From Membranipora membranacea (taxonomy: Eukaryota > Bryozoa > Gymnolaemata > Cheilostomatida > Membraniporidae), in NCBI GenBank assembly GCA_914767715.1, contig OU612068.1, forward strand, positions 16,120,001 through 16,184,000: 64,000 nt of DNA, written 5' to 3'. The notes under the pieces are model-generated. The model did not search any database. It worked only from the letters and a program-made list of their open reading frames with translations, and was not told the origin of the DNA. Within the stretch, counting starts at the first letter, position 1; the number at the start of each line of letters is the position of its first letter. The position numbers and the translations under genes were made by a program. Below, piece by piece: positions 1 through 64,000 of this stretch.

Positions 1-1196
1 ACCTGCTGTTATATCATCACATTACAACCTAAATTGATAGGCATTATACAGCGTAATAGGACACATTTAATCCGCTGTGTATTGCCACCAGTGGTTTGAT
101 AATTAATTTATTAATTGTGAAGAAGAAGACTGTAAACAGACTTGATAGAATTTAGCTCTTTTCAAATGATACACTTAACAACTATTTGCTTCTTGTCTAT
201 ACTCTGGTTCATGTTGATGTTGCTGAACTAGCTGTAACAACCCATCCAGGGCTCAACTTCTCATTTCACTATTTGTCAATTGGGCATTTCATTGTACAAA
301 TTTGTACAGAGGTATACAACCATAAGGCCTTTCTCTGATCCCTGTAGTTATGTATTTATTTATATTGTTTATAATGATTCAATTTGATATGGCCGTAGTG
401 CAATCTATAAATTAAGCCATCTTCATGGCATCAGGAATAAGCTGCAATGATGTTCTCAAATATGTTTCCTAGCTTTCCCAGTATATGGTTGTTATATCTA
501 ACATCACCATGCACAAAATATAACTTCTTGTCTGCTAAATCGTTGACAGTTGATTTGTGTTCCTGCAGGATTATTTCCGATCATGTCAAATAGACAAGTC
601 AAGTCAATTAAAGAAGTGATGTAGGAATTATTTAATAATGAAGATTTGAAATATGTGACTGCTAGTTCCATAGTGATATTAAATGTAATAATATATAATA
701 ACACTACAGAGAAAGGATATATCCTTACTCTGTGAGAACACTATGGCTAAATTAGAAGCTATGTCAAATAAGTTTGATGGGAGATAGGGAGGAATAAGAA
801 AATCTAAAATCGAGGCAGCAGGCAGTAGGAGCTTGGTGTAAAAGCAGTTGTGGTGCTGCAATATTATCATCAACAGCCTTTGGCTGCCAAAGTGCTCATC
901 GCCCACAAACCACCTTTCTTCTCCGAGGCTTGAATGTTGGTCAGGGACAAACAATTCAAGCCTCTTATAGTATCCCAAGATCTTCGCTATTTTGTTTCAT
1001 GACAGGACATGACCCATAAATCCCAAGTATTTATCCTATTGTATTAATTTTTTGTTTTGAAGTAGAATATCGTTGAGATGAGAATTGATGTCAATAAAAG
1101 TGTTAGAAAATATCAAGAGTGTCCCTTAAGAGGTCATCATTAGAAGCATCTGCATTTCCATATTTATCATGATTAGATTATAGATAAATGAATTAC
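1..1196. other. NBN intron 9 (partial), no recognised feature
   Basis: Lies downstream of exon 9 on the transcribed minus strand. The two open frames on the minus strand at 504-704 and 679-978 have no family signature that I recognise. Confidence 0.5.
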
Positions 1197-1374
1197 CTTG
1201 GTTTTGCTGACATCTGTGAGTCAGGTACTAAAATACTTGTGGATGTGTTGGCAGCGGCTGCCGTGGACCGGGCGCTGACTCGACGAGTGGCAGAGGCAGG
1301 CTGAGGTGTGCTAGCCTGAGTCTGTCTCTGAGTGTTCTGCAGTTTCTGTGAGAACTCTTCGTGTAGTTTTGTAC
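1197..1374 (-). CDS. NBN: NBN exon 9, disordered linker after BRCT2
   Basis: Lies 7.9 kb downstream of exon 8 across a large intron. Acceptor TTTTAG, donor CAAG/GTAATT, phase 1 in and 2 out. It joins exon 8 to give a Gly codon followed by [12 protein letters not shown] and a Ser/Thr/Ala/Gln-rich stretch ending in [12 protein letters not shown]. Identity rests on splice phase, strand and the low-complexity character expected here. Sequence similarity alone is weak. Confidence 0.62.
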
Positions 1375-4300
1375 CTAAAATATAATAAATATGGTTAGTG
1401 ACGGTTGGATCACTGCAAGGTTCAAGCTGCTCTTTTTTTGAAAATATTGCACCTCAGTTAAACTTTGATTTGAAAACTTATAGTTCAGCGCCAGACATTT
1501 GTGAGAAACACTGAGAAATTGTTGGTGCGTCATTGAGCAGACTGCCTTCACTGCATGATGTAACTGTACCTTCTTATATAAGCAAAAGATCTGGAAATAA
1601 TTTACTAAATATAAAGGATTTAGAGGGAGTTGATAGCGATGTTTTGGCTAAAAAATGTATAGCCCCTTGTTGATTATTATCTAACATTGCTAGCTTGACC
1701 ATTTCATTGCAGTTCTGGCTTCTAGCTTTGCTACCTGTTCTCTGTGATTATTATTGGTGATCGTTAGTCTGGGTTTCCAGACAATCAACATAACATCGCT
1801 ACATTGATGCTCAATTAGAATCCGTTGAATATATCCTTGCACACTACCATATCGGCAGTAACACATCGTCAAGGCTGAAAACACACTACAAAGTCAACAG
1901 CATCTCAAACAAGAATAAAAATGAGAGTCTTTGTTGTATATTTCAATTTGATAGATTGTTTTAACAGTCACAGGTAACTAGATGTGATTTTTATCAGAGA
2001 ACAACCAAGGGCATGTTGTTACCAATTCTAGGGGTTGTTGTGCTGGTATAATAATACGATTATATTTATTGAAAAATAAAACTACATTTTTTTACACTCA
2101 TTTTAACACATGGACAATAATTGATGCAACAGAGAAAAGTGCTGAGCTAAAAATAAGTGTAGGCTACTTGCATTTATAAAAAAAACCAATTTGTTTATAT
2201 GGAGAAGAGAACTGAAGAATAAAACGAAAATTTTCATAATTTCGTGGGAAAATGATGCACAAGTGGAAAATTAATAGCCAAATACCAAACGAATAGTGTA
2301 AGAGGTTTACAATAGAATACTTGTTAATTGACAGTAAGTATTACACATTAGATTTCCTGGGGATGGGGAGTGCAAACACATGTGTCGGCAATCCCCTTAT
2401 CAGGGCACATAATATAATCAAACAACATAGACAAAACCGAAACCAGCATATGAGTAGCATAGATAAAAGAGCTGTATTGAATCGGTAAACAGGGTACATT
2501 TCCGGCTGTATGAACCGCTCTAGAGCTTTCTCATGATGTGAAGCGATTCAAACATCTGTGGTGGCAATCCCCTTCTGAGCATTGGCTCTCGTTTAGGGTT
2601 TTCTGGATGCATAACATCAGCACGATCTGCTTCACTGATAGAGCAGTATTTGCCAAAAGATTCGAGCAGGCATTCTCGGCTCACATGCGCTGGAGGTCCA
2701 CCAAACACACTCTTGTCATACTCATACCCAATCATGAGGATAACTCCATCATCGGCTAAGAGACTCGCTTCTAATTTGGCATATCTCTCTCGGTCATGGA
2801 TGTTCAGAACGTTGAAAGCTCCCCTGTCCCTTATAATGTCATATTCTGTGAAAGGCAAGTCTTCAGGATCACATTCAAATATGTCACCTTGTAGTATCAT
2901 GAGTCGGCCATCCTCGCTCATAACACAAGGGAATTTTCCTGCTCCGATCTGAGGTGGATCCTCTTTCTGGGCGATTTGGTTTTCAAAAAAGAACTCATCG
3001 ATTCCTTGTTTTACATACTCAATGCCGACAACGGTGAAGCCAAGGTCGTACAGCAACTTCATTCCTTTTGCTTTACCACACAAAGGCACAAACACTTTCA
3101 TCTGAGATGGGTCTTTCTTTAATTTTTTCATATAAGTGCCATTCATGTACTCCCATATCAGGTCATTTCCATCTTCTTCCTGCCAGGTATCCCATCTATT
3201 AGCCCAATGAGCGGTCCAGAAATCAAGGTCCAGTGTGTTTTCTTCACAGCTACTTTGTCTCTACGGTATTTGCCTAGGGTTGGCAACTGCTGTATCTTGT
3301 GCACCAGACATCTTTTAGACAAGACTGCTTTGTACTGAAAATTTCCCAGATCTATTGGTTTTGTAGAAATTGTTTTTGTTATTCCTCCTATTAGTCCTAG
3401 CTTCCCAGGCAAGCTGATTTGTTGGATAGATCATAAGTTGAAAAAGTTACGTAAGTCACATAAATTCTCTGTCTGGTCAGTGGATTATATAGAATGTGTA
3501 CCAAGGTTTTGTGAGACTGATTATGGCATAAAAAGGATTCACCAATTTTCACCCTCTTTGGAGCTTCACTAGTTGTCATAATTATGTTGAACTAGGCCAC
3601 AGGTGTTTTCATGATTGGTTGCTAAGGACCTTGTTTTACCAAAGGTTTTTCATTGGTTTTAGCCACACATATCTATGTTTTGTCAACAGTAGAAATCAGA
3701 TTTGCATTCAGCCAACTCCAGTGACTCAACGAAACTCAAAGTTCTTCCACATAGGGATTGGGGGGTTATCCCTAATTGATGGGTTGCGCCAAAGCTCAGA
3801 AAAATTCCCCCGGCACATTGCTATCTGATTATGATGTCCATGTTTTCTCCAATAATGCAGCCATTTAAAAAAATCAATTCTCCGGTCTTTGATGATTGTG
3901 AAAAAATTACATTGTGTGATCAGATCTACAGTCCCCTCGCTGGGGGGGGGGGCATCGGGCGGGGGCAACAGTCTGGGGGGCCCAGACTAGTCCTTCATTA
4001 AAGGCCAACTCAAATTATTGAGGTAAGCTGCGTCATGGCCTCCAGAGTAGGACTAGGCACGGCTTATACCTGGTACATGTAAACCTCCATCCTTTTTTTT
4101 GTTTCTACTCTAATATTAAAATTCATCCTGATGGGTTTCAAGCCTAGCATCTCATGAAGGGTGGTTTTTATTACTCGGAATGAGATTTTGGAAAGTATTT
4201 AAAATGAGCCTCAAGTAATCATCAACCTGGTATAATCCTAAAAGTGATATAATTTATGATATTAAGTGTTTATGTTATGTAACAGGAGAGAATATCACTT

Positions 4301-7300
4301 TCCACATCACATCACAGATTTGGACACTACAAAGATATTGTTCTTTTGAGTTAAATTACACGGTACTACCTGTTGATGCTTGATAACCTAGACCAGATTG
4401 ATTTATGACGGCAAAACTCGATAACATCGGTTAAGGCTAACCAGCGAGTCTGTGAACTTCAAAAGACTTGGCAAGGTAGGTTTTCATCGCTCATACTTCA
4501 GACTTCAAAGTCAAGCTTGAAGATATATAGTATCCTGTTGCACACTTATTTGGTATGGTGCAGGTTTATTATTAGTAATTGTTACCACTTTCTAGCTTCA
4601 TGTTCCAAGCATGGACGGTACTTTTATTCTCCATACATCAAAATGAAGTTTTTACAACCATGTCCATCTTGCATTGCTTAGTCAAAGTTTTCCTGGCATT
4701 AGATGCCACGTATTACTTCGATACATGCTAATAATGACGAGTTTGCAAAATAGATTTTTTTGATCACAGGAATGTAAATTTCAAGTTTAACATTATTTTG
4801 AACATTGGATGATAAGTGATGACTGGGATGACAACAAATATTTGGAGCTAACCAGATGAACTGAGAAGCATACTAAGCTTTTGTCGTATCGGTGCTGTCA
4901 AACACTGGGTTGGCATCCTGAGCTTTGGTTTTCTAGCACTTATGTTTGTAAGTTGGTAAGTAAGGTTGTAATTTAGTGATATCTCTGTTACAAGAATATT
5001 GGGTAAGCTGGAGGCTTTGTAGGAGGGTGGGTGGACACAACTGACAGAAATGATATTGATAACTAAGCTAGACTAACTAAACTAGGTGAAGAAGTACGAG
5101 AATTCAAAAAGTCAGATCTGTCAGTCTATTTGGCGGAGTGATATATTTTAAAGTAAAAATCCAGATATTTGTAAGACACAAAAGTTTAATGGAAAAATCA
5201 TTTATTCATGGACGATTGTTTGAAAGTCATAGAGTTTTATGAAGACAAATCGAATGTGGCTTTTCTTTTCTCTTTTGTTGTTCTGATTAAATAATGGATT
5301 TTAAATTCTATGATATATGAAAATGGAAATGATGAAAATATAATTATGATAAAAATAAAGTAAACAGCTAAATAGTTCAGATATTAGATTAGATAAAGCC
5401 AAATGACACACAAAACTAAGTTATTGAAATCTTCTGCACAGGCCAACAGCTTTCTCATAACATGGAGCACTTCAAACATATGTGGTGGCAATCCCCTCTC
5501 CAGTAGGACCTCCCGTTAAAGGTTATCCAAGCCCATGATATCGTTACGACTAACTTCGCTGACAGAACAGTATTTGCCATAAGATTCTAGCAGGCAATCT
5601 CGGCTCACATGCGCTGGAGGTCCACCAAACACACTTCTGTCATACTCATATCCAATCATGAGGATAACTCCATCATCTGCTAAGAGACTGGCTTCAAATT
5701 TAGCATACCTCCCTCGGTCAGAGAAGTTCAGCGCATTAAAAGCTGCTCTGTCCCTTATAATGTCATATTCCTTGAAAGGCAAGTCTTCCGGTTTAAGTTT
5801 GAAAATGTCACCATGCAGTATCACGACTCGCCCATCCTCGCTCATAGCACAAGGAAATTTTCCGGTTCCTATTTGAGGTGGAGCGTCCCTCCGTGCGATT
5901 TGGTTTTCGGAAAAGAACTCGATGCCTTGTTTAACATACTCGATGCCAACAACTGTGAAGCCAAGGTCGTACAGCATCTTCATATCTTTAGCTTTACCAC
6001 ACAAAGGCACAAACACTCTCATCTGAGATGGGTCTTTCTTCAGCTCCTTAATATAAGTGCCATTCATATATTCCCATATCAGTTTATTTCCATCCTTTTC
6101 CTGCCAGGTATCACGCCCATTAGCCCATACGGCAGTCCAGAAACCAAGGTTAATTGTGTTGTATTCACAGCTTCTTTGTTTCTTCAGCTCATGTTTTGGC
6201 TTGGCAGCTGCTGTATCATGTGCACCAGACATCTGTTGGACAAGTCTGCTTTGTGCAGGAACTTTTTTTTCTTTTTTTCTATGCACTAGGTCTTATTTGA
6301 CCGCCCTATTTAACGGGCCCCCGTAAGCTTGGGTGGCTTGTGTGGGGTAGTACCCTATACCCTTGCCTGCCGTTGCCGGCTACTCTTTTTTCGAAGAGGC
6401 AGAGGGGATCTTTATACTGCATGCAAGCACACAGTAGACCTCATGTATTTATGGTCCTGATTCGAACAGATTGATAATCAGTTATTTAATAGACAGCATT
6501 TAACATCTTAGCTTTGACATTATTCTTACTTCTCCCAAAAGCCGATGCCTCTAAAGAAGATTTATGCTAAATGGATCAAAGTTCCATATCCCATAAAATT
6601 TTTCTGAGAATTTTATGTCATTTTGGAGATTTATCATTTGAGATACGTACTTTGAACGCATCCATATGTGTGTTGATTTTATTTATATTTGCTTATGCAG
6701 AGTTTGTGCGAGCCAAGCCTTGAGGAAAAGGCTGTTGCTAGCAGGTCGCGATAAATGTGCCCATGTGACCTTCCAGTTTGTTTCCATCTTCTTCCTGCCA
6801 GGCATCAAGTCGATTGGCCCATTTGGCGGACCAGAAATCAATGTTTACCGTGTTGTCTTCACAGCTTACTCGTTTCTTCAGCGTAGGTCGCTGCTTTGAT
6901 GCAGTTGTGTCCCGTACCCCAGACATCTTTCAAGCAACTACCAGAAGGTTGGGATATTCTCATTCTCATACTTCCCATATATAATGATAATGTTATGTGT
7001 TGCTGAGCCGTTCTACATCCCATTAATCTTGTCTTGCAGTTTGTAGCTGATGTTTCAGTAAGTTTTTTTTTCCAATCTATTGGCAGTGATTTCATTTTTA
7101 ATGGAATGTTCAAAGTCTTATACTGTACATTAATTTCTTTTTTGGAATAATTCTGAACATCCATCAATTCCAGGTGTGCAATTCCAAAATCAAAAAGTAT
7201 GGAGGTGAACAACCTGTTATGATAAGATCTCATTTGCATATTATTATGATTTATTGCAGCAGCTAACCAAGGCTGTTTGATTATTCCTAAAAAACATGTA

Positions 7301-10300
7301 CAAAGGCTTATAATATTGTTGGTAAAATTTTTTTCACATATCGAGTTCGTGTTCATACTTTTCTGTTTGTCCCCTGAGACCAGACAACATTAGGTCTCTA
7401 TGCCTTGCTCATCTGGTGGGAAGATACATTAGATAGTAATGTCCTCTACTAAGTGGCAAAATCTTAATTTTTTCAGATTCACTTAGAGTTCATTCAAATG
7501 TCTCACTGATAGAACAACATAGTTGCCCTCATTGTTTTGTTAACCATGTGTGCATCATTGTGTTGGTGTTTTTTTATTAAAACATTTTGACCGTTGAATG
7601 TTGGGTGATAAATCATTCTTAATAGGTCCTTTTACTGTCAACAGCCTTTAGCAAAGAGAAACAGTTTAGAGACAGAAATGATGTTTGATGCAAATAATAT
7701 GTCATGATTTTGTTTTCAATAAACAATAATAGTCAAATTGTGCTAAAATTATCAGCAGGTGCTTCAGGGAGTTACAGAGAGGGAGTGGAAACGAAATGTA
7801 GCCTGTGACTTAACAAGGCTGTTTCCAAGGGTTGTACTAATATGGTCCCTCCATTAAAATTCATTTAAGTCCTCAGTCTTTTTATATGTCTGTCTCCAGA
7901 TGAAAATTATTAAAATATTTGACATGTTTACTCAATGGTATACTCAGACACCCAGAGGCAATATATCATGATGTAAATCACCACAAGTGTAGATGAGACA
8001 TAGCTAGTAATATAGTAACCACTTTTGCAGGGTATTGAATGATAATTCCAATGCAAATGTTTGATGGGGGATAGAGAGACTGAAAATAAATCATTCATTC
8101 ACCATTTAAAAACCATGTGAGGAACTTAGACCAGATAAAAGTAGTGAAAGTACTTAAATAAGCCCTTTCTAACACCTAAGTGACAATGGGAGGCATAACA
8201 TACCACGTTTGACTGATGAAAACCGCCATTGATTACCAAATTATGAGGCAAATTTATGGCCATGTCTGCAGTGAAACTTTCCCTTCTCATATGAGTAGCA
8301 GAGGGCTTTGTAGTCCCAGGTAAAACTAGACTATAGTTTGAAACATGGACTATACCTGAGTGCTATCTATATCTCTCTGCTACTTAGTTTAGTTTCTTTT
8401 CAAGCGGTTTAAACACTTTAGGATATTTGTGGTATAACCCATCTTGATAAATGGGATTTCACAACTAAGCTCTTGCTGATTGGACAGTTCATCAAAATTA
8501 TTACAGCAACTCAAGTTGTACTTCTTTTTGGCAGGAAGTCACTCTCTGCAGTCTCTGCTCTGATTGGCTGTGGTCATGAAAAACCTTTGCTGATAAAGAG
8601 AGGACAATTACCAGTGGAGACAAACAACAATTTGAAATGAGAGGCCGTTTCCACTCCTTTTTCAAACTCCTTGGGTGCATGCAAATGTTTTTGTTATTTT
8701 GTGATTTTCTTACATTTATTGTATTGTCTAAATATAGACATCAATTTCCGAGTCATAGTTTTGAAGTTCGTCCACATAATAATTCTCCGAAACTATCATT
8801 TATGAATCCATAGGATAACCGGGAGTGTACATTATAATCAAACCTGTGAGCTGACCCTTGATATTGTTCAAAGAATCTACTTTGTGTATAATTGAATTTT
8901 GATATGCCCGTTCCGAACCATGTTTCTTCGCTACCAATTACTGCCATGTCAGGACCTGGTAAAATCTGCACAAATACTGATTTGTCGACCCTAAATACAG
9001 TCGATAAAAAAGCTGGTATCAATATCAAACAGATTTGTCATCTTAGAACAAGTGGCTATAGAATATCTTGGTGCCCACACTGCGTGGATGTGACAGCAGG
9101 TGGGGCAACCTCCAACACTGGCATATTCACTCACACTTGATCCTACACTTGCCATGGTCAGATCGAGATCAGTTTTTGATAGATGGGGGATTTTTACTTC
9201 ACTCCATAGCTTGATGGGGAAAAAAATATTTCATTCACACGAGAAGAGACCTGATCGTATTCCATAAATAAAACTTTCTGTAAATCTGACCCACTTACCC
9301 GCATCCTGAGCTGGATTACAGTGTTTATTGGTAGAGCAGTATAGAATAGCGTGTCCTATCTCTGCATCCTGTATGTACCGCTTCTGTTTTCTAAAATTAT
9401 TGAACAGCAAAGAAGATGTGATGATAATTTGCCTAATAAGAAGAAGAAAAAAGTACAACCTGAAAATATACCTAAATGGAAGTTGCTTGAAACACAGCAC
9501 TTCAGCGCTTGACATCACATCAGAACATTCATTATATTTTATTGCCATGATCATCACATAGTGGAACAGACACTATTGCTGACTTCAAGGATTTGTCCCT
9601 GTTTTGATGAGTTAGGGAAATTGCAACCATCATTCAAACTAGATCAAGCATGATCCAATTTGCCTGCATTTAGGTTTTGAGCCACGGGCAGCTAACCAGT
9701 TGAATGGTAATGACTGGACTGCGGGCAAATTGGATCAAACTTGTTCTACGCTGATTGACTCAGCGAGATAATGTATTATCTGGTGATAGTCTCTTACTGG
9801 GACTTTTAGGCCAGGTTTTCAGAGTGCAAAGATGATATTAAGTAACATTTTAGTAATTTTAATTGGCTATCTTTCACTGCAAGCATGTAAATGTAGTTCA
9901 GAGTAGATCCCTTATCCAAGCCCACTAGCAAAGTTTCTATCAGTTCTCATAATTCTGTCAACTGTGATTAACCTTGTGAGATATGTAGAGCAATCCTTGT
10001 ACCATGCAGGTTGTGATTTAGGGTCACAGTACATGAGTATTGCTTTATCTGCTGTCAGTTGACTCAGACTACGTGGTTTACTCTCCAATAATAAAGCAGA
10101 TCCACCGGCTAATTCCACAGACACCTTCATTCTTCCAAACTATAACACAGTCAAGAAATAACGATCAGTAGGGCATAAATAGAGGTGACCATTGATACCT
10201 GATTCCTGAGGACTTTGAGTGTTACCTTACAAAGACACCCATCTAGCAACAGACTTGATATTCGCGTAGACACAGAGTGTCTCTGGGCCGAATAGCTTTG

Positions 10301-13300
10301 CTCTATTCTTCACTAGTCACGTTTATATACATAAACATACAAATCTACAATACCAGGACATGAAAATGTTTCCTTCAATAGACACATAAACAAAAAAGTG
10401 TTTATGTCATGTTATGGCCATGACATATCAAAGCTATGGCAGAAGCATACCTGTGACTTGTTACAGAAGTAGAAAGTTTTACCACTGAACAGAGTCTGTC
10501 TCTCTATTTTAGGCTTCAGTAACTCATCATTGTCTTCTCCAGGTAATAAAGGTGTGAAACTGAAGTAAAGAAACATGAAGTGAGTGTCACCAATGAACTT
10601 AAGCATCACACTGGTCATGTGATAAACCATTGATGGATATCTCTGGTCGATAGAGTGAATTATCTCATTGAGTAAGAGTACCATCACAAGGAATTTGATG
10701 GGACGACCTGTGTTCAATTTCATCAATTAGAGGTGGGTACATGTTAGGTACTGCTACTAAATTGACTCTAACGATCAGAGATACATATGTTAATAGTGTA
10801 ATCTCGATATCGGTGTGCTTGAGCATATCATTTATGTGTTCTGCTAATAGGGGTAACATGAATGCGTGTCTGATAATAGTAAAAAATAAAGAGAAATTCA
10901 AGTCCGGTTATAACAAGAAATTGAGAGTTGTCTTTTCTCTGAACATTGTATCACGTGAATAAGCAACTTCAAATTATTCCTGATTAATCCCTGATTTAAC
11001 CAGTGTGGACTGGTTGGCCAGCACTTGTTGCACAGGTGTAACATAATTAGACAGTGACAGCTGGTGTCCTGCTAATAATGAAAAAAAGGATATAGGATTG
11101 ACCCTGGCATAAGTTTCAGTATACGATGTAAGCAGCTGGTTTGATATGATTACTTCCGCACCACCAGTCAGTAGAGGGTGGGGACGGAGTGATACCCACC
11201 CCTCACTCACCTAACAATATCAGGCTTAAGCTGTTTGCTCTCAACTGCCTCTATTAACTTATCAAGGTACTCCACTGTAACTATGGGTTTATTACTGGCC
11301 AAAGCACACACTGCCTTTACAGTAACGGCCACTTTACCCATAATCAGCATCGCGCATGCATCACTCCATTCATTGACCTGTCAAAGCACAATATAAGGGA
11401 TTTATTCACCATACAAGGACACATCTCGCAGAGATTGAATAGATTTGAAAAAAGACTCTTCTTTGACAGTCTGATTCTATTAAACATCTTAGCACCTATT
11501 TTTCTATCGTTTGAACTACAAATCTATAATGAAAGTTACCAATCCATGTTAACTCTAGAGTAGTGTCCTGTCCAGAGGGCCATTTGTAGTTTTTATGCAA
11601 GTGGAGTGCTCCAGTGGTCAGCCTCACCCACTGGGCACTCAACCACTGGACGTGTACCAACTACAGATGGTCTGATGTCCTGTCTAGGTTTATGATGAAG
11701 TCTATGATGGGCACCAATAAGTTCAACAAGACACCAATTCATGGGGAGAATATTTGCGATATTCATTTTTATAGACCATACCTGATGTCCGCCAAGCTTC
11801 TGGAGATACTGTTTTAGTTTAAGTTTGTCTGAGCTTGGCAGTGATGACGTCGCAACAGTAAAGGGCGTGTACTTTGCTCTGGTTACAAAAGAAAGTAAAA
11901 TAAATGACCATGATGATTATGTCCCAAAATATGCACAAACGCATCATTTTTTAATTGTCATTACTTTATTACACAGATGAGAGAATTAACGCACAAGCTG
12001 GTGAAATGCATTTACATTTACATCAGCTGCTGGGAAATTGGGAAATGTAAAGTTCTGTTCCGAGGATAGGTATGATTAAGAGGCTAGAGCAATTGGTAGC
12101 TTTATAACATTTGTAGCACAGTTAAGTGGACTCATGATGATAAAATCAAGTTTTACCTGTATACATTATTCATCTGACCAAACTTGATTTCCTCGCCGTC
12201 TGACAGTGTACATGTTCCACTGTTGAGCTTACTACCTTTTACAGAAGTACCAAACTTAGAGTAATCCTTAACCGTTAACACTGGCAGGACAGCAGGGTTA
12301 CTCTGTAACATAATTCAAATCGATCGGCGCTTTTATATTATAAGAAACTATTTTATATTGTGATAAACAAACTGTATTTGAATGATCAATGTATATGTAC
12401 AATGAATGTATATTTCAATGCAATCTGCTGACTAAAAAATGACATCAAATGCTAGGTTTACGCTGACTGTCAAGTTCGATCACTGTTCAAGGTTTTCACT
12501 CGAGGTTTTTAGAAATTGTTGCCTTATGATGTATACAACTCACTGTACGCCCCTACTGATTTACTGAGTTACACTGACAGCCATCAGGGCCCTACCACAA
12601 CATTAAAGGTAGAAGAGAGCTACTGAGACAATGTTTGATAGCACGATGTGTGCACAGACAGAATACAATACACATACTAAATTCACATAAATTTTTTACA
12701 TGGCCTCATTTCACGGCCCCACTACAATCAATTTTATCAGATACACCATAGGAGGCCATAGGACTACCTCATTTCTTAACTTTGGATATGTAGTAGTAGG
12801 CAGTTAGGAAATTCCGTAGTCCTATGGACACAAAGAACATAACTCACCACTTGACTATCAGTAAACGTGACAGTCAGAACAGCATGCTTTCTACTTATGC
12901 TGGGATCATCTTTGAACAGAATATCACAGTCTTTTCTGCCAACCACATATTCTTTTTCGCTCAATAGCTGTACATCTGCAAGTATCAATGGTTTGTCAAA
13001 TATAATTACGATAGATTAATATTTCAAGAGATGTATATATTTGTAGTCATTCTCATCCTCATACTCTGTGTGGTTGTTGTTGGTTGGCAAGATATGGTGA
13101 ACAAGCACTGACAATTGAGACGGCCGGAATCTAAATCAGTAGGACTATCTAATTATCTTATCGAGGAGTAGAAAATTAATTTACTCTTTGCAGGCATCTG
13201 ATGGTTTAGTTAGGACAATGATGAGCGGGTAGTTAACAAAAAGGACAAGAATTTTAGTTCGGATGTGTTGTATCCTGCATTACAAAATAAAGTACAGGTC

Positions 13301-14754
13301 TAAAAGGCCCGTTGGATAGGCCCTGGGGGCTTATGTCTGGGAGTCTGTCTTCAAACATGTCCCAAGACACTTATGAGACCTGTATGACGAAAGGCCTTTT
13401 GTTTGGTGAACAAAGGAGCACAATGGCAGGCAAAGTTTCATTACAAAATAAAGTACAGTTATGCTGTAGTATGTTGGATAGGCCCTGGGGGCCGATGTCA
13501 GGGAGACATGCCCCAATGCACCTATGAGAATTGTGTAACAAAAGGCCTTTTGTTTGGTGAACAAAGGAGTACAATGGCAGGCAAAGTGTGCTTGTCTGAA
13601 TACATGTTGGATTCGTGTGATTGCATGCTGGGGCGCGTGTATGCTAGGCTCAATTCTCCACTTTCGCTACACTCATTTGTGGGTATACACAATCCACCCG
13701 CTGCTATGATATGTAGGAACCACTGGTAAAGGGTATTTCACAACTGTAATTTATTTTGTAATGTTGCCTGTCTCTGATTACATGTTGGGTAGTTGGTTGG
13801 GTGGTTAGGTCGATGGATGGGGCACGTGTATGGTAGCCTCAGTTATCCAATTTTGCTTAGCTCATTTGTGGATATACACAATCCACCCGCTGCTTCAATA
13901 TGTAGGAACCACTGGTTAAGGGTATTTCACAACTGTACTTTATTTTTTAATGTGGAAAAAATGCTGAATTACACTTAAATCTATGTTGCCATTATACGCC
14001 ACTATCTCAATAGAACTCCTCAAAGTTGAGGTACCCTAGCCTCGTGGCTACTTTTTTTTTAGGCGCGTGACATGGCTAGGGGCACAATATTACTCCTTGT
14101 GTATAATTTATCTAGAGTTTTGGTTGTGTTTACAGTTGAAATGGTGTACACAGCAAGCATAAAAGGTGGCTCAGTCAGTTGTTTGAGCGTCTGGCTAGTT
14201 ACAAATCCCACTGCAGTCCAGGAATATTGTACAAAACAACTCCGGCCGAATTGTAAGCCTGTAATTACTGTTAATACACCACTTCTACTAGAGTCTTAGA
14301 CACACATAACATAAGCAAAGGACAGGTTTGGAAGTCCCAAGGGCTTTGTCAGTTATAAATTAAGTGGCTTACTTTACTGTTCACTGCTGTTCAAAGGAGA
14401 GAAATTTCCAGCTAAGAAAGTTTTCTCTTATTCTCAAGTCTGCAATTTTTTTGAGAGCACGCCCTGAGGGAGCTGAGCGACCAGTCTGGGGTTAAGATAA
14501 TGAGTGACAATGTTAAGTGGGTTATTACTGTACCTGCCATCTGGAAACAGCCGGCTAAACAGTTCATGAGGGAGGCTGCTTACCAGGTAAATAAGCTACA
14601 CTGTTCAAAATTAAGTAGCAGACAACAACAGCCTGTTGTTGTCTGCTACTTAATTTTAATTATTATACTAAACTTAAAGTGCTGCCTTAGTCTTACCTTC
14701 TGGTGATTTATTAGTTTTTATAGGCTCTGTTCCACAATACACTAAAGACCACAT
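1197..14754 (-). CDS. NBN: Nibrin (NBN/NBS1), 5' nine coding exons; gene continues beyond the left edge
   Basis: Nibrin is the regulatory subunit of the MRE11-RAD50-NBN complex, which senses DNA double-strand breaks in the nucleus and recruits ATM. Coding exons on the minus strand: 14697-14754, 12848-12975, 12157-12302, 11782-11878, 11211-11377, 10451-10559, 9973-10139, 9299-9390 and 1197-1374. Each is bounded by AG/GT, and phases match at all eight junctions, giving about 380 residues. Residues 1-110 form an FHA domain, with the phosphothreonine-binding motifs [18 protein letters not shown] and SKFGT. A tandem BRCT pair follows: LGGHQVNEW and [19 protein letters not shown] in BRCT1, and GKTFYF and [11 protein letters not shown] in BRCT2. 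Exon 9 is Ser/Thr/Gln-rich and probably disordered, as in the known family. The C-terminal MRE11- and ATM-binding region is not in the window. The order of domains, the MW start and SFTPLLP after BRCT1 all match vertebrate nibrin from memory. Confidence 0.93.
2368..2410 (-). pseudogene. Decayed remnant of a TPMT-type 3' end
   Basis: The stretch around 2373-2400 closely resembles the segment encoding [10 protein letters not shown] in copy A (2552-2580) and copy B (5468-5495), including the shared GGCAATCCCCTT on the plus strand. The rest of the gene is not present here. It lies just downstream of copy A and suggests a further old duplication. Confidence 0.45.
2520..3311 (-). pseudogene. Thiopurine S-methyltransferase-like, copy A, with early in-frame stop
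   Basis: This is a class I SAM-dependent methyltransferase of the TPMT family, whose known members methylate aromatic or aliphatic thiols in the cytosol. The frame from ATG 3311 to TAG 2520 encodes 263 codons and keeps the family pattern. It has [15 protein letters not shown] (N-terminal Trp motif), [14 protein letters not shown] (SAM-binding loop), [28 protein letters not shown] and [16 protein letters not shown] at 3261-3263 interrupts codon 17, where copy B has Lys. The longest uninterrupted frame (2520-3146) would lose the N-terminal Trp motif needed by the fold. There are no introns in the homologous region. It sits inside NBN intron 8 on the same strand. It could be expressed from a downstream start, so pseudogene status is likely but not proven. 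Confidence 0.8.
5516..6232 (-). CDS. Thiopurine S-methyltransferase-like, copy B, C-terminally truncated
   Basis: Second TPMT-family copy, 238 residues from ATG 6232. I chose this Met because it aligns with MSGA/MSGV in copies A and C; the frame stays open 18 codons further upstream. Motifs: [58 protein letters not shown] and [16 protein letters not shown] at 5516-5518 replaces a Lys codon of copy A. Downstream of it the frame continues with recognisable homology ([17 protein letters not shown]) to about 5447. The protein therefore lacks about 20 C-terminal residues, which in this family form the last strand of the methyltransferase sheet. No introns. It may be a functional truncated enzyme or a recent pseudogene. 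Confidence 0.75.
   Translation of the reverse strand: MSGAHDTAAAKPKHELKKQRSCEYNTINLGFWTAVWANGRDTWQEKDGNKLIWEYMNGTYIKELKKDPSQMRVFVPLCGKAKDMKMLYDLGFTVVGIEYVKQGIEFFSENQIARRDAPPQIGTGKFPCAMSEDGRVVILHGDIFKLKPEDLPFKEYDIIRDRAAFNALNFSDRGRYAKFEASLLADDGVILMIGYEYDRSVFGGPPAHVSRDCLLESYGKYCSVSEVSRNDIMGLDNL
6770..6926 (-). pseudogene. TPMT-like N-terminal fragment, copy C
   Basis: From ATG 6926 it encodes [12 protein letters not shown] and then [19 protein letters not shown], homologous to the first 50 residues of copies A and B. Homology stops at 6774, just before a weak donor-like AAG/GTCACA. It may therefore be a first exon of a split gene rather than a broken copy. I found no convincing downstream exon on the same strand other than copy B. 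Confidence 0.55.
7400..9298. other. NBN intron 8, distal part; no gene recognised
   Basis: AT-rich intronic sequence. The minus-strand open frame at 8753-9028 has no recognised motif, and its splice phases do not fit NBN. Confidence 0.4.
9299..9390 (-). CDS. NBN: NBN exon 8, end of BRCT2
   Basis: Encodes [19 protein letters not shown] and TNKHCNPAQ, matching LRPIPEAEIGLAVIFM and TTKNYCDPQ of vertebrate nibrin. Acceptor AATTTTAG, strong donor GTAAGT; phase 2 in, phase 1 out. Confidence 0.9.
9639..9747. mobile_element. MITE-like element, copy 1
   Basis: About 109 bp with imperfect terminal inverted repeats. The left end reads CTAGATCAAGCATGATCCAA. The right end on the opposite strand reads GAACAAGTTTGATCCAATTT. 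The core GATCCAATTTGCC recurs in the other copies at 32.3, 33.8, 35.1 and 37.7 kb. No coding capacity. It sits in an NBN intron. Confidence 0.65.
9973..10139 (-). CDS. NBN: NBN exon 7, BRCT2 core
   Basis: Encodes [18 protein letters not shown] and [14 protein letters not shown], the BRCT2 Gly-Gly turn and following strand. The donor CACAAG/GTTAATC at 9973 is chosen because its phase 2 end fits exon 8. It also restores the spacing between the Asp-Cys motif region and AEIG. The open frame runs on to 9912, but the donor-like GTGGGC at 9925 would break the frame. Confidence 0.8.
10451..10559 (-). CDS. NBN: NBN exon 6, BRCT1-BRCT2 linker and first BRCT2 strand
   Basis: Joined to exon 5 it reads [15 protein letters not shown] then [13 protein letters not shown], matching the SFYPPLDEP linker and the FKGKTFIFL strand of vertebrate nibrin. 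36 codons; ends in phase 0 at CAG/GTATGC. Confidence 0.88.
11211..11377 (-). CDS. NBN: NBN exon 5, BRCT1
   Basis: Encodes [30 protein letters not shown] and [14 protein letters not shown], aligning residue for residue with BRCT1 of vertebrate nibrin. Acceptor CTGTCA-type CAG upstream and GTGAGT donor; phase 0 in, phase 2 out. Confidence 0.92.
11782..11878 (-). CDS. NBN: NBN exon 4, FHA-BRCT1 junction
   Basis: Encodes [15 protein letters not shown] followed by [12 protein letters not shown]. This corresponds to the vertebrate segment linking the last FHA strand to the first BRCT helix and the LGG turn. Phases 2 in and 0 out are consistent with neighbours. Confidence 0.87.
12157..12302 (-). 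CDS. NBN: NBN exon 3, end of FHA domain
   Basis: Encodes [17 protein letters not shown] and a SDGEEIKFG turn, matching the second half of the nibrin FHA fold. Acceptor TTACAG, donor GTAAAA; phase 0 in, phase 2 out. Confidence 0.9.
12848..12975 (-). CDS. NBN: NBN exon 2, FHA domain core
   Basis: Carries [13 protein letters not shown] and SISRKHAVL, the phosphopeptide-binding Arg and Ser-x-x-His motifs of FHA domains. Acceptor TTGCAG, donor GTGAGT; phase 1 in, phase 0 out. Confidence 0.93.
13311..13590. repeat. Tandem duplication, unit of about 120-160 bp
   Basis: GTTGGATAGGCCCTGGGGGC begins at 13311 and 13473. Both copies contain AAAGGCCTTTTGTTTGGTGA followed by AACAAAGGAG and a GGCAGGCAAAG block. 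It lies in NBN intron 1. Confidence 0.8.
13592..13960. repeat. Tandem duplication, unit of about 180 bp
   Basis: Two copies (about 13592-13772 and 13773-13960) share ACACAATCCACCCGCTGCT, ATGTAGGAACCACTGG and GGGTATTTCACAACTGTA. It directly follows the previous tandem pair, so this part of NBN intron 1 grew by local duplication. Confidence 0.8.
14607..14657. repeat. Perfect 25-bp inverted repeat with one-base centre
   Basis: The left arm 14607-14631 and the right arm 14633-14657 are exact reverse complements around a single C at 14632. The core is TAGCAGACAACAACAG / CTGTTGTTGTCTGCTA. It lies 40 bp downstream of the NBN exon 1 donor, inside intron 1, and would form a long hairpin in RNA or a cruciform in DNA. 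Confidence 0.9.
14697..14754 (-). CDS. NBN: NBN exon 1 (start codon)
   Basis: Starts ATG TGG (Met-Trp, as in vertebrate nibrin), encodes 19 residues and ends in phase 1 at a consensus GAAG/GTAAGA donor. Joining the last G to exon 2 gives an Asp codon and keeps the FHA frame open. It is too short to be seen as an open reading frame and was found by looking for a Met-Trp start with a phase-1 donor. Confidence 0.8.
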
Positions 14755-17700
14755 GGCCTCACTGTTCTCATGAGCTGAATCAAGGGTCCAGATCGGATAG
14801 TGATGAAGTAGGAAAGTTTTTCATGCCTTTTCTGTTTCCCGCCAACATCCTTGACCTAACCTAGTTTCCTTGTTTCTACTTTGGGTGCCTACACCTTTCC
14901 CACAACAGGTTTTACACAGACTCTGAGTGATTTTGTAAAAAGCCACAGCTTGCACACAAGTTGATCTGACTTTTTGATTCTTCTTCGTATTCCATGTGAT
15001 TCTCTGTTCATTTTTCATACCATACTGTTACATACTATAAAACTGCTTAGCTGGTAGAGACTGGCTGGAGTCAGGGAGTGAAGAAAATTTATTTATGAAA
15101 TATAGACATCGATACACAGACATGACTTAGTTTATTTCTATATTGTGCTCACATTACCAATAGACCATTGGGTAAAATTGGACAACTCTCATTTTATTCT
15201 GAATTCACGACTATTGCAATCCATTTTCGAGTTGTCCTCTCTTTACAAATGGATTTACCCAGGCTGTCCCCCCCTCCCCTCCCGACACAACAGCCTGTCC
15301 AGGCTAGGACTTACATGCCTTTACATATCCAATGTCCAGTATCAACCATCCCGAAAACTGATAATGGACATGGGCAAAGTAAAGGTATGCAAGACAAGTC
15401 CTGGGCGCTCATGCTTTAATTTAAGCCTATGTTAAATCAATGAACTATAGGATTGTTTGACATTTGCAGCCCTTGGTCAATGTGGTCAATGCCCTGTCCA
15501 AGCTATAACACTGAGGTTGGATGTTGAGAGAATCACGACAAGAACAAGATCGTGTATAATGACCTGGAGTTAGAATCTTGGTTGGTTGATTCAGATATTG
15601 TACAGAAATGGGCCAATAAAGAAAAAGGTATCTGTAATATGATATATAGCAGCAGAACCAGGAATCATTGCTTTATTATGTGAAGATAAATAGTGTTAGT
15701 GCTTGGATAATATAAGATACCGAAGTCCACAGATTCAACAGAGTGTGTCCATGGATACATCGGTATAGGTCGGTTGTGGTGTTCCCCTTCCCCTTGGATT
15801 TTTGTTTGCACAGTGGTTGGGATAACTGGAGCTATATGCCCACCAAATTCGATGTTAAAGCAGGGAGAGTGGGATACTCTCCCTGGTGAAAGTTTAAAGT
15901 TGCTCAATTATAACATGGAGTTGTGGCCCCTTGCTCACATTGTGTCAGAGAGCAAACAACTTTATATTATTTGATATTGCTCTAATTTACTATTTAGATC
16001 AGGGGGTTTGGGATATAAACCCAAACTCCCTGTTTAGATGAACTTCGCCAGAGTGTCAGTCAGTAATGAGATGGCTCTTATAAATGCACCCTAGCAGCTA
16101 GCTACAGATCTCAAACCCTACTATAGTAAGTACATCTGCATACTAAAAGTCTCTTCATTATCTAAATTGGTGTAATATTTGTTGGGCGCACTCTATGTTG
16201 AAAACCTCCAGGTAACACAGTGTATTTGGTATAAAACTTTACCATCTTTGAGGTTAAGATTCACTCCTCATATTGAAGTTTTCGATTCCAATTATATTTA
16301 ATATATTACTGATTATTTTAACATCGCTTTGTCTGCGTGCACTGGGAGACTTAGCAGCACTAGAGTTATTACTTGATATCACACTATACTTATTCACATG
16401 TGGACGGGCCCAACAGCTCATTTTCGTTCCATATCAGCTGTGGCCTTAATTTCAAACCAGGACAAAAAACCTGTTTAATACATTTTTTTATTAATACAGA
16501 TAATTATAATTTGTGTAAGTGCAACTTTTTATCTTAATAAAATACATATCCATGCAACAAAATTGACACAGGGAAAATAAAGCATCATTCCGCTGTGTGC
16601 TTGGCATGGCGCTAAGTCTTGTGATATGAGTCAGGTATTTTAAGTCCAAAGAATGGACAGTGGCAATGTCTCGGTCCCTCAGACACTCTTGATACATGTC
16701 GAGACTTGTTCATTATAAACACTGTTATTGTCGGTTTTCGGGTTTTATTGAAACAAATTAACCAAAAGACCATGGCCGCGTGACAAGGCTAGCAGAGTAA
16801 ACTGACAAGGCCCCCAATGTTTGTTCAGAAGCCAAGACTGATGTTGTATCAAAATTAATTAAGTCATTTCTGTATCATATTCAATTTCGTTAAAGTGGCA
16901 GTTTTCAATTTTTTCGACATTGATATATGTCTCGGTCTCGTCTTGTCTCGAATTTTGTTGCTGTCTCGGTCTCGTCCTGTCTCGCCAAAATCTGACACTT
17001 TGCCATCACTAAGTAGGACACGTTTTTGAAAGATTGACTTCATTCCTTAAAGTGCCTCGACCGGTATATAAGGGCCAGTCAATGTAAAGCGATCACCCAG
17101 CCATATCAAATTCAAATGGGGTTAGCAGCATTCAAATTCCTCCTGCTTTTTCGGAATTAAGAGGAGAAGCAGTGAATTATTTTTAATGGGAATCAGACAA
17201 GCTGATGCGGAATTGTGTGATACACATGCCCAATAAATTTTCATTGCAATAATGGCATTGGAAAGTGGTGAAAATATGACTGATGTCATACGAAATTGCC
17301 CAGTTCCGATGATTTCAAATCATCCGCTTCAAAATATACGAGCTCTTATTGGTCAATTTGACGTTATGATATATGGTTTTAGAGGTTGCCTAGATACCGT
17401 TGTCAAGATTGAAATTGACCGTTGTAATTAAACCCTATAATCCCAAGTGTGATGAGCCAACACAACAATAGCTATATCATAGCTTCTATTCAACTTTATT
17501 TATGGGTGTCTGCAATCACAATTTCTTATATAACACACTTGACCACTTGAGAACGCACCGTGGACTGGCTGTTAGAGGCGGAGACCAAGGCCATTCTCCG
17601 CCTCTAATGAGACTGATCAGCCAATGGTTTTGCCTGTCACTACACATAATTAATCCCCGTGCACCCCCTTGCTGCACTCCACTTTAATTTCATAAGGCTT

Positions 17701-17984
17701 GCAAGTGGCTGAATGAAGGATACCACACATATATAATACCATGACATAGAGTTTACCACAATAGTTGTGCTACAATCTTCATTCTAAATGTTTCTTTTTT
17801 CCTTTTCCTCTTTTTTGTTGGCACGATTAATTGGAGAACATTTCACTGTTGTAATGATATAGACTGCTAGTGAAGGCAAATTCGAAGCGGGATATGATGT
17901 CATACACAGCTACAGTTCTCGTACCTCATCTAATCGTTGTGATTGCAAGGAATACATCAGGTAGTAATGTGTTATATATAGTAA
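14755..17984. other. Spacer between NBN and collagen gene 1; no gene recognised
   Basis: Should contain the NBN promoter just above 14754 and the 3' end region of collagen gene 1. Short degenerate repeats are visible, such as a doubled GTCTCGGTCTCGTC at 16930-16982. Open frames here are short and lack family signatures. Confidence 0.5.
17572..17607. repeat. 13-bp inverted repeat with 10-base loop
   Basis: TTAGAGGCGGAGA at 17572-17584 is the exact reverse complement of TCTCCGCCTCTAA at 17595-17607. It is GC-rich within AT-rich surroundings and may be the end of a small transposable element. Confidence 0.7.
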
Positions 17985-17990
17985 TTTATT
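17985..17990 (-). promoter_or_regulatory. Candidate polyadenylation signal of collagen gene 1
   Basis: AATAAA on the minus strand, 353 bases downstream of the stop codon. Collagen gene 2 has the same hexamer 345 bases after its stop. Other signals could be used. Confidence 0.4.
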
Positions 17991-18342
17991 TTTGGTCATT
18001 TCAATAAATTATGAGTGATTGAGCAACGGAAATTTCTGTGTTAAAACTGAATACAAAAATAATAGGCTGATGAGATTCAAGTCTCATTTCTCTGATTAAA
18101 TATGTGAGTCTAGCATAAAATTATGTCTGGCCACAATGGTTAGACTAACAGTAGCTCGACAGTTCAGAGAAATATCAGATAGGAAACAATTGTGTTGTCT
18201 GGAATAATAATACAAAATAGTTATGCAGAAAAAAAATGCATCGGTAACTGAACATCACAGGGAATAACCCTTCAAGAACTCTGTTGGGTATTTCTGGTTA
18301 TGAATATTAGGATACTGGAATTATGTATAGCATGTTTTGAGC

Positions 18343-21300
18343 TTAACGCTGACCGCTATATCCTCCTCCTCCTAATCCGCCTGCATCGATGGCTCCAACA
18401 ATACGGATGGGGCCTGTAGCACCTGTTTGTCCTGGGGAGCCTCTGAGGCCGGGTAAACCATCGAAACCTGGTGCTCCTGCTTGTCCTGGTTGTCCTGCGG
18501 CTCCTGGTTGACCTGGTGCACCTTGTGCGCCTGGTTGTCCATCAAACCCATTGGATCCTGATGCTCCTGGTTGTCCAGCGGCTCCTGGTTGTCCTGGTGC
18601 TCCTTGTGCTCCTGGTTGTCCATCAAATCCTGGTGCTCCTGGTGCGCCCTGTTGTCCAACACCTGGTTGTCCTGGTTGGCCAGCTGGTCCTGGTTGTCCA
18701 GCAGCTCCTGGTTGTCCTGGTGCACCTTGTGCTCCTGGTTGTCCGTCAAATCCTGGTGCTCCTGGTGCGCCCTGTTGTCCAACACCTGGTTGTCCAGCAG
18801 CTCCTGGTTGTCCTGGTGCTCCTGGTTGTCCATCAAATCCATTTGATCCGGCAGCTCCTGGTTGTCCAGCGGCTCCTGGTTGACCTGGTGCCCCTTGTGC
18901 TCCTGGCTGTCCATCAAATCCTGGTGCTCCTGGTGCGCCCTGTTGTCCAACACCTGGTTGTCCAGCAGCTCCTGGTTGTCCAGCTGATCCTGGTTGTCCT
19001 GGTGCTCCTTGTGCTCCTGGTTGTCCATCAAATCCTGGTGCTCCTGATGATCCTGGTTGTCCAGCAGATCCAGGAGATCCTGGTTGTCCTGGTGCACCTT
19101 GTGCTCCTGGTTGTCCATCAAATCCTGGTGCTCCTGGTGCACCCTGTTGTCCTACACCTGGTGCTCCTGGTTGTCCAGCGGCTCCTGGTTGTCCAGCTGA
19201 TCCTGGTTGTCCTGGTGCACCTTGTGCTCCTGGTTGTCCATCAAATCCAGGTGCTCCTGATGATCCTGGTTGTCCAGCGGAACCTGGAGATCCTGGTTGT
19301 CCTGGTGCACCTTGTGCTCCTGGTTGTCCATCAAATCCATTTGATCCAGCAGATCCTGGTTGTCCAGCAGCTCCTGGTTGTCCTGGTGCACCTTGTGCTC
19401 CTGGCTGTCCATCAAATCCTGGTGCTCCTGGTGCGCCCTGTTGTCCAACACCTGGTTGCCCAGCAGCTCCTGGTTGTCCTGGTGCACCTTGTGCTCCTGG
19501 TTGTCCGTCGAATCCTGGTGCTCCTGGTGCGCCCTGTTGTCCAACACCTGGTGCTCCTGGTTGTCCAGCGGCTCCTGGTTGTCCAGCTGATCCTGGTTGT
19601 CCTGGTGCACCTTGTGCTCCTGGTTGTCCATCAAACCCATTTGAGCCTGCAGCTCCTGGTTGTCCGGCGGCTCCTGGTTGTCCGGCGGCTCCTGGTTGAC
19701 CAGCGGCTCCAGTTTGTCCTGGTGCTCCGGCTTGTCCATCAAATCCTGGTGCTCCTGATGATCCTGGTTGTCCAGCTGATCCTGGAGATCCTGGTTGTCC
19801 TGGTGCACCTTGTGCTCCTGGTTGTCCATCAAATCCTGGTGCTCCTTGTGCGCCCTGTTGACCAACACCTGGTGCTCCTGGTTGTCCGGCAGCTCCTGGT
19901 TGTCCAGCTGATCCTGGTTGTCCTGGTGCACCTTGTGCTCCTGGTTGTCCATCGAATCCTGGTGCTCCTGATGATCCTGGTTGTCCAGCAGATCCTGGAG
20001 ATCCTGGTTGTCCTGGTGCACCTTGTGCTCCTGGTTGTCCATCAAATCCATTTGATCCTGCTGCTCCTGGTTGTCCAGCGGCTCCTGGTTGACCAGCGGC
20101 TCCAGTTTGTCCTGGTGCTCCTGCTTGTCCATCAAATCCTGGTGATCCAGCTGATCCTGGTTGTCCTGGTGCACCTTGTGCTCCTGGTTGTCCATCGAAT
20201 CCTGGTGCTCCTGATGATCCTGGTTGTCCAGCAGATCCAGGAGATCCTGGTTGTCCTGGTGCTCCTGGTTGACCATCAAATCCTGGTGCTCCTTGTGCGC
20301 CTTGTTGACCAACACCTGGTGCTCCTGGTTGTCCAGCAGCTCCTGGTTGTCCAGCTGATCCTGGTTGTCCTGGTGCACCTTGTGCTCCTGGTTGTCCATC
20401 GAATCCTGGTGCTCCTGATGATCCTGGTTGTCCAGCAGATCCTGGTTGTCCTGGTGCACCTTGTGCTCCTGGTTGTCCATCAAATCCATTTGATCCTGCT
20501 GCTCCTGGTTGTCCAGCGGCTCCTGGTTGACCAGCGGCTCCAGTTTGTCCTGGTGCACCTGGTTGTCCATCAAATCCATTTGATCCCGCAGCTCCTGGTT
20601 GTCCTGGTGCACCTTGTGCTCCTGGTTGTCCATCAAATCCTGGTGCTCCTGCGGCTCCTTGTTGGCCAACACCTGGTGCTCCTGGTTGTCCAGCAGCTCC
20701 TGGTTGTCCTGGTGCTCCTTGTGCTCCTGGTTGTCCATCGAATCCTGGTGCTCCTGATGATCCTGGTTGTCCAGCAGATCCTGGAGATCCTGGTTGTCCT
20801 GGTGCACCTTGTGCTCCTGGTTGTCCATCGAATCCATTTGATCCGGCAGCTCCTGGTTGTCCAGCGGCTCCTGGTTGACCAGCGGCTCCAGTTTGTCCTG
20901 GTGCTCCTGCTTGTCCATCAAATCCTGGTGATCCAGCTGATCCTGGTTGTCCTGGTGCACCTTGTGCTCCTGGTTGTCCATCAAATCCATTTGATCCTGC
21001 TGCTCCTGGTTGTCCAGCGGCTCCTGGTTGACCAGCAGCTCCAGTTTGTCCTGGTGCTCCTGGTTGTCCATCGAATCCTGGTGCTCCTGGTGCTCCTTGT
21101 GCGCCCTGTTGACCAACACCTGGTGCTCCTGGTTGTCCGACTGCTCCTGGTTGTCCTGGTGCACCTTGTGCTCCTGGTTGTCCATCGAATCCTGGTGCTC
21201 CTGATGATCCTGGTTGTCCTGCAGACCCTGGAGATCCTGGTTGTCCTGGTGCACCTTGTGCTCCTGGTTGTCCATCAAATCCATTTGATCCTGCGGCTCC

Positions 21301-24300
21301 TGGTTGTCCAGCGGCTCCTGGTTGACCAGCGGCTCCGGTTTGTCCTGGTGCTCCTGCTTGTCCATCAAATCCTGGTGATCCAGCTGATCCTGGTTGTCCT
21401 GGTGCACCTTGTGCTCCTGGTTGTCCATCAAATCCATTTGATCCTGCTGCTCCTGGTTGTCCAGCGGCTCCTGGTTGACCAACGGCTCCAGTTTGTCCTG
21501 GTGCTCCTGGTTGTCCATCGAATCCTGGTGCTCCTGATGATCCTGGTTGTCCAGCAGATCCTGGAGATCCTGGTTGTCCTGGTGCACCTTGTGCTCCTGG
21601 TTGTCCATCAAATCCATTAGATCCTGCTGCTCCTGGTTGTCCAGCGGCTCCTGGTTGACCAGCGGCTCCAGTTTGTCCTGGTGCACCTGGTTGTCCATCA
21701 AATCCATTTGATCCCGCAGCTCCTGGTTGTCCTGGTGCACCTTGTGCTCCTGGCTGTCCATCAAATCCTGGTGCTCCTGCGGCTCCCTGTTGTCCAACAC
21801 CTGGTGCTCCTGGTTGTCCAGCAGCTCCTGGTTGTCCTGGTGCTCCTTGTGCTCCTGGTTGTCCATCGAATCCTGGTGCTCCTGATGATCCTGGTTGTCC
21901 AGCAGATCCTGGAGATCCTGGTTGTCCTGGTGCACCTTGTGCTCCTGGTTGTCCATCGAATCCATTTGATCCTGCAGCTCCTGGTTGTCCAGCGGCTCCT
22001 GGTTGACCAGCGGCTCCAGTTTGTCCTGGTGCTCCTGCTTGTCCATCAAATCCTGGTGATCCAGCTGATCCTGGTTGTCCTGGTGCACCTTGTGCTCCTG
22101 GTTGTCCATCAAATCCATTTGATCCTGCTGCTCCTGGTTGTCCAGCGGCTCCTGGTTGACCAGCGGCTCCTGGTTGACCAGCGGCTCCAGTTTGTCCTGG
22201 TGCTCCTGGTTGTCCATCGAATCCTGGTGCTCCTTGTGCGCCCTGTTGACCAACACCTGGGGCTCCTGGTTGCCCAACTGCTCCTGGTTGTCCTGGTGCA
22301 CCTTGTGCTCCTGGTTGTCCATCGAATCCTGGTGCTCCTGATGATCCTGGTTGTCCAGCAGATCCTGGAGATCCTGGTTGTCCTGGTGCACCTTGTGCTC
22401 CTGGTTGTCCATCAAATCCATTTGATCCTGCGGCTCCTGGTTGTCCAGCAGCTCCAGTTTGTCCTGGTGCTCCTGCTTGTCCATCAAATCCTGGTGATCC
22501 AGCTGATCCTGGTTGTCCTGGTGCACCTTGTGCTCCTGGTTGTCCATCGAATCCTGGTGCTCCTGCTGCTCCTGGTTGTCCAGCGGCTCCTGGTTGACCA
22601 GCGGCTCCAGTTTGTCCTGGTGCTCCTGGTTGCCCATCGAATCCTGGTGCTCCTGGTGCTCCTTGTGCGCCCTGTTGACCAACACCTGGTGCTCCTGGTT
22701 GTCCAGCTGCTCCTGGTTGTCCTGGTGCACCTTGTGCTCCTGGTTGTCCATCAAATCCATTTGATCCTGCTGCTCCTGGTTGTCCAGCGGCTCCTGGTTG
22801 ACCTGGTGCACCTTGTGCTCCAGGTTGTCCATCAAATCCTGGTGCTCCTGCGGCTCCTTGTTGTCCAACACCTGGTGCTCCTGGTTGTCCCGCGGCTCCA
22901 GGTTGACCAGCGGCTCCTGGTTGTCCTGGTGCACCTTGTGCTCCTGGTTGTCCATCAAATCCTGGTGCTCCTGCGGCTCCTTGTTGTCCAACACCTGGTG
23001 CTCCTGGTTGTCCAGCGGCTCCTGGTTGTCCTGGTGCCCCTTGTGCTCCTGGTTGTCCATCGGATCCTGGTGATCCTGATGATCCTGGTTGCCCAGCAGA
23101 TCCTGGAGATCCTGGTTGTCCTGGTGCACCTTGAGCTCCTGGTTGTCCATCAAATCCATTTGATCCTGCAGCTCCTGGTTGTCCAGCGGCTCCTGGTTGA
23201 CCAGCAGCTCCAGTTTGTCCTGGTGCGCCTGGTTGTCCATCAAATCCATTCGATCCTGCAGCTCCTGGTTGTCCAGCAGCTCCTGGTTGTCCTGGTGCAC
23301 CTTGTGCTCCTGGCTGGCCATCAAATCCTGGTGCTCCTGCGGCTCCTTGTTGTCCAACACCTGGTGCTCCTGGTTGTCCAGCGGCTCCTGGTTGTCCAGC
23401 GTCTCCGGGTTGTCCAGCGGCTCCTGGTTGTCCTGGTGCGCCTTGTGCTCCTGGTTGTCCATCAAATCCTGGTGCTCCTGCAGCTCCTTGTTGTCCAACA
23501 CCTGGTGCTCCTGGTTGTCCAGCGGCTCCTGGTTGTCCTGGTGCACCTTGTGCTCCTGGTTGTCCATCGAATCCTGGTGCTCCTGATGATCCTGGTTGTC
23601 CGGCAGATCCTGGAGATCCTGGTTGTCCTGGTGCACCTTGTGCTCCTGGTTGCCCATCAAATCCATTTGATCCTGCAGCTCCTGGTTGTCCAGCGGCTCC
23701 TGGTTGACCAGCAGCTCCAGTTTGTCCTGGTGCTCCTGTTTGTCCATCAAATCCTGGTGATCCAGCTGATCCTGGTTGTCCAGCGGCTCCTGGTTGTCCT
23801 GGTGCACCTTGTGCTCCTGGTTGTCCATCAAATCCATTTGATCCTGCTGCTCCTGGTTGTCCAGCGGCTCCTGGTTGACCAGCGGCTCCAGTTTGTCCTG
23901 GAGCACCTGGTTGTCCATCAAATCCATTTGAACCTGCAGCTCCTGGTTGTCCTGGTGCACCTTGTGCTCCTGGCTGTCCATCAAATCCTGGTGCTCCTGC
24001 GGCTCCTTGTTGTCCAACACCTGGTGCTCCTGGTTGTCCATCAGCTCCTGGTTGTCCTGGTGCTCCTGCTTGTCCATCGAATCCTGGTGCTCCTGATGAT
24101 CCTGGTTGTCCAGCTGATCCTGGAGATCCTGGTTGTCCAGCGGCTCCTGGTTGTCCTGGTGCACCTTGTGCTCCTGGTTGTCCATCAAATCCTGGTGCTC
24201 CTGCGGCTCCTTGTTGTCCAACACCTGGTGCTCCTGGTTGACCGGCAGCTCCGGGTTGTCCTGGTGCACCTTGTGCACCTGGTTGTCCATCAAATCCATT

Positions 24301-27300
24301 TGATCCTGCAGCTCCTGGTTGTCCAGCGGCTCCTGGTTGACCGGCGGCTCCAGTTTGTCCTGGTGCTCCTGCTTGTCCATCGAATCCTGGTGCTCCTGAT
24401 GATCCTGGTAGTCCAGCTGATCCTGGAGATCCTGGTTGTCCGGCAGCTCCTGGTTGACCTGGTGCACCTTGTGCTCCTGGTTGACCATCAAATCCTGGTG
24501 CTCCTGATGATCCTGGTTGTCCGGCAGATCCTGGTTGTCCTGGTGCACCTTGTGCTCCTGGTTGTCCATCAAATCCATTTAATCCTGCAGCTCCTGGTTG
24601 TCCAGCGGCTCCTGGTTGACCAGCAGCTCCAGTTTGTCCTGGTGCTCCTGTTTGTCCATCAAATCCTGGTGATCCAGCTGATCCTGGTTGTCCAGCGGCT
24701 CCTGGTTGTCCTGGTGCACCTTGTGCTCCTGGTTGTCCATCAAATCCTGGTGCTCCTGCGGCTCCCTGTTGTCCAACACCTGGTGCTCCTGGTTCTCCAG
24801 CAGCTCCTGGTTGTCCTGGTGCTCCTTGTGCTCCTGGTTGACCATCAAATCCTGGTGCTCCTGCGGCACCTTGTTGTCCAACACCTGGTGCTCCTGGTTG
24901 TCCAGCAGCTCCTGGTTGTCCTGGTGCACCTTGTGCTCCTGGTTGTCCATCAAATCCTGGTGCTCCTGGTGCACCCTGTTGACCAACACCTGGTTGTCCT
25001 GCAGCTCCTGGTTGTCCAGCAGCTCCTGGTTGTCCTGCTGATCCTGGGGATCCTGGTTGTCCTGGTGCACCTTGTGCTCCTGGTTGTCCATCAAATCCAT
25101 TTGATCCTGCAGCTCCTGGTTGTCCAGCGGCTCCTGGTTGTCCTGGTGCACCTTGTGCTCCTGGTTGTCCATCAAATCCTGGTGCTCCTGCAGCTCCTTG
25201 TTGTCCAACACCTGGTGCTCCTGGTTGTCCAGCAGCTCCTGGTTGTCCCGGTGCACCCTGTGCTCCAGGTTGTCCATCAAATCCTGGTGCTCCTGATGAT
25301 CCTGGTTGCCCAGCGGATCCTGGTTGTCCTGCTGATCCTGGGGATCCTGGTTGTCCTGGTGTACCTTGAGCTCCTGGTTGTCCATCAAATCCTGGTGCTC
25401 CTGCAGCTCCTTGTTGCCCAACACCTGGAGATCCTGGTTGTCCTGCAGCTCCTGGTTGTCCAGCGGCTCCTGGTTGTCCTGGTGCACCTTGTGCTCCTGG
25501 TTGTCCATCAAATCCTGGTGCTCCTGCGGCTCCTTGTTGTCCAACACCTGGTGCTCCTGGTTGTCCAGCGGCTCCTGGTTGTCCTGGTGCTCCTTGTTGT
25601 CCATCAAATCCTGGTGCTCCTGATGATCCTGGTTGTCCGGCTGATCCTGGGGATCCTGGTTGTCCTGGTGCACCCTGTGCTCCTGGTTGTCCATCGAATC
25701 CTGGTGCTCCTGATGATCCTGGTTGCCCAGCTGATCCTGGGGCGCCTGGTTGTCCTGGTGCGCCTTGTGCTCCTGGTTGTCCATCAAATCCTGGTGCTCC
25801 TGAAGCTCCTTGTTGTCCAACACCTGGTGCTCCTGGTTGTCCAGCAGCTCCTGGTTGTCCTTGTGCTCCTGGTTGTCCTGGTGCACCTTGTGCTCCTGGC
25901 TGGCCATCAAATCCTGGTGCTCCTGCGGCTCCTTGTTGTCCAACACCTGGTGCTCCTGGTTGTCCAGCGGCTCCTGGTTGTCCAGCGTCTCCAGGTTGTC
26001 CAGCAGCTCCTGGTTGTCCTGGTGCGCCTTGTGCTCCTGGTTGTCCATCAAATCCTGGTGCTCCTGCGGCTCCTTGTTGTCCAACACCTGGAGATCCTGG
26101 TTGTCCTGCAGCTCCTGGTTGTCCAGCGGCTCCTGGTTGTCCTGGTGCTCCTTGTGCTCCTGGTTGTCCATCGAATCCAGGTGCTCCTGAAGTTCCTTGT
26201 TGTCCAACGCCTGGTGCTCCTGGTTGTCCAGCAGCTCCTGGTTGTCCTGGTGCACCTTGTGCTCCTGGTTGTCCATCAAATCCTGGTGCTCCTGATGATC
26301 CTGGCTGCCCTGCAGATCCTGGTTGTCCTGCAGATCCTGGTTGTCCTGAAGATCCTGGAGATCCCGGTTGTCCTGGTGCACCTTGTGCTCCTGGTTGTCC
26401 GTCAAATCCTGGTGCTCCTGCAGCTCCTTGTTGTCCAACACCTGGTGCTCCTGGTTGTCCAGCAGCTCCTGGCTGTCCTGGTGCTCCTTGTGCTCCCGGT
26501 TGCCCATCAAATCCGGGTGATCCTGCGGATCCTGGTTGTCCAGCGGCTCCTGGTTGTCCTGGTGCACCTTGTGCTCCTGGTTGTCCATCAAATCCTGGTG
26601 CTCCTGAAGCTCCTTGTTGTCCAACACCTGGTGCTCCTGGTGTTCCAGCAGCTCCTGGTTGTCCTGGTGCACCTTGTGCTCCTGGTTGTCCATCAAATCC
26701 TGGTGCTCCTGATGATCCTGGTTGCCCTGCAGATCCTGGTTGTCCTGCAGATCCTGGTTGTCCTGCAGATCCTGGAGATCCTGGTTGTCCTGGTGCACCT
26801 TGTGCTCCTGGTTGTCCATCGAATCCTGGTGCTCCTGGTGCGCCTTGTTGTCCAACACCTGGTGCTCCTGGTTGTCCAGCAGCTCCTGGTTGTCCTGGGG
26901 CTCCTTGTGCTCCTGGCTGGCCATCAAATCCTGCTGATCCTGGTTGTCCTGCAGCTCCTTGAGATCCAGGTTGTCCTGCGGCTCCTGGTTGTCCAACACC
27001 TGGTGCTCCTGGTTGCCCATCAGCTCCTGGTTGTCCTGGTGCACCTTGTGCTCCTGGTTGTCCATCAAATCCTGGTGCTCCTGATGATCCTGGCTGCCCT
27101 GCAGATCCGGGAGATCCTGGTGCTCCTTGTGCTCCTGGTTGTCCATCAAATCCTGGTGCTCCTGGTGCACCCTGTTGTCCAACTCCTGGTGCTCCTGGTT
27201 GCCCATCAGCTCCTGGTTGTCCCTGTGCTCCTGGTTGTCCATCAAATCCTGGTGCTCCTGGTGCACCTTGTTGTCCAACACCTGGTTGTCCTGGTTGTCC

Positions 27301-27842
27301 ATCAGCTCCTGGTTGTCCTGGTGCTCCTTGAGCTCCTGGTTGTCCATCGAATCCGGGTGCTCCTGGAGAGCCTGGTTGTCCTGGTGAGCCAGATGAGCCC
27401 TGTGCTCCTGGTTGACCATCAGATCCTGGTGATCCTTGTTGTCCAACACCTGGTGCTCCATCGATACCTGGTGGTCCTGGCACTCCTGGTTGTCCTGAGG
27501 GTCCTTGTGGTCCTGGCTGTCCATCAAAACCTGGTGATCCTGGATTTCCTGGTTCTCCTGGGAATCCTTGTGGACCTGCTGGTCCAGCATTACCTGGTTG
27601 TCCTGGTGTTCCTGGGACTCCATCGTTACCATGGTTACCATCTGTTCCAGGTTGTCCATCGAAACCTGGAGCTCCAACGCCATGAACACCTGTTGCTCCT
27701 GTGGCTCCAATAAATCCACCTCTTCCTGGTGGACCGGCTGGGCCTGTGGCTCCTGGTCGACCAGCGTCACCTCTGTCTCCCTTAAGACCTCTGAGACCTG
27801 GGATTCCTGGAATTCCTTGTGGTCCAGCGGGGCAGTTACAAC
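18343..27842 (-). CDS. Collagen gene 1, exon 4: entire triple helix in one 9.5-kb exon
   Basis: Uninterrupted coding exon of 9,500 bases (two bases plus 3,165 codons and the stop). The acceptor GAAG/GT at 27843 puts the exon in phase 1, completing a Gly codon before CNCPAG. The open frame continues upstream to 27936, but that part is intron: its apparent Met start lacks a signal and a membrane anchor. Confidence 0.9.
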
Positions 27843-28891
27843 CTTCAAAAAGATCAGAATTTAGTTTTAAGGTCTCAATAGTACAGAACACAATATGAAA
27901 ACAATCCAGCATGATGCCCCTAAGGCTGAGGAACAAGTTACCTCTGTTTCAAATCTTGTTAACAGCGAAAAAATAGAGAGAGCCCATCACCTGATATCCT
28001 CTCACATCACACAGGATCGCAGCGTTCCCTGATTCTCAATCATCGCAACAAATTAATCTAGTCATGAAACATATCATTGATACACTGACTCACAAACTTC
28101 AAAAGTCTGTAAAGATTGAGACATGATCAACAGAGTAGTTTGCTTTGTTGTTAGTCTTGGCAGTGGATTACTTCAGTCAAAATTAAGTAAGATTGAGTAT
28201 GCAGGAACCATCTTTGGTTCTCTTGTGAATCAGTGTATATTTCCAGTAAAGGCATACACATTTATTTATGGGAGTTTCATTGTATAATATAATTATTGAT
28301 ATCCTAGTGCACTCACCTCCGTAATTTGGACCAACACCAGCTCCAGCTGGGAGACCATAGTTTACATTATTAGCCTGTCTTCTCTGTCTGGTAGCTTGTG
28401 GTGTCTCTAATACTGTTACTCGGGATTTCAGATCAATATTCTCAGTCTATAATGTGGAAAGTTAGACATAGAAATGTTTATATCTCATTGATTAATGACC
28501 TAATTTTTTTGTGTTCTTAGGATTAACCATGACAGCTACCTCTACCTATTCTTGACTCTCACTCTATGAGCTCCTGCAAATGATTCTTCAAATATTTGCA
28601 GAATCATTTGCAGGTTTTATGTTACAATGCAGCTGCCACAATAAAATCAAAATTTAGGTTTATTATCTGCAAAGAAATTCTTCAGTCTTATCAAGACATT
28701 CATACCTGAAGGCTGTTGATCCTTGATGTTTGGTTGTCAATTTTGTTCATCAGATGAACACCGAAGATAACTCCAGCGGTTGTGATTGTGATCATGAGAC
28801 CAGTGATAGCAATAACTCCTAGTCCTGAGACTGCTTGAGTTCTTCGCTCCTCCTTGTGAGTAAAACCGGCATACTCCAAATCCCCCTTCAT
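18343..28891 (-). CDS. Giant membrane-anchored fibre-type collagen, gene 1 (3,271 aa)
   Basis: Structural matrix protein. Coding exons 28706-28891, 28317-28446 and 18343-27842 join in frame (phases 0 and 1). Residues 1-20 are a basic cytosolic tail ([15 protein letters not shown]). Residues 21-47 form one hydrophobic helix ([20 protein letters not shown]). Then come an NQT sequon, a heptad-like stretch and a furin-type RQRR at residues 82-85. After a Cys-x-Cys (CNCPAG) follow about 3,100 residues of Gly-X-Y. The start of the helix holds [13 protein letters not shown], including an RGD. The body repeats [16 protein letters not shown] variants with Gly-Val-Gly interruptions. The tail is GPIRIV followed by a Gly-rich GGGGYSGQR. 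There is no fibrillar C-propeptide or C-terminal Cys. The type II membrane layout with a convertase site resembles nematode cuticle collagens, but those are about ten times smaller. The ATG at 28891 was chosen because it is conserved with gene 2. Likely cuticle or extracellular-sheath collagen; exact tissue unknown. Confidence 0.92.
28317..28446 (-). CDS. Collagen gene 1, exon 3: linker with RQRR cleavage site
   Basis: Encodes [14 protein letters not shown], which continues a heptad pattern from the end of exon 2. Then come [10 protein letters not shown] with a consensus proprotein-convertase site and a Gly/Pro-rich hinge ending NYG. Acceptor TATAG, donor GTGAGT; phase 0 in, 1 out. Confidence 0.85.
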
Positions 28892-28899
28892 ATTATATT
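28706..28899 (-). CDS. Collagen gene 1, exon 2: start codon and transmembrane anchor
   Basis: Acceptor TTTTCAG at 28900, eight bases of 5' UTR, then ATG at 28889-28891. The 62 codons include the membrane helix and [12 protein letters not shown], ending at CAG/GTATGA. 46 of its first 52 residues are identical or similar to gene 2. Confidence 0.88.
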
Positions 28900-29250
28900 C
28901 TGAAAATGAAACAAATTTCAGAATAAGTATTTGCGATATTGGAGGAAATAGAGAACTGTCAAGCTGCTGGAAACAACAAATGTACAATGTATAAAAGCGT
29001 AAAATGTAAGCATCCAACATAAGAAAACAAAACACAATTTCCATCACTAACAGAAGTTTCAGCATTATTAAAAAATAAGAACTGTAGGTTCATGATCAAA
29101 TTTCTTTCAGAAAGTATAGCAGGAGTTGTTTCATTTTGCTTGATTTTGAATTCTCAATCTATCTTCATGTGTATATAAATAATCAAAGCTTTTAAATTGA
29201 AAATATAAAACGAGACTGTGATAGCTGGTTAGAGAATGTAGTTTACTCAC

Positions 29251-29298
29251 CTGTGGTGTACTAGTAGTAGTGCACCTGTGAACCAAATGTGGGATTCT
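29251..29298 (-). other. Collagen gene 1, non-coding first exon (predicted)
   Basis: Lies between the TATA box at 29323-29330 and a strong CACAG/GTGAGTAAAC donor at 29251. The transcription start is placed about 30 bases downstream of the TATA box and is approximate. Confidence 0.6.
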
Positions 29299-29322
29299 GA
29301 TTTCTCTTCTGCTCCCTCTCTC

Positions 29323-29330
29323 TTTTTATA
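29323..29330 (-). promoter_or_regulatory. TATA box of collagen gene 1
   Basis: GGGTATAAAAAG on the minus strand, preceded by a GC-richer GGAGAGG element. It is correctly placed for a start near 29298 and followed by the non-coding exon. Confidence 0.7.
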
Positions 29331-32320
29331 CCCTCTCCAGGCTCAAACCAACCCAGCAACAGATGGAGACATCTGATTGGATAACGATATGATGAATTAA
29401 AATTAAAGACAGTTTAATAATATAATCATAATCATGGATTAGATATACCAAAGATAAGCCTTGCCACAAATTACCCTATTGCCACAAATCCCACCTTGCA
29501 TCTAGGTAATAAATCAGTAGTTTTAGAAGTTACCTCCCAGTAATACATCCAAAATGTATTTCCAGGTCTTTACCTCACCTCCACCCAATCCTCTCATATA
29601 GATTATCCTAAACATTAAAAATAATCATGTGTGCTATTAGGGTAATCTCTAATTAATGGAGAGTATGTTACCAGCAACAGGGTGTATTCCGTTCTATCTT
29701 TCTCAAGTGCCAGGTTGGTGAGATGGTACATTCATTCTTATTCGCATTATGTAGGCTAGATGGTCTTGTCTGGCAGACTTGAATCCAATTTTTTGTATTT
29801 TTTATCTTCTAAATCTGGAAACACTTACATAGTTAATGATGCCTTCAGAAATTTCCAAATTTTCACTTATACCTAATATTTGATGATTGCAGAGCAATTA
29901 CATTCGCTGCTAATTTTATGTCACTGTAATTAGCGGTAATGGACTTACATTAACGATTAGAGTTTTAAGGTATTTTGAGGTGAAGACCATCATCTCAGGG
30001 ATCAGATAAGCTGCTTACGTTGCCCATTTAACAGCCCACTCTTGGAATGAAATACTAACTCATGGAAAAATATTGTTTCCGTTGACAATATTCGCAGATA
30101 TAAACTTTTCACCTTATAACAATGCGGTTGAAGCAAAACAAAAACACACATACCATGCCCAACTTCCTCATCTGTCAAATCACAATTGATTGTCACTCAT
30201 ATGACATGACATATGACATGACACATGACATGACGTATGACATACAAGTGACAATCTATAACACTTGGCTGTCAATGCAGAAACAGGGACTTTTCAATTT
30301 GAGTGAGATAATGAAGATAGATTTGTATAATATAGTTGTGGTTCAAGCCTTAGCTCACCCATGATGAGCGTCTATCTATGTTTTGTTCGGGGTGGTAGTT
30401 GCGATCTCTCGTTGTGATATTTGAGCACAAGTTATAGGAAGGAAACAATTCCGTTCTCTAAAAACCATACAGATCACCTCCCTTACGACAACTGAAAAGT
30501 TTCGCCACCTATTAATGGCTGCTGCCTTCAAACAATGAGTACTTTTGCAAAATTTGACAATGATTGAAATATCTACCACAATTTATGTGATTCAACACTC
30601 ATGTCAAGGATTTTACGACTAAAACCTGATCGTTGGTAGATTTTGTTGGAAATAGCCGGGTCTACCATGAAAGTATAGTTGAGTGTTTAGAGATCAAAAT
30701 TATTGACCATAATTGTTTCCTCTGGAAACACAACATGGGAATTGCAAAACAATAATTTTTCTTGTTGAGTGAAAGCCTGTAAGATGGATGGGGTTTTTGT
30801 GCATCAGTGGTCACATGATCCGCAATTGTGGAAGTAACCAAATCGAACAAAGTGACATTCTGAAACCAGGTAATTTTCAGCACCGCCCAAGTTAAACACG
30901 ATAGTGGTGAATAGTATGTCAATTAATCAGAATCATATATTATAATAGTGACACACATGATAACATTAGGTTGTTATTTGTGGTGAGGAGTCGCTGTAAG
31001 AAGAAAAAAGGTTCGCTGAATTTCACACAGTGTTTCACCATGGAGTTAACTTCTTGGTTTCGCGCAGCTCATATCATATCCATATCGATACTTGTGACAT
31101 CATAGTTATAATGAAAAGATGGTTGGAGTTTAAATTTGCTCTCCTTTCACTACAATGTGCTAGCAACAATCAAGCATTTTTTGATGAAATTGTGTTTGTT
31201 ACCTTTTACAAATAACAGAGTAGTGTGGTATGCCATGACTCCACTTATTCTCAATGATATCACACTGATAAACATGGTTATAATGGAATCAGAAGTTGTA
31301 CTCTTACCGAGTAAGCGTATTTGAAGAGAAAGTACATAATATGATGCAATCGCAATTTACAACTTTCATTTCATTTATTTGCTGGCGATAAATCTTGCTA
31401 TGAACAGTTGCTTGGTATTCATACCATCTCAGGGTTAGGAAACAATAGGGCGCTACATTAAAAAAGTTGTGGATCATTCTAATTATTTGTATAATTAATA
31501 TCTGTGTTATAATTACATACCACATCACTATAAGATGTAATAAAAGCTGTTCAGATGGTATTAATTAATTATGGTGCTCTTTTTCCCACACATGATCTCT
31601 TGACACGATTGGAATGAAGAATTATGCAAAATTTGTTTAATAGTAATTAGGGATAAGCACTATAAATTCTAATTGAAGATTTATAAAATTTCCACTCACT
31701 AACATAGTAATCTATATGAATTCAGCATAATCGCCTTAAAATGAACATAATTCTGTAACGGCAGATATTTTGACCGCCATTCCATTTTCCACCTGATTTC
31801 AAACAGTTTCTTAAAATTGCATCAAAGCTCATTAATTAGGATCAATTAACAAAATTTCCATGTTAATCCTAACTGACCACAATGTTCAAACTAGCTTGAA
31901 GCAAAATTCTTCATAAATCAAGCAGATGTTATGTTTATTATTTATGTTAATCATTATAATAATGCTGGCAGCCTGTGTCTAGTATACCAAAAAACCTCCC
32001 TTTCTATCTTTGACATGTTTCACGGCTAGCCTTGGGTATTAGATCAACACCAGTGATTTGCAGAATCAAAGATGGCAATGTATTCATAGTCAAGAATTTG
32101 GGCAGGCTGGTTGCTGGTATATATTTTCCATACTGGGCTTGGCTTACCCAGTATGAGATGTTTCAACATCAACATAAGAAATCAACCTACTACCTTACCA
32201 CCAAAACTTAACAGAATCCTGCACACAGCTCTCACCAGTCTACGTGGAATTGTCAAAGGAAACCTCAGACTGAGCGTTATGTTATTTTGGTTCACCAAGT
32301 TCATTGCTCCTCACCTGGAG
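29331..32320. other. Intergenic, upstream of collagen gene 1; no gene recognised
   Basis: AT-rich. It should include upstream regulatory DNA of gene 1. Open frames are short and without signatures. Confidence 0.5.
30199..30244. repeat. Short tandem repeat of ATGACATGAC type
   Basis: About five degenerate copies of a 10-base unit (ATATGACATGAC, ACATGACATG, GTATGACAT). Confidence 0.8.
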
Positions 32321-32438
32321 TAAGACCAAATTTGATCAAATTTTCCCGCATTCCAATCGTTCCCATTACATTGGTGTGTCTCCGGCGGCGGCTCAAAATT
32401 CTAAATGCAAGTAAATTGGATATTGCTAGATCTAGCCA
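32321..32438. mobile_element. MITE-like element, copy 2 (diverged)
   Basis: The right end TAAATTGGATATTGCTAGAT and the left end ATTTGATCAAATTTTCCCGC match the inverted ends of the family in degenerate form. Confidence 0.45.
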
Positions 32439-33771
32439 TGCTATTTTATTGCTTTACTGAAGAGGAAAAAATCGCTCGGGAAAGATATAATGGTGTATGG
32501 TAGTATAGCAATTACATGAACCTGTATCATTATGTAACATTATACTAAAACTATGGGCTCTTAAAAGTAAATGAATATATGAACAGATTCAGAACAACGA
32601 CTTTAGAGAAATAAACAGATCCGTTTGCCTAAATTTGAGATCCCCTTCCAGGCAAGCCGCGACCCGCCCCTTCCCAGAGCCTCGTCCCACCTCAATTACC
32701 GATGACTCAGCGTGATCAACATTTCATTACTTGAATTCCACATAAATTTGGGTATGGTGTTTGTCCAAATACTATTCAACCTGTTTGAACTGAACCGTTA
32801 TTTCTATTGGTTTTATTTTTTGCCTAATCATGGGGAGCCAGATGTCAAGAGTAAATATAAAGGAATGAAGATGGCATAACAAATTCCAAAGGACGTAATG
32901 TAAAACTTACATGTGTATCTATTGAATTTCCATTGAGGTACCTGATTCTTTGCATCTGGCATTTTTAAATGCAGATAATTCCTTTATCATTACTCGGTTT
33001 TCCTGTATTGACAATCTTAATTTTGAATGTGTGGCAAAAACGCTCTCATTTGTTCTGAGAAAAATAAAAGAACAGTGGGTAGATATTGAGCAACCCTGCT
33101 GCAGAAAATTCAACTCTGCATTCCATCAAGAATGTTCGGAACTTCTCAAATTAGACGCGAGAGAGATGGAGCGAATTAATGCAAGACTCATGTTGCCAAC
33201 ATAGTGATACCATGGAGTGAGCTAGCCCCTTGAAACATATATATGTTTGGGCATGTGCATAATTGGTCAGGGGAGTATTCACCAGGGATGACCCAGCAGC
33301 AGCATATATTGTAGGACTAGCTAATCTCAGTGTTCAACACCAAACCAGGTGGTGTTAGTGGCTGGATACCTTTTATCCTAAAGATAAAGCAGATTTATAT
33401 TAATGTTACCATCGGAGAGGGAGTTCATTGACTAGCCACTTTTTTATGGAGCCCTGTGATGCACCGTGTTTTCTCTTATCATCTGCTCCCACCTCTCATC
33501 TTTACTCCTACTCCATTCACTTTTACTCCTAATCCTATACATCAAAAGGTTCCAGTACCAGTAGTTACGGAAATCAATCTGTAAGCTCAATTGCATAACT
33601 GAGTACATGCACAGTTTTTGCTTGTAACACAGACCACATCCTAGCAACCAGTATTATTTGAAAATTGATGAACCGATAACCACCATCCTTAATAACCACT
33701 CTTTGCTAATAAACTTGTAAGCTAATAAACTTCTTTTTCCTGTTTTAATTTTTCAATCATCACCATACTGG

Positions 33772-33920
33772 GCTAGGCTTAGATCAAGTTTAATCCAAAT
33801 GCCTACACTCCAGTTGCTCCCATTCACTGTTCACGCTGCAGGCTTTGACTGTGGTGTGACCAATGGAGGGGGAGCACACCTCCAAATGCAGGCAAATTGT
33901 CCGAACTTGGTCTAGGCTAG
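33772..33920. mobile_element. MITE-like element, copy 3
   Basis: Ends are CTAGGCTTAGATCAAGTTTA on the left and, on the opposite strand, CTAGCCTAGACCAAGTTCGG. About 149 bp, non-coding, same family as the 9.6- and 35.1-kb copies. Confidence 0.6.
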
Positions 33921-34884
33921 GAATTTTCCAACATTTGGAGCTGAAAGGATGCAGCTCCATTGGCTGGATTTAACTTGTCCAGCCTGGCAGCGATGGAGAT
34001 GATTTAGGTTTGATAAATTAATATGTAATGAGAACCATTTTGAAAGTAATATTGTGGCTCTGAGGACCCTAATCAACTTACATATCTTCATTAAAACATC
34101 CTGTCTAATATTCAACATGTTAGGGGATTAAGGTCAGCTTTGACACATAAGCCTTATCAAATCACTTGATTTCTGGAAATTATAACAAATAATCATCAGA
34201 CGGTTTCTCCGATGCCCACGATAAATATGGCGATGTTGTTGGGTTCGGCTTCTTGTATTAAAACAGATGTGGAAGGAGGTCCCTTTCATCAGTCAGAAAA
34301 CTAAGTAAACTTCAAACATTATCTTACCACCAGTTTATCATAAATGGCAACAATTACGGCTCCACATCCAAACCAGCACGCACAGGACAATCAGTGCACC
34401 AAAGAAACCATGGCGATTGAGTATCTCTATAATTTCGCAGTGATTAATGCTGTAGGTGAAATCTACCGCAAGTAGACAAGATAATATCTCTAATCCCTAC
34501 CGTTTAGAATCCTGTCATGATAGGATTAATGCTGAGTAAATAACAATCATTTCTATCTTCTCTAGCCTACGCCTACATTAATAAAGTAGAGGATTAGATA
34601 AGATTAATCATTAAATATAGCTTAATCTGCCTAATCTGTTGTTTTCACCATTAGCTTGCCGACTGTGGGATGTAGAGTGAACGCCAACTCATGTTGAAAG
34701 GGGACATGATCAGCTTCGATTCAATCTAAACAGGCCCATTTTTCACATTTTTGACATTTCCAATTAATAATGATGTCATCGCGATGGGAACTCTGATATG
34801 TGATGAGAGATTTCACAAAACACTCATCGATGGTTGGAAGTGCTGGTATTATATTTTCACCCCTTTACATTTATTATCCATATG

Positions 34885-34945
34885 GGTACCACCCTGTGGC
34901 TATCGGTACCACCCTGTGGCATACAGGTACCATCCTGTGGGTAAT
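34885..34945. repeat. Three copies of a 20-base unit GGTACCACCCTGTGG
   Basis: The units start at 34885, 34905 and 34926. They encode a repeated Tyr-His-Pro in one frame, but no supported gene is present. Confidence 0.85.
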
Positions 34946-35114
34946 TTTGAGCAGAGGTATGAATTTGATACCCTGTTTTAATTTTTACAATATTGTTTGG
35001 CGAAGACGGTCGAGGGATTCAATTTACTGATGATTTTGGGTGGGGATGAAGACATTATATTGTGCTTCCATATATAATGAGTCAAATTGAGAGAAGATAA
35101 TGTGCCCCCCTTAG

Positions 35115-35239
35115 CTAGATCAAGCATAATCCAATTTGCCTGCATTTAGGGATTGAGCTGCCGGCAAAAGGCCAGCGGCTCACCGGTAGAGTGGGAATTA
35201 CCGGGCTGCGGGCCATTGGATCAAACTTGTTCTCCCTAG
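35115..35239. mobile_element. MITE-like element, copy 4
   Basis: Left end CTAGATCAAGCATAATCCAA, right end on the opposite strand GAACAAGTTTGATCCAATGG. This is the copy closest to the one in the NBN intron. Confidence 0.65.
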
Positions 35240-35571
35240 CCTTGTCACTGGTTTTGGTGGCCGTGTGACAAGGCTATGTTCTCCCCCTTAGCCAATATAC
35301 TAAGGTTAGACTCGCTGACTCAGCTTATATTATGACTTGCATGTTAACCATGTCAAACCCACTTACAGCCCATAAATGCACATACTTTGTTTACAGATTT
35401 CTCATTCTATTTAGTGATAATCCTCAGTCACATATTTCTTTTTATCACCCACCTGACCAGGCTTTGTGTATCATATTATGGTTTATCATGACTGTGTTCC
35501 TTTGGCCGGTAATCCTCAGGCGATGCGGATTTCAACAAAGCTAACCTCTATTTCATACTCTTTCCTCCGAT

Positions 35572-35611
35572 GACGGCAGTCTGCAGTAGAAGACGGCAGT
35601 CTGCAGTAGAA
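35572..35611. repeat. Perfect 20-base tandem duplication
   Basis: GACGGCAGTCTGCAGTAGAA occurs twice in direct succession, each with an internal CTGCAG palindrome. Confidence 0.95.
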
Positions 35612-37515
35612 ATGTTAGTATAATTAGATAAACGCTGATGTGTTTAACATCAGACTAGGTCATCATGATAAAACCAGAGCATGCCCGGCACACCATCTTT
35701 ATTTGCTAGGTCATGTGTGATGAAAAATGCGTAGTTCTTCAGAAACCAATGTCATCACAATTTGACGGCAATGAGACGAATATCACAACTGGTCTACCAT
35801 TGACAAAATTATGTTACAAAGTTTGGCCAGATATAATTGTATCGTATTCCAGCCTTGCCCCTGTTTTTGTTGTGATTGCATAATCGAAAACAAGGCCTTG
35901 GAGTGAGGTTCTACACAAGTTTTTTGCAAATGTTATTATTGTAGTGAAAACTGCCCCATGAATACATCACACTAATGTCCTGACCTCAAATTTGTGTTAA
36001 GTACAAAACTGGTACCTCAATCTGTCAATGTCACATAAATTCCAAATTTCATGTTTTCTCAGAAAAGTTGTCCATCCAAAGTTATCAAAACAATCAACAT
36101 TTTGCCTTGCATCTTGTAATTTTAATTCCCCTATATGATTCGCTTTGCTCTTTTCTTTTAATCAACCAATTAGATGTGTGGCGTTTTGGTCTTGCGCCCT
36201 GCTGGTTCTCAGGGACAATTTAATTCTTAATAAATGTAGAGTGAATGGAAAGTAGAAAATAGGAAATATCAAGTTCGCTGGCACAGCCAATATTCTCTTA
36301 TATTGTTATTTGTACTTGGCTACCTCAGTTTGGGGTCAAAGGGCTTAAAAACGCAGCAATAAATCCATATTAAATCCATACATCAATCACTTACACATTT
36401 TGGGTACAAAGCTCCTGCAAGCAGCTGGGATCACCCAAGGTGTTTTGAGTGACCCAAACTCGGATTATTGCATACAGCTGAAGCGATATATGTTAATCCA
36501 GTTTATGTTTCCATGGTTATTCATTGTAAGTGTCAAAACCAGTCAATGCTGTTCTGTTGCACCTTTTCCATGGAGGAAGATAAAGATATGGAATGATGCC
36601 TGTGGTTTTTACTGACTGTTTGGTCTAGGATGATAGCACTGGCTTGGGAGAGTTATACTATTTGATAATATTCTCAAAATATATCTCACTCTATGGAATA
36701 ATACCTTTAGCTTAAACCTTGCTAGGCTTTGTTTTGTATTACCCTAAAATAACAACTATGACGATAACTATCTATAACTATGTCTATATATTAATCTGTG
36801 TTTTCTCCCGAGTCGATTATCAACTTTTTGGTTTCACTCAATCAAAACTTTCAGACTTTCAGACTTAGGGCAGAGGTTAACTGGGACCTTTCTACCACAG
36901 GTGTGCATAGCAAAAATGTTTGATCCATTTTGTATGCATTTGGAGTTACTCCCACTCTAACATAATAACTCATGAAATGACACGCTGACAAGCTGAATGA
37001 CAGCCAGATAACATTACCTGAGGTCCCAGAAATGGGCCATATAGGCAGATATCTCTAACATGTACATTGTGTTGCATAGGCTGATATATATTCATGGATT
37101 AGAGGAACGTATCTTACCTTGAACAAACATAATACGCCAGTTTATGGATGATTGCTGGAAACAATTTCTCAGCTTTGATTGTTCCAAAAGTTTAATAATG
37201 CTACAGCTGACCCCTTGTAAACATTTGTCAAGTAGCTTGCCTGAGTTTTTATAGGTCGTTAATGCGGCGTCGGTCAATACATAATGTCAAAGCTGCCAGA
37301 ATTTTAGCTAGACCCAAATGCTGACACAAAGCTATTTTATACTGATGTATCTTCTCCACAAAAAGCTATACTGTGTTTTTTACCACTAATCCATGAAATC
37401 ATATCAATGGTTGCATAGGCTGACAGTATTTGGATTGTATGGGCTTGCGGGGTGTGAGTGCACAACTCCAACTAATGGATAGCAGGCTTGTAAATTACTG
37501 CCATCAACCCATTTT
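35612..37515. other. Intergenic; no gene recognised
   Basis: AT-rich sequence with short open frames only, none with a recognisable family motif. Confidence 0.5.
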
Positions 37516-37517
37516 TT

Positions 37518-37580
37518 GGGGATGTGATATAGCGCATGCGGTTTGGCGCAGGAGTTGTAGGTTCAAGTTCTACGAGGGGA
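37518..37580 (+). mobile_element. tRNA-like sequence, probable SINE head
   Basis: An A-box-like TATAGCGCATGCGG (37528-37541) and a B-box-like GGTTCAAGTTC (37560-37570) are spaced as in a RNA polymerase III promoter. Pairing in the acceptor stem is poor, so this is more likely a tRNA-derived SINE or relic than a working tRNA. Confidence 0.4.
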
Positions 37581-37689
37581 GCTTTCATGATTGATTCTCA
37601 CAGCCCCTCAGTACTCTTGGGTTTATATCATAGACTTAATAATAAGTCTATGGTTTATATATATCTTCCATGAAACAAAATAAAGCGTT

Positions 37690-37800
37690 TTGCCACTGAC
37701 TTGAAGCAGGGAGAATTCCCTTCCATTCTCCCTGCTTGAAGTACAGGCAAATTGGATCAATCATGTTCCAGGTTTGCATTGGCCTACCTGTAGGCTAGGA
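37690..37800. mobile_element. MITE-like element, copy 5 (partial)
   Basis: Contains GGCAAATTGGATCAATCATG, the right end of the family, preceded by an inverted GCAGGGAGAATTCC / GGAATTCTCC-like arrangement. The left end is not clear. Confidence 0.4.
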
Positions 37801-37859
37801 GCAAATGAACAATAATGATCATAGAAACTGCATCGTCAATTGATATATAGGATAGCAGT

Positions 37860-39090
37860 TTATTGGTAAATCCGCCAAAGACAGTTTACAATTGTTTAAA
37901 AAGGCTCGTGATTGTAGTGGCATTTCATTTAAAACTTTGATACTCGTAGGTATAAAACTACATAAAAATCGTTCGGTCTTAATTTTTGGCATCCTGTATG
38001 ATTTCCTGCAAAAAGAGTAGCACTGGTTAAGAATATATGGGTATAAAAATGTATAAAATTGTTAGCAGTATTTTCAATCCTGCTACGCACTAAGGAGTCA
38101 GCATCAAAAAAGTGAGAATAAAATTATTCTTAAAAAATAGACGGAGGAGTTTTTCTCTATTACCCTGAGTGGCTGAAAAATACCATAACTCAATGTTATA
38201 CATAAAAATGGTTAATAACAAAGTTTCTATAAAATCGTGTTTTTGTGACTTGGAGGGATTAAACTGTTTAAATTTAGGAAAACAATATAACCTTGTTCTG
38301 AGCTTTTTATAGGTATAATTAGTGTTTTCATGCCACTTTAGGTCATGGCTAAAATATGTACCTAAATACTTAAAATGCTCCGCTTTCTCAATGGGTTGGC
38401 TATTTATAGAAAGATAATCATAAATAGCATATGTTCTCCTTTGTTTTCTTAGCATTGATTAAAAGGTTAACTGATCTGCATTGTTCTGAAAATTGCTCTA
38501 TTGCATCAAAATAAAATTCATTATCTGCTTTAAAATTTAAGAGTCCCACAATAGCCATATCATCAGCGTATTTAAAAAGTTTGATGTTGTCATGTCCTGA
38601 GCGAATAAAATCTGTGTATATAGAAAAAAGGACTGGGGATAAAACACACCCTTGAGGGCACCCTATATTGCAAGATAAAACATCCGACTTACTGTCACCA
38701 ACTCGAACATGTTGTTGCCTATCTTTGAGAAAAGCAGAAATTAAAGAGTTAATATATTTGGGCACACTACGATCTCTTAGGTTATCTAATAAAATATTTG
38801 GCACAATAGTATTAAAAGCTGATGTGAAATCTACAAAAAGTACTCTAGCATATGCATTTGGTTTCTCTAAATGCAATCGTAAAAAGTAGTCCAAAGAAAT
38901 ACAAGCGTCCTTAGTGCTTCTGTCTTTTCTATACGCAAATTGATTTTGATCCAAAGATAAAATAGATAAAAGTCAAGCTTTGATGATCTGCTCGAAGGTT
39001 TTCATAACAACAGAGGTAAGTGAAATTGGACGGAAATCATTATCACATCGGGCAATGGGGAGCTTTGGTACAGGAGATATGGCAGACATT
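37860..39090 (-). pseudogene. Degenerate non-LTR retrotransposon reverse transcriptase (LINE, CR1/L2/Rex1-like), 5'-truncated
   Basis: Former RNA-directed DNA polymerase of a LINE. Reading down the minus strand: NDFRPISLTSVVMKTFEQII (about 39040-38985), an in-frame stop at the KA-stop-LLS step, and then QNQFAYRKDRSTKDACIS. Next come YARVLFVDFTSAFNTI with the catalytic Asp, GCPQGCVLSPVLFSIYTD, and LFKYADDMAIVGL with the YADD active site. A frameshift near 38440 follows, then EKAEHFKYLGTYFSHDLKWH and the distal PKIKTERFLCSFIPTSIKVLN block near 37950 in yet another frame. At least one stop and two frame changes mean it is dead. There is no endonuclease domain in view. Confidence 0.85.
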
Positions 39091-39637
39091 TCCCTAATAC
39101 ATGTATATGGGAGATATTTCAACAATAGTCCATATATTATTATTTATATGTCTCTTTGCATAGATAGAGGTTGCTGTCAAATGAAGAGAGATTGTATCAA
39201 ATGTCCAGAAGGATGAGCAATTTACTGCATACTGTATACGGCGTATACAATGACCTCAAATTTACACATTCCCAAGAAGGCACACAACTCATACTGCCAT
39301 TGATATAAATAAATTTATACGTCGATGCATACTCTAAACTGGATATGCATTTATAAAACAGTGCTGCATCGATATCAAGAGGTGAGTTGTGCACAGGGCA
39401 ATGTTCAAGCTATCAAGCTATCAACCTATCCAAAAAACAAACCATTGCAATTGAATCATAGCAGCATTTGGATCTGGTGTGCAAAATAAACGTGCAGAAA
39501 AGCAACTTAATTTGGGCAGATTGGTATTGACAACGTTGCCATTCAATGAATTATTGGATGAAGGAAATGGGAAATAGGGTTATAGTTTTTGATACTCTTG
39601 ATTGATTGAGGACATCTTTGTGTAAGATTTTCATTAT

Positions 39638-39643
39638 TTTATT
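39638..39643 (-). promoter_or_regulatory. Candidate polyadenylation signal of collagen gene 2
   Basis: AATAAA on the minus strand 345 bases after the stop codon, matching the spacing seen in gene 1. Confidence 0.4.
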
Positions 39644-39987
39644 TGGATCAGCAAGCAAAGGCATTTTGACCCGATATCCGACTAACATAAAGAAAGACAG
39701 AGGTTATAAAGGGAACCCCTAAGACATGTGCGGAAAAAATCTGGTAAAGCATAAACAAAAAAATGTTAAAGTGCATTACTCTATTCTTCTTGATTAAACA
39801 GATAGAAGGATGCATGCTTGAAAAAACTTGCCATATTTAGGTGGCAAAAGAACTACATAGAAAAATAATGTCTTTTGGCTTCTGAGTATAAACAGTATAA
39901 GTAATCATCAATATTAAGTTACATCAATGTACAAATCAAAACAGCATATACATGAGAGGTCAGTATAATGCACTCTTAAGTAGGACT

Positions 39988-42900
39988 TCAACCTTGAGGT
40001 GATGTGTCATAGCCACCGCCTGCTGGTCCAACGACAGGGCGGACAATACGGATTGGGCCTGTAGCTCCGACTCGACCTTGTGCGCCTGGTTGACCTGCGG
40101 GGCCTGGTTGTCCTGCGGGGCCTGGTGAACCTTGTGCTCCTGGTTGTCCATCAAATCCATTTGATCCTGCAGCTCCTGGTTGTCCAACAGCTCCTGGTTG
40201 TCCTGGTGAACCTTGAGCGCCTGGTTGACCATCAAATCCTGGTGCTCCTGTTTGTCCGATGCCTGGTGCTCCATCATTACCAGGTTGTCCAGCCGCTCCT
40301 GGTTGTCCTGGTTGACCATCAAATCCTGGTGAACCTGGTATTCCAGCTGCTCCTGGTTGCCCTGGTGCCCCTTGCGAGCCAGGTTGACCGTCAAATCCTG
40401 GTGCTCCTGGAGCACCTTGTTGTCCTGCAGATCCTGGTTGTCCGTCATTACCTGGTTGTCCTGGTGCACCTTGTGCTCCTGGTTGTCCATCAAATCCATT
40501 TGATCCTGCAGCTCCTGGCTGTCCAGCGGCCCCCGGTTGTCCTGGTGCGCCTTGTGCTCCTGGTTGTCCATCAAATCCATTTGATCCTGCAGCTCCTGGT
40601 TGTCCAGCGGCCCCCGGTTGTCCTGGTGCACCTTGTGCTCCTGGTTGTCCATCAAATCCTGGTGCTCCTGGTTGTCCAACACCTGGTGCTCCATCATTAC
40701 CTGGTTGTCCTGCAGATCCTGGTTGTCCTGCGGCTCCTGGTTGTCCTGGTGCACCTTGTGCTCCTGGTTGACCATCAAATCCTGGTGCTCCTGCGGCTCC
40801 TTGTTGTCCAACACCTGGTGCTCCTGGTTGTCCAGCAGCTCCTGGTTGTCCTGGTGCACCTTGTGCGCCTGGTTGACCATCAAAACCTGGTGCTCCTGCA
40901 GCTCCTTGTTGTCCTACACCCGGTGCTCCTGGTTGTCCAGCAGCTCCTGGTTGTCCTGGTGCTCCTTGTGCTCCTGGTTGTCCATCGAATCCTGGTGCTC
41001 CTGATGATCCTGGTTGTCCAGCTGATCCTGGAGATCCTGGTTGTCCTGGTGCACCTTGTGCGCCTGGTTGTCCATCAAATCCTGGTGCTCCTGGTTGTCC
41101 AACACCTGGTGCTCCATCATTACCTGGTTGTCCTGCAGATCCTGGTTGTCCTGCTGATCCTGGTTGTCCCGGTGCTCCTTGTGCTCCTGGTTGTCCATCA
41201 AATCCATTTGAACCTGCAGCTCCTGGTTGTCCAGCGGCTCCTGGTTGTCCTGGTGCACCTTGTGCACCTGGTTGTCCATCAAATCCTGGTGCTCCTGGTT
41301 GACCAACGCCTGGTGCTCCATCATTACCTGGTTGTCCTGCTGATCCTGGTTGTCCTGCTGATCCTGGTTGACCTGCTGATCCGGGTTGTCCTGGTGCACC
41401 TTGTGCGCCTGGTTGTCCATCAAATCCATTTGATCCTGCAGCTCCTGGTTGTCCAGCAGCTCCTGGTTGTCCAGCGGCTCCTTGTTGGCCTGGTGCTCCT
41501 TGTGCTCCTGGTTGTCCATCAAATCCTGGTGCTCCTGCAGCTCCTTGTTGTCCAACACCTGGTGCTCCTGGTTGTCCGGCAGCTCCTGGTTGTCCTGGTG
41601 CACCTTGTGCGCCTGGTTGACCATCAAAACCTGGTGATCCGGCTGATCCTGGTTGTCCAGCAGCTCCTGTCTGTCCTGGTGCACCTTGTGTTCCTGGTTG
41701 TCCATCAAATCCATTTGAGCCTGCAGCTCCTGGTTGTCCAGCAGCTCCTGGTTGTCCTGGTGCACCTTGTGCTCCTGGTTGTCCATCAAATCCTGGTGCT
41801 CCTGCAGCTCCTTGTTGTCCTACACCTGGTGCTCCTGGTTGTCCAGCAGCTCCTGGTTGTCCTGGTGTGCCTTGTGCTCCTGGTTGTCCATCGAATCCTG
41901 GTGCTCCTGATGATCCTGGTTGTCCAGCTGATCCTGGAGATCCTGGTTGTCCTGGTGCACCTTGTGCTCCTGGTTGTCCATCGAATCCATTTGATCCGGC
42001 TGATCCTGGTTGTCCAGCAGCTCCTGGTTGTCCTGGTGCACCTTGTGCGCCTGGTTGACCATCAAAACCTGGTGATCCGGCTGATCCTGGTTGTCCAGCA
42101 GCTCCTGTCTGTCCTGGTGCACCTTGTGCTCCTGGTTGTCCATCAAATCCTGGTGCTCCTGGTTGTCCAACACCTGGTGCTCCATCATTACCTGGTTGTC
42201 CTGCAGATCCTGGTTGTCCTGCTGATCCTGGTTGTCCTGGTGCACCTTGTGCGCCTGGTTGTCCATCAAATCCATTTGATCCTGCAGCTCCTGGTTGTCC
42301 AGCAGCTCCTGGTTGTCCAGCGGCTCCTGGTTGGCCTGGTGCTCCTTGTGCTCCTGGTTGTCCATCAAATCCTGGTGCTCCTGCAGCTCCTTGTTGTCCA
42401 ACACCTGGTGCTCCTGGTTGTCCGGCAGCTCCTGGTTGTCCTGGTGCACCTTGTGCGCCTGGTTGACCATCAAAACCTGGTGATCCGGCTGATCCTGGTT
42501 GTCCAGCAGCTCCTGTCTGTCCTGGTGCACCTTGTGCTCCTGGTTGTCCATCAAATCCATTTGAGCCTGCAGCTCCTGGTTGTCCAGCGGCTCCTGGTTG
42601 TCCTGGTGCACCTTGTGCTCCTGGTTGTCCATCAAATCCTGGTGCTCCTGCAGCTCCTTGTTGTCCTACACCTGGTGCTCCTGGTTGTCCAGCAGCTCCT
42701 GGTTGTCCTGGTGCGCCTTGTGCTCCCGGTTGTCCATCGAATCCTGGTGCTCCTGATGATCCTGGTTGTCCAGCTGATCCTGGAGATCCTGATTGTCCTG
42801 GTGCACCTTGTGCTCCTGGTTGTCCATCGAATCCATTTGATCCGGCTGATCCTGGTTGTCCAGCAGCTCCAGGTTGTCCTGGTGCACCTTGTGCGCCTGG

Positions 42901-45900
42901 TTGACCATCAAAACCTGGTGAACCGGCTGATCCTGGTTGTCCAGCAGCTCCTGTCTGTCCTGGTGCACCTTGTGCTCCTGGTTGTCCATCAAATCCATTT
43001 GAGCCTGCAGCTCCTGGTTGTCCAGCAGCTCCTGGTTGTCCCGGTGCACCTTGTGCTCCTGGCTGTCCATCGAATCCTGGTGCTCCTGATGATCCTGGTT
43101 GTCCGGCTGATCCAGGAGATCCTGGTTGTCCTGGTGCACCTTGTGCTCCTGGTTGTCCATCGAATCCATTTGATCCGGCTGATCCTGGTTGTCCAGCAGC
43201 TCCTGGTTCTCCAGCGGCTCCTGGTTGTCCTGGTGCCCCTTGTGCTCCTGGTTGTCCAACACCCGGTGCTCCATCATTACCTGGTTGTCCTGCGGATCCT
43301 GGTTGTCCTGCTGACCCTGGTTGTCCTGGTGCACCTTGTGCACCTGGTTGTCCGTCAAACCCATTTGATCCTGCAGCTCCTGGTTGTCCAGCAGCTCCTG
43401 GTTGTCCTGGTGCTCCTTGTGCTCCTGGTTGTCCATCAAATCCTGGTGCTCCTGCAGCTCCTTGTTGTCCGACACCTGGTGCTCCTGGTTGTCCGGCAGC
43501 TCCTGGTTGTCCTGGTGCTCCTTGTGCTCCTGGTTGTCCATCAAATCCTGGTGCTCCTGGTTGTCCAACACCTGGTGCTCCATCATTACCTGGTTGTCCT
43601 GCGGATCCTGGTTGTCCTGCTGATCCTGGTTGTCCCGGTGCACCTTGTGCTCCTGGTTGACCATCAAATCCTGGTGAGCCGGCTGAACCTGGTTGTCCAG
43701 CAGCGCCAGTCTGTCCTGGTGCACCTTGTGCTCCTGGTTGTCCATCAAATCCATTTGATCCTGCAGCTCCAGGTTGTCCAGCAGCTCCTGGTTGTCCAGC
43801 GGCTCCTGGTTGTCCTGGTGCACCTTGTGCTCCTGGTTGTCCATCAAATCCTGGTGCTCCCGCAGCTCCTTGTTGTCCAACACCTGGTGCTCCTGGTTGT
43901 CCAGCAGCTCCTGGTTGTCCTGGTGCACCTTGTGCGCCTGGTTGACCATCGAAACCTGGTGCTCCTGCAGCTCCTTGTTGTCCTACACCTGGTGCTCCTG
44001 GTTGTCCAGCAGCTCCTGGTTGTCCTGGTGCTCCTTGTGCTCCTGGTTGTCCATCGAATCCTGGTGCTCCTGATGATCCTGGTTGTCCAGCTGATCCTGG
44101 AGATCCTGGTTGTCCTGGTGCACCTTGTGCGCCTGGTTGTCCATCAAATCCTGGTGCTCCTGGTTGTCCAACACCTGGTGCTCCATCATTACCTGGTTGT
44201 CCTGCAGATCCTGGTTGTCCTGCTGATCCTGGTTGTCCCGGTGCTCCTTGTGCTCCTGGTTGTCCATCAAATCCATTTGAACCTGCAGCTCCTGGTTGTC
44301 CAGCGGCTCCTGGTTGTCCTGGTGCACCTTGTGCACCTGGTTGTCCATCAAATCCTGGTGCTCCTGGTTGTCCAACGCCTGGTGCTCCATCATTACCTGG
44401 TTGTCCTGCTGATCCTGGTTGTCCTGCTGATCCTGGTTGTCCTGCTGATCCTGGTTGTCCTGGTGCACCTTGGGCGCCTGGTTGTCCATCAAATCCATTT
44501 GATCCTGCAGCTCCTGGTTGTCCAGCTGCTCCTGGTTGTCCAGCAGCTCCTGGTTGTCCAGCGGCTCCGGTCTGGCCTGGTGCTCCTTGTGCTCCTGGTT
44601 GTCCATCAAATCCTGGTGCTCCTGCAGCTCCTTGTTGTCCAACACCTGGTGCTCCTGGTTGTCCGGCAGCTCCTGGTTGTCCTGGTGCACCTTGTGCGCC
44701 TGGTTGACCATCAAAGCCTGGTGATCCGGCTGATCCTGGTTGTCCAGCAGCTCCTGTCTGTCCTGGTGCACCTTGTGCTCCTGGTTGTCCATCAAATCCA
44801 TTTGAGCCTGCAGCTCCTGGTTGTCCAGCAGCTCCTGGTTGTCCTGGTGCACCTTGTGCTCCTGGTTGTCCATCAAATCCTGGTGCTCCTGCAGCTCCTT
44901 GTTGTCCTACACCTGGTGCTCCTGGTTGTCCAGCAGCTCCTGGTTGTCCTGGTGCGCCTTGTGCTCCTGGTTGTCCATCGAATCCTGGTGCTCCTGATGA
45001 TCCTGGTTGTCCAGCTGATCCTGGAGATCCTGATTGTCCTGGTGCACCTTGTGCTCCTGGTTGTCCATCAAATCCATTTGATCCGGCTGATCCTGGTTGT
45101 CCAGCAGCTCCAGGTTGTCCTGGTGCACCTTGTGCTCCTGGTTGTCCATCAAATCCTGGTGATCCAGCTGATCCTGGTTGTCCAGCAGCTCCTGTCTGTC
45201 CTGGTGCACCTTGTGCTCCTGGTTGTCCATCAAATCCATTTGACCCTGCAGCTCCTGGTTGTCCAGCAGCTCCTGGTTGTCCTGGTGCACCTTGTGCTCC
45301 TGGTTGTCCATCGAATCCTGGTGCTCCAGATGATCCTGGTTGTCCAGCTGATCCTGGAGATCCTGGTTGTCCTGGTGCACCTTGTGCTCCTGGTTGTCCA
45401 TCGAATCCATTTGATCCGGCTGATCCTGGTTGTCCAGCAGCTCCTGGTTCTCCAGCAGCTCCTGGTTGTCCTGGTGCCCCTTGTGCTCCTGGTTGTCCAA
45501 CACCTGGTGCTCCATCATTACCTGGTTGTCCTGCGGATCCTGGTTGTCCTGCTGACCCTGGTTGTCCTGGTGCACCTTGTGCACCTGGTTGTCCGTCAAA
45601 CCCATTTGATCCTGCAGCTCCTGGTTGTCCAGCGGCTCCTGGTTGTCCTGGTGCTCCTTGTGCTCCTGGTTGTCCATCAAATCCTGGTGCTCCTGCAGCT
45701 CCTTGTTGTCCGACACCTGGTGCTCCTGGTTGTCCGGCAGCTCCTGGTTGTCCTGGTGCTCCTTGTGCTCCTGGTTGTCCATCAAATCCTGGTGCTCCTG
45801 GTTGTCCAACACCTGGTGCTCCATCATTACCTGGTTGTCCTGCGGATCCTGGTTGTCCTGCTGATCCTGGTTGTCCCGGTGCACCTTGTGCTCCTGGTTG

Positions 45901-48900
45901 ACCATCAAATCCTGGTGAGCCGGCTGAACCTGGTTGTCCAGCAGCGCCTGTCTGTCCTGGTGCACCTTGTGCTCCTGGTTGTCCATCAAATCCATTTGAT
46001 CCTGCAGCTCCAGGTTGTCCAGCAGCTCCTGGTTGTCCAGCGGCTCCTGGTTGTCCTGGTGCACCTTGTGCTCCTGGTTGTCCATCAAATCCTGGTGCTC
46101 CTGCAGCTCCTTGTTGTCCAACACCTGGTGCTCCTGGTTGTCCAACAGCTCCCGGTTGTCCTGGTGCTCCTTGTGCGCCTGGTTGACCATCAAAACCCGG
46201 TGACCCAGCTGATCCTGGTTGACCAGCAGCTCCTGTCTGTCCTTGTGCTCCTGGTTGTCCATCGAATCCTGGTGATCCTGGAGTACCTGGTTGTCCTGCT
46301 GATCCTTGTTGTCCTGCTGATCCTGGTTGACCTGGTGCACCTTGTGCTCCTGGTTGTCCATCAAATCCATTTGATCCTGCAGCTCCTGGTTGTCCAGCAG
46401 CTCCTGTCTGTCCTGGTGCTCCTTGTGCTCCTGGTTGTCCATCGAATCCTGGTGATCCTGGAGTACCTGGTTGTCCTGCTGACCCTGGTTGTCCTGGTGC
46501 ACCTTGTGCTCCTGGTTGTCCATCAAATCCTGGTGCTCCTGCAGCTCCTTGTTGTCCAACACCTGGTGCTCCTGGTTGTCCAGCAGCTCCTGGTTGTCCT
46601 GGTGCACCTTGTGCTCCTGGTTGACCATCAAATCCATTTGATCCTGCAGCTCCTGGTTGTCCGGCGGCTCCTGGTTGTCCTGGTGCACCTTGTGCTCCTG
46701 GTTGTCCATCAAATCCTGGTGCTCCTGGTTGTCCAACACCTGGTGCTCCATCATTACCTGGTTGTCCTGCGGATCCTGGCTGTCCTGCTGACCCTGGTTG
46801 TCCTGGTGCACCTTGTGCTCCTGGTTGACCATCAAATCCTGGTGATCCTGGTGTTCCTGGTTGTCCTGCTGATCCTGGTTGTCCTGGTGCACCTTGTGCG
46901 CCTGGTTGACCATCAAATCCTGGTGCTCCTGGTTGTCCAACACCTGGTGCTCCATCATTACCTGGTTGCCCTGCTGATCCTGGTTGTCCTGCTGATCCTG
47001 GTTGTCCTGCTGATCCTGGTTGTCCTGGAGCACCTTGTGCGCCTGGTTGTCCATCAAATCCTGGTGACCCAGCTGATCCTGGTTGTCCGGCGGCTCCTGG
47101 TTGTCCTGGGGAACCTTGTGCTCCTGGTTGTCCATCAGATCCTGGTGCTCCTGCAGCTCCTTGTTGTCCAACACCTGGTGCTCCTGGTTGTCCAGCAGCT
47201 CCTGGTTGTCCTGGTGCTCCTTGTGCACCTGGTTGTCCATCAAATCCTGGTGCTCCTGGTTGTCCAACACCTGGTGCTCCATCATTACCTGGTAGTCCTG
47301 CTGATCCTGGTTGTCCTGGTTGTCCTGGTGCGCCTTGTGCTCCTGGTTGACCATCAAATCCATTAGATCCTGCAGCTCCTGGTTGTCCGGCGGCTCCTGG
47401 TTGTCCTGGTGCACCTTGTGCTCCTGGTTGTCCATCAAATCCTGGTGCTCCTGGTTGTCCAACACCTGGTGCTCCATCATTACCTGGCTGTCCTGCGGAT
47501 CCTGGCTGTCCTGCTGATCCTGGTTGTCCTGGTGCACCTTGTGCACCTGGTTGACCATCAAATCCTGGGGCTCCTGGTTGTCCAACACCTGGTGCTCCAT
47601 CATTACCTGGTTGACCTGCTGAACCTGGTTGTCCTGCAGCTCCTGGTTGTCCTGGAGCACCTTGTGCTCCTGGTTGTCCATCAAATCCTGGTGCTCCTGC
47701 GGCTCCTTGTTGTCCAACACCTGGTGCTCCTGGTTGTCCAGCAGCTCCTGGTTGTCCTGGTGCACCTTGTGCTCCTGGTTGACCATCGAATCCTGGTGAT
47801 CCTGGTGTTCCTGGTTGTCCGGCTGATCCTGATTGTCCTGGTGCACCCTGTGCGCCTGGTTGACCATCAAATCCTGGTGCTCCTGGTTGTCCAACACCTG
47901 GTGCTCCATCATTACCTGGTTGACCTGCTGAACCTGGTTGTCCTGCTGCTCCTGGTTGTCCTGGAGCACCTTGTGCGCCTGGTTGACCATCAAATCCAGG
48001 TGATCCTGCGGATCCTGGTTGTCCAGCAGCCCCTGTCTGTCCTGGTGCACCTTGTGCTCCTGGTTGTCCATCAAATCCATTTGATCCTGCAGCTCCTGGT
48101 TGTCCAGCGGCTCCTGGTTGTCCTGGTGCACCTTGTGCTCCTGGTTGTCCATCAAATCCTGGTGCTCCTGGTTGTCCAACACCTGGTGCTCCATCATTAC
48201 CTGGTTGTCCTGCGGATCCTGGCTGTCCTGCTGATCCAGGTTGTCCTGGTGCTCCTTGTGCTCCTGGTTGTCCATCAAATCCTGGAGAACCTGGTTGTCC
48301 TGCTGATCCTGTTTGTCCTGCTGACCCTGGTTGTCCTGGTGCACCTTGTGCGCCTGGTTGACCATCAAATCCTGGTGAGCCAGCTGATCCTGGTTGCCCA
48401 GCAGCTCCTGTTTGTCCTGGTGATCCTTGTGCTCCTGGTTGTCCGTCGAATCCTGGTGATCCTGCAGCTCCTGGTTGTCCGGCGGCTCCTGGTTGTCCTG
48501 GGGCACCTTGTGCGCCTGGTTGACCATCAAATCCTGGTGCTCCTGGTTGTCCAACACCTGGTGCTCCATCATTACCTGGTTGTCCTGCTGATCCTGGTTG
48601 CCCTGCTGATCCTGGTTGTCCTGCTGATCCTGGTTGTCCTGCCGATCCTGGTTGTCCTGGTGCACCTTGTGCGCCTGGTTGTCCATCAAATCCTGGTGAT
48701 CCAGCTGATCCTGGTTGTCCAGCAGCTCCTGCCTGTCCTGGTGCTCCTTGTGCTCCTGGTTGTCCATCGAATCCTGGTGATCCAGGAGAACCTGGTTGTC
48801 CCGCTGATCCTGTTTGTCCTGGTGCACCTTGTGCGCCTGGTTGGCCATCAAATCCTGGTGCTCCTGGTTGTCCAACACCTGGTGTTCCATCATTACCTGG

Positions 48901-51900
48901 CTGTCCTGCGGATCCTGGCTGTCCTGCTGAACCTGGTTGTCCTGGTGCCCCTTGTGCTCCTGGTTGACCATCGAAACCTGGTGATCCTGGTGTTCCTGGT
49001 TGTCCTGCTGATCCTGGTTGTCCTGGTGCACCTTGTGCACCTGGTTGACCATCAAATCCTGGTGCTCCTGGTTGTCCAACACCTGGTGCTCCATCATTAC
49101 CTGGTTGCCCTGCTGATCCTGGTTGTCCTGCTGATCCTGGTTGTCCTGCTGATCCTGGTTGTCCTGGAGCACCTTGTGCGCCTGGTTGTCCATCAAATCC
49201 TGGTGACCCAGCTGATCCTGGTTGTCCAGCGGCTCCTGGTTGTCCTGGGGCACCTTGTGCTCCTGGTTGTCCATCAAATCCTGGTGCTCCTGCAGCTCCT
49301 TGTTGTCCAACACCTGGTGCTCCTGGTTGTCCAGCAGCTCCTGGTTGTCCTGGTGCTCCTTGTGCACCTGGTTGGCCATCAAATCCTGGTGCTCCTGGTT
49401 GTCCAACACCTGGTGCTCCATCGTTACCTGGTTGTCCTGCTGATCCTGGTTGTCCTGCTGATCCTGGTTGTCCTGGTGCACCTTGTGCTCCTGGCTGTCC
49501 ATCAAATCCTGGTGATCCAGCTGATCCTGGTTGTCCAGCAGCGCCTGTCTGTCCTGGTGCTCCTTGTCCTCCTGGTTGTCCATCGAATCCTGGTGATCCT
49601 GGAGAACCTGGTTGTCCTGCTGATCCTGGTTGTCCTGGTGCACCTTGTGCTCCTGGTTGTCCATCAAATCCTGGTGCTCCTGCGGCACCTTGTTGTCCAA
49701 CACCTGGTGCTCCTGGTTGTCCAGCGGCTCCTGGTTGTCCTGGTGCACCTTGTGCTCCTGGTTGTCCATCGAATCCTGGTGCTCCTGGTTGTCCAACACC
49801 TGGTGCTCCATCATTACCTGGCTGTCCTGCTGATCCTGGCTGTCCTGCTGATCCTGGTTGTCCTGGTGCACCTTGTGCTCCTGGTTGACCATCGAATCCT
49901 GGTGATCCTGGTGTTCCTGGTTGTCCTGCTGATCCTGGTTGTCCTGGTGCACCTTGTGCACCTGGTTGACCATCAAATCCTGGTGCTCCTGGTTGTCCAA
50001 CACCTGGTGCTCCATCATTACCTGGTTGACCTGCTGAGCCTGGTTGTCCTGCGGCTCCTGGTTGTCCTGGAGCACCTTGTGCTCCTGGTTGTCCATCAGA
50101 TCCTGGTGCTCCTGCGGCTCCTTGTTGTCCAACACCTGGTGCTCCTGGCTGTCCAGCAGCTCCTGGTTGTCCTGGTGCACCTTGTGCTCCTGGTTGACCA
50201 TCGAATCCTGGTGATCCCGGTGTTCCTGGTTGTCCTGCTGATCCTGGCTGTCCTGGTGCACCTTGTGCGCCTGGTTGACCATCAAATCCTGGTGCTCCTG
50301 GTTGTCCAACACCTGGTGCTCCATCATTACCTGGTTGACCTGCTGAACCTGGTTGTCCTCCGGCTCCTGGTTGTCCTGGAGCACCTTGTGCTCCTGGTTG
50401 ACCATCAAATCCGGGTGATCCTGCGGATCCTGGTTGTCCAGCAGCTCCTGTCTGTCCTGGTGCACCTTGTGCTCCTGGTTGTCCATCAAATCCATTTGAT
50501 CCTGCAGCTCCTGGTTGTCCAGCGGCTCCTGGTTGTCCTGGTGCACCTTGTGCTCCTGGTTGTCCATCAAATCCTGGCGCTCCTGGTTGTCCAACACCTG
50601 GTGCTCCATCATTACCTGGTTGCCCTGCGGATCCTGGCTGTCCTGCTGATCCCGGTTGTCCTGGTGCTCCTTGTGCTCCTGGTTGTCCATCAAATCCTGG
50701 AGAACCTGGTTGTCCTGCTGATCCTGTTTGTCCTGCTGACCCTGGTTGTCCTGGTGCACCTTGTGCGCCTGGTTGACCATCAAATCCTGGTGAGCCAGCT
50801 GATCCTGGTTGTCCAGCAGCTCCTGTTTGTCCTGGTGATCCTTGTGCTCCTGGTTGTCCGTCGAATCCTGGTGATCCTGCAGCTCCTGGTTGTCCAGCGG
50901 CTCCTGGTTGTCCTGGGGCACCTTGTGCGCCTGGTTGACCATCAAATCCTGGTGCTCCTGGTTGTCCAACACCTGGTGCTCCATCATTACCTGGTTGTCC
51001 TGCTGATCCTGGCTGTCCTGCTGATCCTGGTTGTCCTGCTGATCCTGGCTGTCCTGCTGATCCTGGTTGTCCTGGTGCACCTTGTGCACCTGGTTGTCCA
51101 TCAAATCCTGGTGATCCAGCTGATCCTGGTTGTCCAGCAGCTCCTGTCTGTCCTGGTGCTCCTTGTGCTCCTGGTTGTCCATCGAATCCTGGTGATCCAG
51201 GAGAACCTGGTTGTCCCGCTGATCCTGGCTGTCCTGGTGCACCTTGTGCGCCTGGTTGGCCATCAAATCCTGGTGCTCCTGGTTGCCCAACTCCTGGTGT
51301 TCCGTCGTTACCTCGCTCTCCAGGTGCTCCTGGTTGTCCAGCTGATCCTGGTTGTCCTGGTGCACCTTGTGCGCCCGGTTGACCATCAAATCCTGGTGCT
51401 CCTGGTTGTCCAACACCTGGTGCCCCATCGTTACCTGGTTGTCCTGCTGATCCTGGTTGTCCTGCTGATCCTGGTTGCCCTGGTGCACCTTGTGCGCCTG
51501 GTTGTCCATCAAACCCTGGTGACCCAGCTGATCCTGGTTGTCCAGCAGCTCCTGTCTGTCCTGGTGCTCCTTGTGCTCCTGGTTGTCCATCGAATCCTGG
51601 TGCTCCTGGAGAACCTTGTTGTCCTGCTGATCCTGGAGATCCTGGTTGTCCTGGTGCACCTTGTGCGCCTGGTTGACCATCAAATCCTGGTGCTCCTGGT
51701 TGTCCAACACCTGGTGCTCCATCGTTACCTGGTTGTCCTGCTGATCCTGGTTGTCCTGCTGATCCTGGTTGTCCTGGTGCACCTTGTGCGCCTGGTTGTC
51801 CATCAAATCCTGGTGACCCAGCTGAACCTGGTTGTCCAGCGGCTCCTGGTTGTCCTGGGGCTCCTTGTGCTCCTGGTTGTCCATCAAATCCTGGAGCTCC

Positions 51901-54185
51901 TGCGGCTCCTTGTTGACCAACACCTGGTGCTCCTGGTTGTCCAGCAGCTCCTGGTTGTCCAGCAGCTCCTGGTTGTCCTGATGCTCCTTGTGCACCTGGT
52001 TGACCATCAAATCCTGGTGCTCCTGGTTGTCCAACACCTGGCGCTCCATCGTTACCTGGTTGTCCTGCTGATCCTGGTTGTCCTGCTGATCCTGGTTGTC
52101 CAGGTGCACCTTGTGCTCCTGGTTGACCATCGAATCCTGGTGACCCAGCTGATCCTGGTTGTCCTGCGGCCCCTGGTTGTCCTGCGGCTCCTGGTTGTCC
52201 TGGTGAACCTTGTGCGCCTGGTTGACCATCAAATCCTGGTGCTCCTGGTTGTCCAACACCTGGTGCTCCATCGTTACCTGGTTGTCCTGCTGATCCTGGT
52301 TGTCCTGGGGCGCCTTGTGCGCCTGGTTGGCCATCAAATCCTGGTGCTCCTGGTTGTCCAACACCTGGTGTTCCGTCATTACCTCGCTGTCCTGGTGCTC
52401 CTGGTTGTCCTGCTGATCCTGGTTGTCCAGCAGCTCCTGTTTGTCCTGGTGCACCTTGTGCTCCTGGTTGTCCGTCAAATCCATTTGATCCTGCAGCTCC
52501 TGGTTGTCCAGCGGCTCCAGGTTGTCCTGGTACACCTTGTGCTCCTGGTTGTCCATCAAATCCTGGTGCTCCTGGTTGTCCAACACCTGGTGCTCCATCG
52601 TTACCTGGTTGCCCAGCAGATCCTGGTTGTCCTGGTGCACCTTGGGCTCCTGGTTGTCCATCAAATCCTGGTGAACCTGGAGAACCTGGTTGACCTGCTG
52701 ATCCTGGTTGTCCTGCTGATCCTGGTTGTCCAGCGGCTCCTGATTGTCCTGGTGCACCTTGTGCTCCTGGTTGTCCATCAAATCCTGGTGCTCCTGGTTG
52801 TCCAACACCTGGTGCTCCATCGTTTCCTGGTTGCCCAGCAGATCCTGGTTGTCCTGCTGATCCTGGTTGTCCCGGAGCACCTTGTGCTCCTGGTTGTCCA
52901 TCAAATCCTGGTGATCCTGGAGAACCTGGTTGGCCAGCAGCTCCTTGTTGTCCAACACCTGGCGCTCCGTCGTTACCTGGTTGTCCTGCAGCTCCTGGTT
53001 GTCCCGGTGCACCCTGGGCTCCTGGTTGTCCATCAAAACCTGGTGATCCTGGTTGTCCTGCTGACCCTGGCTGTCCTGCTGATCCTGGTTGTCCTGGTGA
53101 ACCTTGTGCTCCTGGTTGACCATCAAATCCTGGTGATCCAGCAGAACCTGGTTGTCCAGCAGCTCCTGTCTGTCCTGGTGTTCCTTGTGCTCCTGGTTGA
53201 CCATCAAATCCTGGTACTCCTGGTTGTCCAACACCTGGTACTCCGTCATTTCCTGGTTGTCCAGGTGATCCTGGTTGTCCTGCTGATCCTGGTTGTCCTG
53301 GTGCACCTTGTGCGCCTGGTTGACCATCAAATCCTGGTGACCCGGCTGATCCTGGTTGTCCAGCAGCTCCCGGTTGTCCTGGTGCACCTTGTGCTCCTGG
53401 TTGACCATCAAATCCTGGTACTCCTGGTTGTCCAACACCTGGTACTCCGTCATTTCCTGGCTGTCCTGCTGATCCTGGTTGTCCTGGCTCACCTTGTGCG
53501 CCTGGTTGACCATCAAATCCTGGTACTCCTGGTTGTCCAACACCTGGTACTCCGTCATTTCCTGGCTGTCCAGGTGATCCCGGTTGTCCTGCTGAACCTG
53601 GTTGTCCTGGTGCACCTTGTGCTCCTGGTTGGCCATCAAATCCTGGTACTCCTGGTTGTCCAACACCTGGTACTCCGTCATTACCTGGTTGTCCTGGAGA
53701 TCCTGGTTGTCCTGGTGCTCCTTGTGCGCCTGGTTGTCCATCAAATCCTGGGGATCCAGCTGATCCTGGTTGACCAGCAGCTCCTGTCTGACCTGGTGAT
53801 CCTTGTGCTCCTGGTTGTCCATCAAATCCTGGTGATCCTGGAGAGCCTGGCTGTCCTGCTGATCCTGGTTGTCCTGCAGATCCTGGTTGTCCTGGCTGAC
53901 CATCAAAACCTGATGTTCCTGGTTGACCTGGTTGTCCTTGAGCACCTGTTTGTCCAGGTAATCCATCGAATCCTGGTGAACCTGGTTGGCCTGTTGCTCC
54001 TTGTGGACCAGTGTCACCTGGTCGTGAGAAGCCAGTTGATCCTGTTGATCCACGTTGGCCAGTTGACCCAACCCTTCCTTGTGCCCCAGCGTATCCTGGG
54101 TTGCCTGGTCTTCCAGCTATACCTTGGTCTCCCTTCTGTCCTCTCTGTCCAGGTGCTCCTGGGGGTCCGGCTGGGCAGGAACATG
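39988..54185 (-). CDS. Collagen gene 2, exon 4: entire triple helix in one 14.2-kb exon
   Basis: 14,198 bases without an intron or a stop: two bases plus 4,731 codons and the stop. The acceptor TTTGCAG at 54186 completes an Ala codon before CSCPAG. The Met at 54204 lies in the intron and is not the true start. The exon contains nested tandem segmental duplications (offsets 846, 2,241, 2,139 and 2,415 bases, all multiples of three). Confidence 0.92.
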
Positions 54186-55581
54186 CTGCAAATATCAGAG
54201 ACAAATTTTCATGAGAAAGCCAATTAAAATAAGAACATCTTCACAAATCATTGACAATAATCATTATGGGTATTTTTAAGTGTCATATTGATAATTCCAA
54301 CAGGTACCCTCCATAATGATAGTAATCTAAGTGATCTCCTGTTCATTTAGTCGTTCATTAAGGATTATATATCTTCTTACAAACAGCATCACTTGGAAAT
54401 AAGCTCAGCCAATGCTAAAATTTACAGAGTGGACAGTTATTTTTCAATTAATTCACGGCCTTTCAGGGTATTTAGGGCTGAAATCAAGGCTGATCAGACA
54501 TTCGCTGTTTCCTTTTTTAAACTACACGGAACTGCTGCTGTTATGGTATAGAAGATAAGCTACATAATCAAATGTCTTTGAAATTTAGTTGGACATGTTT
54601 ATACAGGAGAATGAAGGGTCATTTGTTCCTCGTAGGATACAACAGAAATAAAGGAACTCAGTGATACTTTCTACTTTTCCCTACTTCCAGTGGGTAAAGG
54701 CTCAACTGCTCAGTTACTGGGAGCATCGTCATTGGCACAAGGTTTGTGTGCTAAATTTGATTCAATTTAATTCTTGGGCTTTTATAAGCAAATTGGATTG
54801 CTATATTTTAGCAGTATCAAATATAAAAAACTAATAAAATTTCTCATATTCTAACCTCCTGCGGCTGCGGTGCCGTAGCCGACCTCCTCGGCGGCTCCGT
54901 ATTCGTTTCCGTATTCTGTGCTTCTTCTCTTCCTGTTCAGTACTGTGTAAGCAGCGCTTGTGCTCTTCTTTAATTCTGTGATCTCTGTGTCAAATCTTGC
55001 ATTCTCTGTGTCAAATCTTGCATTCTCTGTTTCCATTTTCAAATTTATTCTGGCATTTTCAGCCTGGAGAGAAAAGGAAAATTCCAAAAATATATGAGAT
55101 ATTATAATAATATATTATATTTGTACATTTTACAATCTCAATTTGTCACTTGATACATATATACATATATACATATATACATATATACATATATACATAT
55201 ATACATATATACATATTTACATATATACATATATACATATATACATATATATGCCACACAGTGTAAATCAGCAAGATTATTTCTTTGAATACAACAAAAT
55301 GAGGAAAGGTGTTTGAGGATAAAGTTTTTTCTGGTTTACATACTTCTGGATTACAGAATCTTTTGCAACTGGTTATAGTTATTCAGAATAAAAATCTTTA
55401 CGTTGCTCATTCATACCTGAAGACTGTCGATCTTATTCATCAGATGAACACCGAAGATGGTTCCAGCGACGGTGACGGTGATGAAAAGACCAGTGAGAGC
55501 AATAACTCCTAGTCCTGAGACTGCTGGAGTTCTGCGCTCCTCTTTGTGGGTAAAGTCAGCATACTCTAAATCCCCCTTCAT
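39988..55581 (-). CDS. Giant membrane-anchored fibre-type collagen, gene 2 (4,856 aa)
   Basis: Paralogue of gene 1, head-to-tail upstream of it. Exons 55417-55581, 54856-55063 and 39988-54185 join in phases 0 and 1. Residues 1-20 are a basic cytosolic tail ([15 protein letters not shown]), and 21-47 a single membrane helix ([20 protein letters not shown]). Residues 56-87 form a heptad array with ENARFDT units. A furin-type RKRR lies at 99-102, followed by a Gly/Ala/Tyr hinge and CSCPAG. About 4,700 residues of Gly-X-Y follow. The N-terminal part of the helix has [16 protein letters not shown] and other Arg-containing triplets. The body repeats [16 protein letters not shown] with [15 protein letters not shown] interruption blocks. 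The C-terminus is ATGPIRIV then [11 protein letters not shown], shared in layout with gene 1. No C-propeptide. At about 0.286 nm per residue the helix would be near 1.3 micrometres, among the longest collagens. Likely a secreted cuticle-type fibre after cleavage. Confidence 0.92.
41449..46201 (-). repeat. Higher-order segmental duplications inside collagen gene 2 (offsets 846 and 2,241)
   Basis: Segments at 41449-41800 and 42295-42650 match at offset 846, for example the variant CCTGTCTGTCC at 41666 and 42512. Segments at 42295-43960 and 44536-46201 match at offset 2,241, including the private variant GATTGTCC at 42791 and 45032. These are frame-neutral expansions of the helix. Confidence 0.8.
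46966..51250 (-). repeat. Higher-order segmental duplications inside collagen gene 2 (offsets 2,139 and 2,415)
   Basis: Matched anchors include GGTTGCCCTGCTGATCC at 46964/49103 (offset 2,139) and TTGACCTGCTGA at 47611/50026 (offset 2,415). CCTGGAGAACCTGG at 48281/50696 also gives 2,415. Both offsets are multiples of three. They imply two separate unequal exchange events overlapping in this stretch. Confidence 0.75.
54856..55063 (-). CDS. Collagen gene 2, exon 3: heptad coil and RKRR site
   Basis: Acceptor TCTCCAG, donor GGAG/GTTAGA, 69 codons plus one base. The heptad unit ENARFDT occurs twice in tandem (21-base DNA repeat at about 54988-55029), preceded and followed by similar heptads. Then come [10 protein letters not shown] and a GYGTAAAG hinge. 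Suggests an N-terminal trimerisation coil removed by cleavage. Confidence 0.85.
55153..55252. repeat. Microsatellite (ATATATACAT)n, about ten units
   Basis: Ten-base unit ATACATATAT repeated with a single interruption (ATATTTACAT), in intron 2 of collagen gene 2. Confidence 0.95.
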
Positions 55582-55586
55582 CTTCC
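55417..55586 (-). CDS. Collagen gene 2, exon 2: start codon and transmembrane anchor
   Basis: Acceptor TTTTGCAG at 55587, GGAAG then ATG at 55579-55581. 55 codons end at CTTCAG/GTATGA. Compared with gene 1 it lacks seven residues (NQTSRIN) before the final SLQ. Confidence 0.88.
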
Positions 55587-55793
55587 CTGCAAAATAAAAC
55601 TCACAATATATATCATTGGAATATAAATGTCGGTAAATAAAAAATTAATTGGTTTATTACTGAATGAGAATGATTTTTGACCTCTTCCTTAGGTTCACAA
55701 CTTTAGTCAAATCAATTTGCATTCAATTTAATGATTGTGCTATGCACTTATGAAAATATCCAATTTAATAACACTGTTTAAGAATTCACAAAC

Positions 55794-55902
55794 CTTTTGT
55801 TGAGGTAAGAATCTCTTGTAGGTATAGAGATATTTAAGTTTAAGAAGGAGAAGTAAGATGCCTGAAACTGAAACCCTCTGAGCTGAGAGAAACTGAATCT
55901 GA
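55794..55902 (-). other. Collagen gene 2, non-coding first exon (predicted)
   Basis: Lies downstream of the TATA box at 55925-55932. The donor candidate is CAAAAG/GTTTGTG at 55794. The sequence has no ATG in good context before that donor. The exact start and donor are not certain. Confidence 0.45.
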
Positions 55903-55924
55903 TTTCTCAAGCAGAACCTGGCAG

Positions 55925-55932
55925 TATTTATA
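55925..55932 (-). promoter_or_regulatory. TATA box of collagen gene 2
   Basis: GGTATAAATACTG on the minus strand, about 345 bases upstream of the start-codon exon. Both collagen genes have a TATA box and a short untranslated first exon, as expected for strongly and developmentally expressed matrix genes. Confidence 0.7.
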
Positions 55933-58900
55933 CCGCCGAAAACTGATGGCTGATACTGCCTGATATCTGATTGGTTGTCAGGGACTTCTCCATGGTCGGT
56001 GGATATTACCTAGGTGAGAAACTCAATAACAAACCAATTCAACATCATAGGGGATTACAATCATTTATTGGGCTAATACGATTTAATTGATGCATTTTCA
56101 TTACCAATACCGTAGATGTCGTTTTGAGGTTGAGACTGATTTCCAGGCCAAACCCAGCCTAAAATGGATTTACCCAGTGATAAGAGGCGGATTAAACAGC
56201 AATAATCCAAGCAGAGTGGAATTAATGACCATTGTATTAATCATTACAGAACTATCAGTCGCATTTCATCTAATCTATAAAAATCCCCAAATAATCCCTA
56301 GCTTTAGGTCTCACCTGTATGATATTTTATATTTACTCACGGAGGCGAGCGTAGCGCACCCTGATTTAGCACTGCTTTCAAAAGCAGATTTGGACTATAG
56401 TCTAACACTTTATGTATTATCTCCCCCACACGTAGATTTCACACATCATTATATGACAGGTGATGTTAAAGTCTTGTTTTCACATGGAACTTTTGAGAAG
56501 CATCAGCTCTCTGGTTTATGAATACCACATTCAGTAAATCCTCAACTAATTGAGATATATCATCTTCATTTATCTTTTAAATCTACTTGATCCTATGAGA
56601 AAAAAGTCAATTCAAATCGTTAAATTTCAATTCTTCTTCTTCTTTGACCAATATTGTCAGCCACAAGCCAGTCTTGTGATGAAAACTTGACGATGATGAA
56701 TTTGCATATGTACGTACTGGAACTTTACTCTATACCTATTCACCACACCATTTTTTTAAGTTTCTGCATTTGTTTCGATACTTTGATAGCAAACAATAAA
56801 TTCACCCAAATACTCAATAATATATATATTATATATACATATACTCAAATATGAATAGCGGTGTCTATGAGGGCGCAAATCTACCATGTTATATGCTAAG
56901 CTAATACATATGAATCAACCAGCTATTTATCAGTCTGGGAAATAAAAAACTACTGTTCCTAAGTCCACAAGCTGACATGGTATTTAATCAAAGCCGGACA
57001 GAGTATCATTAGGTCTCAATCTCATTGCCACAGAGTCTAACTGAAGTAGAGATTGAATCGGTACCAGGATGAACAAGGTATTAAATCTGGCATATACTTG
57101 AAGATTGAGAGTATTACAACAAGTGGATCGGTTTCCCAACGTCTTAAATGTCCAACTACAGTAAATCTAATAAGTTGAGATGTTCTTTTTTGCTGAGTAA
57201 ATCTCTCGATTGATAGCTTCATATGAGAGTTGTTTGCGAGTTGAATGCAAGCTGACCATGGTTTATCTCAACGCCATTCCGGTCAACCGATAGCGATAGA
57301 GCTGTGTCTTAGCTAGATTGAAATGGTCATCGCCAGAATTCTGGTAAGGAAGGAGATCTTTAGTTTGTCAATTTCAGCCAAGCATGGGAGTTTTTTACTA
57401 AGGGTTAGATATAAGACATGGAAACCCGTCGATTAGGCCTTGTATAAGGCCATTACACCAATAACAAGATCTCCAAAGCCCAAATCGCTCAGGACATTGA
57501 AACCATCAGTCTGCTAGAACCAAAGCTCAATACTGACCTTATATTGTATAATCTCATATTTCTCAAATTATCAATGAACTATCAATACCAAAATATCGGT
57601 GAAATACCTTAAGGAAATGATGGTGTAGCAAGATATGGGGGTTGTTGCAAACCTGCCGACAATCACCGCCAACAATAATGATCCCATGATATTGCAAACA
57701 ATGGTAGACCCTAGCTGTACTGTAGGTAACGATGACTTTGGATTCATTTCTGATGAATTAAGAAATACTTTCAATGAGTTTTTAGTATCTTTGACAGTTG
57801 GTTCTCGTGTTTTTTCTCGAATTTTCTTCCTGACAAGCTTTTGTTAAGACTGGGCGTATCCCCTTCCTTGACTACCCTAGATATGCTAACTATAAAAACT
57901 CTAGTGATTACATAAATATTCAAGAACATTCTGAATCCTTTTCATTCTGGTAGCATAAGTGTCGCCTGACCAAAATGTTGTCAGATTTAGATGATTACAA
58001 CTCATATTGAAGACCACCCGGGTAAGAGTATTTTTCTGTGGGAATCAAGGACGAAACGCATTATGACATCACATGAAACTGTTTGTACAAGAGTATCTCA
58101 TTGGGTCCAAAGACAACCATATTCTTAATACTGGAAGTATTGTAGATGGTTCTTGATATGATATAATGATATTACGCACATAATGGTGTCCTTTTACATT
58201 GATCGCTGGAATAATCAACTTTATCATACTAGCTTGTTTCATCTCGGATTTTCTTCCTGACAAGTTATTTAAGACTGGGCGTTACTTCTTTTTTACTACC
58301 ATAAGTATTATAACTAGGAAAGTGTTTCATGATTATATGATTTCATAGTGATTCCGGAACATTCCATAACCAGTTTCTTCAGGTACCTGTGGTCTAGAAA
58401 ACTTATTATATATGTAAATATAATAATTCTCCCTCGTTGTGAATAATTAATTACCATATGAAACTGAAATTGAAACTTTGATCCTCTTTTTACCTGAGTG
58501 CAAACGATATTTATTGCGATAGTTCTTGTGAAGACTTTGCATGAACTAATCCGCCATAAATATAAAGATTAGGTGTGTATCCTTGTAGGCGATATCTTTC
58601 TCAGGTTTCATGGCTCACAAAGATAGTATTATTCTCTGGTGTCTGGTGTCTGGTTTGGTCTTTTAGCCTGAATGCATAATTAAGCTTCAGATATGAAAAT
58701 CATATTTTTTTTCGGTTATATTAACTTATTGTAGAGACTGTTTTACAACGATGTAAATAACAATATATAGGTGATTCTTCAGTCATCCCATTATAAATGT
58801 TCAATTTGTATTTTTTTTACAGGCAATAATTACCAATACTGCAATAAAAAATGAAGTTGAAATCCTCTGATAAGAAATTGATGGCGATTTTAGTACTATA

Positions 58901-61900
58901 TAGTAATATCAAAGCTCAATTTCAGCACATTTCCAAGTGATTAAATGGCCTGTTTATTGATATGCGTTATTATATTTCAAGAGCGCAGCATGGGCGTTTT
59001 GAGATTCAGAGGTGTGCTTGTAGGATGGGCAATACCCTGTCTCTGGGACTGATTGTGATGATTAGAAGATTAATCCAGACAGAGATCAAAACAACTGTTC
59101 AGTAGCTAAATCACCTCCCTGGTTAAATCAATGGCTGCATTTCAACTCTGATTTATGGGTAATTGCCTACACAACATTCGAGTAATAGCCATCATTCATA
59201 CAAAACTTGCAAGTTGTTAACACCTGAAAGACACCATAGTCAAAATGTCATTAAGTGCAGGACCAGGGACCAGGGTTTTTCAGTGAGTCTTTTAATTTAC
59301 AACTTATTTTGTTTCCGACGACAAAACTCTCTATTCAACTTTCTTAATTTACTTTTATAGCACCCCCCACCGCTTCTAAAAACAATAGAACCTACTTCTT
59401 CATCATCACACCACATATTTCATACGAGTGCCCCATCTAGACTATTAAGTAGTATTCAAACCTGAACCTTGAACCATTGAGATAGAGATCTTTTAATATA
59501 TTCATTGTTTTCAACCTAAAGAGCATAAGAAGGGAGATTAACAGATAATTTCGTCCTACTTTTATTTACTGGTACTGTGTGAAATTCAATTTTTAGGAAA
59601 CAATCTTTGCCACCAATAAATATGAAAAACAAGAAAAGAGAAAAAATCAAGGTTCATTGAGCAATAATGTCATAGCAAAGTGAAATCCATTTTGTACAGA
59701 GTCAACATGGTCATTTGGTGTTTTTGATAGGGATTATATTCGGGAGAGGGGGTATCGGGCGGTGCTGGGGGGCTCAGACTGGGACCATAATAGCATTGTG
59801 TTCATCATGAAAAACATCATGAATATCATGCCTGCAATCAAAGAGAGGAAAAATAGCTTGCTGGCTTGAAAGGTGAGAGAATCAAGGATTTAATGAGCCA
59901 TGATGTCAAATGACTGTCTGGGACATGGATAATAATAGCAATGTGCTCATCGTGAGAGGCAACAATGAGCATCATGCCCTGCAACCAACCAGGCCGATAG
60001 GTGTATGTTGAGCTAGAGGTTCCCCAGATATCTGGCCAACAATTTGCTAAATTTGTATCAAGAAGATATACACCATAGACAAAACACAAAACACTAGACT
60101 GGACACTGTGCAGTTAATATCCTATCTAAGAGTGTCCCCATGAAATACTCAAAAAGATGTAAAAAATCACACACTCTGATTCTGATAATAAAAGAGAGTA
60201 TATCTTTTTGACTTTTAATTAATTGTCAAAATAAAACAATATCATGCCTTTTCCTTTAATCATCTGAAACAATCAATGTATCACCTCAAAGATGTTAAAC
60301 TGTGTGGGATTGTGTTAGATGGGCCTGAGGCGTCATAAATCAGACTGATAAGGTGAAGCACACTGAGGGTATAACCAGGTCAATGCAGGGTTAAACCTAA
60401 ATTAGCGTAGGCTAGATTAAGGTGATAAAAATCTTGTAGGTGACCCAGCTATTTCGAATTGGAGATATATTTTGTGGAATTGTTTTGACAATGGTCTCAG
60501 AAACCACACATTATTTTGAAGATGGTTGTGGTTCGGCTTAGCAGAGCATACTTGTTAGGCTTTCCTGTGCTAAGGATCATCGTAAGTGGTCGTTTATTGG
60601 CTTTAACTTTCACATTACAGTGATTTGAAAATTTCCGAAATGTCAAAAACACCAATGTTAAGGTTAATCAATTACATATTTGCAACATAAATGCAAACAT
60701 GATAATATCTAGCTCAAGTGCCCAAGCTGTTTAACAGAAGAGTGTGGGGAGGGGGGTTTGTAACAGTACTATCAACTACCCACACATCCGGCTCAATTTG
60801 GGTGGGGCGGGGGATAATGGACGCTACTTCTGTCCCCACGTCAAAACCGCTGATGTACTCAAGCGGTTGGACAGCAGTCTAGCATGTAGCAGAATGTTGT
60901 TGCCATCAGATCAATAAAATTGATAAAAGTTTGCTGCAGGATAGGATGTTTATTTGGCATCAGATTTGTGAACACCTGAACATGCTTACACATTGCCAAA
61001 AGTGCTCTACTCATTGATATGAATTTATGGATCAGTGGTAAAATACATAGCATGGCTTTTGTAAAGATATGCCATCAGTATACAGCTTTGTGTCATCAAG
61101 ATCCAAATAAAGCTATAAATCTGGCGCTTTTAACTCAACGCATTGATTGACGTCCCAGTTACAACCTTCAAAAACTGAGGCAAGCTGCTTGACAAAAGAT
61201 TACAAGGGTCAGCTATAACAGATTCTATACTTGCAGACCAATCAAAGATGAGAAATGTGGTCCAGCAATCATACATGAATTATAACCACACGTTTGCTCA
61301 GGGTCAGATATGTATCCATATAATATATTATATCAGTGGCTCTACTATATTAAAGTCATAACGAACCCTACCGCGGTGGGGATACTTCCGGCAGAGGCTT
61401 ATACAGCATGGCAGGGCATACTCAGGTAGACAGATAATATCAGGGATATGCATGATTATCTCCTGGAGAATGAAAAAAGCATGACCACACATGAAAACCT
61501 GCCTAAAGCTGACAAAGTTAATGGCTATGTAGGGCTGGGTAAAACTCCGATATGATCTACAGCTGCGCTGCTATACTTTGTAGTAATGAAGTATGGAAGA
61601 AGCAGAAATCAAATTAATATCAAGTAATACCTTTACATATATTATCACGATAACCGCACCAATAGTATCTTACAGCGTTATCTGGTGTTTTAACCTGCAC
61701 ATTTATATCCAGAGGATGCATTACTTTTTGGACTGAATATAAGACATTGAAGTCTACGTGCTCAATCCACCTTGCTTGATACAATAAATGCCGCTCACTG
61801 CTCAGTAGGTTTTCCCGTCACAACAGTCACAAGATTCGTAGATTCTTTGGCTGCATATCTGGTCAAAGCCCATGCCAAGTTCATTTTTGAATCAGGCATG

Positions 61901-64000
61901 GGTGTAGACGAAAATTGAAACAAACAAAGTGCCTTTTTTGAGGTTAGGCAATCACTAATCAGGAAGGATCCAGTAGTTCACTGGCTCTGTCCCAGATGAT
62001 ACAAAATTGTAATCTGTTAATTAATGTTTTTTTGACCAAACCATCAAAGACTTACTATGATGTTCACTGTACTCAGGTTTCTGCCGAGTTGTAAAACAAA
62101 AACAGAGTTCAGAGCAGATTCTACTGTGTGTGGTGGCCGGCAAAAACTGACCTGGTATATATCCCTGTTAAAATGCCATAACGCTTAAAACAAATATTGA
62201 ATTGGATCAAGAACACTCGCTAATAAAATTTATTTGTATATTTGTTAGTTTTGCAGAGCTGTTGCCTGGTTTCATGATGCTACACGCATCGAAGGAGCGC
62301 TGTCAACGGAGCTATTGTTATTGTGCAGTTTTCAGAACTCTGGATCGCTAGACACATGCAGATTGGTAAATGGTAATATTTTAAGGTCTATTTTTGGGAG
62401 TATACAGTACTCATGAGAGCCGGCTAGTACGATGGTTTCTGGGATAATAACGTAAAACCTGTTCCAATTATTAGAAACTGTCACTGATGAGGTCATACCT
62501 GTTGAGCTGAGTAGAGGGATTAGGATTACAGAGATTAAGTGAACCACAATCACTATGGATTGTAAATTGCTAGAGAAAAGACGCCCACCATTATTTAGAA
62601 TCACGTATTTTTGATAAAGAACTGGGTGGTTTTCCGCATAATTCAGACTTATGAAAAATTAGTTGCCCTGGGAATTTGTGACATCGTCTTATCAGCTTGA
62701 TAATTATGAGAACTTTTTTCAAGATCACTTTGTGGTCACTAGAGCAGCCATTATATACTTAATGATGGATCTAGGGCTGCATTGTGTGCATCCACAGTCC
62801 ACACTGCTTGCAGATCGACTCTGTGATACGAGCCTCTCTTCACCGTACAAACTGGTCCAATTGACCTATTTAAGTTTTGCCATGAAAGCTACTTTTTCCC
62901 AGTGCAGGTGGAGTGACTTTTCAGTTTGAGAACTCAAGCACATTTTAATTAGTTCAGTCGCTACGTTGCAAAGAAAACCAACCTGAATTGTTTTGTGCAC
63001 ATGCACAAAGTGGTGTGCATCCTCCCACCTTACAGTGATGTATGTATATATATATGTATAAAGTAACGAGTGCCTTTGGATGCTATGATTGTCACCCCTC
63101 AACAGTTTCACTTTCTCCGCGAACCAGTTTCATATATCAGGACGTCATGACATGGCCTGTGTAAATACAAAGGGAAAGAAGAGATTGGAAATTGAATCTT
63201 CTCAAATGTATTACATAAGTCTGATCAATGAGGGAGTTCATTGGTCTGATGTTGGTCTAGATAGGCGGCTAACCTACCCTCCAGCTCCGAGAGAGTCAGG
63301 CTAGTGCAGCCAGGGAAAGAGTCTGGTATATTCGCTTTGGCTGTACAAGCCAGAATCTGGTTAACTTTCTAACTTCACACATTTACAAAAGGATTCTGTT
63401 ATTATATAGTTTACTGTTCAGAACATCATTTTGTGAGGGAGTATACATGGCGCTTTGCTACGCGTCTGTGGTGCATCGGAGTGTTTGGCGCCACGAATAA
63501 TGGACATTAAAACTAAAAGTTATCTGATTGTGGAATCTCATAACAAAAGGTAGCATATTGTGCTTCTTTCTACATGGCTCAAAGATGAAGGACAGCTTTG
63601 CTGTGGTTTGAGAAACCTGACAGTTCTGTGGTGGGTATAATTTCCCAATAAACCAGGTAATCTATTGATCTATAGTAGCGGTTGTTTATTGAAGTTTAAC
63701 TATTGGCTAAATTTTTATAAATAACGATTTAATGGTTCATAAGTTTTACTAATGACTGGTTTACCCATTCATCTAGTTAAACATCCCGCTACTGTACAAC
63801 TCATCGTAATGGTTTTTGTCAAAATTTACCACAGTGCTGGACATTTGGTAATTAAAAAATTTGGAGATCTGGATTTATTGTTTTTCACCACTTGTGATAT
63901 GTCATAATTGTGCTACTATCACTCGAAAATACACCACATTGAGTCCCATCGACCAAGGTGAAAGAGCATCACCGCCTATGTTGTGTAATACTTTTATCTC
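55933..64000. other. Right flank; no gene recognised
   Basis: AT-rich DNA. The longest open frame (plus strand, 56087-56521, 144 codons) has no known motif and no supporting splice or codon pattern. A pair of related segments ending in TTTTCTTCCTGACAAG and GACTGGGCG occurs near 57820-57860 and 58240-58280. A G-rich segment at 59742-59783 resembles 3944-3990. Confidence 0.45.

Follow-up and report, generated by a model that had tools for sequence, protein, structure and literature searches.

The 64,000-nt stretch of DNA analysed here (the window) contains two tandem genes for very long collagens, both on the minus strand, with gene B lying upstream of gene A in the sense of transcription (Table 1). 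The initial annotation had placed two adjacent giant-collagen genes here, and this is borne out both by the open frames and by the spliced models, which give chains of 3,271 (A) and 4,856 (B) residues with no internal stop in either. Each gene is modelled with three coding exons and a likely non-coding exon 1, from a reading of the flanks. The order of parts along the chain is the same in A and B: a short neutral tail, a membrane helix, heptads, RxRR, a Tyr-bearing linker, CxC-PAG, the Gly-X-Y helix and a 20-residue tail. Long plus-strand open frames opposite the helix exons are taken to be mirror images of the stop-free repeats.

Table 1. Features of the two collagen genes (positions in the window).
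Gene	Feature	Positions	Strand	Remarks
A	Gene extent	18343 to ~29330	-	
A	CCAATCAGAT element	29371..29380	-	Longest word common to the 120 nt upstream of both TATA boxes
A	TATA box	29324..29330	-	
A	Presumed non-coding exon 1	29251..29303	-	AAATCAGA initiator-like site to donor AG/GTGAGT; borders inferred
A	Exon 2	28706..28899 (coding 28706-28891)	-	Tail and membrane helix (helix ~28757-28822)
A	Exon 3	28317..28446	-	Heptad stretch, RQRR (28378-28389), Tyr-bearing linker
A	Exon 4	18343..27842	-	CNC (27832-27840), Gly-X-Y (18406-27825), tail (18346-18405), stop
A	Open frame	18343-27948	-	3,201 codons
A	AATAAA signal	17985..17990	-	353 nt from end of coding region
B	Gene extent	39988 to ~55932	-	
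B	CCAATCAGAT element	55965..55974	-	Word in common with gene A
B	TATA box	55926..55932	-	
B	Presumed non-coding exon 1	55794..55905	-	AAATCAGA site to possible donor AAG/GTTTGT, uncertain
B	Exon 2	55417..55586 (coding 55417-55581)	-	Tail and membrane helix (~55447-55512)
B	Exon 3	54856..55063	-	Longer heptad stretch with TENARFD repeats, RKRR (54923-54934), Tyr-bearing linker
B	Exon 4	39988..54185	-	CSC (54175-54183), Gly-X-Y (40051-54168), tail (39991-40050), stop
B	Open frame	39988-54240	-	4,750 codons
B	AATAAA signal	39638..39643	-	345 nt from end of coding region

Tandem paralogues under coding constraint

A and B are tandem paralogues, and both are real, well-formed genes under coding constraint. 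Their GT-AG borders preserve the reading frame, and the intron phases between coding exons are 0 and then 1 in both. In exon 2, 142 of 165 aligned coding bases are identical (0.861; shuffled maximum 0.732), and over 53 codons the first, second and third positions differ 5, 5 and 15 times (third position 15 of 25); the two introns, aligned over their full length, do no better than shuffles and have short local matches of 17 and 9 nt. Identity in exon 3 (0.714) is above the shuffled mean and below the shuffled maximum of 0.732, and the encoded proteins have no significant similarity (tblastn E 2.0); what pairs the two copies of this exon is their phase, their position and the order of their motifs, their sequence similarity falling short of significance. 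The opening 150 nt of the helix exon (0.695) are barely over their shuffled maximum (0.685), the last 90 coding nt (0.679) are above the shuffled mean and under a maximum of 0.685, and the 3' UTRs are not above the shuffled mean. CxCPAG and GPIRIV ends are common to both genes.

The flanks are also similarly arranged. CCAATCAGAT, TATA box and AAATCAGA follow in the same order, with 27 nt from TATA to AAATCAGA in both genes and a CCAAT-to-TATA distance of 50 nt in A and 42 nt in B. Downstream of the TATA box is an 11-nt identical run, in register, that was matched by none of 20,000 shuffles; the 10-mer common to both genes upstream of it is of a length reached by 7 of 400 shuffles. An AATAAA signal lies about 350 nt past the coding region in each.

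Constraint on the helix is seen in its internal repeats. When 120-nt windows were picked by nucleotide identity alone, all of those at least 90% identical were in frame (684/684 in A, 1,622/1,622 in B), and their differences were mostly synonymous, with a pN/pS of 0.31 (A) and 0.21 (B); these pairs overlap and are not independent. A separate count on repeat copies chosen by motif, giving 98% (A) and 87% (B) third-position differences, was discarded as circular because the motif itself fixes most other positions.

Anatomy of the predicted chains

Of the N-terminal features in the initial annotation, the membrane segment, the RxRR site and the Cys-x-Cys pair are all recovered, while the supposedly basic tail proves to be neutral, with four Lys and Arg against four (A) or five (B) Asp and Glu. 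Since the cytosolic tail is not basic, the orientation in the membrane is read from the furin site and the position of the helix and not from charge. Both chains open with a common N-terminal sequence. The KD19 hydrophobic maximum is 2.1 in both chains, starting at residue 24, and in each the hydrophobic segment, about 20 residues long, follows a polar N-region of 23 residues. The proposed heptad stretch is moderately supported in A, where its score was reached by 8 of 5000 shuffles, and gives a modest signal in B (71 of 5000), where the stretch is longer owing to its TENARFD repeats; the score is home-made and was applied to stretches picked by eye. A predicted furin site follows (RQRR in A, RKRR in B), then a linker with Tyr at residues 92 and 104 (A) or 106, 110 and 118 (B), and then the Cys pair, CNC at 107/109 in A and CSC at 126/128 in B, with no other Cys in the mature chains. 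A search of solved structures with the N-terminus gave nothing credible, the best E being 0.86. A pattern was matched by 68 stretches in scans of prokaryote genomes and by 8 in viral contigs, with no relative among them, as expected for an animal gene.

The helices are almost pure Gly-X-Y over 3,140 (A) and 4,706 (B) residues, matching the 3,100-4,700 first estimated, and at 0.286 nm per residue the predicted rods are 0.898 and 1.346 µm long, in agreement with the earlier figures of about 0.9 and 1.35 µm. There are 1,022 triplets and 37 breaks in A, and 1,527 triplets and 61 breaks in B. Nearly every break (97 of 98 over both genes) is a single-residue Gly-V/I-Gly, in which, for Gly-Val, these two residues stand in for a triplet: all 37 in A and 59 in B are Gly-Val, and the others in B are one Gly-Ile and one longer break near the start. 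Spacing is uneven (32-227 residues for A, 32-197 for B), with a mean of about one break per 80 residues.

Pro occupies X in 10 of 1,022 triplets in A (1.0%) and 5 of 1,527 in B (0.3%), and Y in 530 (52%) and 825 (54%). Asp numbers 107 and 182, against 6 and 9 Lys plus Arg; the computed pI of 4.05 for all four sequences is the floor of the program, and the helices are for this reason described just as “very acidic.” Each mature chain has one Lys. Tyr is absent from helix A and occurs once in helix B, all others flanking the helix; Trp is found in neither chain, Met is absent from the mature chains and Thr makes up about 1%. The C-terminal tail of 20 residues consists of RIV and a Gly-rich end with one Tyr. 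That a C-terminal propeptide is missing, as first proposed, agrees with a Pfam scan of the last 119 residues of each chain at E <= 0.1, in which Collagen (PF01391) was the single family and no C-terminal propeptide domain appeared; in the terminal parts scanned, no domain other than collagen repeats was above the cut-off. The commonest Phe-Phe spacings (30, 27 and 35 residues in A; 27, 68 and 41 in B) and spectral peaks near 34-35 and 29 are taken as properties of the repeat unit, and no fibril period is claimed from them.

The helix exons also contain near-identical internal duplications. In B these fall at six lags of 846-3,087 bp, with the best 600-nt windows 97.8-99.5% identical and stretches of more than 88% identity spanning about 1.0-1.9 kb; in A the best 600-nt windows are 99.2% identical at a lag of 1,128 bp and 88.7% at 447 bp. 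On average, repeats resemble others of their own gene (best matches 0.94 and 0.96) more than those of the other gene (0.89 and 0.87), and 6 and 3 of 60 repeat windows each are nearer to the other gene. Such duplications make the chain lengths provisional: individuals may differ in copy number, or the assembly may have it wrong.

Relation to known collagens

No match to Col_cuticle_N (PF01484) was found in a Pfam scan of both N-termini at E <= 1, which listed other families and in which the HMMER filters discard most matches above about 0.1. The likeness to nematode cuticle collagens put forward in the initial annotation is nevertheless right in kind, extending to the anchor, the RxxR and the Cys beside the helix. 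Like A and B, those of the C. elegans SQT-3 type have an N-terminal hydrophobic segment and then RxxR, cleavage in A and B being predicted. Excerpts of two accounts (PMC11304992, PMC10538796) describe about two thirds of nematode cuticle collagens as having a type II membrane segment, with a nearby RxxR that a PCSK cleaves, and the helix as interrupted; some members carry N-terminal coiled coils, folding is suggested to run from N to C and Cys lie beside the helix; and Tyr cross-links take the place of those by Lys. The main Gly-X-Y block, however, has 37-43 repeats in nematodes (PMC11304992, in excerpt), against 1,022 and 1,527 triplets here, and nematode Cys residues usually form three clusters (same source), with short Gly-X-Y blocks between them, against one pair and one helix in A and B. 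With no match to the N-domain and another layout of Cys and helix, the predicted chains fall outside the nematode cuticle collagens strictly defined. They appear to follow a nematode-like design scaled up more than tenfold, with a helix more than twentyfold longer than the nematode main block.

The membrane-associated MACITs (collagens XIII, XXIII and XXV, and COL-99) have, according to an excerpt of PMC4678570, a type II anchor, a coiled-coil NC1, a juxtamembrane furin site and an interrupted helix, and A and B may resemble them, having a hydrophobic segment, RxRR, moderately supported heptads and helix breaks, with a topology that is predicted. The MACIT C-terminus is described in the same excerpt as highly conserved with a Trp motif, whereas A and B have no Trp; also unlike MACITs, they encode nearly the whole helix in a single exon, and their breaks are almost without exception one residue long. 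As judged by the lack of a Trp-bearing C-terminus, these putative proteins are not MACITs. With fibrillar collagens such as type I they have in common a long Gly-X-Y rod, here 3.1 (A) and 4.6 (B) times the 1,014-residue ceiling proposed for the fibrillar design (PMC4450265, in excerpt), but they lack the C-propeptide domain, have almost no Lys and contain recurrent Gly-X-Gly breaks. As predicted proteins without a propeptide, they are not fibrillar collagens either.

Among annelid cuticle collagens, several are about 2.4 µm long, and that of Riftia about 1.5 µm. Excerpts of the relevant sources describe annelid cuticle collagens as very long helices with globular domains (PMC11766948) and the Riftia cuticle as made mainly of long collagen fibres (PMC8789280). 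Giant annelid chains are predicted in Alvinella (8,859 aa), with similar ones in Paralvinella and Eisenia, and are discussed under cuticle and tube; like A and B, they have thousands of Gly-X-Y triplets per chain (PMC12403961, in part). They were compared here by tabulated composition. In Table 1 of that source (n = 8 annelid collagens; partial text), Pro fills 0.09-0.40 of X and 0.22-0.36 of Y positions, and A and B lie outside both ranges, the pattern counted there differing somewhat from ours; for X alone the giants have 0.33-0.40 and shorter siboglinid chains 0.09-0.21, against 0.003-0.01 in A and B. This placement of Pro argues against simple identity with the annelid giants, of which A and B need not be relatives. 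The Riftia cuticle collagen is reported to be rich in glycosylated Thr (excerpt of PMC11766948), against about 1% Thr here, and this counts against the cuticle reading of A and B.

In searches of open-licence papers we found no giant type II membrane collagen, and micrometre-long cuticle collagens appear there as proteins or bare length predictions, with no gene whose N-terminal anatomy is given. Set apart from the nematode, MACIT and fibrillar families by these feature tests, A and B could plausibly represent a distinct collagen class, as first proposed.

A possible route from membrane to coat

The layout of A and B fits what is described of biosynthesis in MACITs and in the cuticle collagens of C. 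elegans, and from this we infer the same topology, trimerisation, folding direction, cleavage, cross-linking and tissue role for these chains. The account we favour, and think somewhat probable, is that the two paralogues encode giant collagens of an apical extracellular coat, made as membrane-tethered precursors, released by furin and linked at their ends; the coat would most likely be the body-wall cuticle, otherwise a tube. Chains would be inserted into the ER membrane in type II orientation and gathered in threes by the membrane helix and heptad stretch, and the CxC pair at the border of the helix would lock the trimer by disulphides. The triple helix would then zip from N to C over about 0.9 or 1.35 µm, and a furin/PCSK-type protease would cut at RxRR, freeing the rod, on which a short N-terminal linker with two or three Tyr would stay. 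Single-residue Gly-Val-Gly breaks would supply flexibility. Rods would join end-wise via disulphide and Tyr links, not via lysyl-oxidase links along the rod: end linking is the likelier because Lys is near absent while Cys and nearly all Tyr are at the ends.

Three other explanations need weighing against this coat-collagen account. The hydrophobic segment might instead be a long signal peptide cleaved in the ER, which would make A and B ordinary secreted giant collagens with RxRR as a conventional propeptide site. Such an arrangement has precedent, as 56 of 173 C. elegans cuticle collagens have predicted signal sequences and 45 of these 56 also have RxxR (PMC10538796, in excerpt), and the charge across the segment is nearly balanced; the 23-residue polar N-region before it in both paralogues, though, better suits an anchor, and we consider a signal peptide unlikely. 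A little less unlikely, to our minds, is a difference of destination, in which glands secrete the product as a fibre (tube, egg case or thread) and it is not body-wall cuticle, with furin release in secretory granules. The very repetitive, highly acidic, low-complexity helix may be in the style of secreted fibres, while the N-terminal logic is that of nematode cuticle collagens; chain size alone does not separate the two.

It could also be supposed that the membrane exons are parts of different, short genes, leaving the helix exon as a gene of its own or a functionless expanded repeat. The helix frames are indeed open upstream of the acceptor, with an in-frame ATG there in gene A, and the two copies of exon 3 share no significant similarity. 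Yet the open stretch of gene B contains no ATG, the splice phases agree in both paralogues, the low pN/pS (0.21-0.31) goes with a complete absence of out-of-frame repeat pairs, and the CxCPAG and GPIRIV ends recur in both genes, making this division of the models highly improbable.

Returning to the coat-collagen account, it may be ventured more tentatively that A and B belong to a family, so far undescribed, of giant collagens with a type II membrane anchor, forming the micrometre rods of a non-nematode cuticle: seeded by coiled coils tethered to the membrane and folded from N to C, cut by furin, joined at the ends by Cys and Tyr in place of lysyl-oxidase chemistry, and with recurrent single-residue breaks. 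If true, the nematode route to cuticle collagen would be general to cuticles and able to make rods longer than 1 µm. How does a chain longer than 4,700 residues find its partners, fold, leave the cell and become cross-linked? These questions become testable with a complete gene model that runs from promoter to termini and includes anchor, seed and cleavage site, and such a model also supplies defined peptides and exons as search targets.

Some further features of the window may be recorded. Searches for tRNA genes and Rfam families (gathering threshold) over the window were empty. Neighbours were identified from 10 open frames hand-picked from a longer list (eight neighbours and two covering collagen exons) and from Pfam scans (E <= 0.01) of the three minus-strand frames of 56001-64000, 28900-37700 and 7000-16500; those listed below are no more than suggestive of an animal genome. 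The collagen coding sequences (18343-27842 and 39988-54185) have a strong codon bias toward GGA, CCA and CAA. An 8-bp microsatellite, ATACATAT, present in 12.4 copies at 55153-55251, lies in the intron separating exons 2 and 3 of gene B, and a reverse transcriptase fragment (RVT_1) of a retroelement lies between the two collagen genes at 38421-38972 on the minus strand. Also on the minus strand are an adjoining pair of TPMT-like (thiopurine S-methyltransferase) open frames at 2523-3260 and 5519-6292, the comparison with solved structures covering 2523-3260, and an FHA exon at 12779-13015 that, together with a NIBRIN_BRCT_II match at about 9312-9386 (minus strand; under the curated cut-off, 23.1 against 27.2 bits), probably represents parts of a nibrin gene.
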